This document shows positions 1 to 64,000 of a DNA stretch of 64,000 nt, piece after piece. Source of the stretch: Microbacterium murale (GTDB taxonomy: Bacteria; Actinomycetota; Actinomycetes; Actinomycetales; Microbacteriaceae); the NCBI RefSeq assembly GCF_014635185.1, contig NZ_BMCM01000005.1, positions 240,763 to 304,762 on the forward strand. Direction: 5' to 3'. The translations under genes and the position numbers were made by a program. The notes beneath the pieces are model-generated. The model ran no database searches, was not told the DNA's origin, and was given only the letters and a program-made list of their open reading frames with translations. Each line of letters starts with the position of its first letter. Position 1 is the first letter of the stretch.

Positions 1-9
1 TGCGAGGTA

Positions 10-555
10 TCAGGCGGTGCGCTTGGTGCGACGCGCACCGAGCTCGTCGACGGGGTCGGGAGCAGTGGGGTCGAACTCGACGAGCGTCGACTCGACCTCG
101 CGCAGGACTTTGCCGACGGCGATGCCGAAGACGCCCTGTCCGCGGCTGACGAGGTCGATGACCTCGTCGTTCGATGTGCACAGGTAGACGGATGCACCGT
201 CGCTCATGAGAGTGGTTCCGGCGAGATCGCGGATGCCGGCGGCACGCAGCTGCTCGACCGCGATGCGGATCTGCTGCAAGGAGATGCCGGTGTCGAGCAG
301 ACGCTTGACGAGCTTGAGCACGAGGATGTCGCGGAAGCCGTACATGCGCTGAGACCCTGAGCCGCTGGCGCCGCGAACGGTGGGCTCGACGAGTTCGGTG
401 CGTGCCCAGTAGTCCAGTTGACGATAGGTGATGCCGGCTGCACGAGCGGCGACCGCACCGCGGTAGCCGACCTCGTCATCCATCGCAGGCAGACCGTCCG
501 TGAAGAGGAGTTCCGTCACGAACTGCGGGTCGCCTGCACGCTCATCCGCGTTCAT
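10..555 (-). CDS. MerR-family transcriptional regulator (Rv1830-like)
   Basis: This 181-aa protein has a MerR winged-helix DNA-binding domain at about residues 31-100 (ITYRQLDYWARTELVEP, then RMYGFRDILVLKLVKRLL). The effector part is short and has no metal-binding cysteine pair. I chose the ATG at 555 because GGGAGG lies 8 nt upstream; the frame stays open to 627 without such a site. It is the last of three co-oriented genes (FHA protein, MerR, MerR), the order of the mycobacterial Rv1827-Rv1828-Rv1830 block, but here the nuclease gene Rv1829 is missing. A role in cell-division or growth control is inferred from that synteny only. Confidence 0.85.
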   Translation of the reverse strand: MNADERAGDPQFVTELLFTDGLPAMDDEVGYRGAVAARAAGITYRQLDYWARTELVEPTVRGASGSGSQRMYGFRDILVLKLVKRLLDTGISLQQIRIAVEQLRAAGIRDLAGTTLMSDGASVYLCTSNDEVIDLVSRGQGVFGIAVGKVLREVESTLVEFDPTAPDPVDELGARRTKRTA

Positions 556-654
556 TTGAATTCCTCCCTGAAGCATTTGTCTCCACGCTAGAGCAGTGCC
601 CCGGCACCGGCAATGACATCCGCCCATCGGCGAAGGTGTGTCGCAACCAGTTCG

Positions 655-1344
655 TTACGAAAGCACTCGGGTGAGCGCTTCCTTGACGAAGAGCGAACGC
701 ACTTCGTCGATCTTCGTGGCAAGTTCCGGAGCCATCTCACGCGCTTTGCCACGTGACGTGGCATCCGTCCGTCGGAGCAGCGCAGACATCGCCGATTCGA
801 TCAGCGAGACCTCGCGCTCCGCACTCTGGCGCAGAGTGCGCAGGTGCCGCGGCTCGATTCCATGGCGATCCAGCGCGACGAGACCGCGCAGCAGCGTGAC
901 CGTCGTCTCCGGATAGCTCTCCGCCGCCACGATGATGCCGGTGCTGATGGCGTCGTTCAGGATCTGAGGCCCTGCGCCCGCCGCCGAGAGCAGTTCGTCG
1001 CGTCGGTAGCGCCGAGGCGCGGGAGCGATGGAGGGCGGCGGAGTGAACGCCGTCGCCACGTCGCCGTTGGCCTCTGCCTCATCCAGTTGCTCTCGGATGA
1101 CGCTCAGGGGCAGGTAGTGGTCGCGCTGCAGCGTGAGACCCAGCCGGAGGCGATCGATGTCCGCCTGCGAGAACTTGCGATAGCCCGACTCCGTGCGCGA
1201 CGGGCTGACGATGCCCTGCACCTCGAGGAAGCGCAGCTTGCTGGAGGAGAGATCGGGGAACTCCGGCGTGAGTCTGGCGAGTACCTGACCGATACTCAGA
1301 AGACCCGCGGACGCAGAGCGATCGCGGGCGTGGAGTGCCGCCAT
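655..1344 (-). CDS. ftsR: MerR-family regulator FtsR-like
   Basis: A 229-aa protein with an N-terminal MerR domain (SIGQVLARLTPEFPDLSSSK, then RFLEVQGIVSPSRTESGYRKFS) at about residues 15-70. The following region is long and not metal-binding. Length and motif match the Rv1828/Cg1631 family; in Corynebacterium glutamicum this protein (FtsR) activates ftsZ. Its ATG overlaps the stop of the upstream FHA gene by one base (TGATG), so the two are translationally coupled. The family assignment is secure; the ftsZ target is taken from the homologue and not shown here. Confidence 0.88.
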   Translation of the reverse strand: MAALHARDRSASAGLLSIGQVLARLTPEFPDLSSSKLRFLEVQGIVSPSRTESGYRKFSQADIDRLRLGLTLQRDHYLPLSVIREQLDEAEANGDVATAFTPPPSIAPAPRRYRRDELLSAAGAGPQILNDAISTGIIVAAESYPETTVTLLRGLVALDRHGIEPRHLRTLRQSAEREVSLIESAMSALLRRTDATSRGKAREMAPELATKIDEVRSLFVKEALTRVLS

Positions 1345-1826
1345 CAGTCGTTCGCCGCGAGATCGGCGGTCGAGGCGAAGAAGTTCAGCCGGAACTTGCC
1401 GACTCGCAGTTCGTAGCCGTTCGCGAGCGGACTGCGGTCGACGCGCTCGCCGTTGACGTAAGTCCCGTTGAGGGAGCGCTGATCGATGATCTCGAAGTCG
1501 TTGCCGGATCGAGTGATCTCCGCGTGACGACGTGAGACCGTGACGTCGTCGAAGAAGATGTCGGCCTCCGGATGCCGTCCGATCGTCGTGACGTCGGTGT
1601 CGAGGAGGTAGCGCGCCCCTGCCAGCGCACCCGAGCGGACCAGCAGCAGCGCTGACCCGGCGGGAAGTGCGGCGATCGCGGCCTGCTCGACGTCGGTGAG
1701 CTCTGCGCCGAAGGGCACGAAGGACAGGTCGGAGTCGTGTCCGAATGTCTGTGTGGCGTCGTGCCTCTGCTCGCCGTCGCGGTGAATGGCGGCGTCGCCT
1801 GCCGATCGGCTGTCGTTATCTGTCAC
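1344..1826 (-). CDS. garA: FHA-domain signalling protein, GarA/OdhI type
   Basis: A 160-aa protein with a C-terminal FHA domain (about residues 75-150; IGRHPEADIFFDDVTVSRRH and SLNGTYVNGE are the phosphothreonine-binding signatures). In mycobacteria and corynebacteria GarA/OdhI binds and inhibits 2-oxoglutarate dehydrogenase until serine/threonine kinases phosphorylate an N-terminal ETTS motif, after which the FHA domain closes on its own tail. Here the matching stretch reads DATQTF (T25, T27): the second Thr is kept, but the first, which PknG uses in M. tuberculosis, is Ala24. The start is GTG. It is the first gene of the operon with two MerR genes. Confidence 0.85.
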   Translation of the reverse strand: MTDNDSRSAGDAAIHRDGEQRHDATQTFGHDSDLSFVPFGAELTDVEQAAIAALPAGSALLLVRSGALAGARYLLDTDVTTIGRHPEADIFFDDVTVSRRHAEITRSGNDFEIIDQRSLNGTYVNGERVDRSPLANGYELRVGKFRLNFFASTADLAAND

Positions 1827-1914
1827 GGTGGCCCTCCTCGCTGTCCAGACTAACTGATCCGACGCCGCCGCCGGGAGGGTCTGTACGAGTCAGCGCCCGC
1901 ACAACGAAGTTTCC

Positions 1915-1927
1915 TATGCTGAGAATG
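1915..1927 (+). promoter_or_regulatory. -10 element of probable leaderless copC promoter
   Basis: TATGCT at 1915-1920 ends 6 nt before the GTG start at 1927, which leaves no room for a ribosome-binding site. This is the spacing of leaderless actinobacterial promoters. No convincing -35 box is seen. Confidence 0.45.
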
Positions 1928-2574
1928 TGCGCACCCTCACAGTTCGACGTTCCTCTGCCCCGCTCGCGCTGGCGTCGACGCTTCTCGTCGCCTTCGTCCT
2001 GCTCTTCGCCTGGCCGCAGTCTGCAGCGGCCCACGATGCGCTCGTCGACTCGGACCCGGCCGCCGACTCGACCGTCGACACGCTCCCGCCCGAGCTCACC
2101 CTGACCTTCAGCGCCGCGTTGATCGGCGGCGAGGGATCGACAGAAGTCGTCGTGCTGGATGCCGACGGGAACAACGTCGCAGACGGCGAGCCCGAGCTCG
2201 ACGGTGCGATGGTCGTCCAGCCACTCGCATCCGAGGCCGCCGCCGGCCAGTACCACGTGATCTGGAAGGTCGTCTCCAGCGACGGTCACCCGACCTCCGG
2301 AGAGTTCGGGTTCGCCGTGAGCAGCGGCACCGCAGGCGACACGATTCCGAGCGCGGAGCCGACGACGGCTCCGGATGAATCATCCGCAGAGCCGACGGCG
2401 GCGCCCACGACAGCGGAGGATCCGGACATGTCCTCTGGATTCTCGATCTCGGCGCCCTGGCTCATCGGAGGTGCTGTGGTGCTGCTGATCGCCGCGTTCA
2501 TCATTTTCATGGCCGTGCGCAGCAGGCGCGGATCGGCCCCTCGTTCCGATTCCGATGAGTCCGCAGAGGGATAG
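1927..2574 (+). CDS. copC: CopC-domain copper resistance protein, membrane anchored
   Basis: A 215-aa secreted protein. A signal peptide (about residues 1-35, ending SAAAHD) leaves His as the first or second mature residue, the amino-terminal copper ligand of CopC proteins. The beta-sandwich follows, with LTLTFSAAL and the conserved VVSSDGHPTSGEFGFAV near residues 114-130. A Thr/Ala/Pro/Glu-rich linker then leads to one C-terminal transmembrane helix (about 176-198) and a basic cytoplasmic tail. It probably binds copper outside the membrane. No CopD, YcnI or Sco gene is adjacent. The start is GTG; its stop TAG forms part of the -10 of the next gene. Confidence 0.88.
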   Translation: MRTLTVRRSSAPLALASTLLVAFVLLFAWPQSAAAHDALVDSDPAADSTVDTLPPELTLTFSAALIGGEGSTEVVVLDADGNNVADGEPELDGAMVVQPLASEAAAGQYHVIWKVVSSDGHPTSGEFGFAVSSGTAGDTIPSAEPTTAPDESSAEPTAAPTTAEDPDMSSGFSISAPWLIGGAVVLLIAAFIIFMAVRSRRGSAPRSDSDESAEG

Positions 2575-2583
2575 GCTTTAGGC
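2572..2583 (+). promoter_or_regulatory. -10 element of probable leaderless lpdA promoter
   Basis: TAGGCT at 2572-2577 is followed after 6 nt by the ATG of lpdA at 2584. The first three bases are the stop codon of copC. The same arrangement recurs at several genes in this window. Confidence 0.45.
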
Positions 2584-3981
2584 ATGCCACATTTCGACGT
2601 CGTCATCCTCGGCGCGGGCCCCGGCGGGTACGTCGCCGCAGTCCGCAGCGCACAGCTCGGTCTGAAGACCGCGGTCATCGAAGAGAAGTACTGGGGCGGT
2701 GTCTGCCTCAACGTCGGCTGCATCCCCTCCAAGGCTCTCCTGAAGAACGCGGAGCTCGCCCACACGCTGAACCACAAGGCCGAGTTCTTCGGCATCTCCG
2801 GTGAGTTCACCATCGACTTCGGCAAGGCGTTCGATCGCTCGCGCGAGGTCGCCAACGGCCGGGTCAAGGGCATCCACTTCCTCATGAAGAAGAACAAGGT
2901 GACCGAGTACGACGGCCGCGGCACCTTCACCGGCCCGAAGGCCATCTCGGTGGCCAAGACCGACGGCAGCACCGAAGAGGTCACCTTCGACAACGTCATC
3001 ATCGCGACCGGTTCCAAGGTCCGTCTGCTGCCCGGCGTCGAGCTCAGCGAGAACGTCGTCACCTATGAGGAGCAGATCCTCAGCCGCGAACTTCCCGAGT
3101 CGATCGTCATCGTCGGCGCCGGCGCCATCGGCATGGAGTTCGCGTACGTGCTGACGAACTATGGCGTCAAGGTCACGATCATCGAGTTCCTCGACCGCGC
3201 ACTCCCCAATGAGGATGCCGATGTGTCGAAGGAGATCACGAAGCAGTACAAGAACTACGGCGTCGACATCCTCACCTCCACCAAGGTCGAGAAGGTCGTC
3301 GACAACGGATCGTCCGTCACGGTCACCTACACCGGCAAGGACGGCAACCAGGCCTCGATCGAAGCCGCCAAGGTGCTCATGTCGGTCGGCTTCGCTCCGA
3401 ACGTCGAGGGCTTCGGCCTCGACAAGACCGGTGTGAAGCTCACCGAGCGCGGCGCCATCGACATCGATGACCACATGAAGACGAACGTCGACGGCATCTA
3501 CGCGATCGGCGACGTCACCATGAAGCTGCAGCTCGCACACGTCGCCGAGGCACAGGGCGTCGTCGCGGCCGAGACCATCGGCGGAGCCGAGACGCAGACG
3601 CTGGGCGATTACCGCATGATGCCGCGCGCGACGTTCTGCTCGCCGCAGGTCGCCTCGTTCGGGCTCACCGAGCAGCAGGCCAAGGACGAGGGCCGCGAGA
3701 TCAAGGTCTCGACGTTCCCGTTCATGGCCAACGGCAAGGCGCACGGACTCGGCGAGCCGGTTGGTTTCGTCAAGCTGATCGCGGATGCCGAGCACCTCGA
3801 GCTCATCGGCGCGCACATGATCGGGCCCGACGTCTCCGAGCTCCTCCCCGAGCTGACGCTCGCGCAGAAGTGGGACCTGACGGCTCTCGAGCTGGCGCGC
3901 AACGTGCACACGCACCCGACGCTGTCGGAGGCACTGCAGGAGGGCTTCCACGGCCTCGCGGGCCACATGATCAACTTCTGA
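2584..3981 (+). CDS. lpdA: Dihydrolipoyl dehydrogenase (E3)
   Basis: A 465-aa class I pyridine-nucleotide disulphide oxidoreductase that reoxidises dihydrolipoamide in 2-oxoacid dehydrogenase complexes, passing electrons through FAD to NAD. Visible are the FAD-binding GAGPGG at the N-terminus, the redox-active disulphide CLNVGC near residue 40, a second Rossmann GAGAIG near 180, the FAD contact AIGDV near 310 and the C-terminal catalytic HTHPTLSE motif. Length is normal for the family. It stands alone, with no E1/E2 genes nearby; the FHA protein two genes away belongs to a family that controls 2-oxoglutarate dehydrogenase. A strong terminator follows. Confidence 0.95.
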
Positions 3982-3986
3982 GTCGA

Positions 3987-4021
3987 GGGGACTCAATGCT
4001 GCGAAGCAGCGTTGAGTCCCC
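3987..4021. terminator. Bidirectional hairpin terminator between lpdA and glpD
   Basis: A long inverted repeat: GGGGACTCAA pairs with TTGAGTCCCC, and inside it GCTGC pairs with GCAGC around a GAA loop, about 16 bp of stem in all. It lies between two convergent genes. There is no clear T-tract, as is common in actinobacteria. Confidence 0.8.
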
Positions 4022-4070
4022 TTCGGCTCAAGATTGAGCGAGCCCGCCGAAGGCGCGCGAGTCGAAATCC

Positions 4071-5669
4071 CTACTGAGGTCGCAGAGCTGCGAGCGTCTC
4101 CGCGACGACTTCCGAGACGACTCCGGACGCGGCTGCCCGGTCCTCGGGGACCAACCCGATGCGGGTGCGGCGGTCGAGGACGTCGTCCGCATCGAGCGCC
4201 CCCTCCGCGCGCACGGCGAACATCACCTCTGCACGGATGACGTCGATGCCCTCCGCCACACGTTCGGCGCCGCCGGAGCCACCGGCTGCGAGAACTGCTG
4301 CCGCCTCCGCGCCATAGCGCGAGCGAAGCGTGGCCGATGAACGGCGCGAGGCGACGGGATCCGCGATCGGCACCGGCGAGCCGGCGGCTCCGACGAGCGG
4401 AAGACGATCGGTACGGCATCCGGGGTCGACGAGTCCCGCGTGCCGACAGGCGAGGTCGACGGCATCCTTCGCCATGGCGCGATACGTCGTCAGCTTGCCG
4501 CCGAGGATGCCGACGGTGCCGTTCGATGACACCTCGACGCGATGGCGGCGGGAGATGTCGGCGGTCGAGTCCCCGGAACCGGACTCGACGAGTGGGCGCA
4601 GCCCGGCGAAGGAGCCGCGGACGTCGCTGCGACTCAAGGGGCGCTCCAGCGCCCGCGACAGCGTGGTCAGCAGGAAGTCGATCTCGTCACCGGTGGGAGA
4701 CGGCACATCCGGAATCGAACCGGGGGCATCGACGTCGGTGAGGCCGACGATGACGCGTCCGAGCTGGGTGGGCAACGCGAACACGTAACGGCTGATCGAT
4801 CCGGGGTGCGGCACGGCGAGTGCGGCCGTGGGATTGCCCAGCGCCGCCGCATCGAGGACGATGTGCGTTCCCCTGCTGGGTCGGAGGCGGATGTCGGGGT
4901 CGAGCTGACCGGCCCACACACCAGCGGCGTTCACGACGGCACGGGCGCGCACGCGTATCGAGCCGCCGCCGAGCCCGTCCTCCAATGTCGCACCGTCTGC
5001 GCCGACATCCTTCACGCGCGTGCGGGTGAGGATCGTCGCACCGTGAGCGGCCGCAGTCCGGGCGATCGCCGTGACGAGCCGCGCGTCGTCGACCAACTGA
5101 CCGTCGGTGCTGACCATCCCGCCGCGCAGGCCCGTCCGACTCACGGCGGGAAACATGGCGACGGCCTCCGCCACGGACGCTCGATGCGGACGAGGCAGAA
5201 CGGCACCGGGCGTCCCTGCGATGCGGCGGAGGCCGTCGCCGAGCCAGAAGCCGATGCTCCCGATCGTGCGCTGTGTGAACGAGACGCCCTCCACGAAGGG
5301 AAGCAGCTGCGGCAGCGGGCGGATGAGATGCGGTGCGATGCGCGTCATGAGCAGGTGGCGCTCGACCGCGCTCTCGCGGGCGACCGCCAGATCACCGGAG
5401 GCGAGGTATCGCAGTCCGCCGTGCACCAGCTTCGAGCTCCAGCGACTCGTCCCGAAGGCGAGATCGTGCGCCTCGGCGAGAACCACGGAGAGTCCGCGGC
5501 TCGCGGCATCCAGTGCCACCCCCGCACCGGTCACGCCACCGCCGATCACCAGCAGGTCGACCTCACGCCCCTCTGCGAGCGTCTCCAGCTCACGCGTCCG
5601 TCTGGCCGCGTTGAGCATCGACGATGCTCTGATGCCGGTCGCTGCGGCCGCATTCGATCTGGACGTCAT
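4071..5669 (-). CDS. glpD: Glycerol-3-phosphate dehydrogenase (FAD, respiratory)
   Basis: A 532-aa flavoprotein of the GlpD family that oxidises sn-glycerol-3-phosphate to dihydroxyacetone phosphate and feeds electrons to quinone. The FAD-binding VIGGGVTGAGVALDAASRG is near residue 40, and the family motif TSRWSSKLVHGGLRYL follows. A C-terminal extension (about residues 400-530) has the usual GlpD helical region. Its ATG overlaps the stop of the upstream TetR gene by 4 bp (ATGA), so the regulator and enzyme are co-transcribed. The order glpD-tetR-flavoprotein-lipid kinase matches Rv2249c-Rv2252 of M. tuberculosis. Confidence 0.93.
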   Translation of the reverse strand: MTSRSNAAAATGIRASSMLNAARRTRELETLAEGREVDLLVIGGGVTGAGVALDAASRGLSVVLAEAHDLAFGTSRWSSKLVHGGLRYLASGDLAVARESAVERHLLMTRIAPHLIRPLPQLLPFVEGVSFTQRTIGSIGFWLGDGLRRIAGTPGAVLPRPHRASVAEAVAMFPAVSRTGLRGGMVSTDGQLVDDARLVTAIARTAAAHGATILTRTRVKDVGADGATLEDGLGGGSIRVRARAVVNAAGVWAGQLDPDIRLRPSRGTHIVLDAAALGNPTAALAVPHPGSISRYVFALPTQLGRVIVGLTDVDAPGSIPDVPSPTGDEIDFLLTTLSRALERPLSRSDVRGSFAGLRPLVESGSGDSTADISRRHRVEVSSNGTVGILGGKLTTYRAMAKDAVDLACRHAGLVDPGCRTDRLPLVGAAGSPVPIADPVASRRSSATLRSRYGAEAAAVLAAGGSGGAERVAEGIDVIRAEVMFAVRAEGALDADDVLDRRTRIGLVPEDRAAASGVVSEVVAETLAALRPQ

Positions 5670-6277
5670 GGCAGCAGGTACCCCTCCACGGCGCGAGTGA
5701 GCTCACGATGCCATTCCGATGCGCCGATCAGCGAGGAGACAGCCTGGCGGGAGAGGACCGCGGACTGCACGATGAGCAGCAGCATGACCGACATGTCGCC
5801 CGCAGCGCCCTCTCGAACCGTGCCGCCGGCCTGTCCGCGTGCGATCGCGACTTCGAGCCAGCGCAGCATGGCACGCTGACTCGAGCCGATCCGCTCGAGG
5901 CTGTACTGCGTGAACACCTCCGGTTCCCGATCCAGCAGCCGCCCGAAGACACGATCGTCGCGGAAGAGTTCGGAGAAGCGCATCACTTCTGCGACGAGCT
6001 CGTGGCCGGTGCGCACATCGGGCGCCATCCTCGCGATGATCGACACCGTCTGCCTGAGCAGCGCGGCGCGCACCACCTCATCGGTCCCCGGCCAGCGGCG
6101 GTAGATCGTCGGCCTGCTCACTCGCGCGTCGCGGGCGAGTTCCGCGATCGTGAATCCTCCGGTTCCGCGCGACGCGATGAGATCGGATGCGACGTCGAGC
6201 AGGCGCGCGTCGACCTCATCCCAGACGGGGAGTGCGGATGCGCTCGATGACACCGTGAGTGCTTGACGATCTTCCAT
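5666..6277 (-). CDS. TetR-family regulator of the glpD/lipid cluster
   Basis: A 203-aa protein with a TetR helix-turn-helix at about residues 22-70 (LIASRGTGGFTIAELARDAR, then VSRPTIYRRWPG) and a divergent ligand-binding domain. It starts only 20 bp from the divergent flavoenzyme gene, and an imperfect palindrome in that gap is its likely operator. This would let it control both directions, including its own glpD operon. The ligand is unknown; a glycerol- or lipid-derived molecule is a guess from the neighbours. Confidence 0.88.
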   Translation of the reverse strand: MEDRQALTVSSSASALPVWDEVDARLLDVASDLIASRGTGGFTIAELARDARVSRPTIYRRWPGTDEVVRAALLRQTVSIIARMAPDVRTGHELVAEVMRFSELFRDDRVFGRLLDREPEVFTQYSLERIGSSQRAMLRWLEVAIARGQAGGTVREGAAGDMSVMLLLIVQSAVLSRQAVSSLIGASEWHRELTRAVEGYLLP

Positions 6278-6282
6278 GATGT

Positions 6283-6295
6283 GTCACACTGTAAC
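6283..6295. promoter_or_regulatory. Putative TetR operator between divergent start codons
   Basis: GTCACA-C-TGTAAC, an imperfect inverted repeat (GTNACA-N-TGTNAC), fills the 20-bp gap between the TetR start (6277) and the flavoenzyme start (6298). Any repressor bound here would block both genes. Confidence 0.5.
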
Positions 6296-6297
6296 GC

Positions 6298-7926
6298 ATG
6301 ACGACGGAGACTACACCGGCATCGACGACGAGCTGGAACGGCTGGGGCGACCCTGGCTTGGCAAAGGACCTTCCCCTGGCCGTGCGCGCTCTGCTTCCCA
6401 CGATCCTCGGGCGCATCCGCCGCCCGGAACCGCCCGTGGCGCTCTCCGACGTGATCGCGGCAGCGTCCTCGCTCACCGAGGAGGATCGCGCGGACCTCGT
6501 CGCGATCGTCGGTGCGGATGCCGTCCGCACGGATGACGGGAGCCGCATCCGGCATTCAGGGGGCCGGTCCACGCCCGACCTCCTGCGCCTTCGTGCTGCT
6601 CATCAGGCCGCCCCCGACGCAGTCGTCTCGCCACGCGATCACGATGAGGTCGTCCGGGTGCTCGGTTTCGCGTCAGAGCACGACATCGCCGTCATCCCCT
6701 TCGGCGGCGGGACGAGCGTCGTCGGCGCTCTCGCGCCGCAACGCGGTGCGCACCGGACTGTCATATCCCTGGACGTGCGGCGCCTGAGCGGCCTGCTGCA
6801 CTTCGACGAGGTCAGTGGCGAAGCCCGCTTCCTCGCGGGGACCACGGGGCCGGAGGCCGAGCGTCTGCTCACGGCACACGGGTTCGAACTCGGACATTTC
6901 CCGCAGAGCTTCCTCTACGCGACCCTCGGCGGCTTCGCCTCGGCCCGCTCCTCCGGCCAGAACTCCGCCGGCAACGGTCGCTTCGACGCGATGGTCACGG
7001 CGCTGCGCGTCGCGACGCCAACCGGCGAGGTCGTACTCGGCGGAGCGCCCGGATCCGCGGCCGGCCCCGATCTGATGCGCCTCTTCCTCGGAGCGGAGGG
7101 CACGCTCGGCGTCATCACCGAGTTGAGCGTGCGCGTGCATCCGCTGCCCGAAGCGCGTCGATACGAAGGGTGGACGTTCCCCGATTTCGAGACCGGTGCC
7201 GATGCGCTCCGCCGCGTCGCGCAACTCGGCACAGGGCCGACCGTCATCCGACTCTCGGATGAGGCCGAGACGGGTATCGGGCTCGCGCAGCACGGACGCG
7301 TGGGCAAGGCGCTGGCGAAGGGATGCAGCGCGATCACCGTGTTCGAGGGCGATGCTGCGGTCGTCGCCGAGCGACAGGAGCTCACCGCACGGGTGCTCGC
7401 CGCGGCCGGCGGACGCTCGACCGGTCCGGCGCCCGCCGAGGAATGGGCTCGAGGGCGGTTCGGCGCCCCCTACCTGCGCGACGCGCTGCTCGATCATGGC
7501 GCCTTCTGCGAGACGCTGGAGACCGCGACGACCTGGGCCGATCTCCCCCGGCTGAAGACCGCCGTCACCGACGCCATCCGCTCCGGCTTCGCCGAGCAGA
7601 ACTCGAAGTCACTGATCCTGTGCCACATCTCCCACATCTATCCCACGGGCGCCGCGCTGTACTTCACGATCATCGGCAACCTGCGCGGCGACGTACTCGA
7701 AGAATGGAGCCTGATCAAGGCGGGCGTGAACGACGCGATCCTCGCCAACGGCGGCACGATCAGCCACCATCATGGCGTCGGGCGGGATCACGCGCCGTGG
7801 TTCGCACGTGAGGTCGGCGAGGGCGGCATCCGCATCCTGCGCGCGGTGAAGGACCAGCTCGACCCGTCAGGGATCATGAACCCCGGCGCACTGCTGCCTG
7901 CATCGGCTTCCGCCGAGAGGAGCTGA
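6298..7926 (+). CDS. FAD-linked oxidase, alkyl-dihydroxyacetonephosphate synthase-like
   Basis: A 542-aa protein of the FAD-binding type 4 / vanillyl-alcohol oxidase superfamily. PF01565-type FAD-binding features include IPFGGGTSVVGAL near residue 140, SSGQNSAGNGRFD near 220 and GAEGTLGVITELSVRVHPLPE near 265. The C-terminal cap contains the His-rich ISHHHGVGRDH and the closing PSGIMNPGALL, both typical of AGPS-like proteins. In eukaryotes AGPS makes ether lipids; in bacteria the reaction is mostly untested. It starts an apparent operon with a lipid kinase (1 nt gap) and a GMC oxidoreductase, opposite to glpD. Confidence 0.85.
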   Translation: MTTETTPASTTSWNGWGDPGLAKDLPLAVRALLPTILGRIRRPEPPVALSDVIAAASSLTEEDRADLVAIVGADAVRTDDGSRIRHSGGRSTPDLLRLRAAHQAAPDAVVSPRDHDEVVRVLGFASEHDIAVIPFGGGTSVVGALAPQRGAHRTVISLDVRRLSGLLHFDEVSGEARFLAGTTGPEAERLLTAHGFELGHFPQSFLYATLGGFASARSSGQNSAGNGRFDAMVTALRVATPTGEVVLGGAPGSAAGPDLMRLFLGAEGTLGVITELSVRVHPLPEARRYEGWTFPDFETGADALRRVAQLGTGPTVIRLSDEAETGIGLAQHGRVGKALAKGCSAITVFEGDAAVVAERQELTARVLAAAGGRSTGPAPAEEWARGRFGAPYLRDALLDHGAFCETLETATTWADLPRLKTAVTDAIRSGFAEQNSKSLILCHISHIYPTGAALYFTIIGNLRGDVLEEWSLIKAGVNDAILANGGTISHHHGVGRDHAPWFAREVGEGGIRILRAVKDQLDPSGIMNPGALLPASASAERS

Positions 7927-7927
7927 C

Positions 7928-8872
7928 GTGCGGCACGTCTTCGTTCTCGCCAACCCCGAAGCGGGACGCGGAAAGGGCGCCAAGGCCCGCGATGCCGCGA
8001 TCGCCCGACTAAGGGGCTTCGATCTCAATCTGTCGGTGCGTACCGGTTCGTCGATCGCCGAGACTCGACAGTTCGCGATCGAGGCGGTCGCAGCGCGGCC
8101 GGACGTTCTCGTCATCGTCGGCGGCGACGGCACACTCGCGATCGTGCTCGATGTGCTCGTCGGCTCCGGGATCCCCATCGTGCTGGTGCCGGCCGGCACA
8201 GGCAATGACCTCGCGCGCGCACTCGGCATCCCCTTCGGATCGGCCGAGTCCGCAGCCGCAGCAGTCTCAGCCGCCGCGCATGGAGTGCCCAGAGCCCTCG
8301 ACGTCGGAGAGGCGGTCTGCCCGGACGGCACCGCGCTGTTCCTCACCGTCGCCGCCCTCGGCTTCGACGCCAAGGTCAGCGAACGCACCAACACGCTCCG
8401 CTGGCCGCGCGGGCGTGCCCGCTACTACCTGGCGATGATCATCGAGCTGATCCGCCTGAAACCCATGACGTTCACTCTGCGCGCCGACGGCATCGAGAGC
8501 CCGCTCTCGCACGGCACGCTGATCGCCGTCGGCAACACCCGCAGTTACGGTGGCGGGATGCCCGTCTGTCCGCAGGCAGACCCGCACGACGGCGTGTTCG
8601 ATGTCGTCCACATCGCGCCAGTGGGCAGGGCGAAGCTGATCCGTCTCCTCCCGCGGCTGCTGCGCGGCACGCACGTGCAGCTGCCAGAGGTGACGACGCT
8701 GCGTGCCACCGAAATCGAAGTGGCCGCACCCGGACTCGTCGTGTATGCCGACGGCGAGCGCGTCGGCTCAGAGAGCGTACGCATCCGTACGCTTCCAGGA
8801 GCTCTGCAGATCCTGCTGCCCTCGATCGACGGCGATCATGCGGACTTCGATATGAGAAGGGCGCATCGATGA
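7928..8872 (+). CDS. Diacylglycerol kinase family lipid kinase
   Basis: A 314-aa DgkB/YegS-type kinase. The nucleotide-binding GGDGTLAIVLDVL is at about residue 65, followed by IVLVPAGTGNDLARALGIP, the GTGND signature that separates this family from NAD and sugar kinases. The C-terminal beta-sandwich (GMPVCPQADPHDGVFDVV) is intact. The M. tuberculosis protein at the same syntenic place, Rv2252, phosphorylates diacylglycerol and influences phosphatidylinositol mannoside synthesis. The start is GTG. Its stop overlaps the next start as ATGA. Confidence 0.9.
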   Translation: MRHVFVLANPEAGRGKGAKARDAAIARLRGFDLNLSVRTGSSIAETRQFAIEAVAARPDVLVIVGGDGTLAIVLDVLVGSGIPIVLVPAGTGNDLARALGIPFGSAESAAAAVSAAAHGVPRALDVGEAVCPDGTALFLTVAALGFDAKVSERTNTLRWPRGRARYYLAMIIELIRLKPMTFTLRADGIESPLSHGTLIAVGNTRSYGGGMPVCPQADPHDGVFDVVHIAPVGRAKLIRLLPRLLRGTHVQLPEVTTLRATEIEVAAPGLVVYADGERVGSESVRIRTLPGALQILLPSIDGDHADFDMRRAHR

Positions 8873-10497
8873 ACGGACGGTTCGATCACGACGTGGTAGT
8901 CATCGGCTCCGGTTTCGGGGGTTCGGTGGCGGCCCTGCGCTCGGTCGAGAAGGGGTATCGGGTGCACGTGTACGAAGCGGGGCGCCGCTTCGCCGACGAC
9001 GACTTCGCGAAGACGTCGTGGGACGTCAGGCGCTATCTGTGGGCTCCCGCGCTCGGATGCTTCGGCGTGCAGCGCATCCACAAGCTGCCGCACGTCGTGA
9101 TCCTCGCCGGGGCGGGCGTCGGCGGCGGATCGCTCAACTACGCCAACACGCTCTACCGGCCTGGCGAGGAGTTCTTCGTCGATGGGCACTGGCCCGGCGG
9201 GTTCGATTGGGAGCAGGAACTCGATCCGCACTATGCGACGGCTCGGCGGATGCTGGGCGTCGTCGAGCGCTACCCGCACACGGGACCGGTCGAGCGGATC
9301 ATGGCCGGGGCGGCCGAGGATCTAGGTGTGGGCGATACGTTCCGGCACGCGCCGGTCGGCGTGTACTTCGGCAAGCCGGGCGTGACCGCTCCCGACCCTT
9401 TCTTCTCCGGCGATGGGCCGGCCCGCACCGGCTGCACGCTCTGCGGCAACTGCATGGTGGGCTGCCGGGTGGGCGCGAAGAACACGCTCGCGAAGAACTA
9501 TCTCGCGCTCGCCGAGAAGCGCGGCGTCGTGATCGAGCCGCTGCGCACGGTCGTCGATGTGAAGCCCCTCGACGGCGGCGGCTACGCCGTGACGACGGTG
9601 CGCAGCGGATCGTGGATCCGGCGTCCGAGAACAGTGACCGCCGAGCAGGTCGTGTTCGCCGGCGGCACCTGGGGCACGCAGTCCCTTCTGCATCGGATGA
9701 AGGCGACCGGCTCGCTCCCCCGACTGTCCGAGTCCCTCGGTCACCTCACGCGGACGAACTCCGAAGCGCTGGACGGCGCCATCTCGGTCGCCGTCCCAGA
9801 GAAGGTCGGCCTCGCTCACGGTGTCGCGATCACGACCTCGTTCCACGTCGACGAGCGCACTCACGTCGAGAACGTGCGCTACGGCCCCGGTTCGAACCTG
9901 ATGGGGATGCTGGCCACCGGACTCGTCGACGGTGGTCGTCCCCTCGTCTCGCGGATCGGGGCGCTCATCGTGCAGCTGCTCCGGGCTCCCCTCACCACCC
10001 TCCGACTCGGCTCGCTGCGACGCTGGAGCGAGCGGGGCATCATCGCGCTCGTCATGCAGACCGCAGACAACTCGCTCACGCTCTCGGTGAAGCGGCGCTT
10101 CGGCCGATATCGCCTGACGAGCGCACAGGGCGAGGGAGAGCCGAACCCGTCCTACCTGCCAGGGGCCCACCGCGCCGCTCGTGCGATCGCGGCACGGCTC
10201 GAGGATGAGGGCGGCGTGCGCACCGAAGCCCGCGGCTCATGGCCGGAGGTGTTCGGCATCCCGCTGACTGCGCACTTCCTCGGCGGCGCGATCGTCTCCG
10301 CCTCCCCAGAGCGGGGCGTCGTCGACCCGTACCACCGCATCTGGGGATACCCGGGGCTGCACGTCGTCGACGGCGCCGCCGTGCCGGCCAATCCCGGTGT
10401 GAATCCCTCCTTGACAATCACCGCGATGGCTGAGCGGGCGATGGCACGCTGGCCGCAGCGCGGCGAGCAGGATTCTCGGCCGCCGCAATCGAACTGA
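8869..10497 (+). CDS. GMC oxidoreductase, cholesterol-oxidase (ChoD)-like
   Basis: A 542-aa FAD-dependent glucose-methanol-choline oxidoreductase. It has the N-terminal FAD motif VIGSGFGGSVAALR, AGAGVGGGSLNYANTLY near residue 80, a Cys-rich loop CTLCGNCMVGC near 190 as in ChoD-type proteins, and the C-terminal HFLGGA and NPGVNPSLTITAMAER blocks that hold the catalytic residues. No signal peptide is evident. Coupled by a 4-bp overlap to the lipid kinase, it probably oxidises a hydroxyl on a lipid-like compound; sterol activity should not be assumed. Confidence 0.87.
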   Translation: MNGRFDHDVVVIGSGFGGSVAALRSVEKGYRVHVYEAGRRFADDDFAKTSWDVRRYLWAPALGCFGVQRIHKLPHVVILAGAGVGGGSLNYANTLYRPGEEFFVDGHWPGGFDWEQELDPHYATARRMLGVVERYPHTGPVERIMAGAAEDLGVGDTFRHAPVGVYFGKPGVTAPDPFFSGDGPARTGCTLCGNCMVGCRVGAKNTLAKNYLALAEKRGVVIEPLRTVVDVKPLDGGGYAVTTVRSGSWIRRPRTVTAEQVVFAGGTWGTQSLLHRMKATGSLPRLSESLGHLTRTNSEALDGAISVAVPEKVGLAHGVAITTSFHVDERTHVENVRYGPGSNLMGMLATGLVDGGRPLVSRIGALIVQLLRAPLTTLRLGSLRRWSERGIIALVMQTADNSLTLSVKRRFGRYRLTSAQGEGEPNPSYLPGAHRAARAIAARLEDEGGVRTEARGSWPEVFGIPLTAHFLGGAIVSASPERGVVDPYHRIWGYPGLHVVDGAAVPANPGVNPSLTITAMAERAMARWPQRGEQDSRPPQSN

Positions 10498-10524
10498 TCA
10501 GCCGTGGTGCCACTGCGACCGGTG

Positions 10525-10566
10525 GATCACGAGGCGACGGCCGCTCATAGGCCGCGCATCGTGATC
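10525..10566. terminator. Hairpin at convergent ends of GMC oxidoreductase and monooxygenase genes
   Basis: GATCACGA (10525-10532) pairs with TCGTGATC (10559-10566), and CGGCC pairs with GGCCG inside. The right arm overlaps the last codons of the monooxygenase gene. No T-tract. Confidence 0.55.
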
Positions 10567-11663
10567 AGATCAGCCGCGCCGCTGCGCAGCGGCGGCAAGC
10601 CGAGCGCCCTGATCACCGTGTTGCGAACCCCCAGACCGACGCCATGCGCGGGGCGCCCCATCGTCATGTAGAACGATGAACGTCGCTGAGCCCGCGCGGC
10701 GGAACGCAGCACGCGTCGTTCGTATGCGCTGAAGTCGGGGGCCGCCCCGCGCAGCGACATCTCGATGGCTGCGGCGAGTTGTCGTGCACCGTTCCAGCCG
10801 AGGTTCATGCCCTGCCCTCCGATCGGACTGGTCTCATGCAGGGCATCGCCGACGAGCACCACGCGGCCCACGGCCGCGTGCATCGCCCTATGCTGCTGCG
10901 CTCGAAACGCCGTGGGCACGATCTCCGTCGTCTGATCGAGTCGGATGCCGGTGCGCTCCTCGATCGCCTGCGCGAAGGCGGCTCCATCGTGCAGTCGGTC
11001 CTGCGGATCCGCCACGACCCACCGCCTCCTCCCCTCCGGCAGCGGGAAGGACTCCACGATTCCGCCCGGCTCGCAGTACAGGTGCACTCTCGTGCTCGGC
11101 TCCTCATCGGCAATATCCGTCATCGAGTACGACCCGCTTCCTGACCGTTCACGCCAACGGATGCCCAGGCGGCGACGGATCGCGCTGCGCACTCCATCCG
11201 CCGCGACGACGATGGACGCGGTGACCTCACGGACCACCCCACCGGCTTCGACATCCAGGCGCACCACGTCCCCCTCATCGAGGACATCGCGTACGACGTG
11301 GCCGAGGTGCACAGCATCCGTTCGCAACTCCGCGAGCCGTTTGACGAGCAGCGCATGCGTGCGGTGCTGCGGAAGGATCAGCACCTGCTGGCGCGTCGTG
11401 AACGAGACCGAGGCGAGCACTCGACCGCCGCAGAGAACGTCGCCCCCGTCCAGCGCCAGCGCCTGACGTCTGGCGTCCTCACCCACACCCACCGCGTCGA
11501 GGGCCGCTCGGCCCGGTGGATGGATGCCGATCGCCCGGGAGCGGTCATCTCCTGCCTCCCGTCGCTCGTACACGGCGACATCGATCCCGTCCTGCGCCAG
11601 CAGGCACGCCAGCAGCAGGCCGACGGGGCCCCCGCCCACGATCGCGACGTCATGATCCGGCAT
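10545..11663 (-). CDS. FAD-dependent aromatic monooxygenase of the type III PKS operon
   Basis: A 372-aa class A flavin monooxygenase (UbiH/PHBH fold). It shows the N-terminal GGGPVGLLLACLLAQDG dinucleotide motif, an internal DGVRSAIRRRLGI (DG motif) near residue 150, and VLVGDALHETSPIGGQGMN (GD motif) near 265. It overlaps the upstream methyltransferase by 14 nt and is the last gene of a PKS-methyltransferase-monooxygenase operon. The arrangement is that of srsABC in Streptomyces griseus, where the flavoprotein hydroxylates a methylated alkylresorcinol to a quinol. The same role is likely here by analogy. Confidence 0.87.
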   Translation of the reverse strand: MPDHDVAIVGGGPVGLLLACLLAQDGIDVAVYERREAGDDRSRAIGIHPPGRAALDAVGVGEDARRQALALDGGDVLCGGRVLASVSFTTRQQVLILPQHRTHALLVKRLAELRTDAVHLGHVVRDVLDEGDVVRLDVEAGGVVREVTASIVVAADGVRSAIRRRLGIRWRERSGSGSYSMTDIADEEPSTRVHLYCEPGGIVESFPLPEGRRRWVVADPQDRLHDGAAFAQAIEERTGIRLDQTTEIVPTAFRAQQHRAMHAAVGRVVLVGDALHETSPIGGQGMNLGWNGARQLAAAIEMSLRGAAPDFSAYERRVLRSAARAQRRSSFYMTMGRPAHGVGLGVRNTVIRALGLPPLRSGAADLITMRGL

Positions 11664-12366
11664 CTGCCACCTCGTACCGCAGCTCGATCCGCGCGGGAAG
11701 AGCGGTCCGCACCCGCCATCCGCTGGGGACGACGGCGGAGAGCTCGGCGGGCGTGTAGGCGCGCCGGATGCTGGTGAGCCCGTCCGCGCGGATGAAGGAG
11801 CCGGCGAGCAGATTCCTCGCGAACGGCAGCGTGCCGACCGCGAAGCCCAGGTATGCGAACCGGCTGCGTGCGATGTCGCGATGCATGACGAGACCGCCGG
11901 CCGAGGTGAGTGCGACGGAGTCCCGCAGCACCGCAGACAACTCCTCGCCGCTCAGATGGTGCAGCAGGTGGTTGGAGATCACGATGTCGAAGGTCTCGCC
12001 GGCATCCACGAGCTCACTCGTGTACGCGCACCGGTACTGCACTCCGCCGCCGCGGCCGCGTGCCCACCCGATGGCTCGCGCGTCGGCATCCAGCGCCGTG
12101 ACCTCGACCGCCAGCCCGTCTCTGCGCGACCAGTCGGCGAGCGCCCGCGACACATCCCCGCCCCCGGCGCCGACGTCGAGGATCCGGATCGGCCGCTTTC
12201 GCGCCAGGGGACGGATGTCCTGTCGGTACACGGCTCTCCACCGCGACACGACCGCATTGATCAGTGGGAAGCGCTCGTAGGTGCGCTCGAGCATCCGAAG
12301 GTCCGCATCCGGATCGTCCATCAGCTCACGGGCATCGACAGCACGCGCCGAGAGATCAGCTCTCAT
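11650..12366 (-). CDS. SAM-dependent methyltransferase of the type III PKS operon
   Basis: A 238-aa class I methyltransferase with SAM-binding motif I RILDVGAGGGDVSRAL near residue 61 and a downstream DIVISNHLLHHLSGEE motif near 115. It lies between the polyketide synthase (11-nt overlap at its start) and the monooxygenase (14-nt overlap at its end). By analogy with SrsB it would methylate the phenolic polyketide; C- versus O-methylation cannot be told from sequence. Confidence 0.85.
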   Translation of the reverse strand: MRADLSARAVDARELMDDPDADLRMLERTYERFPLINAVVSRWRAVYRQDIRPLARKRPIRILDVGAGGGDVSRALADWSRRDGLAVEVTALDADARAIGWARGRGGGVQYRCAYTSELVDAGETFDIVISNHLLHHLSGEELSAVLRDSVALTSAGGLVMHRDIARSRFAYLGFAVGTLPFARNLLAGSFIRADGLTSIRRAYTPAELSAVVPSGWRVRTALPARIELRYEVADAGS

Positions 12367-13519
12367 GACTCCCCGGTGCGACGACGGTCATCAGCGCGCA
12401 TTCGGCCGTGAGCCCCGGCCCGAATGCCATCGCCGCGACACGTTCCCCGTTCTGCGCCCCCTCGTCCAGGATCCGACGCATGACGAACAGCACCGTCGCG
12501 CTGGACATGTTGCCGTACTCCCGCAGCACTTCTCTGGCCGGCACCATCTGCGCATCTGAGAGGAGAAGCTTCTCCTGCACCCGATCCACGATGCTGCGTC
12601 CGCCGGGATGGATCGCCCAGTGCGCGATGCGCTCGCCGATCGAGTCGTTCTCGAATGCCTCGGCCAACGGCCCCTCCGGCGCGTACAGCGGCCTGAGTGC
12701 ATCGTGGATGTGATCGCCGATGAGCTGCGGGACAGCCGTCGACAGGACCATCTCGAATCCGTGGTCGCCGATCGTCCACGCCATGTCCTCTTTGCCCTCC
12801 GGGATGATGCCCGTGTGGAATCGATCGAGCGCGAGACCAGCCACCGCGGAGTCGAAGGTCCGAGACGTGACGAGTCCGGCCGCCGCGCCGTCCGCGAACA
12901 GCGAGGTCGCGACGATCATGTCCGGGTCATCGGTGGAGCGCAGGTGCAGCGTGCAGAGTTCGACGCTGACCACCAGCACCACGGCATCCGGATCTCCCGC
13001 GCAGAACTCGCTCGCCGCTCGCAGCGCGGGCATCGAGGCGTAGCAGCCCATGAAGCCGAAATGCTGACGGCGCACGCCGTCTCGCAGTCCGAGCGCACGG
13101 ACGATCTCGTAGTCGGGACCGGGTGCATAGAACCCCGTGCACGAGACGGTGATGACGTGGGTGACATCGGCGGCGGTGATGTCGGGGTCGGCATCGAGCG
13201 TGCGTCTGGCCGCCTCGACGAACAGCCGCCCCGCCTCGCGGATGTACACCTCGTTGCGCGCCTTCGTGCCCGGCTCAAGCAGGAGGCCGGTGTCTCGGTC
13301 GAAGAACTGCGGCTCGGCGATGTCAGCGGTGAAGGACAGCTCCTCCAACACGGTATGCCGGGTGTCGATACCGGATCCGTTGAACGATGCCGAGACGATG
13401 CGCTTGGCGAGGCGGCTGAGCTCCGGCTGCGCGGCGAAGACGTCTCGCACCTGCTCCTGCTCCAGCACCGTCTCCGGCACGATCGTCTGGATGGAGCGCA
13501 GCAGAGCAGATGGCGTCAT
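12356..13519 (-). CDS. Type III polyketide synthase (chalcone/stilbene synthase family)
   Basis: A 387-aa homodimeric ketosynthase. The Cys-His-Asn triad is visible: Cys127 in THVITVSCTGFYAPG, His304 in HWAIHPGGRSIVD and Asn337 in EYGNMSSATV. Length is standard. I start at the ATG at 13519, with GAG 8 nt before it; an in-frame GTG lies three codons earlier at 13528. It extends an acyl-CoA starter with malonyl-CoA, and the partner genes point to a modified phenolic lipid (alkylresorcinol or quinone). Starter specificity cannot be read from sequence. Confidence 0.92.
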   Translation of the reverse strand: MTPSALLRSIQTIVPETVLEQEQVRDVFAAQPELSRLAKRIVSASFNGSGIDTRHTVLEELSFTADIAEPQFFDRDTGLLLEPGTKARNEVYIREAGRLFVEAARRTLDADPDITAADVTHVITVSCTGFYAPGPDYEIVRALGLRDGVRRQHFGFMGCYASMPALRAASEFCAGDPDAVVLVVSVELCTLHLRSTDDPDMIVATSLFADGAAAGLVTSRTFDSAVAGLALDRFHTGIIPEGKEDMAWTIGDHGFEMVLSTAVPQLIGDHIHDALRPLYAPEGPLAEAFENDSIGERIAHWAIHPGGRSIVDRVQEKLLLSDAQMVPAREVLREYGNMSSATVLFVMRRILDEGAQNGERVAAMAFGPGLTAECALMTVVAPGSHES

Positions 13520-13567
13520 ATGTGTCACTCAAGCACGACACGGCCTTCTCAGGGAAGGGGGTTGCTC

Positions 13568-14185
13568 TCAGACGCCGAGTGCGCGAGCGAGCTTGGATCC
13601 GGATGCCGCGTGCCTGCCGCCGGCGGCGAAGACGGCGGCCTCGACCGCGGTGAAGAACGCCTCACGTCCTGCGGCGTCCGCGGGTGCGGCAGGGCCGAGT
13701 TCCATCTCCCATTCGCGCCATTCGCGCTCGATTCCCGAACGGAGATCCGTGGCGCGTACGTGATCGTCGACGAACTCCGCGACGACGCCGGCCGGTCCCG
13801 TCAGCAGATACGCCGTGCGGTCGTTGCGGATGCGAGCGAGCGGGGTGAGCTGGCCGGTCGTCCATCGCGAGACCGCGGTGGTCACGGCATCCGGCACGCT
13901 ATCGGACTCGCCCAGCGGCCAGCCGAGTTCGAGACGTCCGTCGCCCTCGCGCGGACCCTTGATGTGCCAGCCCTCGTCCGGCCCACCGGTGCGGCGGCGC
14001 AGCGCCACTCCGGAGCGCGACAGGGCGGCGTCCACCGTGTCGAAGTAGCGGGCATCGAGGGCTCGATGCTCGCCGGAGGTCACGGCGTCCACACCGGGGA
14101 CAGCATCCCAGGCCGGCAGGGGCGTCGCGGTGTCGACGTCGTACTTGCGCTCGACCTCGACTGTGCGAGAGGGCTCAGTCGTCAC
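13568..14185 (-). CDS. CYTH-domain protein (triphosphate tunnel fold)
   Basis: A 205-aa protein beginning with the CYTH signature EVERKYDV (ExExK). Downstream are RYFDTVDAALSRSGVALRRR and GWHIKGPREGDGRLEL, the alternating charged strands that line a triphosphate tunnel. Family members hydrolyse inorganic triphosphate or thiamine triphosphate. No CHAD domain is fused. The start is GTG. It lies 5 nt downstream of a small hypothetical gene. Confidence 0.85.
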   Translation of the reverse strand: MTTEPSRTVEVERKYDVDTATPLPAWDAVPGVDAVTSGEHRALDARYFDTVDAALSRSGVALRRRTGGPDEGWHIKGPREGDGRLELGWPLGESDSVPDAVTTAVSRWTTGQLTPLARIRNDRTAYLLTGPAGVVAEFVDDHVRATDLRSGIEREWREWEMELGPAAPADAAGREAFFTAVEAAVFAAGGRHAASGSKLARALGV

Positions 14186-14190
14186 TGCTT

Positions 14191-14406
14191 TCAGTCGTCA
14201 CTGGGCGTGATGTCGTCGCTGGACTCGACGAACCAGAATCCCACCTCTGTCGGCCCGTCGCTCGCGCCGGTGTTGGCGGCTGCGGCGCCTCGCCGGTAGA
14301 TGACCTGGGTCGCGCCGTACGGTGCGATCAGTCTGTCCTGCTCGATGTCTTCGAGAGGAAGGATCTGCCCGTCGAGCGGGCCGTCGTGAAGTCGTGCGAT
14401 TGCCAT
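14191..14406 (-). CDS. Small conserved hypothetical protein
   Basis: A 71-aa protein starting at ATG 14406 (MAIARLHDGPLDGQILPLED). No domain is recognised with confidence. It is acidic at the C-terminus (ESSDDITPSDD), with no signal peptide or transmembrane helix. It precedes the CYTH gene by 5 nt and is probably co-transcribed with it. The frame is open further upstream, but that part has the Arg/Pro-rich look of non-coding translation. Confidence 0.55.
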   Translation of the reverse strand: MAIARLHDGPLDGQILPLEDIEQDRLIAPYGATQVIYRRGAAAANTGASDGPTEVGFWFVESSDDITPSDD

Positions 14407-14441
14407 GTGCTCACCATAGTCCTGAGTGCACGACCTGGTGC

Positions 14442-14924
14442 TCAAGCCACGACGACACCGAGCACCGCGCCGACGATCATCCAGGGGCCGAAAGCGATGC
14501 GAGTGGAGCGGTTCGCCCGGCGCAGCGCCATGAGGGCGAGGGCGTAGAGCGCACCGAGAACGAAGGCGGATGCCGCGCCGACGGCGAGCGCCTGCCACCC
14601 GTGCCAGCCCAGCACCAGGCCGATCACGGCGGCGAGCTTCACGTCTCCTCCGCCGATGCCGCCTCTGCTCGTGGCGCGCAGCACGGCGTATATGCCGCCC
14701 AGCACCAGCATGCCGATCACCGCACCGATCAGCGGGCCGCTGCGGCCCGTCACGAGGACGTCGATCCCCACCAGCGCCAGCAGCGCTGCGAGCGTCGGCA
14801 GCACGATCCGGTTGGGCAGCCGGTGTGTGCGCACGTCGATCACGAGCAGCCAGATACCGATGCCGACCAGCCCGATGTGCACGAGTACGACGACCACGTC
14901 GTACGGCGTCACTGCGGAAGGCAT
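14442..14924 (-). CDS. A24-family prepilin peptidase (peptidase domain only)
   Basis: A 160-aa membrane protein with about five hydrophobic helices. The two catalytic aspartates of type IV prepilin peptidases are present: IDVRTHRLPN near residue 29 and the GxGD-type GGGDVKLAA near 93. The N-terminal methyltransferase domain of PilD is absent, as in TadV/CpaA-like proteins. No pilus genes are in the window, so its substrate must be encoded elsewhere. Confidence 0.85.
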   Translation of the reverse strand: MPSAVTPYDVVVVLVHIGLVGIGIWLLVIDVRTHRLPNRIVLPTLAALLALVGIDVLVTGRSGPLIGAVIGMLVLGGIYAVLRATSRGGIGGGDVKLAAVIGLVLGWHGWQALAVGAASAFVLGALYALALMALRRANRSTRIAFGPWMIVGAVLGVVVA

Positions 14925-15003
14925 GCTCGAAGGCTACGAGAACGGTGGATGCCGTGGGTGGGGCCTGTGGATAACCCGCGTCCCTGCAGTGCGGTGTGAC
15001 GCT

Positions 15004-15294
15004 TCAGAGATCGATGATGTCGAGATCGACGGTGAGCATGTCGCCCTCTTCGATGCCCTGCGCATCGCGGATCGCCTTCTTCAGCGGCAGCACGAAGGCG
15101 TTGTCGCTGAAGAAGATCGAGGTCCGCCAGATGGAGGCGCCGATCCTGGCCTGCACGCGAAGCGAACCGAAGCCTCGCTTCGGCGCGGGCAGTTCACGAA
15201 GCTCCAGCGAGAGCTCCTCGGGCAGGGTCGCGAAGTACCACGCCTCCGTGCGCTTGTCCCAGCGCGTGACCGGACTCTCGAACTCGATCTGCAT
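15004..15294 (-). CDS. DUF1905-domain protein
   Basis: A 96-aa protein matching the DUF1905 beta-barrel family. The pattern WYFATLPEEL, GFGSLRVQARIGASIWRTSI, LPLKKAIRDAQGIEEGDML is characteristic. Function is unknown. It diverges from the SOS mutagenesis operon across a 93-bp gap. Confidence 0.75.
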   Translation of the reverse strand: MQIEFESPVTRWDKRTEAWYFATLPEELSLELRELPAPKRGFGSLRVQARIGASIWRTSIFFSDNAFVLPLKKAIRDAQGIEEGDMLTVDLDIIDL

Positions 15295-15361
15295 GCGTCA
15301 ACGCTATCCCTTAGTCGATTGTCGGATGTGCGAATTAGCATGAGAGCCTCACTTGCTTTAT

Positions 15362-15377
15362 TCGTATATAAGTTCGA
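15362..15377. promoter_or_regulatory. LexA (SOS) box-like site before imuA
   Basis: TCGTAT-ATAA-GTTCGA. The right half matches the actinobacterial LexA half-site GTTCGA exactly; the left half keeps TCG but not AAC. Length and 4-nt spacer fit the consensus TCGAAC-N4-GTTCGA. It ends 10 nt before the imuA start, where a repressor would block initiation. Confidence 0.5.
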
Positions 15378-15387
15378 GGATGGATGC

Positions 15388-16170
15388 ATGGGCACAGCAC
15401 TCTTCGCCCCCTCCGCTCTCCCCCGCGAGGGCGACGACTCTCGCGAGAGCACGGCCTCCCGCGCGCAGGAGGTGCACCGCCTGCGCGGCGAGATCGCCCG
15501 CATGCAGCGGCGGCGCAGCGATGTGCCCTTCCTCCCCCTCGATCCTGCCCTGGAGGGTCTCCTGCCCGATCCTGGCCTGCGGGTCGGCTCCTCCTACTCC
15601 CTCTCCCCTTCGCCGAGTCTTCTGGGTGCTCTGCTCGCCGCTCCTTCGCAGAAGGGGTCGTGGTGCGCGATCATCGGCATGCCCACGATCGGCGTCGAGG
15701 CGATGGCCGGCTTCGGCGTCGAGCTGGAGCGTCTCGTCCTCGTGCCGGATCCCGGTCCGCGTTGGCTCACGGTCGCCACTGCGCTCTCCGAGGTGATCCC
15801 TCTCATCGCGGTGCATCCGCGCAGCAGGGTCGCCGATGCCGACATCGCCCGGCTGAACGCGCGCCTGCGTGATCGCGGCTGCACACTGCTGGTCACGGCG
15901 CCCTGGCCACAGAGCGAGGCGACGATCCGCGTGGAGGAGACCGAGTGGCACGGCCTGGGGGCCGGCTGGGGGCTCCTCGCCGATCGCACCGTGACTCTGC
16001 GTGCATCGGGGCGGCGGCATGAGGCTCCGAGTCGGGTGCGGGTGCGGATGCCCACTTCCCTCGGCCGTGTGGATGCCGCGCCGGCACCCCTGCGTCCGGT
16101 GGCGCCGCTGCCGATGCCCGCCCCTCAGACGGTCAATGCCGAATCCGACCGGTGGGCGGTGGCCGGATGA
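15388..16170 (+). CDS. imuA: ImuA-type accessory protein of the SOS mutasome
   Basis: A 260-aa RecA/SulA-like protein found only with imuB and dnaE2. The region VRVGSS..SPSLLGALLAA and GSWCAIIGMPTIGVEAMAGFGVELERLVLV keeps the RecA-fold layout, but there is no intact Walker A lysine, as in mycobacterial ImuA'. I chose ATG 15388 because GAGG lies just before it and the family N-terminus (coiled VHRLRGEIARMQ) follows. Its stop overlaps imuB as ATGA. Confidence 0.82.
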   Translation: MGTALFAPSALPREGDDSRESTASRAQEVHRLRGEIARMQRRRSDVPFLPLDPALEGLLPDPGLRVGSSYSLSPSPSLLGALLAAPSQKGSWCAIIGMPTIGVEAMAGFGVELERLVLVPDPGPRWLTVATALSEVIPLIAVHPRSRVADADIARLNARLRDRGCTLLVTAPWPQSEATIRVEETEWHGLGAGWGLLADRTVTLRASGRRHEAPSRVRVRMPTSLGRVDAAPAPLRPVAPLPMPAPQTVNAESDRWAVAG

Positions 16171-17720
16171 GCATGCCCCCTCGTCATCTCGTGCTGTGGC
16201 TGCCGGACTGGCCGGTGCGCGCGGCGCTCGGAGCACCGCCCGCAGACGAGCCGGTCGCCGTCGTGCAGGCGAACATCGTGATCGCGTGCTCGGCATCAGC
16301 CAGGGCGCAGGGTGTGCGGCGCGGCCAGCGTCGCCGACTCGCGCAGACCCGCTCCCCTGCGCTGCGTCTCATCCCCGCCGACCCCCGTCGCGATGAGCGG
16401 GCCTTCCTGCCCGTGCTGCGGCTGCTGGAAGAGCTGGTGCCCGGCGTCCAGCCGCTGCGCCCTGGCCTTGCCGCGCTGCGTGCCCGTGGAGCGGCCCGTT
16501 ACTACGGCGGAGAGGAGCAGGCGGCTCTGCGCCTCATCGAAGCCCTCGCCGAGCATGACCACCCAGGCACCCGTGCAGCCATCGCAGACGGGCTCTTCAC
16601 CGCCGAGCAGGCTGCACGCCTGGCGGCACCGGCCCTCATCGTCGCGCCAGGCGGCTCGCAGGAGTTCCTCGCCCCTCTCCCCGTGCAGGCGCTGGGAGAC
16701 GAAGAGATCACAGCGCTGCTCGAACGGTTGGGCATCCGCACCCTTGCGGAGTTCGCCGCCCTTGCCGAGAACGACATCCGTGACCGGCTGGGCGAACGCG
16801 GAGCACGGCTGCACGCCCTGGCTTCCGGTGCCGATTCCAGGCCACTGGTGCCGCAGCATCCCGAGCCCGAACTCGCCCGAGAGGTCGTCTTCGAGACGCC
16901 CCTCGAGCAGGCAGATCAGGTGGCGTTCGCAGTGCGGCAGACGGCGGATGCCGTCACCGCAGCTCTCGCCGAGCTCTCGCAGGTGTGCACCGAGGTGCGG
17001 ATCGACCTGACCGATGATGACGGAGCGATCTCGTCACGGATGTGGCTGCATCCCACGTCCTTCGAGGCGAGCGATCTGGTCGATCGGGTGCGATGGCAGC
17101 TGGAGTCGCTCTCCACCCCAGCGAAATCCGACTCTGCAGGATCCGACCCTGCAAAATCCGATCGCGCACCGGCCGGCATCGCCGAGGTGCGGATCGTGCC
17201 GACCAGGGTCGATGACAGCGCCCATCACCAGCCCGGCCTCTTCGGGCAGGGGCCGCAGCAGCGGCTGCACCACGCCGTCTCTCGCGTACAGGCGATGCTG
17301 GGACATCGCGGCGTGGTCACCCCCGTCGTCGTCGGCGGGCGTCGCCTGTCCGATCGGCAGCTGCTCCAGCCGTGGGGCGACAAGGTGCCGCCGGAGCGCG
17401 ATGCCGCCCTGCCCTGGCCGGGCAGCCTGCCTCCGCCGTATCCGTCCGAGGTGTTCAACCCGCCGTTGCCGGCACGGGTGACCGCGGCAGACGGCACGCC
17501 GCCGCGGGTGGACGAGCGTGGCACGCTCTCCGCCGCCCCCGCATGGATCGAAGAGACGGCGGTATCGAGCTGGGCGGGCCCATGGCCGCTGCGCGAGCGC
17601 ACCTGGGACAAGGATCAAGCCCGCCTCGCGCAGCGCCTTCAGATCGTCGACGAGTCGCAGCGCGCCTGGCTGGTGCTCTGGGAAGACGACTCCTGGTGGG
17701 TCGAAGGACGGTACCGCTGA
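16167..17720 (+). CDS. imuB: ImuB, inactive Y-family polymerase scaffold
   Basis: A 517-aa Y-family-like protein (HLVLWLPDWPVRAAL at the N-terminus). It has the palm/finger/thumb organisation and a helix-hairpin-helix-like LLERLGIRTLAEFAALAENDIRDRLGE near residue 195, but no recognisable Mg-binding acidic pair. In mycobacteria ImuB is the adaptor joining DnaE2, ImuA' and the beta clamp. It overlaps imuA by 4 bp (ATGA) and dnaE2 by 1 bp (TGATG), so the three proteins are made together. Confidence 0.9.
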   Translation: MSMPPRHLVLWLPDWPVRAALGAPPADEPVAVVQANIVIACSASARAQGVRRGQRRRLAQTRSPALRLIPADPRRDERAFLPVLRLLEELVPGVQPLRPGLAALRARGAARYYGGEEQAALRLIEALAEHDHPGTRAAIADGLFTAEQAARLAAPALIVAPGGSQEFLAPLPVQALGDEEITALLERLGIRTLAEFAALAENDIRDRLGERGARLHALASGADSRPLVPQHPEPELAREVVFETPLEQADQVAFAVRQTADAVTAALAELSQVCTEVRIDLTDDDGAISSRMWLHPTSFEASDLVDRVRWQLESLSTPAKSDSAGSDPAKSDRAPAGIAEVRIVPTRVDDSAHHQPGLFGQGPQQRLHHAVSRVQAMLGHRGVVTPVVVGGRRLSDRQLLQPWGDKVPPERDAALPWPGSLPPPYPSEVFNPPLPARVTAADGTPPRVDERGTLSAAPAWIEETAVSSWAGPWPLRERTWDKDQARLAQRLQIVDESQRAWLVLWEDDSWWVEGRYR

Positions 17721-20700
17721 TGGGCTGGCACAACCCTCCGCTGACGTGGAAGGAGCTCGAGCAGACCCTCAGCGGGCGCGCGCCGTCTGAGCCGGCCGAC
17801 CCTCGACCACGGCCGGATCCGGGGCCGATCAGCCGTCGACGGGTCACGTCACCTCCGCCGACGGTAGAGCCGCCCGAAGACGCTGTCCCCTACGCCGAGC
17901 TGCACGCCCACACGTCGTATTCGTTCCTCGACGGTGCCTCATCCGCCGAGGATCTGCTCGCCGAGGCGACGCGGCTCGGACTCACGGCTCTCGCGATCAC
18001 CGACCACGACGGCTTCTACGGCGCCGCCAGGTTCGCCGAGGTCGCTGATCTGATGAATACCAGGGCGCAGGCCGAAGGGCAGCGCGGAGCGCAGAACCAG
18101 CTGCAGACCGTCTTCGGCGCCGAGCTGTCGCTCGGACTCCCCGCTCCGCAGGGCGGCGTTCCCGACCCGATGGGCGAGCATCTGCTCGTCCTGGCGCGCG
18201 GGCTCGAGGGATATCACCGTCTCTCCGGAGCGATCACGAGGGCGCAGCTGCGCGGCGGCGAGAAGGGGCGCCCGGTCTACGACCTCGATGACCTGGCGGC
18301 GAGCGCGGACGGGAACTGGACGATCCTCACCGGATGCCGCAAGGGCGGCGTGCGCCAGGGGCTCGCGGCCGGCGATGCCGCGACGCCGCTGCGCCGCCTC
18401 GTCGACCTGTTCGGCGGGGACAGCATCGCCGTCGAGCTCTTCGACCACGGCGATCCGCAGGACTCGCGCCGCAACGACGCCCTCGCCGATCTCGCCGCCA
18501 CCCATCGCCTCCCCGTGGTGGCGACGAACAACGTGCACTACGCGAGCCCCGAGCGCGCGGGGCTCGCCGAGGCCATGGCCGCGGTGCGGGCGGTGCGCAG
18601 CATGGACGACCTGGACGGCTGGCTGCCCTCTCACGGCGCAGCGCATCTGCGCAGCGGCGCGGAGATGACCGCACGGTTCCAGCGCTACCCTGGCGCGATC
18701 TCACACGGACTCCTCATCGCCGAGGAGTCCGCCTTCCCGCTGCGCCGCGCCCGCCCTGATCTGCCGAGGCAAAAGGTGCCTGAAGGCCACACCCCGATGA
18801 GCTGGCTGCGCCGGCTGGTGTGGGATGCCGTACCCGCCAGGTATCCCCGCCTCGACGACGACGGGCGAGCCAGGATCGAGCGCGAACTGAACGTGATCGA
18901 GGAGAAGGACTTCCCCGGCTACTTCCTGATCGTGCACAGCATCGTCACCGAAGCGAAGCACCGCGGCATCCTGTGCCAGGGTCGCGGCTCTGCGGCGGCG
19001 AGCGCCGTCTGCTATCTGCTGGGCATCACCGCCGTCGACCCGATCCTCTACGGACTGCCGTTCGAGCGTTTCCTCGCCAGCACCCGCACGGAAGAGCCCG
19101 ACATCGATGTGGACTTCGACTCCGGGCGGCGCGAGGAGATCATCCAGTGGGTCTACGAGCAGTACGGGCGCGAACGCGCGGCGCAGGTGGCGAACGTCAT
19201 CCAGTACCGTCCGAAGAACGCCGTGCGCGACATGGCGCGGGCGCTCGGCTACTCCCCCGGCCAGCAGGATGCCTGGTCGCGTCAGGTCGACGGCTGGGGC
19301 GCCGATCTCATGCCGGTGGACGGCCATGACATCCCCGAGACGGTGCTGGAGTACGCCGGCGAGGTGCTGAAGGCACCGCGGCATCTCGGCATCCACTCCG
19401 GCGGAATGGTGCTCACCGCACGTCCGGTAGGAGAGGTCGTACCCGTCGAGCACGCTCGGATGGAGAATCGCACGGTCATCCAGTGGGACAAGGACGACGC
19501 CGCCTGGATGGGGCTGGTGAAGTTCGATCTGCTGGGGCTGGGCATGCTCGCAGCCCTGCAGAACTGCTTCGAGCTCATCGCCGCCGCCACCGGGGAGAGC
19601 TGGACGCTGGAGACCATCCCCAAGGAGGAGCCGGCGGTCTACGACATGCTTTGCCGTGCCGATTCGATCGGGGTGTTCCAGGTGGAATCGCGTGCGCAGA
19701 TCGGGCTGCTCCCCCGGCTGCAGCCCCGCTGCTTCTACGATCTCGCCATCCAGATCGCCCTCATCCGCCCCGGCCCCATCCAGGGCGGTGCCGTGCACCC
19801 GTTCGTCCGGCGCAAGATGGAGAAGGACCGCATCGATGAGGAGAATCGTCAGCGAGCAGCCCGCGGCGAGGCTCCGACGCCCCCGATGGAGATCCCCTAC
19901 CCGCATCGTGTCCTGAAGCCGGCACTGGAGCGCACCCTGGGCATCCCCATCTTCCAGGAGCAGCTCATCCAGATGGCCACGACGATCGGCGACTGCACGG
20001 CCGACGAGGCCGACACCCTCCGGCGTGCCATGGGATCCAAGCGCGGCCTGGAGCGGATCGACAGCATCCGCGACAAGCTGTACGCCGGCATGACGCGGCA
20101 CGGTCTTTCCGACGAGCAGTCCGATCGCATCTACGAGCAGATCCAGGCGTTCTCGAACTTCGGCTTCGCCGAGTCGCACTCACTGTCGTTCGCGCTGCTC
20201 GTCTACGCCAGTTCCTGGCTGAAGCTGCACTACCCCGCCGCCTTCCTCGCCGGACTCCTGCGCTCGCAGCCGATGGGCTTCTACTCGGCGTCGACACTCA
20301 CCGCCGATGCCAGACGGCACGGCGTGGAGGTGCGCCGGCCGGACCTGCACGCTTCGGCTGCCACCGACTCCCTGGAGCTCCTGACGGATTCCCCCGCGCC
20401 GACCGGCCTGGACTCCTGCCGCACGTACGAGCAGCCGGCTGCGCCTCGTTTCGACAGGGACGCACCGGATGAGTCGGAAGCGCACCGTCGTGACGGCGCC
20501 TTCGCCGTGCGTCTGGGACTGAGTGAGGTGCGCGGGATCGGCAAGCCGATGGCCGAGCGCATCGTCGCCGAACGCGATGCGAACGGTCACTATCGCGATC
20601 TGCACGATCTGGTGCGGCGCACGGATGCCACATCCGCTCAGCTGGAGGCACTGGCCACGGCGGGCGCCTTCGAGTGCCTCGGGCTGAAACGACGCGAGGC

Positions 20701-21205
20701 GATCTGGCTCGCAGGTGCCGCCGCCGAGGATCGCGCCCGCTTCCTGCCTGGCACGACCGTGTCCGTGCAGCCCCCGCTGTTCACCGACCAGACGAGCTAC
20801 GAGCAGCTGTCCGCCGATCTCTCCGCCACCGGCGTCTCCACGGACGACCACCCGATGGCGCATTTCCGCTCCGCTCTGGGCGAGCGGGGAGTGCTCACCG
20901 CCGCGCAGCTGCGCGAACACGAGGTCGGCCGGCGCATCGAGGTCGCCGGTCTCGTCACCCACCGGCAGCGTCCGGCGACGGCAGCAGGGGTCACGTTCCT
21001 CAACCTCGAGGACGAGCACGGTCTCGTCAACGTGGTCTGCTCGACCGGAGTCTGGAACCGCTATCGACGGGTCGCCAGGGACTCACCGGCGCTGATCGTA
21101 CGGGGAATGCTGGAGCGCTCCCCCGAGGGCGTCATCAACGTGCTGGCAGATGGATTCCAGGATCTGCGCACCGGTATCGAACATCGATCCCGCGACTTCC
21201 GCTGA
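17720..21205 (+). CDS. dnaE2: Error-prone DNA polymerase III alpha subunit DnaE2
   Basis: A 1161-aa C-family polymerase for mutagenic translesion synthesis. The N-terminal PHP domain (AELHAHTSYSFLDGAS, then LAITDHDGFYGAARF) is at about residues 55-110. The polymerase active site motif EEPDIDVDFDSGRREEIIQ is near 460, helix-hairpin-helix motifs near 930-980, and a C-terminal OB fold (GRRIEVAGLVTHRQRP) near 1075. The length and the lack of a beta-clamp-like C-terminal extension fit DnaE2 and not replicative DnaE1. The longer open frame upstream overlaps imuB and is not coding; the ATG at 17720 is coupled to the imuB stop. Confidence 0.95.
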   Translation: MGWHNPPLTWKELEQTLSGRAPSEPADPRPRPDPGPISRRRVTSPPPTVEPPEDAVPYAELHAHTSYSFLDGASSAEDLLAEATRLGLTALAITDHDGFYGAARFAEVADLMNTRAQAEGQRGAQNQLQTVFGAELSLGLPAPQGGVPDPMGEHLLVLARGLEGYHRLSGAITRAQLRGGEKGRPVYDLDDLAASADGNWTILTGCRKGGVRQGLAAGDAATPLRRLVDLFGGDSIAVELFDHGDPQDSRRNDALADLAATHRLPVVATNNVHYASPERAGLAEAMAAVRAVRSMDDLDGWLPSHGAAHLRSGAEMTARFQRYPGAISHGLLIAEESAFPLRRARPDLPRQKVPEGHTPMSWLRRLVWDAVPARYPRLDDDGRARIERELNVIEEKDFPGYFLIVHSIVTEAKHRGILCQGRGSAAASAVCYLLGITAVDPILYGLPFERFLASTRTEEPDIDVDFDSGRREEIIQWVYEQYGRERAAQVANVIQYRPKNAVRDMARALGYSPGQQDAWSRQVDGWGADLMPVDGHDIPETVLEYAGEVLKAPRHLGIHSGGMVLTARPVGEVVPVEHARMENRTVIQWDKDDAAWMGLVKFDLLGLGMLAALQNCFELIAAATGESWTLETIPKEEPAVYDMLCRADSIGVFQVESRAQIGLLPRLQPRCFYDLAIQIALIRPGPIQGGAVHPFVRRKMEKDRIDEENRQRAARGEAPTPPMEIPYPHRVLKPALERTLGIPIFQEQLIQMATTIGDCTADEADTLRRAMGSKRGLERIDSIRDKLYAGMTRHGLSDEQSDRIYEQIQAFSNFGFAESHSLSFALLVYASSWLKLHYPAAFLAGLLRSQPMGFYSASTLTADARRHGVEVRRPDLHASAATDSLELLTDSPAPTGLDSCRTYEQPAAPRFDRDAPDESEAHRRDGAFAVRLGLSEVRGIGKPMAERIVAERDANGHYRDLHDLVRRTDATSAQLEALATAGAFECLGLKRREAIWLAGAAAEDRARFLPGTTVSVQPPLFTDQTSYEQLSADLSATGVSTDDHPMAHFRSALGERGVLTAAQLREHEVGRRIEVAGLVTHRQRPATAAGVTFLNLEDEHGLVNVVCSTGVWNRYRRVARDSPALIVRGMLERSPEGVINVLADGFQDLRTGIEHRSRDFR

Positions 21206-21239
21206 GTCCGCGTCTCAGCGGCCCAACGACTGCGTCTGC

Positions 21240-21253
21240 TATTTTCAGAAAAT
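21240..21253. promoter_or_regulatory. AT-rich palindrome/-10 at the hydrolase-gbsR operon start
   Basis: ATTTTC-A-GAAAAT (21241-21253) is a perfect inverted repeat in an otherwise GC-rich region. TATTTT (21240-21245) could be a -10 box for a leaderless start at 21252. The GbsR-type regulator encoded second in the operon is the natural candidate to bind here. Confidence 0.45.
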
Positions 21254-22070
21254 GGTGAAATTAGATCGGATGCTGTCTCAGCCCGGCTGCGACCTGCGAT
21301 TCTCTGACAGCGGAGGAGGCGGCCACGCCGTCGTCTTCACGCACGGCGCCGGTGTCGATCATGCGATGTTCGACGCTCAGGCGCACGCAGCACGGGAGGC
21401 CGGCTTCCGCGTCATCTACGGGGATCTGCGTGGGCACGGCGCATCCGCCCTCCATGACGGACTCCGCTTCCACGCCGCAGATGCCATTGACGACCTTGTC
21501 TCGCTCGTCACGCATCTCGAGCTGGAGCGTCCGACACTGGTCGGTCATTCCCTCGGCGGCAACCTGTCGCAGACCGTCGTCAAGCGCCATCCCGATCTCG
21601 CGGGCGGACTCATCGTCATCGACTCCACTTGGAACGCCGGCCCGCTGACGAGGATGGAACGCTTCGGTCTGCGGGTGGCCGCACCGCTTCTCGCGATGAT
21701 TCCCGCCACTCGACTCCCCGATCTCATGGCGAAGGCCTCCGCGACGACCCCCGTCGGCATCGCCTACGCCCGCGACTGCTTCGCACGGATGACGAAACCG
21801 GTGTTCCTCGACGTGTGGCGCGCCACACTCTCCCTGGTCGACCCAGACCCCGGCGCGCGAACGCCCGTGCCGCTCACACTCATCCGCGGCGCGGAGGATC
21901 GCACGGGGAACATCCGCACGGCGATGCCGCGATGGGCGAGGACCGAGAGCATCGCTGAGCACGTCATCCCCGCGGCCGGCCACATCTCACCGCTGGATGC
22001 GCCGGATGAGGTCACCGCCGTGCTCCTGCAGGCTCTCGCCGCCCAGCAGAGGAGTGCAGAACATGGATGA
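21252..22070 (+). CDS. Alpha/beta hydrolase
   Basis: A 272-aa alpha/beta-hydrolase fold protein. The oxyanion-hole region FTHGAGVDHAMF is followed by the nucleophile elbow GHSLGG (Ser near residue 102), a late acid near DRTGN and the catalytic His in AAGHISPLD. It resembles esterase/C-C hydrolase-type enzymes; substrate unknown. The start at 21252 is uncertain: a second ATG at 21270 would also give a complete fold. It overlaps the downstream regulator gene by 8 nt. Confidence 0.82.
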   Translation: MVKLDRMLSQPGCDLRFSDSGGGGHAVVFTHGAGVDHAMFDAQAHAAREAGFRVIYGDLRGHGASALHDGLRFHAADAIDDLVSLVTHLELERPTLVGHSLGGNLSQTVVKRHPDLAGGLIVIDSTWNAGPLTRMERFGLRVAAPLLAMIPATRLPDLMAKASATTPVGIAYARDCFARMTKPVFLDVWRATLSLVDPDPGARTPVPLTLIRGAEDRTGNIRTAMPRWARTESIAEHVIPAAGHISPLDAPDEVTAVLLQALAAQQRSAEHG

Positions 22071-22494
22071 CGAACGCCGGAGATTCATCGACATGGTGGG
22101 AGATCTCCTCTCGTCCTGGAATCTCTCCCGCGCCACCGGCCGCGTGTACGGCTATCTGCTCGTGTGCGCGGAGCCGGCGTCGTCGGAGCAGATTCGGGCC
22201 GCATTGTCGCTGAGCACCGGTGCGGTGAGTGCGTCCATCCGCGAACTCGCCTCGTGGGGACTCGCGCGGACCATCCCGCAATCGGGCAGCAGGCGGCTCC
22301 TCGTCGAAGCTTCGGGCGGGTTCGAACAACTGCTCGCCGCAAGTCACGAGCGGGCGCGCGCGTTCGTGCGCACTCTGCGCGCCGGCGAGGACGTGGTCGA
22401 GGGCGATCACGCCGTCGCGCGCCTGCGCGATGTCACCGATCTCTTCGAGGCGTACGTCGACTCAGGAGATCGGATGCTGCGCGAGCGCACCTGA
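22063..22494 (+). CDS. GbsR/MarR-family transcriptional regulator
   Basis: A 143-aa winged-helix regulator. ERRRFIDMVGDLLSSWNLSR at the N-terminus, then [27 protein letters not shown] (recognition region near residues 45-70), match the GbsR subgroup of MarR proteins. It overlaps the hydrolase gene by 8 nt and probably represses this operon by binding the palindrome at its start. Confidence 0.85.
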   Translation: MDDERRRFIDMVGDLLSSWNLSRATGRVYGYLLVCAEPASSEQIRAALSLSTGAVSASIRELASWGLARTIPQSGSRRLLVEASGGFEQLLAASHERARAFVRTLRAGEDVVEGDHAVARLRDVTDLFEAYVDSGDRMLRERT

Positions 22495-22533
22495 GCGTCG
22501 CCGGCGTCCGTGGCCACCAGAAGCCGTGGTGGC

Positions 22534-22914
22534 TCACCAGAAGCGCGGCGGCTCCGGTTCAGGGACGGTGTCGCCTCCACCCCAGCGGAGCGCCTCGACG
22601 CTCGCGGCGCCGGCGGCAGCATCCGCCCCGCGCAACGCGACGTCGGCCTCCGCCGAGCCGGGTCCGGTCGGGTCGACGAGAAGCATCGTCTTCACCCCGA
22701 CCCTCGACCGAGCGATCACGCATTCGATGACCCTGCCGGTCCAGGTCGAGGCATCCGATGTCGGGTGCCCTTCCTGTCGGTAGCGCACTCGGGTCTCCAG
22801 ATCGGTCAACTCGACCACCGCGCGCGACCCGCTGTCGTCGACCCGCTCGACCACCTCGATGCGATGCCCGTGGGGAATCGGTGCCGCCACCGCGATCGTG
22901 ATCGTCCTGTCCAT
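22534..22914 (-). CDS. Hypothetical protein
   Basis: A 126-aa protein with no family that I recognise. It is rich in beta-strand-like segments (TITIAVAAPIP, RIEVVERVDDSGSRAVVEL, RVIECVIARSRVGVKTMLLVD) and contains no signal peptide, transmembrane helix or cysteine cluster. Convergent with the gbsR-like gene, it stands alone, and its GC-rich codon use looks genuine. Confidence 0.55.
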   Translation of the reverse strand: MDRTITIAVAAPIPHGHRIEVVERVDDSGSRAVVELTDLETRVRYRQEGHPTSDASTWTGRVIECVIARSRVGVKTMLLVDPTGPGSAEADVALRGADAAAGAASVEALRWGGGDTVPEPEPPRFW

Positions 22915-23038
22915 GGCTCCAGCCTATGAACTTCCGGCCGGTGGGCAAGAGCAATATCACGCATGCCATTCCTTCCAGACGATGAACATCCCGTGACTCA
23001 GCGGAGATCCTCAGGCACCGCCTCCTAGCCTGGAGAGC

Positions 23039-23683
23039 ATGGATGCCGGAGCCGAGAACCTGAACGCGATCGCCGCATGGGCGGTCACCCTCATGGAGAC
23101 TCTCGGTGGTCTCGGCGCAGGGCTCGCCATCGCCCTCGAGAATCTGTTCCCGCCGCTGCCGAGCGAGGTGATTCTGCCGCTCGCGGGTTTCGCCGCAGCG
23201 CAGGGCACACTGGGTCTCGTCGAGGTGCTGATCTGGACCACGGCGGGTTCGGTCGTCGGCGCGCTCGCCCTGTACGGCATCGGCGCATGGCTCGGCCGGC
23301 GTCGCATGTACGCGATCGTCGAGCGGATGCCGCTGATCAAGACAGCGGATGTCGAACGCACGGAGGCGTGGTTCGGTCGACACGGATCGAAGGCCGTCTT
23401 CTTCGGCCGCATGATCCCGATCTTCCGCAGCCTGATCTCGATACCTGCGGGCATCGAGCGGATGCCGTTGCTGCGGTTCACGCTGCTCACGACCGCGGGC
23501 AGCGCGATCTGGAACACGATCTTCGTCCTCGCCGGATACTTCCTCGGCGCGAACTGGCACATCGTCGAGGACTACGCCGGCGTGTTCCAGAAGGTCGTCA
23601 TCGCCGTCGTCGTGGTGGCTGTCGCGGTGTGGATCACCATGCGGGTCCGGCAGTTGCGACGGAACAGGCTCGCTGTCGACTGA
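23039..23683 (+). CDS. DedA/SNARE-associated family membrane protein
   Basis: A 214-aa integral membrane protein. Family marks include ENLFPPLPSEVILPLAGFAAAQG near residue 35 (the conserved E and P residues of the re-entrant loop) and FFGRMIPIFRSLISIPAGIERMP near 125 (the FxGRxxPxxRxxxxxxAG motif). DedA proteins are linked to phospholipid or undecaprenyl-phosphate flipping. Monocistronic. Confidence 0.9.
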   Translation: MDAGAENLNAIAAWAVTLMETLGGLGAGLAIALENLFPPLPSEVILPLAGFAAAQGTLGLVEVLIWTTAGSVVGALALYGIGAWLGRRRMYAIVERMPLIKTADVERTEAWFGRHGSKAVFFGRMIPIFRSLISIPAGIERMPLLRFTLLTTAGSAIWNTIFVLAGYFLGANWHIVEDYAGVFQKVVIAVVVVAVAVWITMRVRQLRRNRLAVD

Positions 23684-23710
23684 CGCGCCGCGGCGGCTTA
23701 GGCTTCCTCC

Positions 23711-23923
23711 ATGAGACGCCTCGGCGTGGAATCTTCAGCCATCCGGTCGGTCGGATACGACGCCGGCCTTGCCACCCTGGAGATCGAGTTCACCAGCGGC
23801 GACGTCTACCGCTATCACGCGGTACCTCCGTCAGTGCACCGCGCGCTGATGGATGCCGAGAGCAAGGGCCGCTATTTCGTGGCGCACATTCGTGACGTGT
23901 ACCCGACCGTCCGTGTGGCGTGA
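23711..23923 (+). CDS. KTSC-domain protein
   Basis: A 70-aa single-domain protein. SSAIRSVGYDAGLATLEIEFTSG, then YRYHAVPPSVHRALMDAESKG and YFVAHIRDVY, match the KTSC family, in which the motif lysine-Thr-Ser-Cys is often degenerate (here near IRD). These occur alone or fused to lysyl-tRNA synthetase-like domains, possibly in nucleic-acid binding. TAGGCT 6 nt before the ATG suggests a leaderless transcript. Confidence 0.78.
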   Translation: MRRLGVESSAIRSVGYDAGLATLEIEFTSGDVYRYHAVPPSVHRALMDAESKGRYFVAHIRDVYPTVRVA

Positions 23924-23936
23924 GGCCCCGAGGCGT

Positions 23937-24269
23937 TCACGCGTCCTCCGGCGCGAGATCGCCCTCACCTTCGTCACCCAGGTCGGCGATCACAGGGTCT
24001 TCGCCCTGAGACTCCGGTTGCGAGTTCGACCCGTGCAGGTCTTCCGCGGGGATCTCGTCATCCGCCGCAGAGATCTCGTCGGGATCGCGCCCGGTCGCCG
24101 TCGCCATGTCAACGTCTTCCGACGCGCCTTCGTCGAGGGCCTCGGTCCGGTCCCATTCGGCCTGAGCCGGGTCGTCTGCGGAATCTTCCGGTGCCGTGGC
24201 GTCGCGATCGCGCAGCGGCTGCATGTTGTCAGGATCGTCGGTGGATCCCCCGTTCGGTGTCGATGGCAT
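23937..24269 (-). CDS. Small acidic, probably disordered hypothetical protein
   Basis: A 110-aa protein, almost entirely Asp/Glu/Ala/Pro/Ser with no hydrophobic core or known domain. AAGGAG lies 5 nt before its ATG, which supports real translation. Comparable short acidic proteins are common downstream of housekeeping genes in Microbacteriaceae; no role can be assigned. Confidence 0.6.
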   Translation of the reverse strand: MPSTPNGGSTDDPDNMQPLRDRDATAPEDSADDPAQAEWDRTEALDEGASEDVDMATATGRDPDEISAADDEIPAEDLHGSNSQPESQGEDPVIADLGDEGEGDLAPEDA

Positions 24270-24438
24270 GTCAACTCCTTCATCCGGGAAGCAAGCGATG
24301 CGCCGATCCCGCTGCGATCAGTCTCCCCGCCCCGGCGAGAGGCGCTCAAGGGGTTGAAGATGTGGGGACCGAGAGTTACAGTCGCGCCCCCAGCCTCCGG
24401 GAGAGGGGGCCTCGCATCGAGGGCCGTACGATGACAAC

Positions 24439-25137
24439 GTGGAGAGCGATGCGCGCAGAATCCGGACCGTCGGCATCATCGGCGCCGGTCGCCTCGGTAC
24501 TGTACTCGCCCGGCTCGCGGCATCCGCCGGCTATCACGTCATCGTCGCAGGCTCCGGCGCTCCCGCTCTCATCGCTCCGGCGATGAGAGCGATCGGCGCG
24601 ACCGCAGGGACGATCCCTATGGTCGCCGCCGAGGCGGATGCCGTGATCCTGGCACTGCCTCTCGGCCGGTATCGGATGCTGCCGGCGGAGCCGCTGGACG
24701 GGACCCTGGTGATAGACGCCATGAACTACTGGTGGGGCTCCGACGGCATCCGCGACGATCTGAATGATCCGCGCACGTCGACCAGCGAACTCGTACAGAC
24801 GCACCTCGCCGGCGCGCACGTCGTCAAGGCACTGAGCCACATGGGCTACCAGGACCTCGAAGATGAAGCGCGCCCTGCCGGGAGCGCCGGCCGCAAGGCG
24901 ATCGCGATCGCAGGCGACGATGCGGCGGATGTCTCGCTCGTCGCGGCTCTCGTGAACGACCTCGGGTTCGACCCGGTGATGGCCGGGCCGCTTTCGGCGG
25001 GCATCATGCTGGAACCAGGGGCCGAAGCGTTCGGAGCCGACGTCGACGAAACGCAACTGCGGGAGATGCTCGAACGCTTCCCGACCTCGCAGCGCGGCAT
25101 CATCGTCGCGCGAGCGCGCGGCGAGCTGCCACTCTGA
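24439..25137 (+). CDS. NADPH-dependent F420 reductase-like oxidoreductase
   Basis: A 232-aa Rossmann protein of the COG2085 (predicted dinucleotide-binding) family. The N-terminal VGIIGAGRLGTVLARLAASAG nucleotide motif is followed by AVILALPLGRYRML, VIDAMNYWW and KALSHMGYQDLED, the layout of F420-dependent NADP reductases. Without an F420-specific marker the cofactor is uncertain. The start is GTG at 24439, with TACGAT 6 nt upstream as a leaderless -10. Confidence 0.8.
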   Translation: MESDARRIRTVGIIGAGRLGTVLARLAASAGYHVIVAGSGAPALIAPAMRAIGATAGTIPMVAAEADAVILALPLGRYRMLPAEPLDGTLVIDAMNYWWGSDGIRDDLNDPRTSTSELVQTHLAGAHVVKALSHMGYQDLEDEARPAGSAGRKAIAIAGDDAADVSLVAALVNDLGFDPVMAGPLSAGIMLEPGAEAFGADVDETQLREMLERFPTSQRGIIVARARGELPL

Positions 25138-25142
25138 CCTGT

Positions 25143-26015
25143 TCAGCCGGCGTCCGGTGAACGCAGCAGGATGCGCCCGTCGTCCACGCTGACGGCCCAG
25201 ATCGGCTCCGGCACACTCGCGGGTCCGCGTTCGATGCCACCGTCCTCGAGACGGAAACGACTGCCGTGCCACGGGCACGTGACGCAGCCGTCCGCATCCA
25301 CAGTTCCTTCATCCAGCGGACCGCCCGCGTGGGTGCACACCGCAGAGATCGCGCGCAGCCGGCCTGCCTGTCGAGTGAGCAGCACCGGCACACCATCGAC
25401 GACGACCCGCGTGAGAGTGCCGTCGAGGATCTCGCTGTCGGAGGCGACGTCCGTCCAGGATGACTTCTGCCTCTGGAACGCCGTGCGATTGACGCCGATG
25501 CCGCGCACGAAGGACAGATGACCGCCGAGATACGCCGAGGACAGCGTGAAACCGAGACCGAGTGCACTGAGGACGATGCCCACGCGGCGGTGACCGCTGC
25601 GACGGGCGAGCCACGATCCCGCCTGCAGCGTCGAGGCGGACGCATTCATGAGCGCGTGGACGAACCCGACCCGCTTGTCGGCGCCCCGGGTGCTCGACCA
25701 GTCCGATGCGCCGGACACCGCTGCCGGGGCGGAGACGATGATGCCGAGTCCGACGAGGCGTCGTGCGGCGTCGGCACTCTGTTCCCCACCTGTGAGGTCG
25801 AGTGCGACGGCGGCTCCCCACGCGCCGATCGGAAGGTCGGTCAGAACGGGGTGCAGTTGGTGGCCGAGCCACGACCCCGACAGCGCGTTCTTGATCCACG
25901 TGGGATGCGTCACGGCATCCACCCAGCCGCTGACGGTGTTCGCCGAAGCGTCCAGCGACTTCGTCCGACCGATACTGCGGATGACTGAGTTCGTCAGGCT
26001 TGTCGAATCGCTCAT
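25143..26015 (-). CDS. DUF2231 membrane domain fused to Rieske [2Fe-2S] domain
   Basis: A 290-aa protein. The N-terminal half has the DUF2231 pattern (HPVLTDLPIGAWGAAVALDLTG) and four membrane helices. The C-terminal half is a Rieske ferredoxin-like domain with CTHAGGPLD and CPWHGSRF providing the two Cys and two His ligands. This fusion is common in actinobacteria and probably carries electrons at the membrane face. I start at ATG 26015 because GAGGAG lies 8 nt upstream; an in-frame GTG at 26024 is an alternative. Confidence 0.85.
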   Translation of the reverse strand: MSDSTSLTNSVIRSIGRTKSLDASANTVSGWVDAVTHPTWIKNALSGSWLGHQLHPVLTDLPIGAWGAAVALDLTGGEQSADAARRLVGLGIIVSAPAAVSGASDWSSTRGADKRVGFVHALMNASASTLQAGSWLARRSGHRRVGIVLSALGLGFTLSSAYLGGHLSFVRGIGVNRTAFQRQKSSWTDVASDSEILDGTLTRVVVDGVPVLLTRQAGRLRAISAVCTHAGGPLDEGTVDADGCVTCPWHGSRFRLEDGGIERGPASVPEPIWAVSVDDGRILLRSPDAG

Positions 26016-26063
26016 CGGTGCCACTCCTCACGACCATGGCGGCGCTCTGCCGGTCGTTTCTGT

Positions 26064-26744
26064 CTACTCCGGGGATGCACCCGGGTCAACGGCTTGAAGT
26101 TGTGCTCGGGGCACGTGGGATACGGGTGGCACATTGATTCCGAGGATGCGCGCGCGTCCCGGCCAGCCCGACTCGCCCTTGTAGGGGAAGTCGAGCTCGA
26201 GCAACGCCGAGTTGTCGAGCGCGGGGAAGATGTCGCGATACCAGTCCGGGTCGAGTCCGACCAGCTCGCAGAGCAGGAGGCGCATCAACGTGGCGTGCCC
26301 GACCACGAGCACTCGGCCGTCGGGGAACTCGGCTGCGAGTTCATCGAGTACCGGCATGGCACGTGCGATACCGGCACGTCCGGCTTCTCCGCCAGGGAAC
26401 GGATGCTGCGCCGGCTGCCGCTCGAACCCGGCCCAGTCTTCGGGAAATGCCGCCGCGAGTTCTGCCGGCGACATGCCCTCGCCACGTCCGAAGTCGATCT
26501 CCACCAGACGCGGGTCGATGCGCAGCGGCAGTCCTGACGCTTCTGCGGCGGGTTCCGCCGTCAGCCGAGCCCGGCTCAGAGGCGAGGCGATTATCGCGGC
26601 AAGGCCTGCGGTGCTCGCCCACGTCGCGAGCCCGGCCGCCTGCGCGATCGCGTCGGGCACGAGAGCCACGTCGGACGAGCCTGCGTAACGATGCTCGGCA
26701 TGCCACTCGGTCTCGCCATGTCGGGCGAAGTACAGCGTCGTCAT
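26064..26744 (-). CDS. Histidine phosphatase (phosphoglycerate mutase-like)
   Basis: A 226-aa histidine phosphatase superfamily member. The catalytic RHGET is in LYFARHGETEWHAEHRYAGSS at the N-terminus; the second His lies in VLVVGHATLMRLLLCELVG near residue 160. It resembles the CobC/GpmB-like broad-specificity phosphatases. GGAG just before the ATG at 26744 sets the start. It is separate from the divergent serine hydrolase gene. Confidence 0.85.
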   Translation of the reverse strand: MTTLYFARHGETEWHAEHRYAGSSDVALVPDAIAQAAGLATWASTAGLAAIIASPLSRARLTAEPAAEASGLPLRIDPRLVEIDFGRGEGMSPAELAAAFPEDWAGFERQPAQHPFPGGEAGRAGIARAMPVLDELAAEFPDGRVLVVGHATLMRLLLCELVGLDPDWYRDIFPALDNSALLELDFPYKGESGWPGRARILGINVPPVSHVPRAQLQAVDPGASPE

Positions 26745-26858
26745 ATGCGCTCCGATCGGTTTCTCCGATCGTAGGTGCAAGGCTCTGACTCCGGGCGCGC
26801 ATGCCCACGTGAGGCAGGGCTATTCTTGGCCGCACGCCGTCCGATCAAGGAGCACTCC

Positions 26859-27965
26859 GTGTCCGATGCCCTGCACGATCTCCTCACCCGTCACGTCGAA
26901 GCCGGCACGATTCCCGGAGCGGTCGGCACGATCGGAGAGGGATTCGAGCCGGTCGCTGTCGGCCTCGACGCCCCTGGAGGGTCGCCGTTGCGGGCCGACG
27001 CGATCTTGCGCATCCAGTCGATGACGAAGGCGGTCACCGCAGTCGCTGCGCTGCGTCTGGTGCAGGACGGCACGATCGCGCTGGACGATCCGATCGCGAC
27101 GTGGATGCCGGAACTGGCCGAGCCGCGGGTGCTCCCCCACCCAGACGCTCCCCTCGAGGACGCGAGACCTGCGCGCCGGCCGATCACGGTGCACCATCTG
27201 CTCACCAACCAGTCGGGTTACGGCATGATGACCACCGATTCTCCGTTGCGGCAGGCGATGATCGACGCAGGAGTCGAAGCCGACGCCGAGCCGGTGGGTC
27301 TCGGTGCGCAGGACTGGCTCGGTGCGCTCGCGGCGCTGCCGCTCGCGTTCGAGCCCGGCGAAGCCTGGCGCTACCACCATTCGTTCGGCATCCTGGGCAT
27401 CCTGCTCGGCCGCGTGACCGACCGGAGCGCTCGGGAGGTTCTGGATGCCACGGTGTTCGCGCCCGCAGGGATGCGGGACACCGGATTCATGGTGCCCGCG
27501 GATCATGCACATCGGCTGCCTCCGGCTTTCAGACACGCGGCGGAGGGACTCGAGCAGACGGAGCCCGCCGGTGCGGGCTTCTACGTCGCGCCGGCGCCGT
27601 TCGACGTGAGTCACGCGGAGCTGGTGTCGACTCTTTCGGACTATCACGCGTTCCTCCGGGCGCTGCTCGACGGTCGATTGATCGACGCCGACCTGCGGGC
27701 GAGCCTGAGCGGCGACCAGGTGGATGCTGCGGCCAAGAGGCCGGACAGCTTCTTCCCCGGCTTCTGGGAGAACACCGGCTGGGGCTACGGTGTCTCCGTC
27801 GTCACAGGCGGACCGCGCCGCGGCCGGTTCGGCTGGTCGGGCGGCCTCGGCACTGATTTCTTCGTGGATCCCGACGGCACGATCTGCATCGTCATGACGC
27901 AGGTCGAGATGGGCGAAAGCGTGTTCGGCTTGATCGGCGAGCTGCAGGAGCTGCGCGAAGGCTAG
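26859..27965 (+). CDS. Serine hydrolase, beta-lactamase/esterase family
   Basis: A 368-aa class C beta-lactamase-like serine hydrolase without a signal peptide. The catalytic SxxK is IQSMTKAVTAVAALRL near residue 56, a Tyr-containing WRYHHSFGILG is near 174, and a GWSGG-type loop near 329 replaces the KTG. Such cytoplasmic members are usually esterases or amidases, not antibiotic resistance enzymes. The start is GTG 26859 with AAGGAG 6 nt upstream. Confidence 0.83.
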   Translation: MSDALHDLLTRHVEAGTIPGAVGTIGEGFEPVAVGLDAPGGSPLRADAILRIQSMTKAVTAVAALRLVQDGTIALDDPIATWMPELAEPRVLPHPDAPLEDARPARRPITVHHLLTNQSGYGMMTTDSPLRQAMIDAGVEADAEPVGLGAQDWLGALAALPLAFEPGEAWRYHHSFGILGILLGRVTDRSAREVLDATVFAPAGMRDTGFMVPADHAHRLPPAFRHAAEGLEQTEPAGAGFYVAPAPFDVSHAELVSTLSDYHAFLRALLDGRLIDADLRASLSGDQVDAAAKRPDSFFPGFWENTGWGYGVSVVTGGPRRGRFGWSGGLGTDFFVDPDGTICIVMTQVEMGESVFGLIGELQELREG

Positions 27966-28068
27966 GGTGCTGGCCATCACCTCCGTTGGAGCCACGGTGA
28001 CGTCTGTCATGCCTCCCGATGACACCACGACACTTCACGAAGGGTGGAACCTGAAGTGCGATGGGAGC

Positions 28069-28731
28069 ATGACAACCGAATCTGCTCACGTGAAGCGCCC
28101 GCCGCACGTCTCGCTCTGGCGTCGTCCCTTCCGGATCATCCGCGACAACAGGCGCACGTACCTGATCATCAACGTGGCCGCGTACGGCCTCGCCCTCATC
28201 GGGTTCGTCATCGGAATCCTCTTCCCCGACCTCAACGCGGCACAGGCCGCGGGGCTGGAAGAGGACGGCACCGGTGAGCTGGTGCGCTGGCTGGTGAACG
28301 TTCCCCCGCTGTTCGCGCTCACGATTCTGGGCGTGAACGTCTTCCGTCTCAGTCTGCTCACCATCGTGCTGCCGTCGCTCATCGTGCCCTTCGCGGGCCT
28401 CGCGCTCTTCGGATACTGGGCGGTCGAGACCGGCATCACCCTCGTCCCGGCATCCGCCGAGGGATGGGTGGCTCTCATCCCCCACTCGCTGACGTTCGTC
28501 ATCGAGCTCCAGGCCTACATCCTGCTCCTCCTCGGCGCCTACCTGCTGGGCAAGTACTGGCTGTTCCCCCGCACCATCGGTGCGAAGAACCGTCGTCAGG
28601 GCTATCTCCGAGGCCTGCAGCGGATCGGTCTGCTCGCGCTGCCCGCGCTGGCGCTGCTCATCGTCGGTGCGATCTGGGAGGCGTACTCGCTGCGTTACTT
28701 CGTATACCCGCTAAGTCAGTTGCTCCTGTAG
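28069..28731 (+). CDS. SpoIIM-like membrane protein
   Basis: A 220-aa integral membrane protein with about five to six helices. RTYLIINVAAYGLALIGFVIG, an extracytoplasmic loop, FALTILGVNVFRLSLL, and LIPHSLTFVIELQAYILLLLGAYLLG recall the stage II sporulation protein M superfamily, including its PHxxxE helix. This organism need not sporulate; SpoIIM homologues occur widely as membrane proteins of unknown role. GGGAG precedes the ATG at 28069. Confidence 0.6.
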   Translation: MTTESAHVKRPPHVSLWRRPFRIIRDNRRTYLIINVAAYGLALIGFVIGILFPDLNAAQAAGLEEDGTGELVRWLVNVPPLFALTILGVNVFRLSLLTIVLPSLIVPFAGLALFGYWAVETGITLVPASAEGWVALIPHSLTFVIELQAYILLLLGAYLLGKYWLFPRTIGAKNRRQGYLRGLQRIGLLALPALALLIVGAIWEAYSLRYFVYPLSQLLL

Positions 28732-28742
28732 TTGCATTTGCC

Positions 28743-28771
28743 TTGACTTATATAAGTACAAGCGCAAATAT
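28743..28771 (+). promoter_or_regulatory. arsR-family operon promoter with embedded palindrome
   Basis: TTGACT (28743-28748), a 17-nt spacer, then AAATAT (28766-28771) 6 nt before the ATG at 28778. The spacer region holds the perfect palindrome ACTTATATAAGT (28746-28757). A repressor bound there would exclude RNA polymerase, so it is the probable operator of the ArsR protein. Confidence 0.55.
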
Positions 28772-28777
28772 GGATCT

Positions 28778-29164
28778 ATGCACGCGTTCGATGTTCTGAG
28801 TGATCCGGTCCGGCGACGGATTCTCGAGCTTCTCGTCGATGGCGAAGAGGCGGCAGGTCGCATCTCCACTGTCATCGAGCAGGAGTTCGGCATCTCCCAG
28901 CCGGCCGTCTCCCAGCATCTGCGGGTGCTGCGGGAACAGGGATTCGCAACGGTCCGACCCGTGGGCGCCAGGCGACTGTATGCGGTCGACCCGCAAGGGC
29001 TCCAGCAGGTGAGCGAGTGGCTGAGTCCGTTCGAGCGCTTCTGGAGCGGCCCGCTTGCCGCATTGGGCACGGAACTCGCCCGCGGCAGACGGACACGCAG
29101 GATGAGGGCCGAAGATCCCGCGCCCGAAGAGGTATCGCTTTCACAACCGCAAGAGAAGGAGTGA
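28778..29164 (+). CDS. ArsR-family transcriptional regulator (SRPBCC partner type)
   Basis: A 128-aa winged-helix protein. LSDPVRRRILELLVDGEEAAG, then EFGISQPAVSQHLRVLREQGF (recognition helix near residues 44-62), are typical. There are no metal-binding Cys motifs, so it is of the non-metal subgroup usually encoded just upstream of an AHSA1/SRPBCC protein, as here (2-nt gap). Confidence 0.9.
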   Translation: MHAFDVLSDPVRRRILELLVDGEEAAGRISTVIEQEFGISQPAVSQHLRVLREQGFATVRPVGARRLYAVDPQGLQQVSEWLSPFERFWSGPLAALGTELARGRRTRRMRAEDPAPEEVSLSQPQEKE

Positions 29165-29166
29165 CC

Positions 29167-29832
29167 ATGGTCGACGTCAACGAGCAGATCGACGCGGTGA
29201 ATCGCGCACTGCGCACGGACGAGGTGGATGGAGCGCTTTCGCGCATCCAGACGATCGCTCAGGACTATCCCGCCGGCATCGACGATGTGTGGGATGCCGC
29301 GACGAACGCCGAACGCATCGCACGCTGGTTCATGCCGGTCTCCGGCGCCCTCCGCGTCGGCGGCCGGTACCAGCTGACCGGGAATGCGAGCGGGGAGATC
29401 CTCTCCTGCACGCCGCCGGCCGATGGCGGCGCCGAGCACCGCGCGACGTGGGAGTTCGCGGGCGGCGTCTCTTGGATCAGGGTCCGGCTGACCGCCCTCG
29501 GTTCCGAGCAGACGCGTTTCGAACTCGAGCACACCGCTCGCGTCGCGGATGTGCCGGCGGAGATGTGGGACACCTTCGGACCCGGCGCCACCGGTGTGGG
29601 CTGGGACCAGAGCCTGCTCGGCCTCGCGTTGCACCTCGGCGCGCAGGACGGCCGCATCTCTCCGGAAGAAGCCGAGCAATGGGCGCTCTCCAACGAAGGC
29701 AAGGCATTCAGCCGTGCGGCCTCTGATCGATGGGCCGACGCGAACGTGGCGGCGGGCGCAGATCGCGAGACGGCGATCCGCATGGCCGATGCGACGTATG
29801 GCTTCTACACGGGGCAGATGCCCGATCAGTGA
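29167..29832 (+). CDS. SRPBCC (AHSA1-like) domain protein
   Basis: A 221-aa START-like fold protein. IAQDYPAGIDDVWDAATNAERIARWFMPVSG and later FELEHTARVADV, MWDTFGPGATGVGWDQSLLGLALHL match the AHSA1 family, which has a hydrophobic ligand cavity. Always paired with the ArsR regulator in such operons; ligand unknown. Start ATG 29167, two bases after the regulator's stop. Confidence 0.85.
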   Translation: MVDVNEQIDAVNRALRTDEVDGALSRIQTIAQDYPAGIDDVWDAATNAERIARWFMPVSGALRVGGRYQLTGNASGEILSCTPPADGGAEHRATWEFAGGVSWIRVRLTALGSEQTRFELEHTARVADVPAEMWDTFGPGATGVGWDQSLLGLALHLGAQDGRISPEEAEQWALSNEGKAFSRAASDRWADANVAAGADRETAIRMADATYGFYTGQMPDQ

Positions 29833-29920
29833 TCGGCATCGAGTCGATGAGCCCGCTGCGCGTGAGATGCGGACCCAGCCGGCTCAGATCCTTCTGCGCG
29901 ATCGCCGTGAAGAGTACCTT

Positions 29921-30817
29921 GTGAGCGTGTCGACAGATTCGAGGAGCGAGCGCACGTCGGTCCCCCCGGCCGTGCTCGATGCTGCGCTCCGCGACGTCGA
30001 GTGGACGACACCGCCGGCCGGATCGACGGTGTCACGGTTCCGCGCCCCCAGCGGCGAGTTGGCGGTGGTGTCGTTGGGCGACCCGGGGCAGCCGCGCGTC
30101 GTACTGGTGCCGGGCGCGACGGGCTCCAAGGAGGATTTCGCGCTGATGCTGCCGATCCTCGCGCACGCTGGCTACTTCGTGCAGTCGTTCGACCTGGCCG
30201 GTCAGTATCAGTCCCATACGGCAGGCGCCGATTCGACGTACACGTACCAGCTCTTCGTCGACGATCTGATCGCCTTCCTCGAGTCGGGCGGGCCGGCGCA
30301 CCTTCTGGGCTATTCGTTCGCCGGAACGATCGCTCAGCTCGTGGCGGTCCACCGCCCTGACCTTCTCCTCTCCCTCGCGCTCCTGACCACGCCCCCTGGT
30401 GCCGGCAACGTCTTCGCCACGATGCGATGGCTGGGCCCCCTCGCACCGATAGCCAGTGCGCGCCGCGGTGCCGCACTCATGGTGTGGGGCATCATGACGA
30501 ACAAGAACCGCGTCCCGCCTCGACGGCTCGCTTTCGTTCGGTCGCGATTCGCTCTCACGAGTCGACGCAGCGTCGAGGAGATCGTCGGATTGATGATGGC
30601 CTCTCCGGATCTGCGCAGCCGCGTTCGGGATCTGCCTCTGGCGAAGCTCGTCGCCGCCGGTTCGCGCGACCTGTGGCCGCTCTCGGCGCACGAACGGTTC
30701 GCGCACGACGTCGGGGCGGAGTTCCGCGCCTACGCGACAGGACACAGCCCCAGCGAGACCACTCCGCATCAGCTCAGCGCCGACCTGCTCGATCTGTACG
30801 CCAGAGCCGGCCGCTGA
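29921..30817 (+). CDS. Alpha/beta hydrolase
   Basis: A 298-aa alpha/beta-hydrolase-fold protein. The first strand is RVVLVPGATGSKEDF; the nucleophile elbow reads GYSFAG near residue 129; the end has AGSRDLWPLSAHERFA (acid region) and YATGHSPSE, where the late His sits. Candidate starts are GTG 29921 and GTG 29927; neither has a strong ribosome-binding site. Substrate unknown. Confidence 0.75.
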   Translation: MSVSTDSRSERTSVPPAVLDAALRDVEWTTPPAGSTVSRFRAPSGELAVVSLGDPGQPRVVLVPGATGSKEDFALMLPILAHAGYFVQSFDLAGQYQSHTAGADSTYTYQLFVDDLIAFLESGGPAHLLGYSFAGTIAQLVAVHRPDLLLSLALLTTPPGAGNVFATMRWLGPLAPIASARRGAALMVWGIMTNKNRVPPRRLAFVRSRFALTSRRSVEEIVGLMMASPDLRSRVRDLPLAKLVAAGSRDLWPLSAHERFAHDVGAEFRAYATGHSPSETTPHQLSADLLDLYARAGR

Positions 30818-30834
30818 GTCACCGGGCCGACGAA

Positions 30835-31596
30835 TCACCGGGCCGAGGGCGACCCGGCGCGTGCGCGGCGACGGGCCTGTCGCCGCCGAAGCGGCGCCTG
30901 CTGCGGCAGGTGAAGCCTCACGGTGGGCAGCACGAAGCTGAGCCGCCTTCGCAGGGACGCCCAGTCCTGGAACGGTCTCGCCGACACGTCGACGACGATG
31001 CCTCGGTCGCGCAGCACGGTCATGCCAGGGCGCACGTGGAACGACAGATCGAAGTCGTCGTGGATGTTCTGCTCATCCCGATGAACCTCTCCGCTCAGCA
31101 TCCGCCAGACGTCGGTTCGCATCGCCATGTTCGATCCGAACAGCGGTGCATGCCCGAGGAACGGCGTGAGCACGGCATACATGCCGCCGATGTAGAGGTG
31201 CTCCCCCATCCACCGCACCAAGGGAGTCGACCCGTAGAAGCGCGGGTCGCCCGTGAGGAAGTCGAGTCCGGGGTGATTCTGGAACCTCTGCACGATCCTC
31301 TCGATCCAGTCCGGGCCGGGGCGGGAATCGGCATCGAGACGCGCGATGATGTCTCCCGATACCGAGTCGTAGCCGGCCGACGCGGCCTGCGGTATCCCAG
31401 GGACGGGCTCGAGCACGACTCGGGCTCCGTACCGCTGCGCGACAGCCGCGGTGTCGTCGGTACTGCCGTTGTCGACCACGATGATCTCGTCCGCTCGGCG
31501 GGTCTGCTCACCGAGGGCCTGGAGGCACTCCTCCAGCAGGCACGCATCGTTGCGCACCGGTATGACCACGGAGACGGAGAAGAGGTCGGTCGTCAT
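30835..31596 (-). CDS. Family 2 glycosyltransferase
   Basis: A 253-aa GT-A fold glycosyltransferase. FSVSVVIPVRNDACLLEECLQAL, EIIVVDNGSTDDTAAVA (nucleotide-sugar site), and IIARLDADSRPGPDWIE (the metal-binding DXD) are in the usual order. The later GSNMAMRTDVWRML and DDFDLSFHV (acceptor region) are present. No transmembrane anchor except a weak C-terminal basic tail. It probably adds a sugar to a cell-surface lipid or polymer. It lies 7 nt downstream of the EamA gene. Confidence 0.87.
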   Translation of the reverse strand: MTTDLFSVSVVIPVRNDACLLEECLQALGEQTRRADEIIVVDNGSTDDTAAVAQRYGARVVLEPVPGIPQAASAGYDSVSGDIIARLDADSRPGPDWIERIVQRFQNHPGLDFLTGDPRFYGSTPLVRWMGEHLYIGGMYAVLTPFLGHAPLFGSNMAMRTDVWRMLSGEVHRDEQNIHDDFDLSFHVRPGMTVLRDRGIVVDVSARPFQDWASLRRRLSFVLPTVRLHLPQQAPLRRRQARRRARAGSPSAR

Positions 31597-31603
31597 CGTC
31601 TTC

Positions 31604-32536
31604 CTATTGTGCGCGTCCGGCCGTCGCGACGGGCGATTCCGTGGCGCGCGCCTCGCTCGCCAGCACCGCGGCCACCCCTGCACCGCAGAGTGCGAACCCG
31701 AGCAGGGTCACAATCGTGAGCGGCTCGCCGAAAAGCAGCGCTCCTGCTGCCGCTGTCGTCGGAGCGACGAGGAAGAGGAGGGCGTTCAGCGCGGTGATGC
31801 CGATCCGCCGCAGCAGCCACCAGTACAGGCCATACGCGACGAGCGCCGGGAAGACGGCAGCGAATCCGGATGCGAGCCAGAATGAGGCGGATGCCGGTGG
31901 CACCAGCGCACCGAAGATCGCGGCGACCGGCACGAGGATCACGGCGGTGACGGTCACGTGGATGGTCAGCGTGACGAGTGTTCCCGTCCGCGGGTCGGAA
32001 CGTCGCTGGAGGAAGGTGCCGATGATCAGACAGGCCATCGCGAGCACCGGCCAGAGATAAGCGGCCGGGTGTGCGGTGGAGTCGTCGAGTTGGGAGCGCA
32101 CGACCAGGAGGACCCCGGCAGCGCCGACGAGCAGTCCCGCCCATTGCATCCCCCTGACTCGCAGCCCCAGCAACGGGCCGACGAGCATCGCGACCACGAG
32201 CGGCTGAACGGCGTCGATCAGCGCCGTGGTGCCGGTGGCGACGCCTTCCGCGATGGCTGCGTACACCGCGGTGCAGTAGCCGAACTGCGCGAAGAGGCCG
32301 ACGAGCGCCTGGTGCCGTACGTCCGCGCGCGTCACACGTCTGCCGGCGCCCGTGAAAGCGACGACTAAGAGCAGCACCCCCGCGAGTGGGACGAACCGCC
32401 ACACGAGCAGTGTCAAGGGCGACACGTCGACGGTGGCGATCGCCGGCACGAGGAATCCGGAGCTCCAGCTCAGGACGAAGGCCGCACCTGCCACCACGGT
32501 CACTCCGGCGCTGACTATACCGACCTGTTTACTCAT
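31604..32536 (-). CDS. EamA/DMT-family transporter
   Basis: A 310-aa protein with ten predicted membrane helices in two EamA repeats (for example FVLSWSSGFLVPAIATVDVSPLTLLVWRF and later LNALLFLVAPTTAAAGALLFGEPLT). Such proteins export small metabolites or drugs. Divergent from the TetR gene and sharing an operator with it, so it is probably the regulated target. The start ATG at 32536 is 7 nt after a TATAGT -10, which suggests a leaderless mRNA. Confidence 0.9.
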   Translation of the reverse strand: MSKQVGIVSAGVTVVAGAAFVLSWSSGFLVPAIATVDVSPLTLLVWRFVPLAGVLLLVVAFTGAGRRVTRADVRHQALVGLFAQFGYCTAVYAAIAEGVATGTTALIDAVQPLVVAMLVGPLLGLRVRGMQWAGLLVGAAGVLLVVRSQLDDSTAHPAAYLWPVLAMACLIIGTFLQRRSDPRTGTLVTLTIHVTVTAVILVPVAAIFGALVPPASASFWLASGFAAVFPALVAYGLYWWLLRRIGITALNALLFLVAPTTAAAGALLFGEPLTIVTLLGFALCGAGVAAVLASEARATESPVATAGRAQ

Positions 32537-32540
32537 GTGT

Positions 32541-32566
32541 TCGACTATACAGATTGGTATAGTCGA
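32541..32566. promoter_or_regulatory. TetR operator with back-to-back -10 boxes
   Basis: TCGACTATAC (32541-32550) and GTATAGTCGA (32557-32566) are perfect 10-bp inverted arms around the 6-nt spacer AGATTG. Each arm contains TATAGT facing outward, exactly 7 nt before the ATG of the gene on that side (EamA 32536, TetR 32571). One dimer pair here would shut both promoters. Confidence 0.8.
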
Positions 32567-32570
32567 TGTC

Positions 32571-33167
32571 ATGGCCGTCTCAGTTCCCGAACTCGCTCCA
32601 CTCACCCCGGGCGCCACCCGCGTGCTCGATGCCGCCTCGCGGCTGTTCTACGAGCACGGCATCCACGCCATCGGCGTCGACACGATCGCCGAAGCCGCCG
32701 GCGTCACGAAGAAGACGCTCTACGACAGGTTCGGCTCGAAGGAGGCACTGGTCGTCTCGTACCTGCAGCACAGGGATGCGCGCTGGCGCGCGCACGTCGC
32801 CGACCATCTCGCACGCGTGCCAGACGCGGGAACGGCTCGGATCCTCGCCGTGTTCGACGCGGCGATCAGCTGGTCGGACGAGAACAGCCCGAAGGGATGC
32901 AGCGCGATCAACGCGCGCGCCGAGATCGGCGACGGACACGACGGACACCCCGTGTTCCCCGAGGTCTCCCGACAGAAGGCGTGGTTGTTCGAGCTGTTCG
33001 AAGAGCTGTGCCGCGAGGCCGGCGCCTCAGACCCGGAGTCGACGGCGCAGGCCATGATGCTGCTCTACGAAGGGGCGATCGTCACGGTCGGCATGGAGAC
33101 GTTCGCGCAGCCCTTCGGGGTCGCCCGGCGCCTGGCGGGCCGGATGCTGGATCAGGAGCTTGCCTGA
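32571..33167 (+). CDS. TetR-family regulator of the divergent EamA transporter
   Basis: A 198-aa TetR protein. Helix-turn-helix at residues 17-62 (RLFYEHGIHAIGVDTIAEAA, then GVTKKTLYDRFGSKEALV), with a C-terminal domain carrying SPKGCSAINARAEIGD, seen in the YxaF/LmrA-like TetR group. It shares a perfect palindromic operator with the divergent transporter gene. Effector unknown, presumably the exported compound. Confidence 0.92.
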   Translation: MAVSVPELAPLTPGATRVLDAASRLFYEHGIHAIGVDTIAEAAGVTKKTLYDRFGSKEALVVSYLQHRDARWRAHVADHLARVPDAGTARILAVFDAAISWSDENSPKGCSAINARAEIGDGHDGHPVFPEVSRQKAWLFELFEELCREAGASDPESTAQAMMLLYEGAIVTVGMETFAQPFGVARRLAGRMLDQELA

Positions 33168-33190
33168 CCTCTTGATCCCCCGATGCGACG

Positions 33191-33562
33191 TCAGCCGCAG
33201 AAGGCCGAGGTCGATTCCTTGAGCTGATCGATCGCCTCGATCGTCTCCGGGGCCTGCAGGTCGGTCATCCCGCCGATCTGCTGCGCACCCGAGCTGATGA
33301 GGTCGCCGAGCTGTCCGTCGACATCCGCCGCCAGCGTGTCCAATGTCGTGACGAGCTCGTCGCGAGCGGCGTCGACCTGCTCCGCGGAAGCCCCGCCCTG
33401 ATCGAGCAGCGTCTGATACTGCGCGTAGGCGTCGTCGATCGTCGTACAGGTCGCTTCGACGTCGACGCCCAGGGCATCACCGGCGACCTGTGCCACTTGC
33501 GAGCATCCCGCCAGGAGGATGCCGGCAGCGAGAACGAGGGGAACGATGACGAAGCGACGCAT
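33191..33562 (-). CDS. Small lipoprotein
   Basis: A 123-aa protein with a lipoprotein signal peptide: MRRFVIVPLVLAAGILLAGC, the lipobox being LLAGC with Cys20. The mature part is acidic and helical (LLDQGGASAEQVDAARDELVTTL, DLISSGAQQIGG) with two further Cys residues that might form a disulphide. Family not recognised. It is divergent from the CPBP gene over 132 bp. Confidence 0.75.
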   Translation of the reverse strand: MRRFVIVPLVLAAGILLAGCSQVAQVAGDALGVDVEATCTTIDDAYAQYQTLLDQGGASAEQVDAARDELVTTLDTLAADVDGQLGDLISSGAQQIGGMTDLQAPETIEAIDQLKESTSAFCG

Positions 33563-33694
33563 GCTTCGAGGGTAACGACCCGACCTGTGGGGAGACCCGC
33601 CGCTGGAGGCGTATTCCACTGTGAGTGCGTCAGACGGCCGGCGAAGCCGTGTCTCGATATGTTGTAGGACGAATCCATCGGGTGAGGAGAAGAC

Positions 33695-34801
33695 ATGGTC
33701 GAGGTCGAACGCGGAAGCGGATGGACGCGGTACTGGAATCACGGGAACTGGTGGAAAGCGCTGATACTCGTGGCCGTCTACTGGGGCGTGTACCAACTCG
33801 TCAGTCTGGGCACCTCGACGCTCTTCGGCCCATTCATCGACGCCGACAACGTGCTGTCGAGCCCGCTCAGCATCCTCCTCGCCGTCGCACTCCCGATCCT
33901 CATCATGGGTGGACTGCTGCTGCTTCTGGCGTTCTCTCTCGGATGGTCGCGCGAACTGTTCGCGCGTCAGCCGCTCCGAGGAAGACCATGGATGTGGATC
34001 GCCGTCGTACTCGTGATCATCCCGATCATCCTGCGACTGATCGCGACGAACTGGTCCGCCTATTCGGTGGCGACCGTTTTCTCGCTGCTGTTCCTCGGGC
34101 TCTGCGTCGGTTTCGCCGAAGAGGTCCTGACCCGTGGATTCGTGGTCAACATGCTTCGCAAAGGCGGCGCCGGAGAGAAAGTCGTGTTCCTGCTGTCGTC
34201 GGTGTACTTCGCCGCCCTGCACTCCGGGAACATCGTTTCAGGCCAGGCACCCTTGAGCGTCCTTCTGATCGTGATCTACACGTTCGGATTCGGGGCGATG
34301 ATGTACCTCTCGCTGCGAGCGACAGGCAGTATCGTCTGGGTGATCTTGCTCCATGCAGCCACCGATCCCATCACCATCCTCGCCACCGGCGGGATCGACG
34401 CGCATTCCGCCACAACCGCCGGCTCCGACGGACTCATCGGCATCGCCGGGATCTTCAATTTCGTCTATATCGCACTGGGACTCCTGGCGATCATTCTCGT
34501 GAAGAACCGACACGAGGGATCGACGCCGGTTCCTCACGACGCAGGGCAGAAGAGTCGATCTAGATACTGGTCGATGGCCGTGAGCGCCGCTTCCGGTTCG
34601 ATGACGTCGAGTTCGAGAAGCGGTGCGAGACCGGTCAAGGCAAGAATGAGGTCTGTTTCGACGGCCGGATCGCGGTTCGCGGGTATCTGCCCCTGGCTCA
34701 TCGCCTGTCGGATCAGGCGTTCGACCATTGCCCGCCCGTCGCGCAGTCCGACGGCGACTTGCTGGCGCAGCGCCGGATCGTGCATCGCTTCGACGACGTA
34801 G
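33695..34801 (+). CDS. CPBP-family intramembrane metalloprotease
   Basis: A multi-pass membrane protein of the CPBP (CAAX protease/bacteriocin-processing) family. The diagnostic motifs are FAEEVLTRGFV (EExxxR, near residue 145), AALHSGN (near 178) and LLHAATDP (near 223), which together bind a catalytic metal. The family fold is complete by about residue 272. The frame then continues for some 90 residues of Ser/Arg-rich sequence up to 34801, the last 268 nt antisense to the convergent TetR gene. That tail looks like read-through and not like a real domain. GAGGAG precedes the ATG. Confidence 0.8.
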   Translation: MVEVERGSGWTRYWNHGNWWKALILVAVYWGVYQLVSLGTSTLFGPFIDADNVLSSPLSILLAVALPILIMGGLLLLLAFSLGWSRELFARQPLRGRPWMWIAVVLVIIPIILRLIATNWSAYSVATVFSLLFLGLCVGFAEEVLTRGFVVNMLRKGGAGEKVVFLLSSVYFAALHSGNIVSGQAPLSVLLIVIYTFGFGAMMYLSLRATGSIVWVILLHAATDPITILATGGIDAHSATTAGSDGLIGIAGIFNFVYIALGLLAIILVKNRHEGSTPVPHDAGQKSRSRYWSMAVSAASGSMTSSSRSGARPVKARMRSVSTAGSRFAGICPWLIACRIRRSTIARPSRSPTATCWRSAGSCIASTT

Positions 34802-35136
34802 GCCGCGTTCATACGACTCGTCGCTCGAGCGTCGGGCCGAAGCGGGAGAAATTCGACGAGAACCACTCGCAGCACGTCGCGAGGATGCGGAGGCTGATGG
34901 AGCACGGCTATGCCCTGCGTCACACGCCGGGCCGTCTGATCGGCGGCGAACTCGATTGCGAAGTTCAGCATCTCCGCACGGGACGAGAAGTAGTGCTGCA
35001 GCTGTCCCAGCGACACCCCCGCCTCGCGGGCGACTTCGCGCATTGTCGTCCGTGCCCAGCCCTGCTGGTCGACGATCGTCCACAGCGCATGGGCGATGGA
35101 CTCGCGTCGCTCGCGATGATCGACCTGTTTGGGCAC
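34534..35136 (-). CDS. TetR-family regulator, BetI-like
   Basis: A 200-aa TetR protein. The helix-turn-helix is at residues 10-55 (SIAHALWTIVDQQGWARTTM, then REVAREAGVSLGQLQHYFSSRAEML); the C-terminal part (MNAAYVVEAMHDPALRQQVAV) fits the BetI-type domain. The start is GTG 35136 with AAGGAGG 4 nt before it. Its last 268 nt are read in the opposite direction by the CPBP gene. Target unknown. Confidence 0.88.
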   Translation of the reverse strand: MPKQVDHRERRESIAHALWTIVDQQGWARTTMREVAREAGVSLGQLQHYFSSRAEMLNFAIEFAADQTARRVTQGIAVLHQPPHPRDVLRVVLVEFLPLRPDARATSRMNAAYVVEAMHDPALRQQVAVGLRDGRAMVERLIRQAMSQGQIPANRDPAVETDLILALTGLAPLLELDVIEPEAALTAIDQYLDRLFCPAS

Positions 35137-35204
35137 GCCGCCTCCTTATTCCAATACACTTGACATAATACAGCTGACCGAGAAACGTCGTGGATGTGAG
35201 GCCG

Positions 35205-35780
35205 ATGACATCACCCGAGTCGATCCCGCCCCTCCCTTTCTACAACCCGGCCGCCTTCGCGTTCGACACCGAGGTGGCGATCGCGCTGATCGCGGACATG
35301 CAGATACGCAAGGCGATCGAGCGCGGCGAGTTCGATGATCTGCCCGGCAGCGGTGAGCCGCGCGACCTGCCTGACCACCATGACCCGGACTGGTGGCTCA
35401 AGAGCCTCATGAAGCGGGAGCGGATCATGATGCTGCCACCCTCCATCCAGCTCCGCAAGGACGACGCCGCACTGGATGCGGAACTCGATCAGCTCTCGAA
35501 CGATGCGGCCGTCCGCCATGAGGTGGAGCAGTTCAATGAGCGAGTCATCCGTGCGCGATATCAACTCCCCGCGGGGCCGCCTCTGGTCACCATGCCGCGT
35601 GACGTCGAAGCCACCGTCGCTGCGTGGGCTGATCGCAGAGCGACCCGAGCTGAAGAGGCACACAAGAAGGCGGACGAAGAATCCCAGGCACGCGAAGGAG
35701 CGAAGAGAAATGACCGCAATCGCCGACGACTCTTCCGCAAGCGAACGAGTCGATCCACGCGTCGCGGCACTGAGAAGTAG
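35205..35780 (+). CDS. DUF1992 (DnaJ-homologue subfamily C member 28-like) protein
   Basis: A 191-aa protein. The DUF1992 core is at residues 15-110: VAIALIADMQIRKAIERGEFDDLPGSGEP, then DPDWWLKSLMKRERIMMLPPSIQLRKD. No J domain is present. The C-terminus is long, charged and helical, ending in an Arg/Lys-rich tail. ATG 35205 has GAGG 5 nt upstream; a GTG at 35190 is possible. Function unknown. Confidence 0.82.
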   Translation: MTSPESIPPLPFYNPAAFAFDTEVAIALIADMQIRKAIERGEFDDLPGSGEPRDLPDHHDPDWWLKSLMKRERIMMLPPSIQLRKDDAALDAELDQLSNDAAVRHEVEQFNERVIRARYQLPAGPPLVTMPRDVEATVAAWADRRATRAEEAHKKADEESQAREGAKRNDRNRRRLFRKRTSRSTRRGTEK

Positions 35781-35867
35781 TCAGGATGCTAAGCCAGCCG
35801 CATCACTGCGACCATGTCATGCGGGCGCGATGAGCAAGGCCCCGCCCTTACAAGAGTCCGGCGCAGG

Positions 35868-36815
35868 TCAGGGGCGGATTCGACCTGACCCGTAACGGCT
35901 CGGAGGCTGCCCGAAGATCGTCGAGAACACCCTCGAGAAGTACAGCGGATCCTGGAACCCGACTGCCCTGGCGACCTCACTCACGCGTAGACCGCTGGAG
36001 GTGAGGAGCCACACTGCGCGGTCCATCCGTCGGTCACGCACCCACGTGGACACAGAGGTTCTCGCCCAACGGACGAAGAGCCGCTCGGCCGTCGACGAGC
36101 TGCAGTCTCCGGCGCGCGCAACGTCGGCGACACTGAGTCGCTCGTGCAGGTTCTGCTCGACGTAGTCGCACATCCGTTGGAAAGCGAGCGGGGGCTGAGG
36201 GCCGGATACAGCGTGTCCTGCCGCCGCTCGTAGGTACTCTTCGTGCAACAGAGTTCCGAGGGAACGGAGCAACTCCTCGTCCATGGAGCCCCGAGCGAAC
36301 CTGTCGATCGCATAGCCACCGAGCGCCGAGACGGTATCAGCAACGGCGTTCGGCGGAGTCAGGACGATCGGCTCACCGGACTCGCCTCGACGAAAGTCGA
36401 CCCCCATGAGCGCGTCGTCACCGAAAGGCGCGCGCGCGACCACCGCGTGCTTCGCGCTGTGCCACGGCACGATGTGCACTGTCCCGACAGTGAAGGGATG
36501 CCGAGTATCGGCCTCCCAGCGCACGCCGTGCCGCCAAGGCAGCCAGAGCGCCGATCCCTTCCCGACTTCAACGTTCAACGAGCCGGTGCGCACCATTCCT
36601 CGGCCGCTCACCACCCACGCGTAGCACACCGTCGCGACGACGTCGTTGCGGATTCGCTCTGCGGAGCGGAAATCGTACGTGTTGGCACCGACGAGAACCG
36701 GACCTCCATCGCGCGCGAAGGCGCCAAGCGAGGATTCGGCACCGCCGGGCGCGGAGGCGGATGTTTCGTCGACCGTCACGAACCCAACGTAGGGCATTGT
36801 GACTGAAACATCCAT
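35868..36815 (-). CDS. AraC-family regulator of the P450 operon
   Basis: A 315-aa protein. The N-terminal cupin-like sensing domain is at about residues 40-150 (LPWRHGVRWEADTRHPFTVG, then TVHIVPWHS). The C-terminal AraC domain has two helix-turn-helices (SVADVARAGDCSSSTAERLF and VSEVARAVGFQDPLYFSRVF). It diverges from the ferredoxin-reductase-P450 operon, and a regulatory site overlaps its 5' end. It is a clear paralogue of the AraC protein at 42752-43648: the cupin motif, GDCS..TAERLF and DPLYFSRVF..PPSRY..IRP are shared. The internal Met7 (36797) might be the true start, which would place the site fully upstream. Confidence 0.9.
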   Translation of the reverse strand: MDVSVTMPYVGFVTVDETSASAPGGAESSLGAFARDGGPVLVGANTYDFRSAERIRNDVVATVCYAWVVSGRGMVRTGSLNVEVGKGSALWLPWRHGVRWEADTRHPFTVGTVHIVPWHSAKHAVVARAPFGDDALMGVDFRRGESGEPIVLTPPNAVADTVSALGGYAIDRFARGSMDEELLRSLGTLLHEEYLRAAAGHAVSGPQPPLAFQRMCDYVEQNLHERLSVADVARAGDCSSSTAERLFVRWARTSVSTWVRDRRMDRAVWLLTSSGLRVSEVARAVGFQDPLYFSRVFSTIFGQPPSRYGSGRIRP

Positions 36816-36823
36816 GAAATGGA
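36799..36823 (-). promoter_or_regulatory. Shared AraC-type site, P450 copy
   Basis: On the minus strand this reads TCCATTTCATGGA followed by TGTTTCAGTCAC. It agrees at 18 of 25 positions with the GH31 copy (55302-55326) and shares the core CATRGAYGWTTC-N3-CAC with the GH92 copy. It lies 87 bp before the ferredoxin start. It also covers the annotated start codon of the AraC gene, so chance similarity cannot be excluded. Confidence 0.5.
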
Positions 36824-36909
36824 TTGTCCTACCCCGTTGATCACTGAGCTGTTGCGTCTAGCTTTGATGTACTTGACCGCGCACGAACGTGCATGGGAGG
36901 ACGGGAACT

Positions 36910-37101
36910 ATGAAGATCGACGTGTCACGAACCGCCTGTGTTGGAGCCGGACAGTGCGTCCTCGTCGCCGAAGAGCTCTTCGACCAGGACGATGAGGGCC
37001 TCGTCATCCTCCTTGACGACTCACCTGCCGCCGCGGATCAGGCCGCCGCGCACAAGGCAGCAGCCCTCTGCCCCGCTAGGGCGATCCGTGTCGACGGGTG
37101 A
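36910..37101 (+). CDS. [3Fe-4S] ferredoxin for the P450
   Basis: A 63-aa ferredoxin. TACVGAGQC supplies two cysteines with the middle position not Cys, and LCPARAI gives the third, the pattern of three-iron ferredoxins that serve actinobacterial P450s. First gene of the operon; its end overlaps the reductase gene by 14 nt. Confidence 0.92.
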   Translation: MKIDVSRTACVGAGQCVLVAEELFDQDDEGLVILLDDSPAAADQAAAHKAAALCPARAIRVDG

Positions 37102-38311
37102 CGGTCACGCGGGAGCACCCTCGCGCATCGTCGTCGTCGGTGCGCAGACAGCAGGCTTCGCGACCGTCGATGCCCTTCGCGCGGAGGGATACGACCGCGA
37201 ACTGGTCCTGATCGGCGCAGAGCGGCATCTGCCATACAACCGGCCTTCCTTGTCGAAGCAGGTGCTCTCCGGGATGTGGCAGCCGGCAGAGGCATCCATC
37301 GCCGACGAACGACTAATCGAGGCACTTGAGCTCGACCTGCGACTCGGCACGCGGGCGACCGGCCTCGACCAATCCACTCGCACCTTATCGACGGATCGCG
37401 GACCGGTCGCATACGACGCTCTCGTGGTCGCGACGGGCTCGGACGCAATCCGTCCGCAGTGGGCGGATGCTGCACCCGGCCGGGTCTTCTTCCTGCGATC
37501 GCTCGACGATGCCGTCGCGCTCGAACGCGCGCTGACGGGCGCCGCCTCCGGGCTGCGCGTCGCGGTTGTCGGCACCGGCCTCCTCGGCTCCGAGATCGCC
37601 GCAACGCTGCGAAAGCGTGGGGCCGAGGTGACACTTGTCGGACGATCCGGAGGATTCCGTCTCGGAGCCGTCGGCACCGGCTTTTCCGATCGAATCCATG
37701 CTCTTCACCAGGCACACGGCGTACGCGTCGTGCTGGGCTTGGATGTCGCCGGCGTAGAGCCGACGTCTGATGCTGTCCGCATGGTTCTCTCCGACGGCAC
37801 GCACATCGAAGTGGACATCATCGTCGCGGCTGTAGGCTCACGGCCGGCAATCGGATGGCTCGCGCACGCGGGACTCTCCGCCGAACCTGCCCTGCTCGCC
37901 AGTTCTAGGGGGGTTGTCGCGCCGGGCGTGTACGCAGTGGGCGACGCCGCCGCGTGGCTCGACCCCGTCACCGGCCGTCACACGCGCAGCGAACATCAGC
38001 AGACTGCCATCGAGCAGGCCCACGTGGTGGCGCACCTTCTCTACCCCGGCGAGACGAGCCCCTACCCTCTGCCCTTCTTCTGGACAGAATTATACGGAGA
38101 ACGGGTACAGGTGCACGGCCGCTTCGAGGATGTCTCGGATGTCGTCGAGCTCGGCGGAGACTCAGCTCTCGGCCGCGCTGTCTGGGGCTATCGCCACGAC
38201 GGCCGAGTCAGGGGCATCGTCGGCTGGAAGGCCTCCAAAGAATTCCGTCTCCAGCGCGCCGCCCTCATGAAAGCATCGCCCGTTCTCGAACCCGACGGAG
38301 GAACCCCGTGA
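37088..38311 (+). CDS. Ferredoxin reductase (FAD/NAD-dependent, P450 redox partner)
   Basis: A 407-aa Rhodococcus-type ferredoxin reductase. IVVVGAQTAGFATVDALRAEG is the FAD motif (slightly unusual AQTAG), followed by LPYNRPSLSK, the NAD motif VAVVGTGLLGSEIAATL near residue 160 and GVYAVGDAAAWLDP near 280. The C-terminal domain (PFFWTELYGERVQVHG) is typical of PdR/BphA4-like reductases. The start is GTG 37088 inside the ferredoxin gene. Together the two deliver electrons from NAD(P)H to the P450. Its stop overlaps the P450 start (GTGA). Confidence 0.92.
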   Translation: MSTGDGHAGAPSRIVVVGAQTAGFATVDALRAEGYDRELVLIGAERHLPYNRPSLSKQVLSGMWQPAEASIADERLIEALELDLRLGTRATGLDQSTRTLSTDRGPVAYDALVVATGSDAIRPQWADAAPGRVFFLRSLDDAVALERALTGAASGLRVAVVGTGLLGSEIAATLRKRGAEVTLVGRSGGFRLGAVGTGFSDRIHALHQAHGVRVVLGLDVAGVEPTSDAVRMVLSDGTHIEVDIIVAAVGSRPAIGWLAHAGLSAEPALLASSRGVVAPGVYAVGDAAAWLDPVTGRHTRSEHQQTAIEQAHVVAHLLYPGETSPYPLPFFWTELYGERVQVHGRFEDVSDVVELGGDSALGRAVWGYRHDGRVRGIVGWKASKEFRLQRAALMKASPVLEPDGGTP

Positions 38312-39528
38312 CCGATCCGGAATCACCATCAACCGGCGCCCAGCCGACGGCAGCAGTCTGCCCGTTCTCCGGGCATACGCTGCCCTCCGACGGCCGCCCC
38401 CTCGCGCCGTCGCCCTTCTTCGCCGAGCTGCGAACCGAAGGCGGCGCGCACCCGCTGCGCTTCGCCGACGGGCACGAGGGGCTTCTCGTCACCAACCACG
38501 AACTCGCCCGTTCGGTCCTCTCCGACTCGCGCTTCAGCCAGCGCCCCCAGCGCTTCCCCCTCGGCCGCGGCCAGATCGTCGAGCCCGACCTGGCGAACCC
38601 CGACGCACGCGCGCTTGCGAGCGCCGATCTGCTGTCGCTCGATGGCAGCGCGCACGAGCGCCTGCGCAAGATGGTCACGGGTCGGTTCTCGGTCAAGGCA
38701 GTTCGCGCTCACCGCGAGACGATCGAACGCATCGTGACCGAGCAGCTCGAGCACTTGCTCGCTCAGCCGACCCCTGCAGACCTCACGCTGCATTTCGCCG
38801 AGCCGATCTCCGCTCGTATCCACGCGCACGTGCTCGGTATCATTCCCGAGCTCGTCGACGACTTCGTCACGACAGTCGTGTACGGAACTGATGGACATGC
38901 GAAGCACGAGTTCGGCCGACGTGCGATCAAGGCACGGAGGCAGAGCCCAGGCGATGACGTGCTGTCTGACCTGATCGCGTCAGACCTCACCGATGACGAG
39001 GTGCTCGGTCTCATGATGGTGCTCATGGTGTCCGGCCGGGACTCGGTCGCCTACATGATCGCCACGTCGACGGTCGCGCTCTTCACGCACCCCGATCAGC
39101 TAGCCACGTTGCGTGAGAAGTCTGACCTGATGCCAACGGCGGTGGAGGAGTTCCTCCGCTTCGGCGCGATGTTCGTCGGCTTGTTCCCCCGCACTGCGAC
39201 AGAGGATCTCGAGATCGACGGTGTCAAGATCGCCGCGGGGCAGACGATATCGGTCTCGCCGGTAGCAGCGAACCGCGACCCGCAGCGCTTCGACGATCCC
39301 GAGGTCTTCGATGTCGAGCGAGACGCCTTCGGTCACCTCGGGTTCGGGTTCGGTCCCCACGGTTGCATCGGTCAGCAGCTCGCGCGCGTCGAGATCCGCG
39401 CGGCGATCTCGGCGCTGATCACGCGCATTCCCACGCTCGAACTCATCGATGCCGATCAGTTGCGTGTCCAGCCGTTCCAGCACGAAGTGCCCACATACCG
39501 GGCGGGCAAGGTACTCGTGAGCTGGTAG
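38308..39528 (+). CDS. Cytochrome P450 monooxygenase
   Basis: A 406-aa bacterial class I P450. The heme-binding loop FGFGPHGCIGQQLAR has the thiolate Cys353. The K-helix ExxR is EFLR (281-284). In the I-helix the usual AGxDT is SGRDSV (242-247): Ser replaces the canonical Thr in the oxygen-activating acid-alcohol pair. An N-terminal AAVCPFSGHTLP stretch is typical of soluble CYPs. The start is GTG with GGAGG upstream. With its own ferredoxin, reductase and AraC regulator this is a self-contained catabolic hydroxylation unit; substrate not predictable. Confidence 0.94.
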   Translation: MTDPESPSTGAQPTAAVCPFSGHTLPSDGRPLAPSPFFAELRTEGGAHPLRFADGHEGLLVTNHELARSVLSDSRFSQRPQRFPLGRGQIVEPDLANPDARALASADLLSLDGSAHERLRKMVTGRFSVKAVRAHRETIERIVTEQLEHLLAQPTPADLTLHFAEPISARIHAHVLGIIPELVDDFVTTVVYGTDGHAKHEFGRRAIKARRQSPGDDVLSDLIASDLTDDEVLGLMMVLMVSGRDSVAYMIATSTVALFTHPDQLATLREKSDLMPTAVEEFLRFGAMFVGLFPRTATEDLEIDGVKIAAGQTISVSPVAANRDPQRFDDPEVFDVERDAFGHLGFGFGPHGCIGQQLARVEIRAAISALITRIPTLELIDADQLRVQPFQHEVPTYRAGKVLVSW

Positions 39529-39537
39529 CACCGGCTC

Positions 39538-42500
39538 TCAGATCCAGGGGCCGCTCAAACCGAACACCTGGATCTGAGTGAGTCGGGCCGGCCCCTCGGC
39601 GATGATCCGGAGCGCGTGAGACACGACGCCGGAGTCCCGACCCGGCGCACGGAGCACACGGGTCTCGCCCGGCCACTCGAACCCGGGCTCCCCGATGTGA
39701 CGTGATGCGTGTACGCGACCGTCGCGATCAAGCAGCTCGATGCGCAGGGCGGCAACGTCCGGCGTCGCGGCCGTGACCGTGAGAAACGAGACCACGGCTG
39801 GCGCGGTGAGAGAGATCTCGGCATCGTCGTCCGCCGCGAATGTCACAGCCTCGGCTCCGAGATCGTCCGTGAGCAGTTCGGGACGACGGATGCTGCCACG
39901 AGTGCCCGTCGACTCGGCGAGGTCTCTCATCGGCTCGCGATTGCCGTGCCCATCGCTCGCGGAGTACGGGCGGGAGTCGGCCGCCCATCCGGTCGCCGTC
40001 GACGAGAGATCGAACTCGATCACGCAACCCCGTGCGAGGGTCGCGTGATCGATCGAGATCGAGTTCCACTCGACCCCGTCCACTCGCACGCGCCGGATGA
40101 ATCGGTCGCCGATCTGTCCCCCGCAGACCACGATCTCGATCGGCTGGCCGCCACTCGGAGCGAGCTTCGTCCGTTGAACCGAGGGCGGCACGAGGACATA
40201 CGTTCCCGACGCCGGTACGAGTGGATACAGCCCGATGGTCGCGAAGATGTACCACGCACTCATCTCGCCGTTGTCCTCGTCCCCGGGGTAGCCCTGCCCG
40301 AAGTCCGAACCGACGAAGAGTCGTGAGAGGGCGTCATGGACGAGGGCGTGTGCATCGTCGTGGCGGCCGGAGAACATGTACATGAAGGGGATGTGATGCG
40401 CCGGCTGGTTCGACAGAGCCAGCATGCCCGACCGGACATCGCGCGCCTCCCGCATCTCATGGATGACGTACGGGTAGTGCCCGTGGAGTGCGGCGGAGGC
40501 AGTTTCAGGCTCGCGGAGCATCTGGTCGAGCGCGCGACCGAGCGCTTCCTCGCCGCCATGCAGTCGCGCGAGCCCCGCGCCGTCGTGCGGAGCGGTGAAG
40601 GCCGTACCCCAGGCCGTCGTCTCGGTGTAGTCGTGACCCCACTCGCGCGGGTCGAAGTCACCTCGCCACGAGCCGTCGGCGTTACGTCCGATGAAGAATC
40701 CGCGCTCACGATCGAAGACCTCCGCGTAACCCATCGAGCGTTGCGCGAAGTACTCCGCCTCCGCTTCCAGGTCGGGGTCGGCTTTGCGCCCGTGCCGATG
40801 TCGCTCTTCGGCGAGGAGAAGTGCGATGCGGGAGATCCCGGCATCGTTCAAAGCACTGTCGAGCGTCCAGGAGAGGCCCTCAAGCACCTCCGTCGAGACG
40901 AAGCCGCGGAAGATCGCGGGCACGAGTCCTTTCCGACCGACCCGCGGGTCTTCCGCGGGAACGAGCGCGTTCTTGCGGGCCGCGGCGTAGCCACGCTCGA
41001 GGTCGAGACCGCGGACGGACTTCACGACGAGGTCGGCGAAGACCAGGTCGAACGTCGTACCCGTCATGCAGTCCTCGGCCGCGGGCGCGCTCCAGCGCGG
41101 CGTCCACCCCGACGCATCAACGTGTGCGAGGAATCCCTCGGCGTGTTCTGCCACTGCATCCGGCTGGAGCAGCGTGAGCAACGGCCACGCGGTGCGATAG
41201 GTGTCCCAGAATCCGTTCGACGCCGAGACGATTCCCTTCACGAGTGCCCCGTCGTACGGCGAGCGCGAGACCAGTCCGGCTCGGTCCAGCGCCGGCTCGC
41301 CGTACTTGGTTGGGTAGAGCAGAGCGCGATAGAGCCCCGACATGACGGATACACGCTGATCCTGCGTCGCGCCGTCAAGGACGATCATGTCGAGCGCCTC
41401 CTGCCACCGCCGAGCGGATTCCTCGAGCATCGCGTCGAATCCGCCGGGGTGGAGCGCGTTCGCTCGTGCATGCGCGACGTCCACGCTCGAGTGCCCGACG
41501 ATCGCGTCGACCGGCACCCTGCCTGCGTGCACCGTCACGAAGCCATTCAGGCGCCCGGCTTCGACGCGGACGTCAGTCGTCGCCACGTCTGCGATGCGCA
41601 CGTGGACAAAGGTGCGTGGCTTCTCCCCCTCCGATTCCAGCGCCGCGTCCAGCATCCAGACATCTCCGTCTTGCTGGATGTCGACGTCCGACAGGACACC
41701 GGCGTGGTCGAGCACGATCGATCCGTCGTCGCCCGGGAAGGTCGTCCGCAGAGCGACAGCGAAGTCGGAGGCGGTGAGTTCGGCGACAATACCACCGTCG
41801 AACTCGACACGGTAGCGGTGCGCACCGGCGTCCTCACGAAAGCGATCGAAGGTCAGCGCCCGCGCCTCACGTCCTGTGTCGGGGCGACGCAAGGCGCTGG
41901 GCATGAGTTGGAATACGCCGTAGTCCTTCATCCACGGACTGGAGATGTGCGAGGTCGCGAACGCCTGCAACGCGGGTCTTCGATCGACGCCGGACGCGGC
42001 GTACGTGTAGGCCCAGTCGACGGCAGATGCATCCGTCATGGGAAGGCCGAAGACGCCACCGTGCGGCAGCCCGACGAGTGGCGCCGTGTTGCCGCGTGAA
42101 AAGGCGGGTGACGAGTGGGTGCCGCGCCTAGTATCGACCTGCTGGAGCGACTCAGCCGACGAGCGATGCTGGCTGAGACTCACCCCGTCGACGTACGCGG
42201 TCACGGCGCGGTGCTGCGATCCGCGCAGCACCGCGACCGTCTCGACGACGCGCTTTCCCGCCAGCGAGTCGATGCTGATTCGCCGGAGATTCCATTGATC
42301 AGGCCACAGGCGACGGGCTTCGCCCTGCTCACGGGCGCCGGAGCCGCCACCATACTGGTCTGCCAGGCCGGTTTCGCTCAGCCATCGGCCGTCGTCGAAC
42401 AGCACATCCACCGCGACTGCCGTGGCTTCGAAGCGCGTCTCGGTATCTTCGGTTCCGACCGGCAGCACGATCCAAGCCAGCTCATCGCCGGGGCTGACGA

Positions 42501-42657
42501 TGCTTCCCGCGAGAACACCGGGCAGCCGACGCACGACCCGATCCTCACCACGCGCCGCGTCGATCCGCCACGGCTCGCAGTCCGAGAACCCGGTTCCGTC
42601 GGCACCGGTGAGCACCGATGCGGGAGCACCGCGATCCGCATCCCGTTGCAACCTCAC
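39538..42657 (-). CDS. GH92-family alpha-mannosidase-like glycosidase
   Basis: A 1039-aa glycosidase. GH92 signatures are MSGLYRALLYPTKY and GFWDTYRTAWPLLTLLQPD (residues about 455-510), HHIPFMYMFSGRHD, and GYPGDEDNGEMSAWYIFATIGLYPL near 810, whose acidic residues act as Ca-assisted catalytic groups. GH92 enzymes are Ca-dependent exo-alpha-mannosidases. The N-terminal beta-sandwich precedes the (alpha/alpha)6 barrel; a C-terminal discoidin-like module (about 910-1039) is added. No signal peptide, so it acts in the cytoplasm on imported substrate. The start is GTG. It is divergent from an AraC gene and convergent with the P450 (9-bp gap). Confidence 0.87.
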   Translation of the reverse strand: MRLQRDADRGAPASVLTGADGTGFSDCEPWRIDAARGEDRVVRRLPGVLAGSIVSPGDELAWIVLPVGTEDTETRFEATAVAVDVLFDDGRWLSETGLADQYGGGSGAREQGEARRLWPDQWNLRRISIDSLAGKRVVETVAVLRGSQHRAVTAYVDGVSLSQHRSSAESLQQVDTRRGTHSSPAFSRGNTAPLVGLPHGGVFGLPMTDASAVDWAYTYAASGVDRRPALQAFATSHISSPWMKDYGVFQLMPSALRRPDTGREARALTFDRFREDAGAHRYRVEFDGGIVAELTASDFAVALRTTFPGDDGSIVLDHAGVLSDVDIQQDGDVWMLDAALESEGEKPRTFVHVRIADVATTDVRVEAGRLNGFVTVHAGRVPVDAIVGHSSVDVAHARANALHPGGFDAMLEESARRWQEALDMIVLDGATQDQRVSVMSGLYRALLYPTKYGEPALDRAGLVSRSPYDGALVKGIVSASNGFWDTYRTAWPLLTLLQPDAVAEHAEGFLAHVDASGWTPRWSAPAAEDCMTGTTFDLVFADLVVKSVRGLDLERGYAAARKNALVPAEDPRVGRKGLVPAIFRGFVSTEVLEGLSWTLDSALNDAGISRIALLLAEERHRHGRKADPDLEAEAEYFAQRSMGYAEVFDRERGFFIGRNADGSWRGDFDPREWGHDYTETTAWGTAFTAPHDGAGLARLHGGEEALGRALDQMLREPETASAALHGHYPYVIHEMREARDVRSGMLALSNQPAHHIPFMYMFSGRHDDAHALVHDALSRLFVGSDFGQGYPGDEDNGEMSAWYIFATIGLYPLVPASGTYVLVPPSVQRTKLAPSGGQPIEIVVCGGQIGDRFIRRVRVDGVEWNSISIDHATLARGCVIEFDLSSTATGWAADSRPYSASDGHGNREPMRDLAESTGTRGSIRRPELLTDDLGAEAVTFAADDDAEISLTAPAVVSFLTVTAATPDVAALRIELLDRDGRVHASRHIGEPGFEWPGETRVLRAPGRDSGVVSHALRIIAEGPARLTQIQVFGLSGPWI

Positions 42658-42703
42658 TGAACCAGGTTATGCGAGTCGTCTTCCGATCCGCAGGCAGACG
42701 CGT

Positions 42704-42728
42704 CTCAATACATAGACGATTCGATCAC
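42704..42728 (+). promoter_or_regulatory. Shared AraC-type site, GH92/araC copy
   Basis: CTCAATACATAGA then CGATTCGATCAC. It lies 47 bp before the GTG of GH92 and 24 bp before the AraC ATG. It agrees at 17 of 25 positions with the GH31 copy. Extended one base upstream (42703) it agrees at 21 of 26 with the copy before the binding-protein gene. All are in the same orientation relative to the operon they serve. Confidence 0.65.
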
Positions 42729-42751
42729 GTCGAAACGCGTAGCATCCCTCT

Positions 42752-43648
42752 ATGACCGACACGCGTCCTGAGCACACACCGCGCGAACTTCGTGACGACG
42801 ACGGCGGCCCTGTCGTCGCGATCGCCAACTGGTACCGCTTTCGTCCCGGTGAACGCATCGTCAACCCCGATGTGCAGAGCGTCTTCTTCATCTGGGCCGT
42901 TGACGGCGAAGGAACGGTGTCCTGCCAAGGCAAGCGCTTCGACCTTTCGCCGGGAACCCTGCTGCGTCTGCCCTGGCGGCATCGCGTCGAGTACACAGCT
43001 GACCGGCACCACCCGTTCCACGTCGGAACCGTCCATGTCGTCCCCTGGCACGCATTCGGCGTCACGGTCGTGCCGCACGTGCCACATGACGCAGGCGATC
43101 CGCTGGGCGAAGACTCGCATCGCCGCGGTGATGCGATCCAAGGCCCCGCGGCCTTCCGGCTCAATCAGAACGCCCCGGCGCGCTCCCTCGTGGAACTCGG
43201 GTCTTACGCGGTCGAGACCCTCATCATGGCACCGTTCGATGAGACCGTCGCGAGAGCGCTCGGAGTACTGATCCTGCGAGAGGACGAGCGGATGCGCGGG
43301 GGCGGGAGCGTGCTCCCGAGTCCGCCCTCTCGGCTGGGAACGATGGTGGACTACATTGCGGAGAACCTGGACAGACCGCTCACGCTCACCGAGATCGTCC
43401 GCATCGGTGACTGCAGTATCGCTACCGCCGAGCGTCTGTTTCGCGAACACAAGGGCAGTTCTCTCGGCGCATGGGTCCGCGCGGAACGCATGCGTGCCGC
43501 CGCCCTCCTGCTTCGCACGACGGGACTCAACGTGCGAGAGGTGGCGAGCCGTGTCGGGTACGAGGATCCGCTGTACTTCTCACGCGTCTTCCGCAATGTG
43601 TACGACGTACCGCCGAGCCGCTACGCGACCCCCACGATCAGGCCGTGA
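42752..43648 (+). CDS. AraC-family regulator of the glycoside locus
   Basis: A 298-aa protein with an N-terminal cupin (LRLPWRHRVEYTADRHHPFH, then VGTVHVVPWH) and C-terminal AraC domain (LTEIVRIGDCSIATAERLF and REVASRVGYEDPLYFSRVF). It is paralogous to the regulator at 35868-36815. It is transcribed away from GH92 and towards the glycosidase operon; its last 11 nt overlap the end of the Gfo/Idh gene. TAGCAT 6 nt before the ATG suggests leaderless expression. It probably senses a released sugar. Confidence 0.9.
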   Translation: MTDTRPEHTPRELRDDDGGPVVAIANWYRFRPGERIVNPDVQSVFFIWAVDGEGTVSCQGKRFDLSPGTLLRLPWRHRVEYTADRHHPFHVGTVHVVPWHAFGVTVVPHVPHDAGDPLGEDSHRRGDAIQGPAAFRLNQNAPARSLVELGSYAVETLIMAPFDETVARALGVLILREDERMRGGGSVLPSPPSRLGTMVDYIAENLDRPLTLTEIVRIGDCSIATAERLFREHKGSSLGAWVRAERMRAAALLLRTTGLNVREVASRVGYEDPLYFSRVFRNVYDVPPSRYATPTIRP

Positions 43649-44699
43649 CCGCCTCGTCGAGGCGGACCTCGCGTCCCTCGCTCGCAGACCGGTAGATCGC
43701 GTCGATCACCCGTGTGCGCGCAAGCGCCTCGCTGCCGTCGTGCCGTGCCCACCTCGAATCGCCGGCGCGCACTTTCGCTACGAAATCGGAGACGACTCGC
43801 TCGTGTCCGCCGTGCGCGCCGAACTCGAGGAGATCGTCCGCAGCCGCTCCTTCTGCATCGTCGCGATAGATTGTGATCGAGCCCGGTTCGCCCGGTTGGC
43901 GGAGGACGACATCTGCACCGGCCTCCGTGCCGTAGAGAACGAGCCGCAGTTCGTCCTCCTCCTCACGAAGAAGCGCCCAGCTCGCCTCGACCAAGGCGGT
44001 CCCGCCTCCCTCGAGCCGGAGCATTGCCACCGCGTAGTCCTCGACCTCGAAGTCTCCGGCCCGCGAGAGATCCTTCATCCCGCCGCGTCCGCGTGTTCCG
44101 AACTCTGCGTAGGTATTCGCATTCACAGCAAGTACCTCTGGCTCGCCGAGCACATGCAACGTGTAGTCGAGCACATGCACGCCGATGTCGATCATAGGAC
44201 CGCCGCCGGCGCGTTCGGGATCCGTGAACCACGTGCCCAGCCCGGGGATTCCACTTCGCCGAAGCCACGAGGCCTTGACCGTGTACAGCCTCCCGAAGAG
44301 CCCGTCGTCGACCGCGCGACGCAGCGCGGCGATCTCACCGCGTCGACGGAAGTTGAAGGCGACGTCGAGTACGCGCCCGTTCGCTCGGGCCGCATCGACC
44401 ATGCTCTGCGCGGCCGCGGCGTTGTTGGCCATCGGCTTCTCGGTGAGCACGTGGATGCCCGCTTCAAGGGCGGCGATGGCGACAGGAGCGTGCATCGCGG
44501 TCGGCAGAGCGATACTCAACACATCCAGCCCGCCCTCACGGATGAGGTCGGCCCAGTCGGCATAAGTCCGCGTCACCCGGTACTGCTCGGCGAGTTGTCC
44601 GAGCAAGGCGGTCTCCATCCCGGCAAGCGCGACGACTTCGACACCGTCGATCGAGTCGTAGAACTGGATGTGCTGCTGGCCGGCCCAGCCGATCCCCAC
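43638..44699 (-). CDS. Gfo/Idh/MocA-family oxidoreductase (possible 5' frameshift)
   Basis: A 353-aa-plus NAD(P)-dependent sugar or inositol dehydrogenase-like protein. Rossmann motif VGIGWAG at the start, LPTAMHAPVAIAALEAGIHVLTEKPMA (EKP motif near residue 90), and a C-terminal GGGPMIDIGVHVLDYTLHVLG domain. The only in-frame standard start is GTG 44699, which removes the first strand of the fold. An ATG at 44754 that overlaps the thuA stop (ATGA) would give a natural N-terminus (MTSSPPPSVSSAPLRAAVVG) if one C were removed from a run of seven C's on the coding strand (44733-44739). Confidence 0.8.
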   Translation of the reverse strand: MGIGWAGQQHIQFYDSIDGVEVVALAGMETALLGQLAEQYRVTRTYADWADLIREGGLDVLSIALPTAMHAPVAIAALEAGIHVLTEKPMANNAAAAQSMVDAARANGRVLDVAFNFRRRGEIAALRRAVDDGLFGRLYTVKASWLRRSGIPGLGTWFTDPERAGGGPMIDIGVHVLDYTLHVLGEPEVLAVNANTYAEFGTRGRGGMKDLSRAGDFEVEDYAVAMLRLEGGGTALVEASWALLREEEDELRLVLYGTEAGADVVLRQPGEPGSITIYRDDAEGAAADDLLEFGAHGGHERVVSDFVAKVRAGDSRWARHDGSEALARTRVIDAIYRSASEGREVRLDEAVTA

Positions 44700-44750
44700 G
44701 ACCGCAGCGCGCAGGGGTGCCGATGAGACTGAGGGGGGGAGGGGACGATG

Positions 44751-45509
44751 TCATGGAGCGGTCCTATCAGATGGTCGATCAAGTGCGGACGAGTCGACGG
44801 GCCGACGGTGAGCGGACTCGCGCACGCCGCGTGCCCCGTCTGGTGTGGCCCATCGCACCGCATTGGCGAGTACGTCCCCGATCTCGGGCTGGTGATAGAC
44901 CGGGTAGTCCTGATCGCCGGGCGAGAAGTAGAAGATCCGCCCGCGACCGCGGCGAAAAGTGACGCCCGATCTAAAGGCCTCGCCTCCGGAGAAACTGCTG
45001 ATGAATACGACGTCGTCTGGCGCAGGAATGTCGAACGGCTCGCCATATACCTCCTGATCGTCGATGACGATGGGATGCGGAATACCCGCGGCGATCGGAT
45101 GAGCGGGGCTCGCCGTCCACACGAGCTCCCGATCGCCGTCGTTGCGCCATTCCAGAGCACCGGTGGATCCGATGAGCGCTCGGAAGGGCTTGGAGATGTG
45201 GGCAGAGTGCAGCAGGAGCAGGCCCATCCCTCCGTGCACAGCATCCACGACTCGCGCGACTACCTGATCGTCCACCTCGTGGTGACGCATGTGGGCCCAC
45301 CAAAGCAGGACATCGGTCTGCCCGAGCACTTCGGCGCTCAAGCCGTGTTCGGGCTGCTCCATCGTCGCTGTGCGAACCTCGGCAGTGGGCCCCAGCCTCG
45401 CCTCGAGCGCCTCGGCTATCACGGCGTGGATGCCCGCGGGATACCATCGCACGGCGGGCTCCTCTCCCCGGGACTCGTGGAAGTTCTCATTCCAGACAGT
45501 CACCCTCAT
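44751..45509 (-). CDS. ThuA-like domain protein
   Basis: A 252-aa ThuA (trehalose utilization) family protein. The start MRVTVWNENFHE, LLWWAHMRHHEVDDQVV, GGMGLLLLHSAHISKPFRALIG and GRIFYFSPGDQDYPVYHQPE are family hallmarks of this glutamine-amidotransferase-like fold. ThuA proteins work with Gfo/Idh dehydrogenases, and a 4-bp overlap links both neighbours here. Precise reaction unknown; a role in keto-sugar conversion is plausible. Confidence 0.88.
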   Translation of the reverse strand: MRVTVWNENFHESRGEEPAVRWYPAGIHAVIAEALEARLGPTAEVRTATMEQPEHGLSAEVLGQTDVLLWWAHMRHHEVDDQVVARVVDAVHGGMGLLLLHSAHISKPFRALIGSTGALEWRNDGDRELVWTASPAHPIAAGIPHPIVIDDQEVYGEPFDIPAPDDVVFISSFSGGEAFRSGVTFRRGRGRIFYFSPGDQDYPVYHQPEIGDVLANAVRWATPDGARGVRESAHRRPVDSSALDRPSDRTAP

Positions 45510-48151
45510 GACGACAGGTTCCCAACTCGATCTGCCACACCGATGGGCTCGGCCGGATCGCCCCGCGCATCGACGATCGTCCAGCTGTGTCTCCCCGATC
45601 CGACGGCGAATTCGTCCGCCCCCGGAAGGTCGACGACGGCCGTCGTGTTGGCAGGCACTTCGGCCTCGACACGGAGCGAACCATCGGGAGTCTCCGCCCA
45701 GCCGACGCTCGCACTGCCGTAGGGAGTGTCGATCACCGAGGTCGCCCGATGTAACCCCGCCAGCGGTCGCGGTGCGACCCGAATACGCGAGTATCCCGGC
45801 GCATCCGCGCTCAGACCTGCGACGACGCGGTGTAGCCAGTCGGCAACGGCGCCGAGCGCATAATGGTTGAACGAGGTCATCTCCCCCGGGTTGATCGTGC
45901 CGTCCGGAAGCATGGAGTCCCAGCGCTCCCAGACCGTCGTGGCTCCCATGCGCACGGGATACAACCAGGATGGGCACTCCGTCTGCAGAAGCAGGCGAGC
46001 CGCTGCATCGTCGTGGCCTGTCGACGTCAGGGCATCGGCGAGCAGGGGTGTGCCGACGAATCCGGTGAGGACACGGTAGTCGCTTTCGTCCAGAAGCTCG
46101 ACGAGCCGCTGAGCGAGAGCGACGCGCTCATCGCCCTGGACGAGGTCGAAAACGATCGCCAGGGCGTAGGCCGTCGCCGCATCCGACCTCACGCGGCCTG
46201 CGGCCGCGTCGACATACTCATCCGTCCAGGCGCTGCGCACCTCCTCGGCCAGCGCGGCGTAGTGGCGTTCCGATGCCTCGTCGCCGAGGGTTCGCGCCGC
46301 ACGTGCGACGAGTCCGGCCGACTTGGCATAGTAAGCGGTCGCGACGATCTCGGCAGGTACTTTCGCGGCGCTGGGATCGTCGGGTGGGGAATCCGGATCG
46401 AGCCAGTCACCGAACTGGAATCCCCCGCGCCACAGCCGACTCTCGCCCGCCGCTGCGCGGATCTGCTCGACCCACCCCTTCATGCTCTCGAACTGGTCGG
46501 CGAGCACGCCCGCATCACCCAGCCGCTCGTAGAGCACTGACGGCACGACAGTTGCTGCATCACCCCATGCGGCCGCGGGCGGTCTCGGCCGCTTCACGAT
46601 GTCAGGGACGATGAACGACACGGTGCCGCGCTCCTCCTGCTCGAGGCGAAGGTCGGTCAGCCATGACGCGAGAAAACCGCCGACATCGAACAGAGTCGCC
46701 GCCGTCGGGGCGAAGACCTGGATGTCGCCGGTCCATCCCTGGCGCTCGTCGCGCTGCGGACAGTCGGTGGGCAGATGCAGAAAGTTGTCCCGCATCGACC
46801 ACACGACGTTCTCGTGGAGCTTCGTGACGAGGGGTTCGCTGCAGTCGAACCATCCGGTGCGGGTCATCTCGCTGTGCAGCACGACAGCAGTCACGTCCGC
46901 CGGGTTCGTACCGCCCGGTAGCCCGTCGATGCTCGCGTAACGGAAGCCGTGGAACGTGAACTCGGGCTCCCAGACGCGGTCGACGCCGTCGTGCACGTAC
47001 GTGTCGGTCGCGGTCGCCGCTCGCAGCGGCCGCAGAGCGAGTTCGCCGTGCTCGAGCACCTCGGCATGCTGGAGGGTCAGAACAGTATCGCGCGGCGCGC
47101 GCACGCGAACGCGGAGTCGACCGGCGATGTTCTGCCCGAAATCGAGGATCGTCGCACCGGCGGGAGAGACATGCGCCGAGACGGCAGGCAGCTCCTCGAT
47201 GGCCCGCACGGGAGGTCCGATGCGTGGGGTCGGGGTCGCCTGCCATTCAGTCTCGACCGCAAAGATCCAATCTGCATCATCGAATCCAGGGGACGGCCAG
47301 CCGTGCGGCTCGAGTCGCGCGTCGACCGACTCGCCGACGTAGATCCCCGTGTGGACGATCTCGCCGTGAGATGTGCGCCAAGATCCGTCGGTGACGATGT
47401 CCTCGGACGTACCGTCCTCGTACTCGACCACCAGCAGGCAGGCGACGGATGGTGTGTCCCCCCACGTCGGCTCGTCGTGCGCGTGCCGGTTGTAGCGCTC
47501 GCTGTACCACCCCCCGGCGAGACGGATTCCGATGACGTTGGCTCCCGCTGCCATCAGGGGCGTCACGTCAGTGGTCTCGTATGGCAGGCGCAGATCGTAC
47601 GAACTCCACCCCGGCTTGAGGACATGGTCATCGACATCGACGCCGTTGATGCTGACCTGGTAGACGCCCTGCGCCGCCGCATAGAGCGTCGCTCGTCGCA
47701 CCGGTCCACGAAGCGCGAGTTCACGACGGAAGATCCCCGCGCCTGTGCCCGACGCGATCGGATTCGCCTGCCAACGTCCCAGTTCCAGAGCGGCGCTGCG
47801 CGCTTCGAGTGGCACGCTCCAGTCGCTCCAGATACCGTCGGCGTCGGCGGTACGAACCTGGATCCATCGCGCCTCGCGTTCCGGGAGAGCATGGGCGAAC
47901 GGCCACGCCACGAAGATGCTCGCTGGGCCTTCCAATCGCACCGTCTCGATCACCGCATCGTCTCCGACGAGCCGGACATCGGCCGCGCTCTGGGTCCAGT
48001 CCGACCCTGTCGCGACGCTCCGCCAGCTCACACGCGGACGGGACGTCGCCACCCAGCACGTCGGATCGGCGTGCTCGGTGCGGACACCCGTGACCGCATG
48101 GGTCGACGGAATGCGTGCCTGAGACACGCTGGGGGTGACGGACATGCTCAC
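45506..48151 (-). CDS. GH78 alpha-L-rhamnosidase
   Basis: An 881-aa glycosidase of family 78. N-terminal beta domains (RPRVSWRSVA; GIFRRELALRGPVRRATLYAAAQGVYQVSINGVDV) precede the catalytic (alpha/alpha)6 barrel, with LHLPTDCPQRDERQGWTGDIQVF near residue 465 holding the general acid region, and GATTVWERWDSMLPDGTINPGEMTSFNHYALGAV near 775. It removes terminal alpha-L-rhamnose by inversion. No signal peptide. Start GTG 48151 (GTGA overlap with the GH127 stop) or ATG 48145; both are in frame. Confidence 0.95.
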   Translation of the reverse strand: MSMSVTPSVSQARIPSTHAVTGVRTEHADPTCWVATSRPRVSWRSVATGSDWTQSAADVRLVGDDAVIETVRLEGPASIFVAWPFAHALPEREARWIQVRTADADGIWSDWSVPLEARSAALELGRWQANPIASGTGAGIFRRELALRGPVRRATLYAAAQGVYQVSINGVDVDDHVLKPGWSSYDLRLPYETTDVTPLMAAGANVIGIRLAGGWYSERYNRHAHDEPTWGDTPSVACLLVVEYEDGTSEDIVTDGSWRTSHGEIVHTGIYVGESVDARLEPHGWPSPGFDDADWIFAVETEWQATPTPRIGPPVRAIEELPAVSAHVSPAGATILDFGQNIAGRLRVRVRAPRDTVLTLQHAEVLEHGELALRPLRAATATDTYVHDGVDRVWEPEFTFHGFRYASIDGLPGGTNPADVTAVVLHSEMTRTGWFDCSEPLVTKLHENVVWSMRDNFLHLPTDCPQRDERQGWTGDIQVFAPTAATLFDVGGFLASWLTDLRLEQEERGTVSFIVPDIVKRPRPPAAAWGDAATVVPSVLYERLGDAGVLADQFESMKGWVEQIRAAAGESRLWRGGFQFGDWLDPDSPPDDPSAAKVPAEIVATAYYAKSAGLVARAARTLGDEASERHYAALAEEVRSAWTDEYVDAAAGRVRSDAATAYALAIVFDLVQGDERVALAQRLVELLDESDYRVLTGFVGTPLLADALTSTGHDDAAARLLLQTECPSWLYPVRMGATTVWERWDSMLPDGTINPGEMTSFNHYALGAVADWLHRVVAGLSADAPGYSRIRVAPRPLAGLHRATSVIDTPYGSASVGWAETPDGSLRVEAEVPANTTAVVDLPGADEFAVGSGRHSWTIVDARGDPAEPIGVADRVGNLSS

Positions 48152-50019
48152 TCTTCACTTCCTTCGCCGCGGAGGGCGAGAACGGGCAGCTCGGTGATGC
48201 GCAGACGCGCCGAGCCATAAGGGACGAGCCGGTTGGGCTCGACGACGACCCAGGATGGATCCGGACTTTGCGGCGGCGGCGAGGCATCGGCTCCGTCGTC
48301 CGCCCACGAGGGGATCTGGCCGGCCATCACGTCGATGGAGACCGGCGGTGCGGATCGGTGGAACGGCAGTGCGCCGACCGCTCCGCGACCTGTTCGCCAC
48401 GACTCGCGACCGCGTGGTCCGTCGACGACCAGACCCAGGTTCCAGTTGGTGCGGCGAGTCACGTGCCATTCGCCGATGCCGGGAGCAGCCGGGACAGACA
48501 GCCAGTTCTCTCCTGGAGACAAGGACATGACGAGAGGTCCGAGGCGCACAGCCACCGCTCCACGCGGGCGGTCGATGGTGCGGATTCGTTGTGGCAGGCG
48601 TAGGACGAGCTCATCCCCGTCGCTCCATTCGCGGTGGACGTCGGCGAAGCCCTCACGCGGTCGAAGTTCGAAGGGCTCCCCTGCCGCTGTGAGCGATGGG
48701 TCATCGCACCAGGCGGGGATGCGCAGGGCGAGCGCTCCGTCAACAGTCCCGGACGCCCCGGTCCGTATTCGCAGGCGGACCTCCTCTTCGAACGGATAAT
48801 CGGTCTCCACATCGACCCGAATCTCACGGCCGCCCCATGTCGCCGCCACGGTGCATGGCGCGTACGAGACAGCCACGAGCCGGTCGCCATCGGCGAGCCA
48901 GAGTGAGCGCACGAACTTCGGCCATCCTTGGTGAAGATTGGCCGTGCAGCATCCGAAATGCGGCTCGAGGCCGAAGATGTTGGCGTCGTCAGTGGAGTAC
49001 GACCATCCGCGCCGAGCGACCGTCGCGGCGATCTGGTTCGGTTGCTGGAGGTACTGGTGACCGCGCATCTCGGGATCAGAACACGCCGGGAGGTGGTTGA
49101 ACGCGAGCAGCTCGAGTTCGTCCCCCCACGTGGCGTCGCCGAAGACGCGGAGATTGGTGGCTGCAGAGAACATCGACTCCACCACCTGACACGTCTCGAT
49201 CCCCTGCGTGGCCTCGGTCCCCCCGAGCCACTCGTCGCCCGAGAACCACCCGTGCGCCTGGCCGTGCAGCAGACGCAGTTGCTCGATCTGCTCGATCGGC
49301 CGGACTGCGCGGGCCGCATCGCCGTCGCTCAGATACCATGCCGCTTCGGCGCGCAGGCCCATCGCGACGTTGGGGCCATGCGTCACGTGCTGAAAGCGGT
49401 GGACCTTTCCCTCTGGCAGATCGGTCGTGAGCGCGCGATGCCAATCGACGGTCTGCTCCTCGAGGAGGAGCGCCAGGCGACGGAGCTCGTCGCTCGGGCG
49501 CCGATCGTGCAGCCACCAGATCGACAACGCATTGTCAGCGCCACGGACTGCACCCCAGCTGATGAGCGGCCGGGCGGGAAGGTTCTCGAGCTGATAGCGG
49601 GCGTATCGTTCGATGAAGCCTTCGACGCGCTCGTCGCCCGTAGCGTCCGCATACTGGGTGAGCGCCTTGAGCGCCACCATCCGCGGCCACCAGTCGTCGC
49701 TGGTCGATGGTCCGAACTGGCCGTCGCCAGTCTGCGACGACAGCATCCATTCGATCCAGGGCATCGCGCGGCTCTTCAGATCGGAGTCGTCGAGCACCCA
49801 CGCGAGCGGGACCAGACCGTCGAGATAATACGGTCCACGCTCCCAGTCCTCGCCGTCGCCGCCCTTCCAGGCGCTCGTTACGCCGACATCCGGCCAGATG
49901 TCCTCGAGGCGACCGGTGATGTTGTCCGCCTGAAGCCGCAACTGGCGTACGAGCCAACCAGACGGGCGCACCGCACCGAGGGGCAGCTCGGCGAGGGCCG
50001 CCGAAGGTCGGTCGCTCAT
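48148..50019 (-). CDS. GH127-family (DUF1680) beta-L-arabinofuranosidase-like protein
   Basis: A 623-aa protein of the DUF1680/GH127 group. The metal-thiolate active site of the type enzyme HypBA1 is recognisable: Glu275-Thr-Cys277 (IETCQVVES) and the Cys357-Cys358 pair (HFGCCTANLHQGW), where one Cys is the nucleophile. Characterised members release beta-L-arabinofuranose; the specificity of this one is not proven. No signal peptide. Its ATG overlaps the permease stop and its stop overlaps the GH78 start, both by 4 bp. Confidence 0.88.
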   Translation of the reverse strand: MSDRPSAALAELPLGAVRPSGWLVRQLRLQADNITGRLEDIWPDVGVTSAWKGGDGEDWERGPYYLDGLVPLAWVLDDSDLKSRAMPWIEWMLSSQTGDGQFGPSTSDDWWPRMVALKALTQYADATGDERVEGFIERYARYQLENLPARPLISWGAVRGADNALSIWWLHDRRPSDELRRLALLLEEQTVDWHRALTTDLPEGKVHRFQHVTHGPNVAMGLRAEAAWYLSDGDAARAVRPIEQIEQLRLLHGQAHGWFSGDEWLGGTEATQGIETCQVVESMFSAATNLRVFGDATWGDELELLAFNHLPACSDPEMRGHQYLQQPNQIAATVARRGWSYSTDDANIFGLEPHFGCCTANLHQGWPKFVRSLWLADGDRLVAVSYAPCTVAATWGGREIRVDVETDYPFEEEVRLRIRTGASGTVDGALALRIPAWCDDPSLTAAGEPFELRPREGFADVHREWSDGDELVLRLPQRIRTIDRPRGAVAVRLGPLVMSLSPGENWLSVPAAPGIGEWHVTRRTNWNLGLVVDGPRGRESWRTGRGAVGALPFHRSAPPVSIDVMAGQIPSWADDGADASPPPQSPDPSWVVVEPNRLVPYGSARLRITELPVLALRGEGSEE

Positions 50020-50843
50020 CCCTTGACCGCCCCGTTCACCATGCCGTCGACGATCTGGCGGTTGAAGAAGATGTACAGCACGAGCGGCGGAATCGTGATC
50101 AGCAGGACGTCGGCGAACAACAGATTCCATTGACTCAGCGTTTGGCTCTGGAAGTTGAAGAGGGTCGCCTGCACGGTCACGTTCTCGCTCCCTGGGAGGA
50201 AATAGAGAGGCCCGGTGAAGTCATTGAAGACGCCGACCGACTGCACCACGATCATCGTCACGATGACGGGCTTGAGCAGAGGAAGCACGATAGTGAAGAA
50301 GACTCGCAGTGGACCGGCGCCATCCACCACGGCGGCTTCGTCGAGCTCACGAGGGATCGTCGCCACGAAGGCGGATGCCAGCAGCACGCAGAAGGGCAGG
50401 CCGCCGACTACCTCGATGAGGATCATGCCGAACATCGTGCGATACAGCCCGACGCTCTGCATCACCCAGATCGTCGGCACAATGGCCGTCGGCACGATGA
50501 GCGCGGCGAGGATGAGCAGTTGCGTGGCGTTGGTCCATAATCCGGCACGGCGCTGGATGACGTAACCCATCGCGGCGGCGAGGACGACCATGATCGTCAC
50601 GCTCGTCACGGTCAGCGTCGTGCTGTTGATGAACGCTCGGACGATGACGTAGTCCCTGGCTTGAAAGACCTCGGCGATGTTCTCGAGAAGCACGAACTTC
50701 GTGGGCCACGTGAACTCGAAGCGTGAGGCGTCAGCTGCCGTCTTGGAAGCCGTGAGGAAGATGAACACGAACGGCACGAGGAAGACGACGGCCGAGATCG
50801 CGATCGCTATGATCCCTCGGACGCGCGGAGCGGACGATTTCAT
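50016..50843 (-). CDS. Carbohydrate ABC transporter permease (MalG type)
   Basis: A 275-aa protein with six membrane helices. The cytoplasmic EAA loop LDEAAVVDGAGPLRVFFTIVLPLLKP near residue 190 is that of CUT1-family permeases. It pairs with the upstream permease, to which it is coupled by a 4-bp overlap. No ATP-binding subunit is in the window; a shared MsiK-type ATPase is the usual partner. Confidence 0.93.
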   Translation of the reverse strand: MKSSAPRVRGIIAIAISAVVFLVPFVFIFLTASKTAADASRFEFTWPTKFVLLENIAEVFQARDYVIVRAFINSTTLTVTSVTIMVVLAAAMGYVIQRRAGLWTNATQLLILAALIVPTAIVPTIWVMQSVGLYRTMFGMILIEVVGGLPFCVLLASAFVATIPRELDEAAVVDGAGPLRVFFTIVLPLLKPVIVTMIVVQSVGVFNDFTGPLYFLPGSENVTVQATLFNFQSQTLSQWNLLFADVLLITIPPLVLYIFFNRQIVDGMVNGAVKG

Positions 50844-51772
50844 TGCTGAACCTCACGTCGCCGGAACCGTATCTGCATGGGGACCGTGATGAGCGCCACC
50901 ACGAGGAAGAGCACGACGTTGCCTGCCGTGGACAGCCCGTAGAAGCCGGCCGCATACTGCTTGTATATGACCGATCCCAGAACATCGCTCGTGAATCCCG
51001 GTCCCCCGCCTGTCATGGTCCAGATCAGCTCGAACGAGCGCAGACCGGCGATGACGTTGAGGAGGACCACGGTGGTCATTGCAGGACGCACGAGCGGGAG
51101 CGTGATCGATCGGAAGAGCCGCCAGCTGCTCGCACCATCGATTCGTGCGGCCTCGTAGTAGTCCCGAGGGATCGCGACCAGGCCTGCCATGAAGATGAGG
51201 GTCGACACGCCGACGCCCTTCCAGACATCGACGAGCGCGACCGAGATGAGGGCGAGCGACGGATCGGTGAGCCAACCCGGCCCCGGCAACCCGAAGAATC
51301 CGAGCGTTGTGTTGACCAGACCATCGATCGGATTCAGCAGCACCTTGAAGGTGATGCCGATGCCCACGGCGGAGACGAGGACCGGGAAGAACATCACGGC
51401 GCGGAGATAGCCGCGGCCGAGAATCGGTCCGGTGAGCAGGACGGCCAGGGCCAGCCCCGTGACGACCTTCCCGACGCTCGTGATGATGGCGTACACGAAG
51501 GTGTTCCGGAAGCTGCCGAGCAGCTGCGGGTCGCGGAAAAAGGTGACGAAGTTGTCCAGCCCGATGAAGTCCGCTTCGAAAAGCGTCCACCGCGTGAGAC
51601 TGAAGTAGAAGGACGACAGCGTGGGGACGACGAACACCACGATCATCAGCAGTCCTCCGGGCAGGAGGAACCACAGGGGGTACCGAGACTTCATCAGCCG
51701 CTTTGACGACGAGAGTCGTTTGGGCGCCCCCGCGTCTGTAGTGAGCATTGTCTCTGTCGTGGTCACTGTCAT
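50840..51772 (-). CDS. Carbohydrate ABC transporter permease (MalF type)
   Basis: A 310-aa permease with six or seven helices and an N-terminal cytoplasmic lead. The EAA motif YYEAARIDGASSWRLFRSITLPLVRP is near residue 200. Typical of CUT1 MalF/UgpA proteins that import oligosaccharides or glycosides. It lies 62 bp after the binding-protein gene, separated by a hairpin. Confidence 0.93.
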   Translation of the reverse strand: MTVTTTETMLTTDAGAPKRLSSSKRLMKSRYPLWFLLPGGLLMIVVFVVPTLSSFYFSLTRWTLFEADFIGLDNFVTFFRDPQLLGSFRNTFVYAIITSVGKVVTGLALAVLLTGPILGRGYLRAVMFFPVLVSAVGIGITFKVLLNPIDGLVNTTLGFFGLPGPGWLTDPSLALISVALVDVWKGVGVSTLIFMAGLVAIPRDYYEAARIDGASSWRLFRSITLPLVRPAMTTVVLLNVIAGLRSFELIWTMTGGGPGFTSDVLGSVIYKQYAAGFYGLSTAGNVVLFLVVALITVPMQIRFRRREVQQ

Positions 51773-51789
51773 CGCGTCTCTCCGTCAAG

Positions 51790-51822
51790 CGGCCACCCGC
51801 CGTATCTTCTGGCGGGTGGCCG
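51790..51822 (-). terminator. Intra-operon hairpin after the binding-protein gene
   Basis: CGGCCACCCGCC (51790-51801) and GGCGGGTGGCCG (51811-51822) are perfect 12-bp arms around a 9-nt loop, without a T-tract. At this place in ABC importer operons such hairpins stabilise the binding-protein mRNA or cut read-through, giving more binding protein than permease. Confidence 0.7.
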
Positions 51823-51834
51823 ATCAGATTCCTG

Positions 51835-53151
51835 TTACCAGCCCTCGAGGCCGAGTTGTTGAGCCTGCTTCGCGACATCCTGGTCGTACAGCTCGGCTCC
51901 GCTCTTCGCATCGCGGATGCCGGAGCCGACCTCGACTGCAAGCTGCGGCAGGTTCGGACCCTTGAGGGGGCTGACGAACTCCAGACCTGGGCCGGTGTCA
52001 CCGGCATCCACATAGGCCTGCAGCTCCTTGATGGCGTCAGGAACGTCATCGGGCACGGCGCAACGGTCGTTGGCGAACGGCCCGGTGTCGCCTGCGTCGA
52101 TGAGCGCTTGGCAGCCCGCCTCGGACTGCGTGTAGGCGACGAATTTCTTCGCAGCTTCGAGCTTCGCGCCCTCTGCCGACTTCGGGATGAAGAAGCCGCC
52201 CGGCAGGAAGAGCGTGAGACGAGTGTTCTCCGGATCCTGTGCAGGCATCGCGAACATGCCGATGTCGTCGATCTTGTCGGGGTAGTTCTGTTCCACCGCA
52301 CCGATGACTCCCGCGAGCATCGGGTAGTGCACCGCGGTGCCCTCGGCGACGGCTCGCACGCCGTCGTCGTAGAGCGCGGATGCGTAGTCGGCGCTCAGGA
52401 AGCCATCGTCGTACACCTGCTGAGCGTTCTTCCAGCTGCTGAGAGCCGGCTCGTCGGCGTACCCCACCTTGTTGGCGGTGTAATCCGCCGCCCAATCCGG
52501 GTCCTCGGCGGCGATGTTCGCGAAGTCGGCGAGGAGGATCAGTTGCGCCGTCCAGCTGTCGCCGAACGTCTGCTGCACTGGCGCGGCGACGCCGCTGTCG
52601 AGAATCGCCTGGTTGTTCGCGCGGAACTCGTCCCATGACGTCGGGACTTCGAGTCCCAGCTCCTCGTAGATGCGCTTGTTGTAGATGACGCCGCCTGGGG
52701 TCGTCCCGCCCGACGGAGCGCCGTAGACGCCCGCATCGGTGCTCACGGCGGGGAGATAGGAGTCGCTGATGTGCGAGAGCCACTCCTCGTCATCCAGCGG
52801 CACGAGGAAGTCATCTGGCCGGATGGCCTGCAGCAGCGATCCGGAGTTGTACGCGAAGACTTCGGTCATGTCGCCCGAGCTCAGTCGGGTCTTGATGACG
52901 TTGTCTCCCTCAGATCCGGACGGGATGGTGTCCAACTCGACTGTGATTCCCGGGTTCTCGGCTTCGAATCCTTCGATCAATAAGTTCGAGTACTCGACGG
53001 CGTCTTCGGTGTTGAAGTTCGTCAGACGGATCGTGACGCCCTCTTCGTCACCTCCTCCGATCGAGCCGACTGAGCAGGCGGAGACGGCAAGGGCCGTGAC
53101 TGCCAGACCAGCCAGCGCGATGATACCCCTGGTGCGGGATGCTCTTCTCAT
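51835..53151 (-). CDS. Extracellular sugar-binding lipoprotein of the ABC importer
   Basis: A 438-aa family 1 extracellular solute-binding protein. The lipoprotein signal peptide ends in the lipobox AVSAC, followed by a flexible SVGSIGGGDEEG linker; VTIRLTNFNTEDAVEYSNLLIEGFEAENPGI is the typical first domain. GAGGAAG lies upstream of the ATG at 53151, 8 codons inside the longest frame. It captures the substrate for the two permeases. A regulatory site lies 125 bp upstream, so it may have its own promoter apart from GH31. Confidence 0.92.
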   Translation of the reverse strand: MRRASRTRGIIALAGLAVTALAVSACSVGSIGGGDEEGVTIRLTNFNTEDAVEYSNLLIEGFEAENPGITVELDTIPSGSEGDNVIKTRLSSGDMTEVFAYNSGSLLQAIRPDDFLVPLDDEEWLSHISDSYLPAVSTDAGVYGAPSGGTTPGGVIYNKRIYEELGLEVPTSWDEFRANNQAILDSGVAAPVQQTFGDSWTAQLILLADFANIAAEDPDWAADYTANKVGYADEPALSSWKNAQQVYDDGFLSADYASALYDDGVRAVAEGTAVHYPMLAGVIGAVEQNYPDKIDDIGMFAMPAQDPENTRLTLFLPGGFFIPKSAEGAKLEAAKKFVAYTQSEAGCQALIDAGDTGPFANDRCAVPDDVPDAIKELQAYVDAGDTGPGLEFVSPLKGPNLPQLAVEVGSGIRDAKSGAELYDQDVAKQAQQLGLEGW

Positions 53152-53275
53152 GTGACACTTCCTCGTGATCGACATTGTGTTTTCGGTGCATGCGCGGACC
53201 GTTTCCGCATGGATGGCATGGCACCAGGACCCTCAGACTACGAAGCAGACAGAGCCGACCGGCACCCAATCCATT

Positions 53276-53300
53276 CTCAATATATGGACAAACCGATCAC
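53276..53300 (+). promoter_or_regulatory. Shared AraC-type site before the binding-protein gene
   Basis: CTCAATATATGGA then CAAACCGATCAC. Including the preceding T (53275), it matches the GH92 copy at 21 of 26 positions, mainly TCTCAATA and CGATCAC. It overlaps the stop codon of GH31 and lies 125 bp before the binding-protein start. Confidence 0.6.
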
Positions 53301-55255
53301 CGCGGCGGCGCGTCGCCGAAGTGCACCCACTCGATCTCGTCGATCTCGTCTGTTGACATGACCGCGACGGCGAGAGGGATGACGGCACCATCTTTGACGA
53401 AGACCGGGATCTGGCTGATCGACGGCGAGACAACGAGTCTCGTGCCGCCTGTGAGAAGCTCACCGGTCCAAAAATCCCTCCATCGCCCGTGCGGCAGATA
53501 GACGGAGCGCTCCGTCTGCTGAGCTGTCATCGGTGCGACGAGGATATCCGCACCGACCATGAACTCGTCGCTGATGGTGTGAGTCTCGATGTCATCGGGG
53601 TGATCGAGCACCAGGGCACGGAACGGTGGCAGGCCCGTCCGGCGATAGTCGGCGAACGCTGCGTCCAGGTAGGGAACGAATCGCATCCGAAGGCGGATGA
53701 GCTGTCGGCAGACTTCCTCGATCTCTTCCGCGTCCGCCGCGCGCTCCCCCGCGAGATTCGCCGTGGTATCGGTGTGAATCCACGGCGGCTGTGCGAGATA
53801 CCACGCGTTCACCATCGCGATCGGAGAGAACACGGCGGTCTGCAGGCGCCGGATCAGATCGACGCTGTCTGTGGCGTGGCGAACTTCAGGGGCCCACAGC
53901 AGCCCGCTGAACGAGGATTGGGCGATCGCGTGGATGAACTCGGCGTGATCGTAAAGATCGCTGTACAGCACGAAGGGGTAAGGCGCTGCAAGGGCGTGCG
54001 AGTTCCTTGTGAGGCCGTAAGTGTCCTCGCCGGATGCGGCGAACGCTTTCAGAGTCGCGTCCTGGTACCGGATTCCGAACAGGCTGTGCATCTGCTCGCC
54101 GTCCGCGCCGGATGGAAAGGAGGACAGTTCGGGAAAGGACCAACCGCCGGTGAAATCGGAGTTGTCGCACTCGTCGAGCTTGAACCCCGCGATGCCGGCA
54201 TCCACCAGCGGTACGTGCGCCGAGGCGAATACCTCCTGCGCTCGCGACTCCACGAAGTCGGGGACGAGGCCGTCCCACACACGGAAGTCACCACTCAGCG
54301 GAAGGAGTTCGTCATGGATCGTGGCGGAGCGATGAACGAAGCCGTGCTCCCACAGGTTCACCCGCATCCCCAATTGAGCGAGATCGTCGACCATGCGTTC
54401 CGGGTGAGGGAAGCGATCGCTCCATCCGTAGGAGCACGAGTACGCGGCGCTCTGCCATCCCGGCTCAATGCCGATGACATCGCACGGGATGCCGCGAGCA
54501 CGCAGCTCCGTCGCCTGCCGAGTGACGTCTTCCTGGGTGAAATCCGTGGCTGTGCGGTACCAGAACCCCAGTCCCCAGCGCGGCGGATGTGCGCCGCCAC
54601 CCGCAAACAGGTTGTACCGCTGAACGGCCTCGCGGATGTTCGGGCCGGCGAAGATGTAGACGTCGACTCCGCCGGCATGCGGCACCTCTGTCAGTACTTC
54701 GGACCCGATTGCAGAGTCACGCGTGTAGGCGACGGGCAGCGAATCAGTTCCGACGGATGCTCCCCCGCTCATCGAGCGAGGAGAATGCTCGCTTCGCCGC
54801 GCGGCCGATCCGACATAGACGGTGCCGTATCGCGCTGTGTCGACGAGCACCCCGTACCCGCCGGTCGACGCGTAAAAAGGCACTGGAGCATGCGAGTCGC
54901 CGGAATCGTTCTGCGGGTCGGCGTTCACTCGCAAATGCACTTTCCGCCCATTGAGCCGGAAGTTGCGAAGCTGCAGCCCGAGGCCGTAGATGCTCTCGGA
55001 GTCGTCCAGTTGATGGCGGACTTCAATCCCGCGGCTCGTGCGCCGGTACTCCACTCTGACGGGACACACATCGACATGCGGAAGCGAAGACAATCCGTCC
55101 TCGTCTGCACCGAAGCTGCGCGTACTGACCGGAGTAACTTCTTCCGGTTGCAGAATGCGCACCCGCCAGACGCCGGGATAAACCTGTTCGTACGTATTCG
55201 CCGCGGAGAATGCTCCGGACCGGGCCACTGGCTCTTCGACTGAAATATCGATCAC
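53297..55255 (-). CDS. GH31-family glycoside hydrolase
   Basis: A 652-aa TIM-barrel glycosidase. The nucleophile motif is GIAGFKLDECDN near residue 358. Barrel landmarks are WGLGFWYRTATDFTQEDV near 230, CDVIGIEPGWQSA near 260 and SGLLWAPEVRHATDSVDL near 445. GH31 covers alpha-glucosidases, alpha-xylosidases and alpha-galactosidases; which one applies is not clear from the motifs. No signal peptide. GTG start, no clear ribosome-binding site. First gene of the importer/glycosidase series. Confidence 0.9.
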   Translation of the reverse strand: MIDISVEEPVARSGAFSAANTYEQVYPGVWRVRILQPEEVTPVSTRSFGADEDGLSSLPHVDVCPVRVEYRRTSRGIEVRHQLDDSESIYGLGLQLRNFRLNGRKVHLRVNADPQNDSGDSHAPVPFYASTGGYGVLVDTARYGTVYVGSAARRSEHSPRSMSGGASVGTDSLPVAYTRDSAIGSEVLTEVPHAGGVDVYIFAGPNIREAVQRYNLFAGGGAHPPRWGLGFWYRTATDFTQEDVTRQATELRARGIPCDVIGIEPGWQSAAYSCSYGWSDRFPHPERMVDDLAQLGMRVNLWEHGFVHRSATIHDELLPLSGDFRVWDGLVPDFVESRAQEVFASAHVPLVDAGIAGFKLDECDNSDFTGGWSFPELSSFPSGADGEQMHSLFGIRYQDATLKAFAASGEDTYGLTRNSHALAAPYPFVLYSDLYDHAEFIHAIAQSSFSGLLWAPEVRHATDSVDLIRRLQTAVFSPIAMVNAWYLAQPPWIHTDTTANLAGERAADAEEIEEVCRQLIRLRMRFVPYLDAAFADYRRTGLPPFRALVLDHPDDIETHTISDEFMVGADILVAPMTAQQTERSVYLPHGRWRDFWTGELLTGGTRLVVSPSISQIPVFVKDGAVIPLAVAVMSTDEIDEIEWVHFGDAPPR

Positions 55256-55301
55256 CCATCGAATCTGCCGTTTCGGTCACCATCAGCACAGGGTGTGCGT
55301 G

Positions 55302-55326
55302 TGCATTCCATGGACGATTCCCGCAC
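55302..55326 (+). promoter_or_regulatory. Shared AraC-type site before GH31
   Basis: TGCATTCCATGGA then CGATTCCCGCAC, 47 bp before the GTG of GH31. That is the same distance as the GH92 copy from its own GTG. The core CATRGACGATTC is identical in both but for one purine. Confidence 0.65.
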
Positions 55327-55527
55327 TGCTCCTCAGCCTGGGCGATGGCTCGGGACTAACGGTGTCGAGTGGCAGTCACGCCGAATCCACACCGAACAGC
55401 CATGGAATTATTTGGCAGCGCGGTGTGTTGTATCCGGTGGTGCCTGAAGTGACGTTCGCGCCCGGGTCCACCCGCCTTCTCGCGCTTCGGCGCCTGTAGC
55501 TCCTGTCGCGTCACGAAAGAGGTATCG

Positions 55528-57126
55528 ATGCCAACACTCACACTCGTCCCTGAACAACCGCATCCGTGGTCTGCTCTGCTTGATCGCGATGACGTCGTCC
55601 TTGACGGGGGTGTGTTGCACATCGTCCATGACTCAGTAACACCGGAACAGGCGCGTATCGATGACCTGTTCTTGGTCGCGGCCGCTTTGGAGGGCGCCGG
55701 GATCGAGGTCGTCTTGATCCGAAACGATCACTCGGTCCCTGCGCTCGTGGTCGACGTCAATGCTCATGCTGCAGTCATGGCTGCGCTGGCGAAAGTGTGC
55801 GATGGCGAACCCCTGTACATCAAAGCAAAGCAGCAGCCGCCCGTGCTCGCGAGCGAAGCATCCGCGCCGCTCGCTGAGCAGGCTGCCGGCCCACGGGCCG
55901 TGCGCGTGTATCGCCCACGCATCACGACGAATCGCTCGCTGCGCTACGGCGCCTCGCTCGGGGTGCGCGTGGAGTTCTGGCGCCTACAGGACGATCTCGT
56001 CGAGGCTCCGAACGACAATGCGCTCACGCGTCGCACCATCCCTCGCGACGATCTCTCCTTCGCCACCATCGAACGCTATGGGCGCCAGTGGCGCACGATC
56101 GCGGGCATGTTCGATCCGCAGCCGCACGAGTTCATCGACGAAGTTGACATGGTCTTCTCATGGGTCGACGGATCCACGAGTGAGTTCCAGCGCCAGCGGG
56201 CAGCACACATGGCGGAGTACGTCGTCGGCGAGGGCGATGACAGTCCTGCCCGGTACCGTCATGTCGACGAACTGCGCTACGCGCTGCGGAGCGTTCATAT
56301 GTACGCCCCCTGGGTACGGCGCATCTTCATAGCGACCGACTCCCCCGCCCCCGCCTGGCTGATCGATCACCCAAAGGTGACGCTCATGCGCAGCGAGGAC
56401 TTCTTCGCCGATCCCTCAGTCCTGCCCACCCACAACTCGCACGCCGTCGAGGCGCAGCTGCACCGGATCCCTGGCATCGCCGAACACTTCCTGTATGCGA
56501 ACGATGACATGTTCTTCGGTCGAGTGGTCTCCCCGGAGCTGTTCTTCACGGCGGCCGGGGTGACGAAGTTCGTCGAGTCCGAGGTGCGCATCGGCACCGG
56601 ATCCCCCGCGCCGCATCGCAGCGGCCACGACAATGGCCTTCGAGTGAACCGGGAACTCCTGAGAGCCCGATTCGGCCGCACGATCACGCGCGACCTCTCA
56701 CACTGCGCCACTCCGCTGCGCAAGAGCGTCATGGCCGAGCTCGAACATGAGTTTCCGGAGGATTTCGAGCGCACCGCGGCATCTCGATTCCGCTCCGCCG
56801 CCGACATCTCAGTGACCAACAGCCTCTTCCATTACTACGCGCTCATGACCGGGCGGGCAGTCGCCACCAGCGAACCTCGAGTGCGCTACGTGCACACGAC
56901 GCTCTTGACCGCACTGCGACGCATGGAGCGGCTCGCTGAAAGAACTGATGTCGATATGTTCTGCCTCAACGATGGCGGCGAGACAGAACTCCCCGAAGAA
57001 ATCAGAATCCGCGCTATTCGCGGGGCGCTGGAGCGGATGTTCCCGGTGCTGCCACCGTGGGAGCGTGCCGACGTCAGCGATGCCGGGCGATCGGCTCAGT
57101 CGGAGCATCCGCCGATCGTGCGCTGA
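55528..57126 (+). CDS. Stealth-family sugar-phosphate transferase
   Basis: A 532-aa Stealth protein (hexose-1-phosphoryltransferase, CpsY/SacB type). Conserved regions appear in order: CR1 [14 protein letters not shown] near residue 208, CR2 [21 protein letters not shown] then RRIFIATDS near 240, CR3 [19 protein letters not shown] then [11 protein letters not shown] near 300, and CR4 with a His/Tyr-rich stretch near 430. Family members link sugars through phosphodiesters in capsules and cell-wall glycans. The N-terminal 190 residues are extra. No membrane helix. AAAGAGG precedes the ATG. Confidence 0.92.
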
Positions 57127-57991
57127 ACGGGCCGATACCGTCGGCGGAGAGCCGCCGACGGACCTCGGCCGCGTCGATGTGTTCAAGTGTCCGCGGCACG
57201 TCGATCGGCACTACCGAGTGCACCACCGTGTCATCGAATACATGCACGAGGTTGAAGGCCTGTGCGCCGTCCTGCGGACGCGTGCCACCGGTCGGCACTG
57301 TGAGGTCTTGCGAATAGCAGGTCGACGATGCGACCGAGACGGGAATGCCCGCGAATGTCGCGAAGGTCGAGTAATGCAGATGACCGGCGATGATCGCCCG
57401 CACGTCGGTGCCGCGCAGCACCTCGGCGAGCCGCAACTGATCGCGCAGTTCGACGCTCACAGCCAACGGCAGCACGCTTGGCACGGGAGGGTGATGCATC
57501 GCGAGGATCGACCCCAGCGGTGCCGGCGTTGCCAGTTCATCCCGAAGCCACTCAAGTTGCTCGTCGCGCAACTCGCCATAGTGCTCGCCCGGAACGGTCG
57601 AGTCGAGAGTGATCACGCGCAGCCCGTTGATCTCGTCCACCCGATCTATCGGCCGCAGGTCGGCCGCTTCATCCAATAGCCGTTCGCGGAACGCCCCACG
57701 GTCATCATGATTGCCCATGACCCACAGCACGCGCGCACCCAATCGCTCGGCAAACGGCTCAACAAGGCCACGAAGGGTTGAGTAGGCGGCAGGCTCACCC
57801 AGGTCGGCGAGGTCGCCGGTGAAGACGATCGCGTCGGGCGTGATACCGGATGCTTCAAAGACCGTTAGCGCGCGGGCCAGCCGTTCGGTGCCATCCACCA
57901 GATCGAACAGACGTGCGCCCTCCGCAGTCAGGTGGGTGTCACTCAAGTGCAGAAGGGTCTGCCCAGGGAGGGGATACTCAGCGCTGCGCAT
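57074..57991 (-). CDS. Calcineurin-like metallophosphoesterase (CpdA-like)
   Basis: A 305-aa phosphodiesterase. The metal ligands are visible in order: [36 protein letters not shown], and IIAGHLHYS. Layout and length fit class III cyclic nucleotide phosphodiesterase-like enzymes, but substrate range is broad in this family. I chose the ATG at 57991 before [15 protein letters not shown]; the longer frame upstream overlaps another gene. The 3' end overlaps that of the Stealth gene by 53 nt. Confidence 0.88.
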
Positions 57992-58085
57992 CGTTCGGCT
58001 CCTCGCCTCGGCCGCCGTTTCCCGGAACGCTACCGGTGAGAGATGACCACGACCTGGCGACACGGTGAACGGGGCGCGAATCAGT

Positions 58086-58313
58086 TCAGGTACGCGGCGC
58101 CCGGCGCGGTGGCGGAGGGGGCACGGCCTTGGCCAAGTGGACCTGGTCCAAGGAAACGGTGACCAGACCACGACGCGTTTCGAGGATGCACTCGTCATTA
58201 TCACGCTCGCGCAGGTAGCCGACCGCATCGGTGAAGCCCCCATCGATGCGTGTGCGTACCGTCATCCGAGTGCCGAACGGGGCCGTCCGGATGAACTCGA
58301 CCGGGTCTGACAT
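58086..58313 (-). CDS. Small SH3-like protein related to the N-terminus of Rv0428c-type acetyltransferases
   Basis: A 75-aa protein. [24 protein letters not shown], then [32 protein letters not shown], matches the small beta-barrel domain found in front of some actinobacterial GNAT acetyltransferases. The acetyltransferase itself is missing, so this is a free-standing domain. Confidence 0.65.
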
Positions 58314-58342
58314 GCCCCCACTCTACGGTCCTGTCGTGCGTC

Positions 58343-58360
58343 GCTTCAGCCCGGATTCAG
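58343..58360. promoter_or_regulatory. Direct-repeat site before the response regulator gene
   Basis: GCTTCAG (58343-58349) and GATTCAG (58354-58360) start 11 bp apart, one helical turn, as expected for tandem binding of OmpR/PhoB-type regulators. The same heptamer recurs before the PepSY-like gene at 60465. Confidence 0.55.
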
Positions 58361-58383
58361 CGTCGAGCGGCCACACTGGAGGA

Positions 58384-59061
58384 ATGCGGATCCTGGTGGT
58401 GGACGACGAGGTGCGCCTGGCCGAGGGTGTGCGACGCGGTCTCGAGGCCGAGGGGTTCGCCGTCGATGTCGCGCACAACGGCGTCGACGGCCTGTGGCGG
58501 GCACGGGAGACGCGCTACGACGCGATCGTGCTCGATCTGATGATGCCCGGCATGAGCGGGTGGAAGGTGTGCGAGGCGCTTCGCGCCGAGGAGAACTGGA
58601 CGCCCGTGCTGATGCTCACCGCGAAGGACGGCGAGTGGGATCAGGTCGAGGCGCTGGAGACCGGGGCCGACGACTACGTCACCAAGCCGTTCTCGTTCGC
58701 GATCCTGGTGGCCCGCCTGCGCGCGCTCGTCCGCCGCGGGGCCGTCGCCCGCCCGGCGATCCTGGAAGCGGGCGATCTGCGGCTCGACCCCGCTGCGCAC
58801 CGCGTCTGGCGCGGCGAGACCGCCGTCACTCTGACCGCGCGGGAGTTCTCCGTGCTGGAGTATCTGATGCGCCATCGCGGGCAGGTTCTGTCGAAGCGCA
58901 CCCTCATCGACGGCGTCTGGGACGACGACTTCGACGGCGATCCGAACATCGTCGAGGTTTACGTCGGGCATCTGCGCCGCAAGCTCGACAAGCCGTTCGA
59001 CCGCGAGGCGATCGAGACCATCCGCGGTGCGGGCTATCGGCTGGCGGCGGACGGTGGCTAG
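58384..59061 (+). CDS. OmpR/PhoB-family response regulator
   Basis: A 225-aa response regulator. The receiver has acidic residues in VVDDE, phospho-acceptor Asp51 in IVLDLMMPGMSG and the conserved Lys in YVTKPF near 101. The C-terminal winged helix is present (LTAREFSVLEYLMRHRGQVL, DPNIVEVYVGHLRRKLD, RGAGYRL). It overlaps the kinase gene by 8 nt. Probably autoregulated through GCTTCAG direct repeats. Confidence 0.95.
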   Translation: MRILVVDDEVRLAEGVRRGLEAEGFAVDVAHNGVDGLWRARETRYDAIVLDLMMPGMSGWKVCEALRAEENWTPVLMLTAKDGEWDQVEALETGADDYVTKPFSFAILVARLRALVRRGAVARPAILEAGDLRLDPAAHRVWRGETAVTLTAREFSVLEYLMRHRGQVLSKRTLIDGVWDDDFDGDPNIVEVYVGHLRRKLDKPFDREAIETIRGAGYRLAADGG

Positions 59062-60385
59062 CCGCAGCTGGCGCCCGGTGCGAGGCTGGCGTTCGGTGCG
59101 CGGCAGGACGACGCTTGGGGCGACTGTAGTGGTCGCGGTCGCCTTGCTTATCGGCGCATTCTCTTTCTATGGCGTTCTCAGCGCCAGCATCCACGACAGC
59201 ACCGAGCGCGCGGCGGAGCAGCGACTCGACGAACTCGCCGGACGTCTTGACGGCTCCGGCGCAGACGCGATCGACGCAGCCGACGAGATCGTGCAGCTCA
59301 TCGGGCCGGACGGATCCGTCCGTGCCGCCAGTGAGGACGCCCGCGAAGCGCTGGGATCGAACGCGCTCCCCGTCTCCGACGACGCTCAGACCCTCATCGT
59401 CGACGAGGAGTGGATGCTTGTCATCTCGGACGACCTCGACGGTGACCGGACTCTCGTGCTCGCCATCTCGATGGAGGACGACGCGGAGACCCTGGCGACG
59501 GTATCGGCCCTGCTGTTCATCGCCGTGCCGCTGCTCCTGCTTCTCGTCGCGGTGACCACCTGGCTCGTCGTCGGTCGCGCGCTCCGCCCTGTCGAGCGCA
59601 TCCGCGAGCACGTCGACGACATCACCGCTGAGCGGCTCCACCAGCGTGTGCCGGTGCCGGAGACGGCCGATGAGATCGCCGCGCTCGCGACCACCATGAA
59701 CGGAATGCTCGATCGACTTGATGCTGCCGCCACCGCGCAGCGGCGGTTCGTGTCGGACGCGTCACACGAATTGCGCTCCCCGCTCGCGACCATCCGCCAG
59801 CATGCGGAACTCGCACAGGCCCACCCCGACGTGACGAGCATCGGCGAGCTCTCCGAGGTCGTTTCGGAGGAAGGGCTGCGCCTGCAGGGCATCGTCGAAT
59901 CGCTACTGCTGCTCGCCCGACTCGACGAGGGCGCGAGCACGCACGATGAGGCAGCGGACCTCGACGACATCGCGCTCGGTGAGGTACGGCGGTTGCGTGC
60001 CGCGGGGCTCGAAGTCGACGGCTCCGGCATACGTGCCGCCCGGGTGCACGGCGACCCGCGCCTGCTGGGTCAGCTGGTGCGCAACCTCGCCGACAATGCC
60101 GCCCGCCACAGCCGCGGCCGAGTCTCGATCGGCGTGACCCCATCGGATCGGTACGCGTTCGTCACGGTCGAGGACGACGGCTCTGGCGTGCCGGCCGAGG
60201 AGCGGGAGCGGATCTTCGAACGCTTCGTACGGCTCGACGAGGCGCGCAGCCGTGACGCAGGGGGCAGCGGACTCGGCCTCGCGATCGCACGCAGCATCGC
60301 AGCATCCGCCCGCGGCACACTCGTGGTCGACGACTCCCGCTGGGGTGGCGCCCGCTTCGTGCTCACGCTCCCCCTCGGCGACTGA
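59054..60385 (+). CDS. Sensor histidine kinase
   Basis: A 443-aa membrane kinase. Two transmembrane helices at about residues 22-42 and 152-173 flank a roughly 110-residue extracytoplasmic sensor domain rich in Asp/Glu. A HAMP domain follows, then the H-box SDASHELRSPLATIRQHAEL with His238, N-box RNLADNAARHSRG, and G-boxes DDGSGVP and GGSGLGLAIARS. GTG 59054 overlaps the regulator's end by 8 nt; a GTG at 59027 is less likely. Confidence 0.92.
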   Translation: MASRSWRPVRGWRSVRGRTTLGATVVVAVALLIGAFSFYGVLSASIHDSTERAAEQRLDELAGRLDGSGADAIDAADEIVQLIGPDGSVRAASEDAREALGSNALPVSDDAQTLIVDEEWMLVISDDLDGDRTLVLAISMEDDAETLATVSALLFIAVPLLLLLVAVTTWLVVGRALRPVERIREHVDDITAERLHQRVPVPETADEIAALATTMNGMLDRLDAAATAQRRFVSDASHELRSPLATIRQHAELAQAHPDVTSIGELSEVVSEEGLRLQGIVESLLLLARLDEGASTHDEAADLDDIALGEVRRLRAAGLEVDGSGIRAARVHGDPRLLGQLVRNLADNAARHSRGRVSIGVTPSDRYAFVTVEDDGSGVPAEERERIFERFVRLDEARSRDAGGSGLGLAIARSIAASARGTLVVDDSRWGGARFVLTLPLGD

Positions 60386-60403
60386 TCGACCGGAACATCG
60401 GTT

Positions 60404-60441
60404 CCTGAAGAAGGCTTCAGGACGCTTCAGGGTGGCTTCAG
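60404..60441. promoter_or_regulatory. GCTTCAG repeat array before the PepSY-like gene
   Basis: Three direct copies of GCTTCAG start at 60414, 60424 and 60435 (10- and 11-bp periods), and an inverted copy CCTGAAG lies at 60404-60410. They match the repeats before the response regulator gene, which points to direct control by that regulator. Confidence 0.65.
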
Positions 60442-60464
60442 CGCCCGCGCGAGACGATCATCAC

Positions 60465-61289
60465 ATGGACGACAAGACACCCACTCCCGACCAGACTCCC
60501 GACCACACGTCTCATCACACGCCGGAGCCCGGGCCCGACGCTCAGACGGTTCCTGTGACGCCGACATCCGGCCAGGCGGAGCACCCGGCGGCTCCCGCGG
60601 CGACTCCAGCGCCCGCTCCCGCAGAGTCGAAGCCCCGCCGCAAGCGAGCGCTCCTCATCGGCGGCGGCATCGCGGCAGCCGTGGTGCTCGCCGGCGGCGG
60701 CATCGCGGTCGGCGCGGCGATCGGAGACGAATTCGGGGACGATGATGATTCATCGATATCCGACGAGCGCCACCACGATGATGCACACGACGATGACGCG
60801 TCTCAGGCCGATAGCGACGACAGCCTTGACGACGCGAGTGCGTCCTCGGACGGCGGCGCCCCAACCGCCGGCATCGGAACGGCCTCGGCCGACGAGCTGA
60901 TCGATATCGCGGATGCCGCGCGCGGCGTAGCCGACGGCGATGTGACGTCGATCGACGCGAAACGCGACGGCACCTGGGAGGTGCATTTGGCGAACGCCGC
61001 AGGCGACGAGACCGAGGTCCGCGTCGACGAAGGGCTCGAAGCTTCGGTCATCTCGACCGACCCGGCCGACGGCGACGACACGGCCGCCAGCCTGAGCTTG
61101 GACGACGAGACGATCCGCTCGCTGGTCACCGCCGCACTCGCCGAGGCCGACGGGACGATCACGGAGCTCGACGTCGACGGCGACGACGTGAGCCCGTACG
61201 ACGCCTCGGTCCTCACGTCAGAGAACCGCTCGATCGACATCGACTTCAGCGCGGACTTCGCCGTCGTCGGCACCGACATCGACGATTGA
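60465..61289 (+). CDS. Membrane-anchored PepSY-like protein controlled by the two-component system
   Basis: A 274-aa protein. A Pro/Thr-rich cytoplasmic N-terminus with several His (residues 1-60) precedes one transmembrane helix (RALLIGGGIAAAVVLAGGGIA, about 64-84). Outside lies an Asp/His-rich linker (DERHHDDAHDDDASQADSD) and a C-terminal region with two PepSY-like repeats (EVHLANAAGDETEVRVDEG; ITELDVDGDDVSPYDASVLT). The His/Asp clusters suggest metal or cation binding. It is 79 bp downstream of the kinase gene. Confidence 0.7.
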   Translation: MDDKTPTPDQTPDHTSHHTPEPGPDAQTVPVTPTSGQAEHPAAPAATPAPAPAESKPRRKRALLIGGGIAAAVVLAGGGIAVGAAIGDEFGDDDDSSISDERHHDDAHDDDASQADSDDSLDDASASSDGGAPTAGIGTASADELIDIADAARGVADGDVTSIDAKRDGTWEVHLANAAGDETEVRVDEGLEASVISTDPADGDDTAASLSLDDETIRSLVTAALAEADGTITELDVDGDDVSPYDASVLTSENRSIDIDFSADFAVVGTDIDD

Positions 61290-61305
61290 GCGGGACGCGT
61301 CCCGC
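61290..61305. terminator. Perfect palindrome between convergent genes
   Basis: GCGGGACGCGTCCCGC is a perfect 16-bp palindrome directly after the PepSY-like stop and 20 bp before the mesD stop. It could form a hairpin in either transcript. No T-tract. Confidence 0.55.
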
Positions 61306-61324
61306 CCATCGATAGTTCGGGTGG

Positions 61325-62362
61325 TCAGTGACTCCCGGTCGTGAGCTCTTCGCGAAGGATGTCGGCACCAGCACTGAGCGCACGCAACTTCGCGCGCGCG
61401 ACGTCACGAGGCAGCGGTGCCAGGCCGCAGTTCGTGCTCGGGACGAGCTTGTCGGCGTCGACGAAACGAAGCGCATTCCGAAGCGTGTCCGCGACTTCAT
61501 CCGGGGTTTCGATCGAGTGGCTGGCCACGTCGATGGCTCCGAGCATGATCTTCTTGCCCCGGATGAGCTCGATGAGGTCCAGCGGGACGTGCGAATGGTG
61601 GCTCTCCAGCGAAATGGTGTCGATGCTCGATCGCTGCAGAAGCGGGAACGACTTCTCGTACTGGCGCCACTCCTCCCCGAGAGTCGCCTTCCAGTCCGTG
61701 TTCGCCTTGATCCCGTAGCCGTAGCAGATGTGCACCACGATCTCCGCGCGCAGCCCTTCGGCGGCCCTCTCCAGTGCTGCCACACCCCAGTCCTGCACGT
61801 CATCGAAAAAGACGTTGAAAGACGGCTCGTCGAACTGGATGATGTCGACTCCGGCCGCCTCGAGTTCCCTCGCCTCTTGGTTGAGGATCGTCGCGAACTC
61901 CCAGGCCAGTTTCTCGCGGCTCTTGTAGTGGCGGTCGTAGAGCGTGTCGATCATCGTCATCGGGCCGGGTAGTGCCCACTTGATCGGCTGATCGGTCTGC
62001 TGACGAAGGAACTTCGCGTCCTCGACGAACACGGGCTCCTCGCGGCTCACGGCGCCGACGACCGTCGGCACGCTCGCGTCGTACCTGTCGCGGATCCGGA
62101 CCGTCTCGCGCTGTTCGAAATCGACACCGGAGAGATGCTCGATGAACGTCGTGACGAAGTGCTGGCGCGTCTGCTCCCCGTCGCTGATGATGTCGATGCC
62201 CGCGTGCCGCTGCTCCTGGACGGCGATGCGCAGCGCATCCTGCGTGCCTTCGACCAGCGCGTCACCCTCCAACTTCCAGGGGGACCAGAGGGTCTCGGGC
62301 TGGGCGAGCCAGGAAGGCTTCGGCAGGCTGCCGACGATGGAGGTGGGAAGCAGCGTGTTCAT
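61325..62362 (-). CDS. mesD: Core methionine synthase MesD (folate-independent)
   Basis: A 345-aa MetE C-terminal-domain-like protein that lacks the N-terminal folate-binding half. Zinc and homocysteine ligands are seen in VVHICYGYG (His, Cys), SLESHHSHV (Glu) and STNCGLAPLP (Cys). The motif GEQTRQHFVTTFIEHL near residue 50 is typical. The MesD family makes methionine without methyl-folate or cobalamin, but needs a DUF1852 partner and oxygen. I place the start at ATG 62362 (MNTLLPTS); an ATG at 62386 that overlaps the mesX stop is possible. Confidence 0.88.
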   Translation of the reverse strand: MNTLLPTSIVGSLPKPSWLAQPETLWSPWKLEGDALVEGTQDALRIAVQEQRHAGIDIISDGEQTRQHFVTTFIEHLSGVDFEQRETVRIRDRYDASVPTVVGAVSREEPVFVEDAKFLRQQTDQPIKWALPGPMTMIDTLYDRHYKSREKLAWEFATILNQEARELEAAGVDIIQFDEPSFNVFFDDVQDWGVAALERAAEGLRAEIVVHICYGYGIKANTDWKATLGEEWRQYEKSFPLLQRSSIDTISLESHHSHVPLDLIELIRGKKIMLGAIDVASHSIETPDEVADTLRNALRFVDADKLVPSTNCGLAPLPRDVARAKLRALSAGADILREELTTGSH

Positions 62363-62382
62363 GGTCGGTGATTCTCCGTTCG

Positions 62383-63375
62383 TCATCCGACAGGAACGAG
62401 GGAGTTGGCCGCCCACTGCTCGAGAAGGTCGCCGTGCGGCTTCATGAGGTGTTCGTGCGCATAATTCCCCTGCTCGGCCGCGAGCCTGCTGCGCTCGTCG
62501 CGATCGTAGGCGATCTTCGTCACCGAGTAATCCTGCTGCTCGAGGCTCGGCTGATAGACCTTCGCTGCAGCCGAGTTCGCGTTGTAGATCTCCGGTCGGT
62601 AGATCTTCTGGAACGTCTCCATCGTGCTGATGGTGCCGATGAGCTGGAGGTTCGTGTAGTCGCCGAGCAGATCACCGCGGAAGTAGAACGCGAGCGGTGC
62701 GACGCTTCCGCGCGGCATGAAGTACCGGACCGAGAGCCCCATCTTGCCGAAGTACTCGTCGGTCAGCGAGGGATCCTTCTGCTCGTACTCGACGCCGAGG
62801 ATCGGATGGTGATTCTCGGTGCGACGGTACGTCTTGCTCGTCGAGACGCTGATGCAGATAACCGGCGACCCAGTGAAGCGATCCCGGTAGGCCGCCGAGT
62901 CGAGGAAGTGCTGGAAGAGCTTGCCGTGCAGATCACCGAAGTCGGCGGGAACGGTGAAACCGCCCGCAGCCTCACTGGCCGCCGGCAGCCGCACACTGAA
63001 GTCGAAGTCGCGGACGTAGGACGAGAAGTTGTTCCCCACGATCCCCTGACGGCGCTTTCCAGTGAGACGGTCGAGGATCCGGATGTCCAGGACCTCGAGC
63101 AGCGGGAACTCCTGATCCTCACCCTCTGCGGCGAACTGCACCGCGACGGACACGATCTCGAGTTCGACGGTGTAGCGGTCGCGATTCGGGTTGTCCCAGT
63201 CCGCGAGATCGTTGAACCGACGGTCGATCATTGTCAGGGCGTTGCGGAGATTCTGCTGACGATGCTCGCCCCGCGCCAAATTGGCGAAGTTCGTGGTGAT
63301 CCGCGAATCGTCCGACGGAGAGTAGTCCTCGTCGAAACGGGTCTTCGTGATGCGGAACGTGAATTCGTGCGCCAT
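62383..63375 (-). CDS. mesX: DUF1852 protein MesX, partner of MesD
   Basis: A 330-aa DUF1852 protein. Recognisable stretches are FRITKTRFDEDYSPSDDSRIT, NHHPILGVEYEQKDPSLTDEY, and GLSVRYFMPRGSVAPLAFYFRGDLLGDYT. MesX is required, with oxygen, for methionine synthesis by MesD, and may generate the methyl donor. It is the first gene of the mesX-mesD operon and diverges from a LysR gene, a natural regulator. The ATG at 63375 has no strong ribosome-binding site. Confidence 0.88.
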   Translation of the reverse strand: MAHEFTFRITKTRFDEDYSPSDDSRITTNFANLARGEHRQQNLRNALTMIDRRFNDLADWDNPNRDRYTVELEIVSVAVQFAAEGEDQEFPLLEVLDIRILDRLTGKRRQGIVGNNFSSYVRDFDFSVRLPAASEAAGGFTVPADFGDLHGKLFQHFLDSAAYRDRFTGSPVICISVSTSKTYRRTENHHPILGVEYEQKDPSLTDEYFGKMGLSVRYFMPRGSVAPLAFYFRGDLLGDYTNLQLIGTISTMETFQKIYRPEIYNANSAAAKVYQPSLEQQDYSVTKIAYDRDERSRLAAEQGNYAHEHLMKPHGDLLEQWAANSLVPVG

Positions 63376-63474
63376 GGAGGTGCCAATCGGTGGGCTGATC
63401 GGCCGGGCTCGGCCTCGCAAAAAGGGGTCTCTCCATGGTGGCGGCTGTGCGGCCCATCGAGAAATGTGCTGCGG

Positions 63475-63490
63475 CTATGCCGTGACATAG
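63475..63490. promoter_or_regulatory. LysR-type operator candidate
   Basis: CTATG-CCGTGA-CATAG is a perfect 5-6-5 inverted repeat that ends 9 nt before the LysR start, in the 124-bp gap to mesX. CATAGT could also act as a -10. Spacing fits the T-N11-A pattern of LysR sites. Confidence 0.5.
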
Positions 63491-63499
63491 TCTGAGGCT

Positions 63500-63943
63500 A
63501 TGGCTAAGCGCTCGAGCGGCATCACTCTGCAGCAACTCACCTACTACATCGAGGTCGCCGCGGAGGGCTCGATCAGCGCCGCCGCCGATCTGCTCTACGT
63601 CGCCCAGCCCACCATGTCGGCGGCGATGAAGGATCTGGAGAACAGAGTGGGGCGCGTCCTTCTCCTCCGCTCGGCCCGCGGCGTGACGCTCACCACCGAC
63701 GGCGTGGAGTTCCTGGGGTACGCCAGGCAGGTCGTCGAGCAGGTGGCGCTCCTCGAACAGCGATACCTCGGGCGGCCTCCGTCACGGCGCCTGCTCGGGG
63801 TGTCGACACAGCACTACTCGTTCGCCGTCGACGCGCTGGTACGGATGGTGAAGGCGAACGCAGCGGCCGAGTATGAGTTCTCGCTGCGGGAGACGCGCAC
63901 GTGGGACATCATCGAAGACGTCCGCACCCTCCGCAGCGCTTGA
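63500..63943 (+). pseudogene. LysR-family regulator, truncated after residue 147
   Basis: The N-terminal LysR helix-turn-helix is complete (LQQLTYYIEVAAEGSISAAA, DLLYVAQPTMSAAMKDLENRVGRVLL), followed by the linker helix and the first part of the sensing domain (LLGVSTQHYSFAVDALVRMV). LysR proteins are about 300 aa. Here the frame ends at TGA 63943 after DVRTLRSA, and no other frame continues the domain. The likely target is the divergent mesX-mesD operon. The truncation makes its activity doubtful. Confidence 0.75.
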
Positions 63944-64000
63944 GTTCCAGCCATCGTCGCAACACTCCGATCGAGGAGTGAGTGTGATGGCTATACGAGC
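63941..64000 (+). mobile_element. Possible left end of an insertion element with transposase start
   Basis: From the point where the LysR frame breaks, the sequence is unlike LysR. GAGTTCCAGCCATC and CGTCGCAACACTCC lead to a strong ribosome-binding site GAGGAG (63974-63979) and an ATG at 63987 (Met-Ala-Ile-Arg). From memory this resembles the ends of actinobacterial IS30-type elements. Only 60 bases are present, so it stays a guess. Confidence 0.35.

Follow-up and report, generated by a model that had tools for sequence, protein, structure and literature searches.

In catabolic regulons of the AraC/XylS family, the regulator gene lies beside its target operon, and a transporter and enzymes are placed together under the regulator. 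The ara operators combine a B-box, TCCATA, with an A-box, TAGC, and araI1, at about -69 to -53, is the promoter-distal operator of a repeat of about 21 bp. E. coli araBAD has two proximal operators, of which araI1 is bound more strongly than araI2 (PMC4760080). Here, we describe four sites, A to D, in a 64,000-nucleotide stretch of the Microbacterium murale genome (the window), which are like araI1-araI2 in being paired operators, with a predicted strong distal and a predicted weak proximal half. They differ from araBAD in their 20-bp period, in carrying the A-box TGAYCG instead of TAGC and in serving four predicted target promoters, and the proteins and the ligand differ as well.

Compared with other catabolic regulons of the AraC/XylS family, the window is distinctive in bringing glycosidases and an ABC importer together with a class I P450 system. 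Among the matches listed in our literature search, no paper places such a coupling under an AraC protein, and nothing concerns this locus or motif. The P450 operon has the same gene set and order as other class I P450 systems (ferredoxin, reductase and P450) but differs from them in its link with genes for glycoside hydrolases and for sugar import. The best solved relatives of its P450, after an unnamed P450, bear names such as CYP105AS1, PikC and 107A1.

Results

An earlier note on this DNA had proposed that one 25-bp unit occurs at 36799-36823 on the minus strand (site A) and at 42704-42728 (B), 53276-53300 (C) and 55302-55326 (D) on the plus strand, each time on the strand opposite to the operon that follows. 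Checked in the window sequence, the coordinates and strands are correct for all four 25-mers, and the orientation relative to the downstream operon is identical throughout. Compared without gaps, the 25-mers agree at 16 positions for A-B, 13 for A-C, 18 for A-D, 20 for B-C, 17 for B-D and 14 for C-D. This reproduces the 17/25 given earlier for B and D, whereas the 18/25 for A and B falls to 16/25 and the 21/26 for C and D to 14/25 in this ungapped comparison. The labels GH31 and GH92 had also been exchanged, as by Pfam it is B that lies upstream of GH92 and D upstream of GH31. The distance of 47 bp to a GTG is exact for both B (42704-42657) and D (55302-55255). Site C departs from the proposed core, CATRGAYGWTTC-N3-CAC, which A, B and D follow, and the GATTC part of this core is variable in relatives; what is conserved, read on the operon strand, is TGAYCG-N4-RTCCATR. 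Overall, the central claim stood, in that the four sites are real and go beyond chance, while two of its three match counts and the two hydrolase labels did not.

Homologues of the regulator AraC2 with 47-49% identity are found in seven of 197 other genomes of the genus, besides weaker matches mostly to the helix-turn-helix part. In all seven congeners, the AraC gene comes after a reductase and a P450 homologous to those of the window, and a ferredoxin start can be read in the sequence ahead of these two. In addition, the gene after AraC has its own copy of the motif upstream in each congener; it encodes an aldo-keto reductase (AKR) by Pfam in L057, the one locus tested, and is alike in the other six by sequence reading. 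A family-wide search of 398 genomes (E 1e-30) matched 11, the home genome included, and the other ten all belong to other genera. In these ten loci, which a matrix of window and congener sites had not seen, its top match falls within the spacer next to AraC in seven (L182, L183, L184, L185, L187, L188 and L191) and elsewhere in three (L186, L189 and L190). At L186, a weaker site occupies the position matching 10489 of L184, and the motif lies beside the AraC gene in eight of the ten; at L189 and L190 no site was found, and the L190 contig ends near the gene. For L184, the strongest match, at 10425, was set aside by eye in favor of the weaker 10489, because only 10489 shows a second half-site and a -10. 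The site faces ferredoxin or P450 genes in six loci (L182-L186 and L191) and a ferredoxin reductase gene in L188, whereas in L187 a site beside AraC faces a gene of the linalool dehydratase/isomerase family. Conservation before orthologous P450 operons, which the earlier note had named as a check, therefore largely held: the motif lies upstream of the ferredoxin/P450 operon in seven of seven AraC-carrying congeners, and a site faces ferredoxin, P450 or reductase genes in seven of ten other-genus loci.

These comparisons also clarify the anatomy of the sites (Table 1). The 25-bp unit is one half-site plus the beginning of a second, and each site forms the distal member of a direct repeat with a 20-bp period, its RTCCATR box about 48 bp upstream of a -10-like element. 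When a half-site matrix was scored along 25 promoters, a second copy appeared at exactly 20 bp in three of four promoter groups (congener ferredoxin, window and other-genus), and none was found at that distance in the fourth, the AKR promoters. In the window promoters, the proximal half-site is degenerate or weak. In 18 of 18 promoters, a -10-like hexamer, picked by eye, begins 46-49 bp past the R of RTCCATG (48 bp in 13, 49 bp in four and 46 bp in one). These hexamers are weak: the congener ferredoxin promoters carry TTGAAT there, which is poor as a -10. Among the other-genus promoters, five of seven have TAGNNT at 48-49 bp. At B and D, a GTG lies 60 bp past the R, and no ribosome-binding site is visible before it in the sequence, so this layout would suit leaderless GH92 and GH31 transcripts. 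Paired direct-repeat half-sites about 20-21 bp apart, weak though the pairing is in the window, and a fixed position upstream of the -35 region form the layout of AraC-family activator operators, and the sites are most likely operators of this predicted type.

A simple repressor would be expected to bind across the core promoter, whereas activators bind upstream of the -35 region, which is where the half-site pair stands at a near-constant distance. It is consequently rather improbable that an AraC protein represses the catabolic operons from these sites until ligand comes, even though the overlap of site A with the start of the longest AraC1 ORF would suit autoregulation, and some AraC proteins repress in one state, as AraC itself does (PMC4760080).

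Table 1. Regulators, target genes and predicted operator elements, in window coordinates
Feature	Position	Strand	Remarks
AraC1, AraC-family regulator	35868..36815	-	Pfam HTH_18, HTH_AraC; divergent from P450 operon
Site A distal half-site, GTGACTGAAACATCCATGA	36799..36817	+	upstream of ferredoxin/reductase/P450 operon; shares bases with the start of the longest AraC1 ORF (36815)
Site A putative weak proximal half-site, +20 bp	36819..36837	+	window-group repeat signal peaks at offset 20
Site A -10-like TAGCTT	36859..36864	+	49 bp from R of RTCCATG; picked by eye
Ferredoxin, 63 aa	36910..37101	+	first gene of P450 operon
Ferredoxin reductase	36938..38311	+	ORF begins too early; domain found from residue 63 on
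Cytochrome P450	37954..39528	+	longest ORF; homology to relatives begins at residues 96-136
GH92 glycoside hydrolase	39538..42657	-	Pfam
Site B -10-like CATAAC	42666..42671	-	picked by eye; then GTG 42657, leaderless-like
Site B putative weak proximal half-site	42690..42708	-	repeat scan; model R2 match 42691-42729
Site B distal half-site, GTGATCGAATCGTCTATGT	42710..42728	-	upstream of GH92
AraC2, AraC-family regulator	42752..43648	+	Pfam HTH_18, HTH_AraC, AraC_binding; divergent from GH92
Site C operon, presumed: binding protein, two permeases, GH127-like, GH78, ThuA-like, GFO/IDH/MocA oxidoreductase	43638..53175	-	co-transcription inferred from strand and spacing
Site C -10-like TAGTCT	53235..53240	-	picked by eye
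Site C putative weak proximal half-site	53262..53280	-	repeat scan
Site C distal half-site, GTGATCGGTTTGTCCATAT	53282..53300	-	upstream of binding-protein/permease/GH127/GH78 operon
GH31 glycoside hydrolase	53297..55255	-	Pfam; best NCBIfam match alpha-xylosidase, far under that model's cutoff
Site D -10-like CAGATT	55262..55267	-	picked by eye; then GTG 55255, leaderless-like
Site D putative weak proximal half-site	55288..55306	-	repeat scan
Site D distal half-site, GTGCGGGAATCGTCCATGG	55308..55326	-	upstream of GH31

The predicted activator operators also stand out in scans of the window and the genome. With matrices trained on three sites, the fourth ranks first among 127,886 window positions for B, C and D and second for A, which is outranked by window position 8865, at the meeting of ORFs 7928-8872 and 8869-10497. 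Model R2, whose 13 sites all come from genomes other than this one, with no window site among them, lists four places across the 3.9-Mb home genome, with E-values that, as in our other profile searches, are rough: C first (E 0.109), B second (E 0.164) and then two non-sites (E 0.468 and 0.725). Sites A and D are absent from this list of four; in the window alone, with filters off, they come eighth and ninth of 19 listed (E 1.2). The earlier note had contrasted the sites with random background, and here the answer is divided: the independent model scores no other place in the genome above B and C, but two non-sites outrank A and D. Within their own promoter regions, as we delimited them, A, B, C and D are each the top match to a non-window matrix on the operon strand; the simulated p is 0.0027 for D and, for each of the other three, 0.00025, the lowest value that 4000 simulations can give. 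Model R1, which includes the window sites and whose ranking is partly by construction, puts the four in ranks 1-4 genome-wide (E 3.5e-4, 0.0055, 0.0195 and 0.148; next 0.41).

Simple patterns are looser and recur. The earlier core, in the version CATRGACGATTC-N3-CAC, matches the genome exactly at B and D only, and with up to two mismatches finds 22 places against 6 in a backward control. The pattern GTGAYCG-N4-GTCCATGTA was written by hand with some guidance from the window sites, and B and C are its only genome places at one mismatch; it is loose, since up to three mismatches give 125 places against 26 backward. Core-promoter or chance likeness in AT-richer spacers is nevertheless a very improbable source of the sites. 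The matches at A and C are indeed AT-rich (GC 0.44 and 0.38) in a window of 67% GC, position 8865 exceeds A in the leave-one-out ranking, and a fused TCCATR-N40..42-TAGNNT pattern is at genome background, with 4 places in the home genome (A and C among them) against 10 in the backward control. A core element, however, would recur genome-wide, whereas the independent profile puts two of the sites at the top of the genome, and conservation with near-fixed geometry extends across genera.

Other matches were followed up as well. A fifth candidate in the window, at 22898, scored well but was rejected by reading because it spans the start codon of the minus-strand ORF 22534-22914 and no TAG-type -10 is seen at the proper distance. 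The best home-genome non-sites of model R1 (L200, L201 at window 22897, and L202) have no homologue of the tested window genes within about 3 kb. Over 198 genomes of the genus, home included, model R1 at E 0.02 and under stricter filters matched 16, namely the home genome, all seven AraC carriers and eight others; at the loci of these eight, each covering about 3 kb, none of the window, ferredoxin or AKR genes taken as queries has a match.

The two regulators, AraC1 and AraC2, are paralogues with 44% identity. Both have a C-terminal double helix-turn-helix, with HTH_18 and HTH_AraC above cutoffs, and AraC2 gives an AraC_binding match barely above the cutoff (21.4 against 21.1), whereas AraC1 gives none. 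The true start of AraC1 probably lies inside its ORF, as alignments with relatives that reach the N-terminal half begin at residues 19-40, mostly 36-40. Both AraC1 and AraC2 have TAERLF and DPLYFSRVF in the two recognition-helix regions. Across an 18-protein alignment, these regions are little changed while whole proteins are 35-51% identical to AraC1 or AraC2, which makes a common DNA motif plausible. The AraC tree lacks resolution in its deep order and fits AraC1 and AraC2 either as sisters or apart. A scan of the genome contigs with AraC2 also showed, among the matches listed, 80 distant relatives, the best at 33% identity, which were not used further.

The paralogy raises the question of whether one regulon or two are present. 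In a two-regulon arrangement, AraC1 would act only on the P450 operon (A) and AraC2 only on the glycoside operons (B, C and D), and the likeness of the motifs would come from paralogy; this keeps the operator claim of our best explanation and departs from it on the regulon claim. We regard such a split as possible but on the unlikely side. It accords with the identity of the paralogues and their very similar recognition helices, with the score of A below B and C under the independent model, with the single close AraC homologue at each other-genus locus and with a tree lacking a resolved AraC1-AraC2 sister pair. However, the sites do not follow the proposed division, as A is nearest D and B nearest C, and L183 and L191 each have one AraC and one site fronting P450 and GH78 together.

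The last two loci, both from one other genus, have ferredoxin, reductase, P450, two permeases and GH78 co-directional behind that one site, and in L183 a binding-protein gene occupies the gap in this gene run. The L182 and L185 loci contain permeases with 62-65% identity to those of the window; at the transporter/GH78 operon of L185, which is orthologous to that of the window, no site could be detected, and the AraC gene next to this operon is a different one. The coupling of P450 and glycoside genes therefore recurs, while, among the loci compared here, only the window has so far shown separate sites upstream of GH92, of GH31 and of the transporter. The earlier suggestion that oxidation and deglycosylation are tied into one regulon, here a predicted one, gains support from the independent linkage in L183 and L191.

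Discussion

Our analysis provides a rationale for the four related sites. We consider it likely that one or both of the AraC-family proteins act as ligand-dependent activators at four promoters, with A to D as their operators. The sequence itself shows the sites and how they are conserved, the period of the repeat, a spacing that hardly varies and two regulators that are paralogous. Each operator would be a direct-repeat pair of half-sites with a 20-bp period, in which a strong distal half, TGAYCG-N4-RTCCATR, is followed by a weak proximal half adjoining the -35 region. The ligand is probably a plant glycoside or the sugar or aglycone of one; in its presence, the activator would occupy both half-sites and recruit RNA polymerase to the promoters of the ferredoxin-reductase-P450, GH92, transporter-GH127-GH78-ThuA-MocA and GH31 operons. 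Binding, activation, common control by one regulator and the ligand class are what we infer from this arrangement.

The same activator-type site at four promoters, together with matching P450 sites in relatives, indicates that the four operons are probably switched on together by a well-known kind of switch. On the best reading, glycoside uptake, deglycosylation and P450 oxidation are the predicted targets of an AraC-type regulon. The combination of GH78, GH127, GH92, GH31, ThuA and MocA with a class I P450 suggests a decorated plant glycoside as the substrate class. In addition, an AraC protein of about 40% identity in another genus, with the same site facing a linalool dehydratase/isomerase-family gene, hints at terpenoid ligands. 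It is tempting to speculate that several genera of the family share a regulon whose signal is a plant glycoside or terpenoid-like aglycone, and that import of this compound, its deglycosylation and oxidation of the released aglycone by the class I P450 are switched on jointly, although we hold this proposal only tentatively.

These results give the locus a predicted operator and a predicted regulator that can be put to the test. The motif may be used for finding more targets and, with a reporter, for finding the inducer, which would point to the substrate class of the P450. For the biology of these bacteria, the predicted regulon would join P450 oxidation to glycoside breakdown by regulation, beyond mere neighborhood of the genes.

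Discussion

The longest-ORF start of AraC1, the AraC-family regulator divergent from the P450 operon, lies at window position 36815, within the predicted operator site A. Because the alignments of those relatives whose matches extend into its N-terminal half begin at residues 19-40, the real start is probably downstream of 36815. At the GTG starts of GH92 (window 42657) and GH31 (window 55255), the RTCCATG box of the distal half-site is 60 bp upstream in both cases, and no ribosome-binding site is visible by eye before either; judged from sequence, these transcripts are possibly leaderless.

In the congener loci L053-L059, the (AKR) promoters that come next after the AraC gene retain the distal half-site, and repeat scoring of these promoters did not show the 20-bp proximal copy.

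Genes bordering the proposed regulon and its relatives
Gene	Location	Remark
Stealth family	window 55528-57126	follows glycoside locus
AraC family, a different gene	L185 1769-2770	divergent from orthologous transporter/GH78 operon
Linalool dehydratase/isomerase family	L187 7736-9376	PF18566

Stealth proteins are capsule-type phosphotransferases. The different AraC-family gene in L185 suggests regulator replacement at its transporter/GH78 operon. In L187, an AraC homologue is opposite the linalool dehydratase/isomerase-family gene, with the motif of sites A-D in between, which hints at terpenoid ligands.
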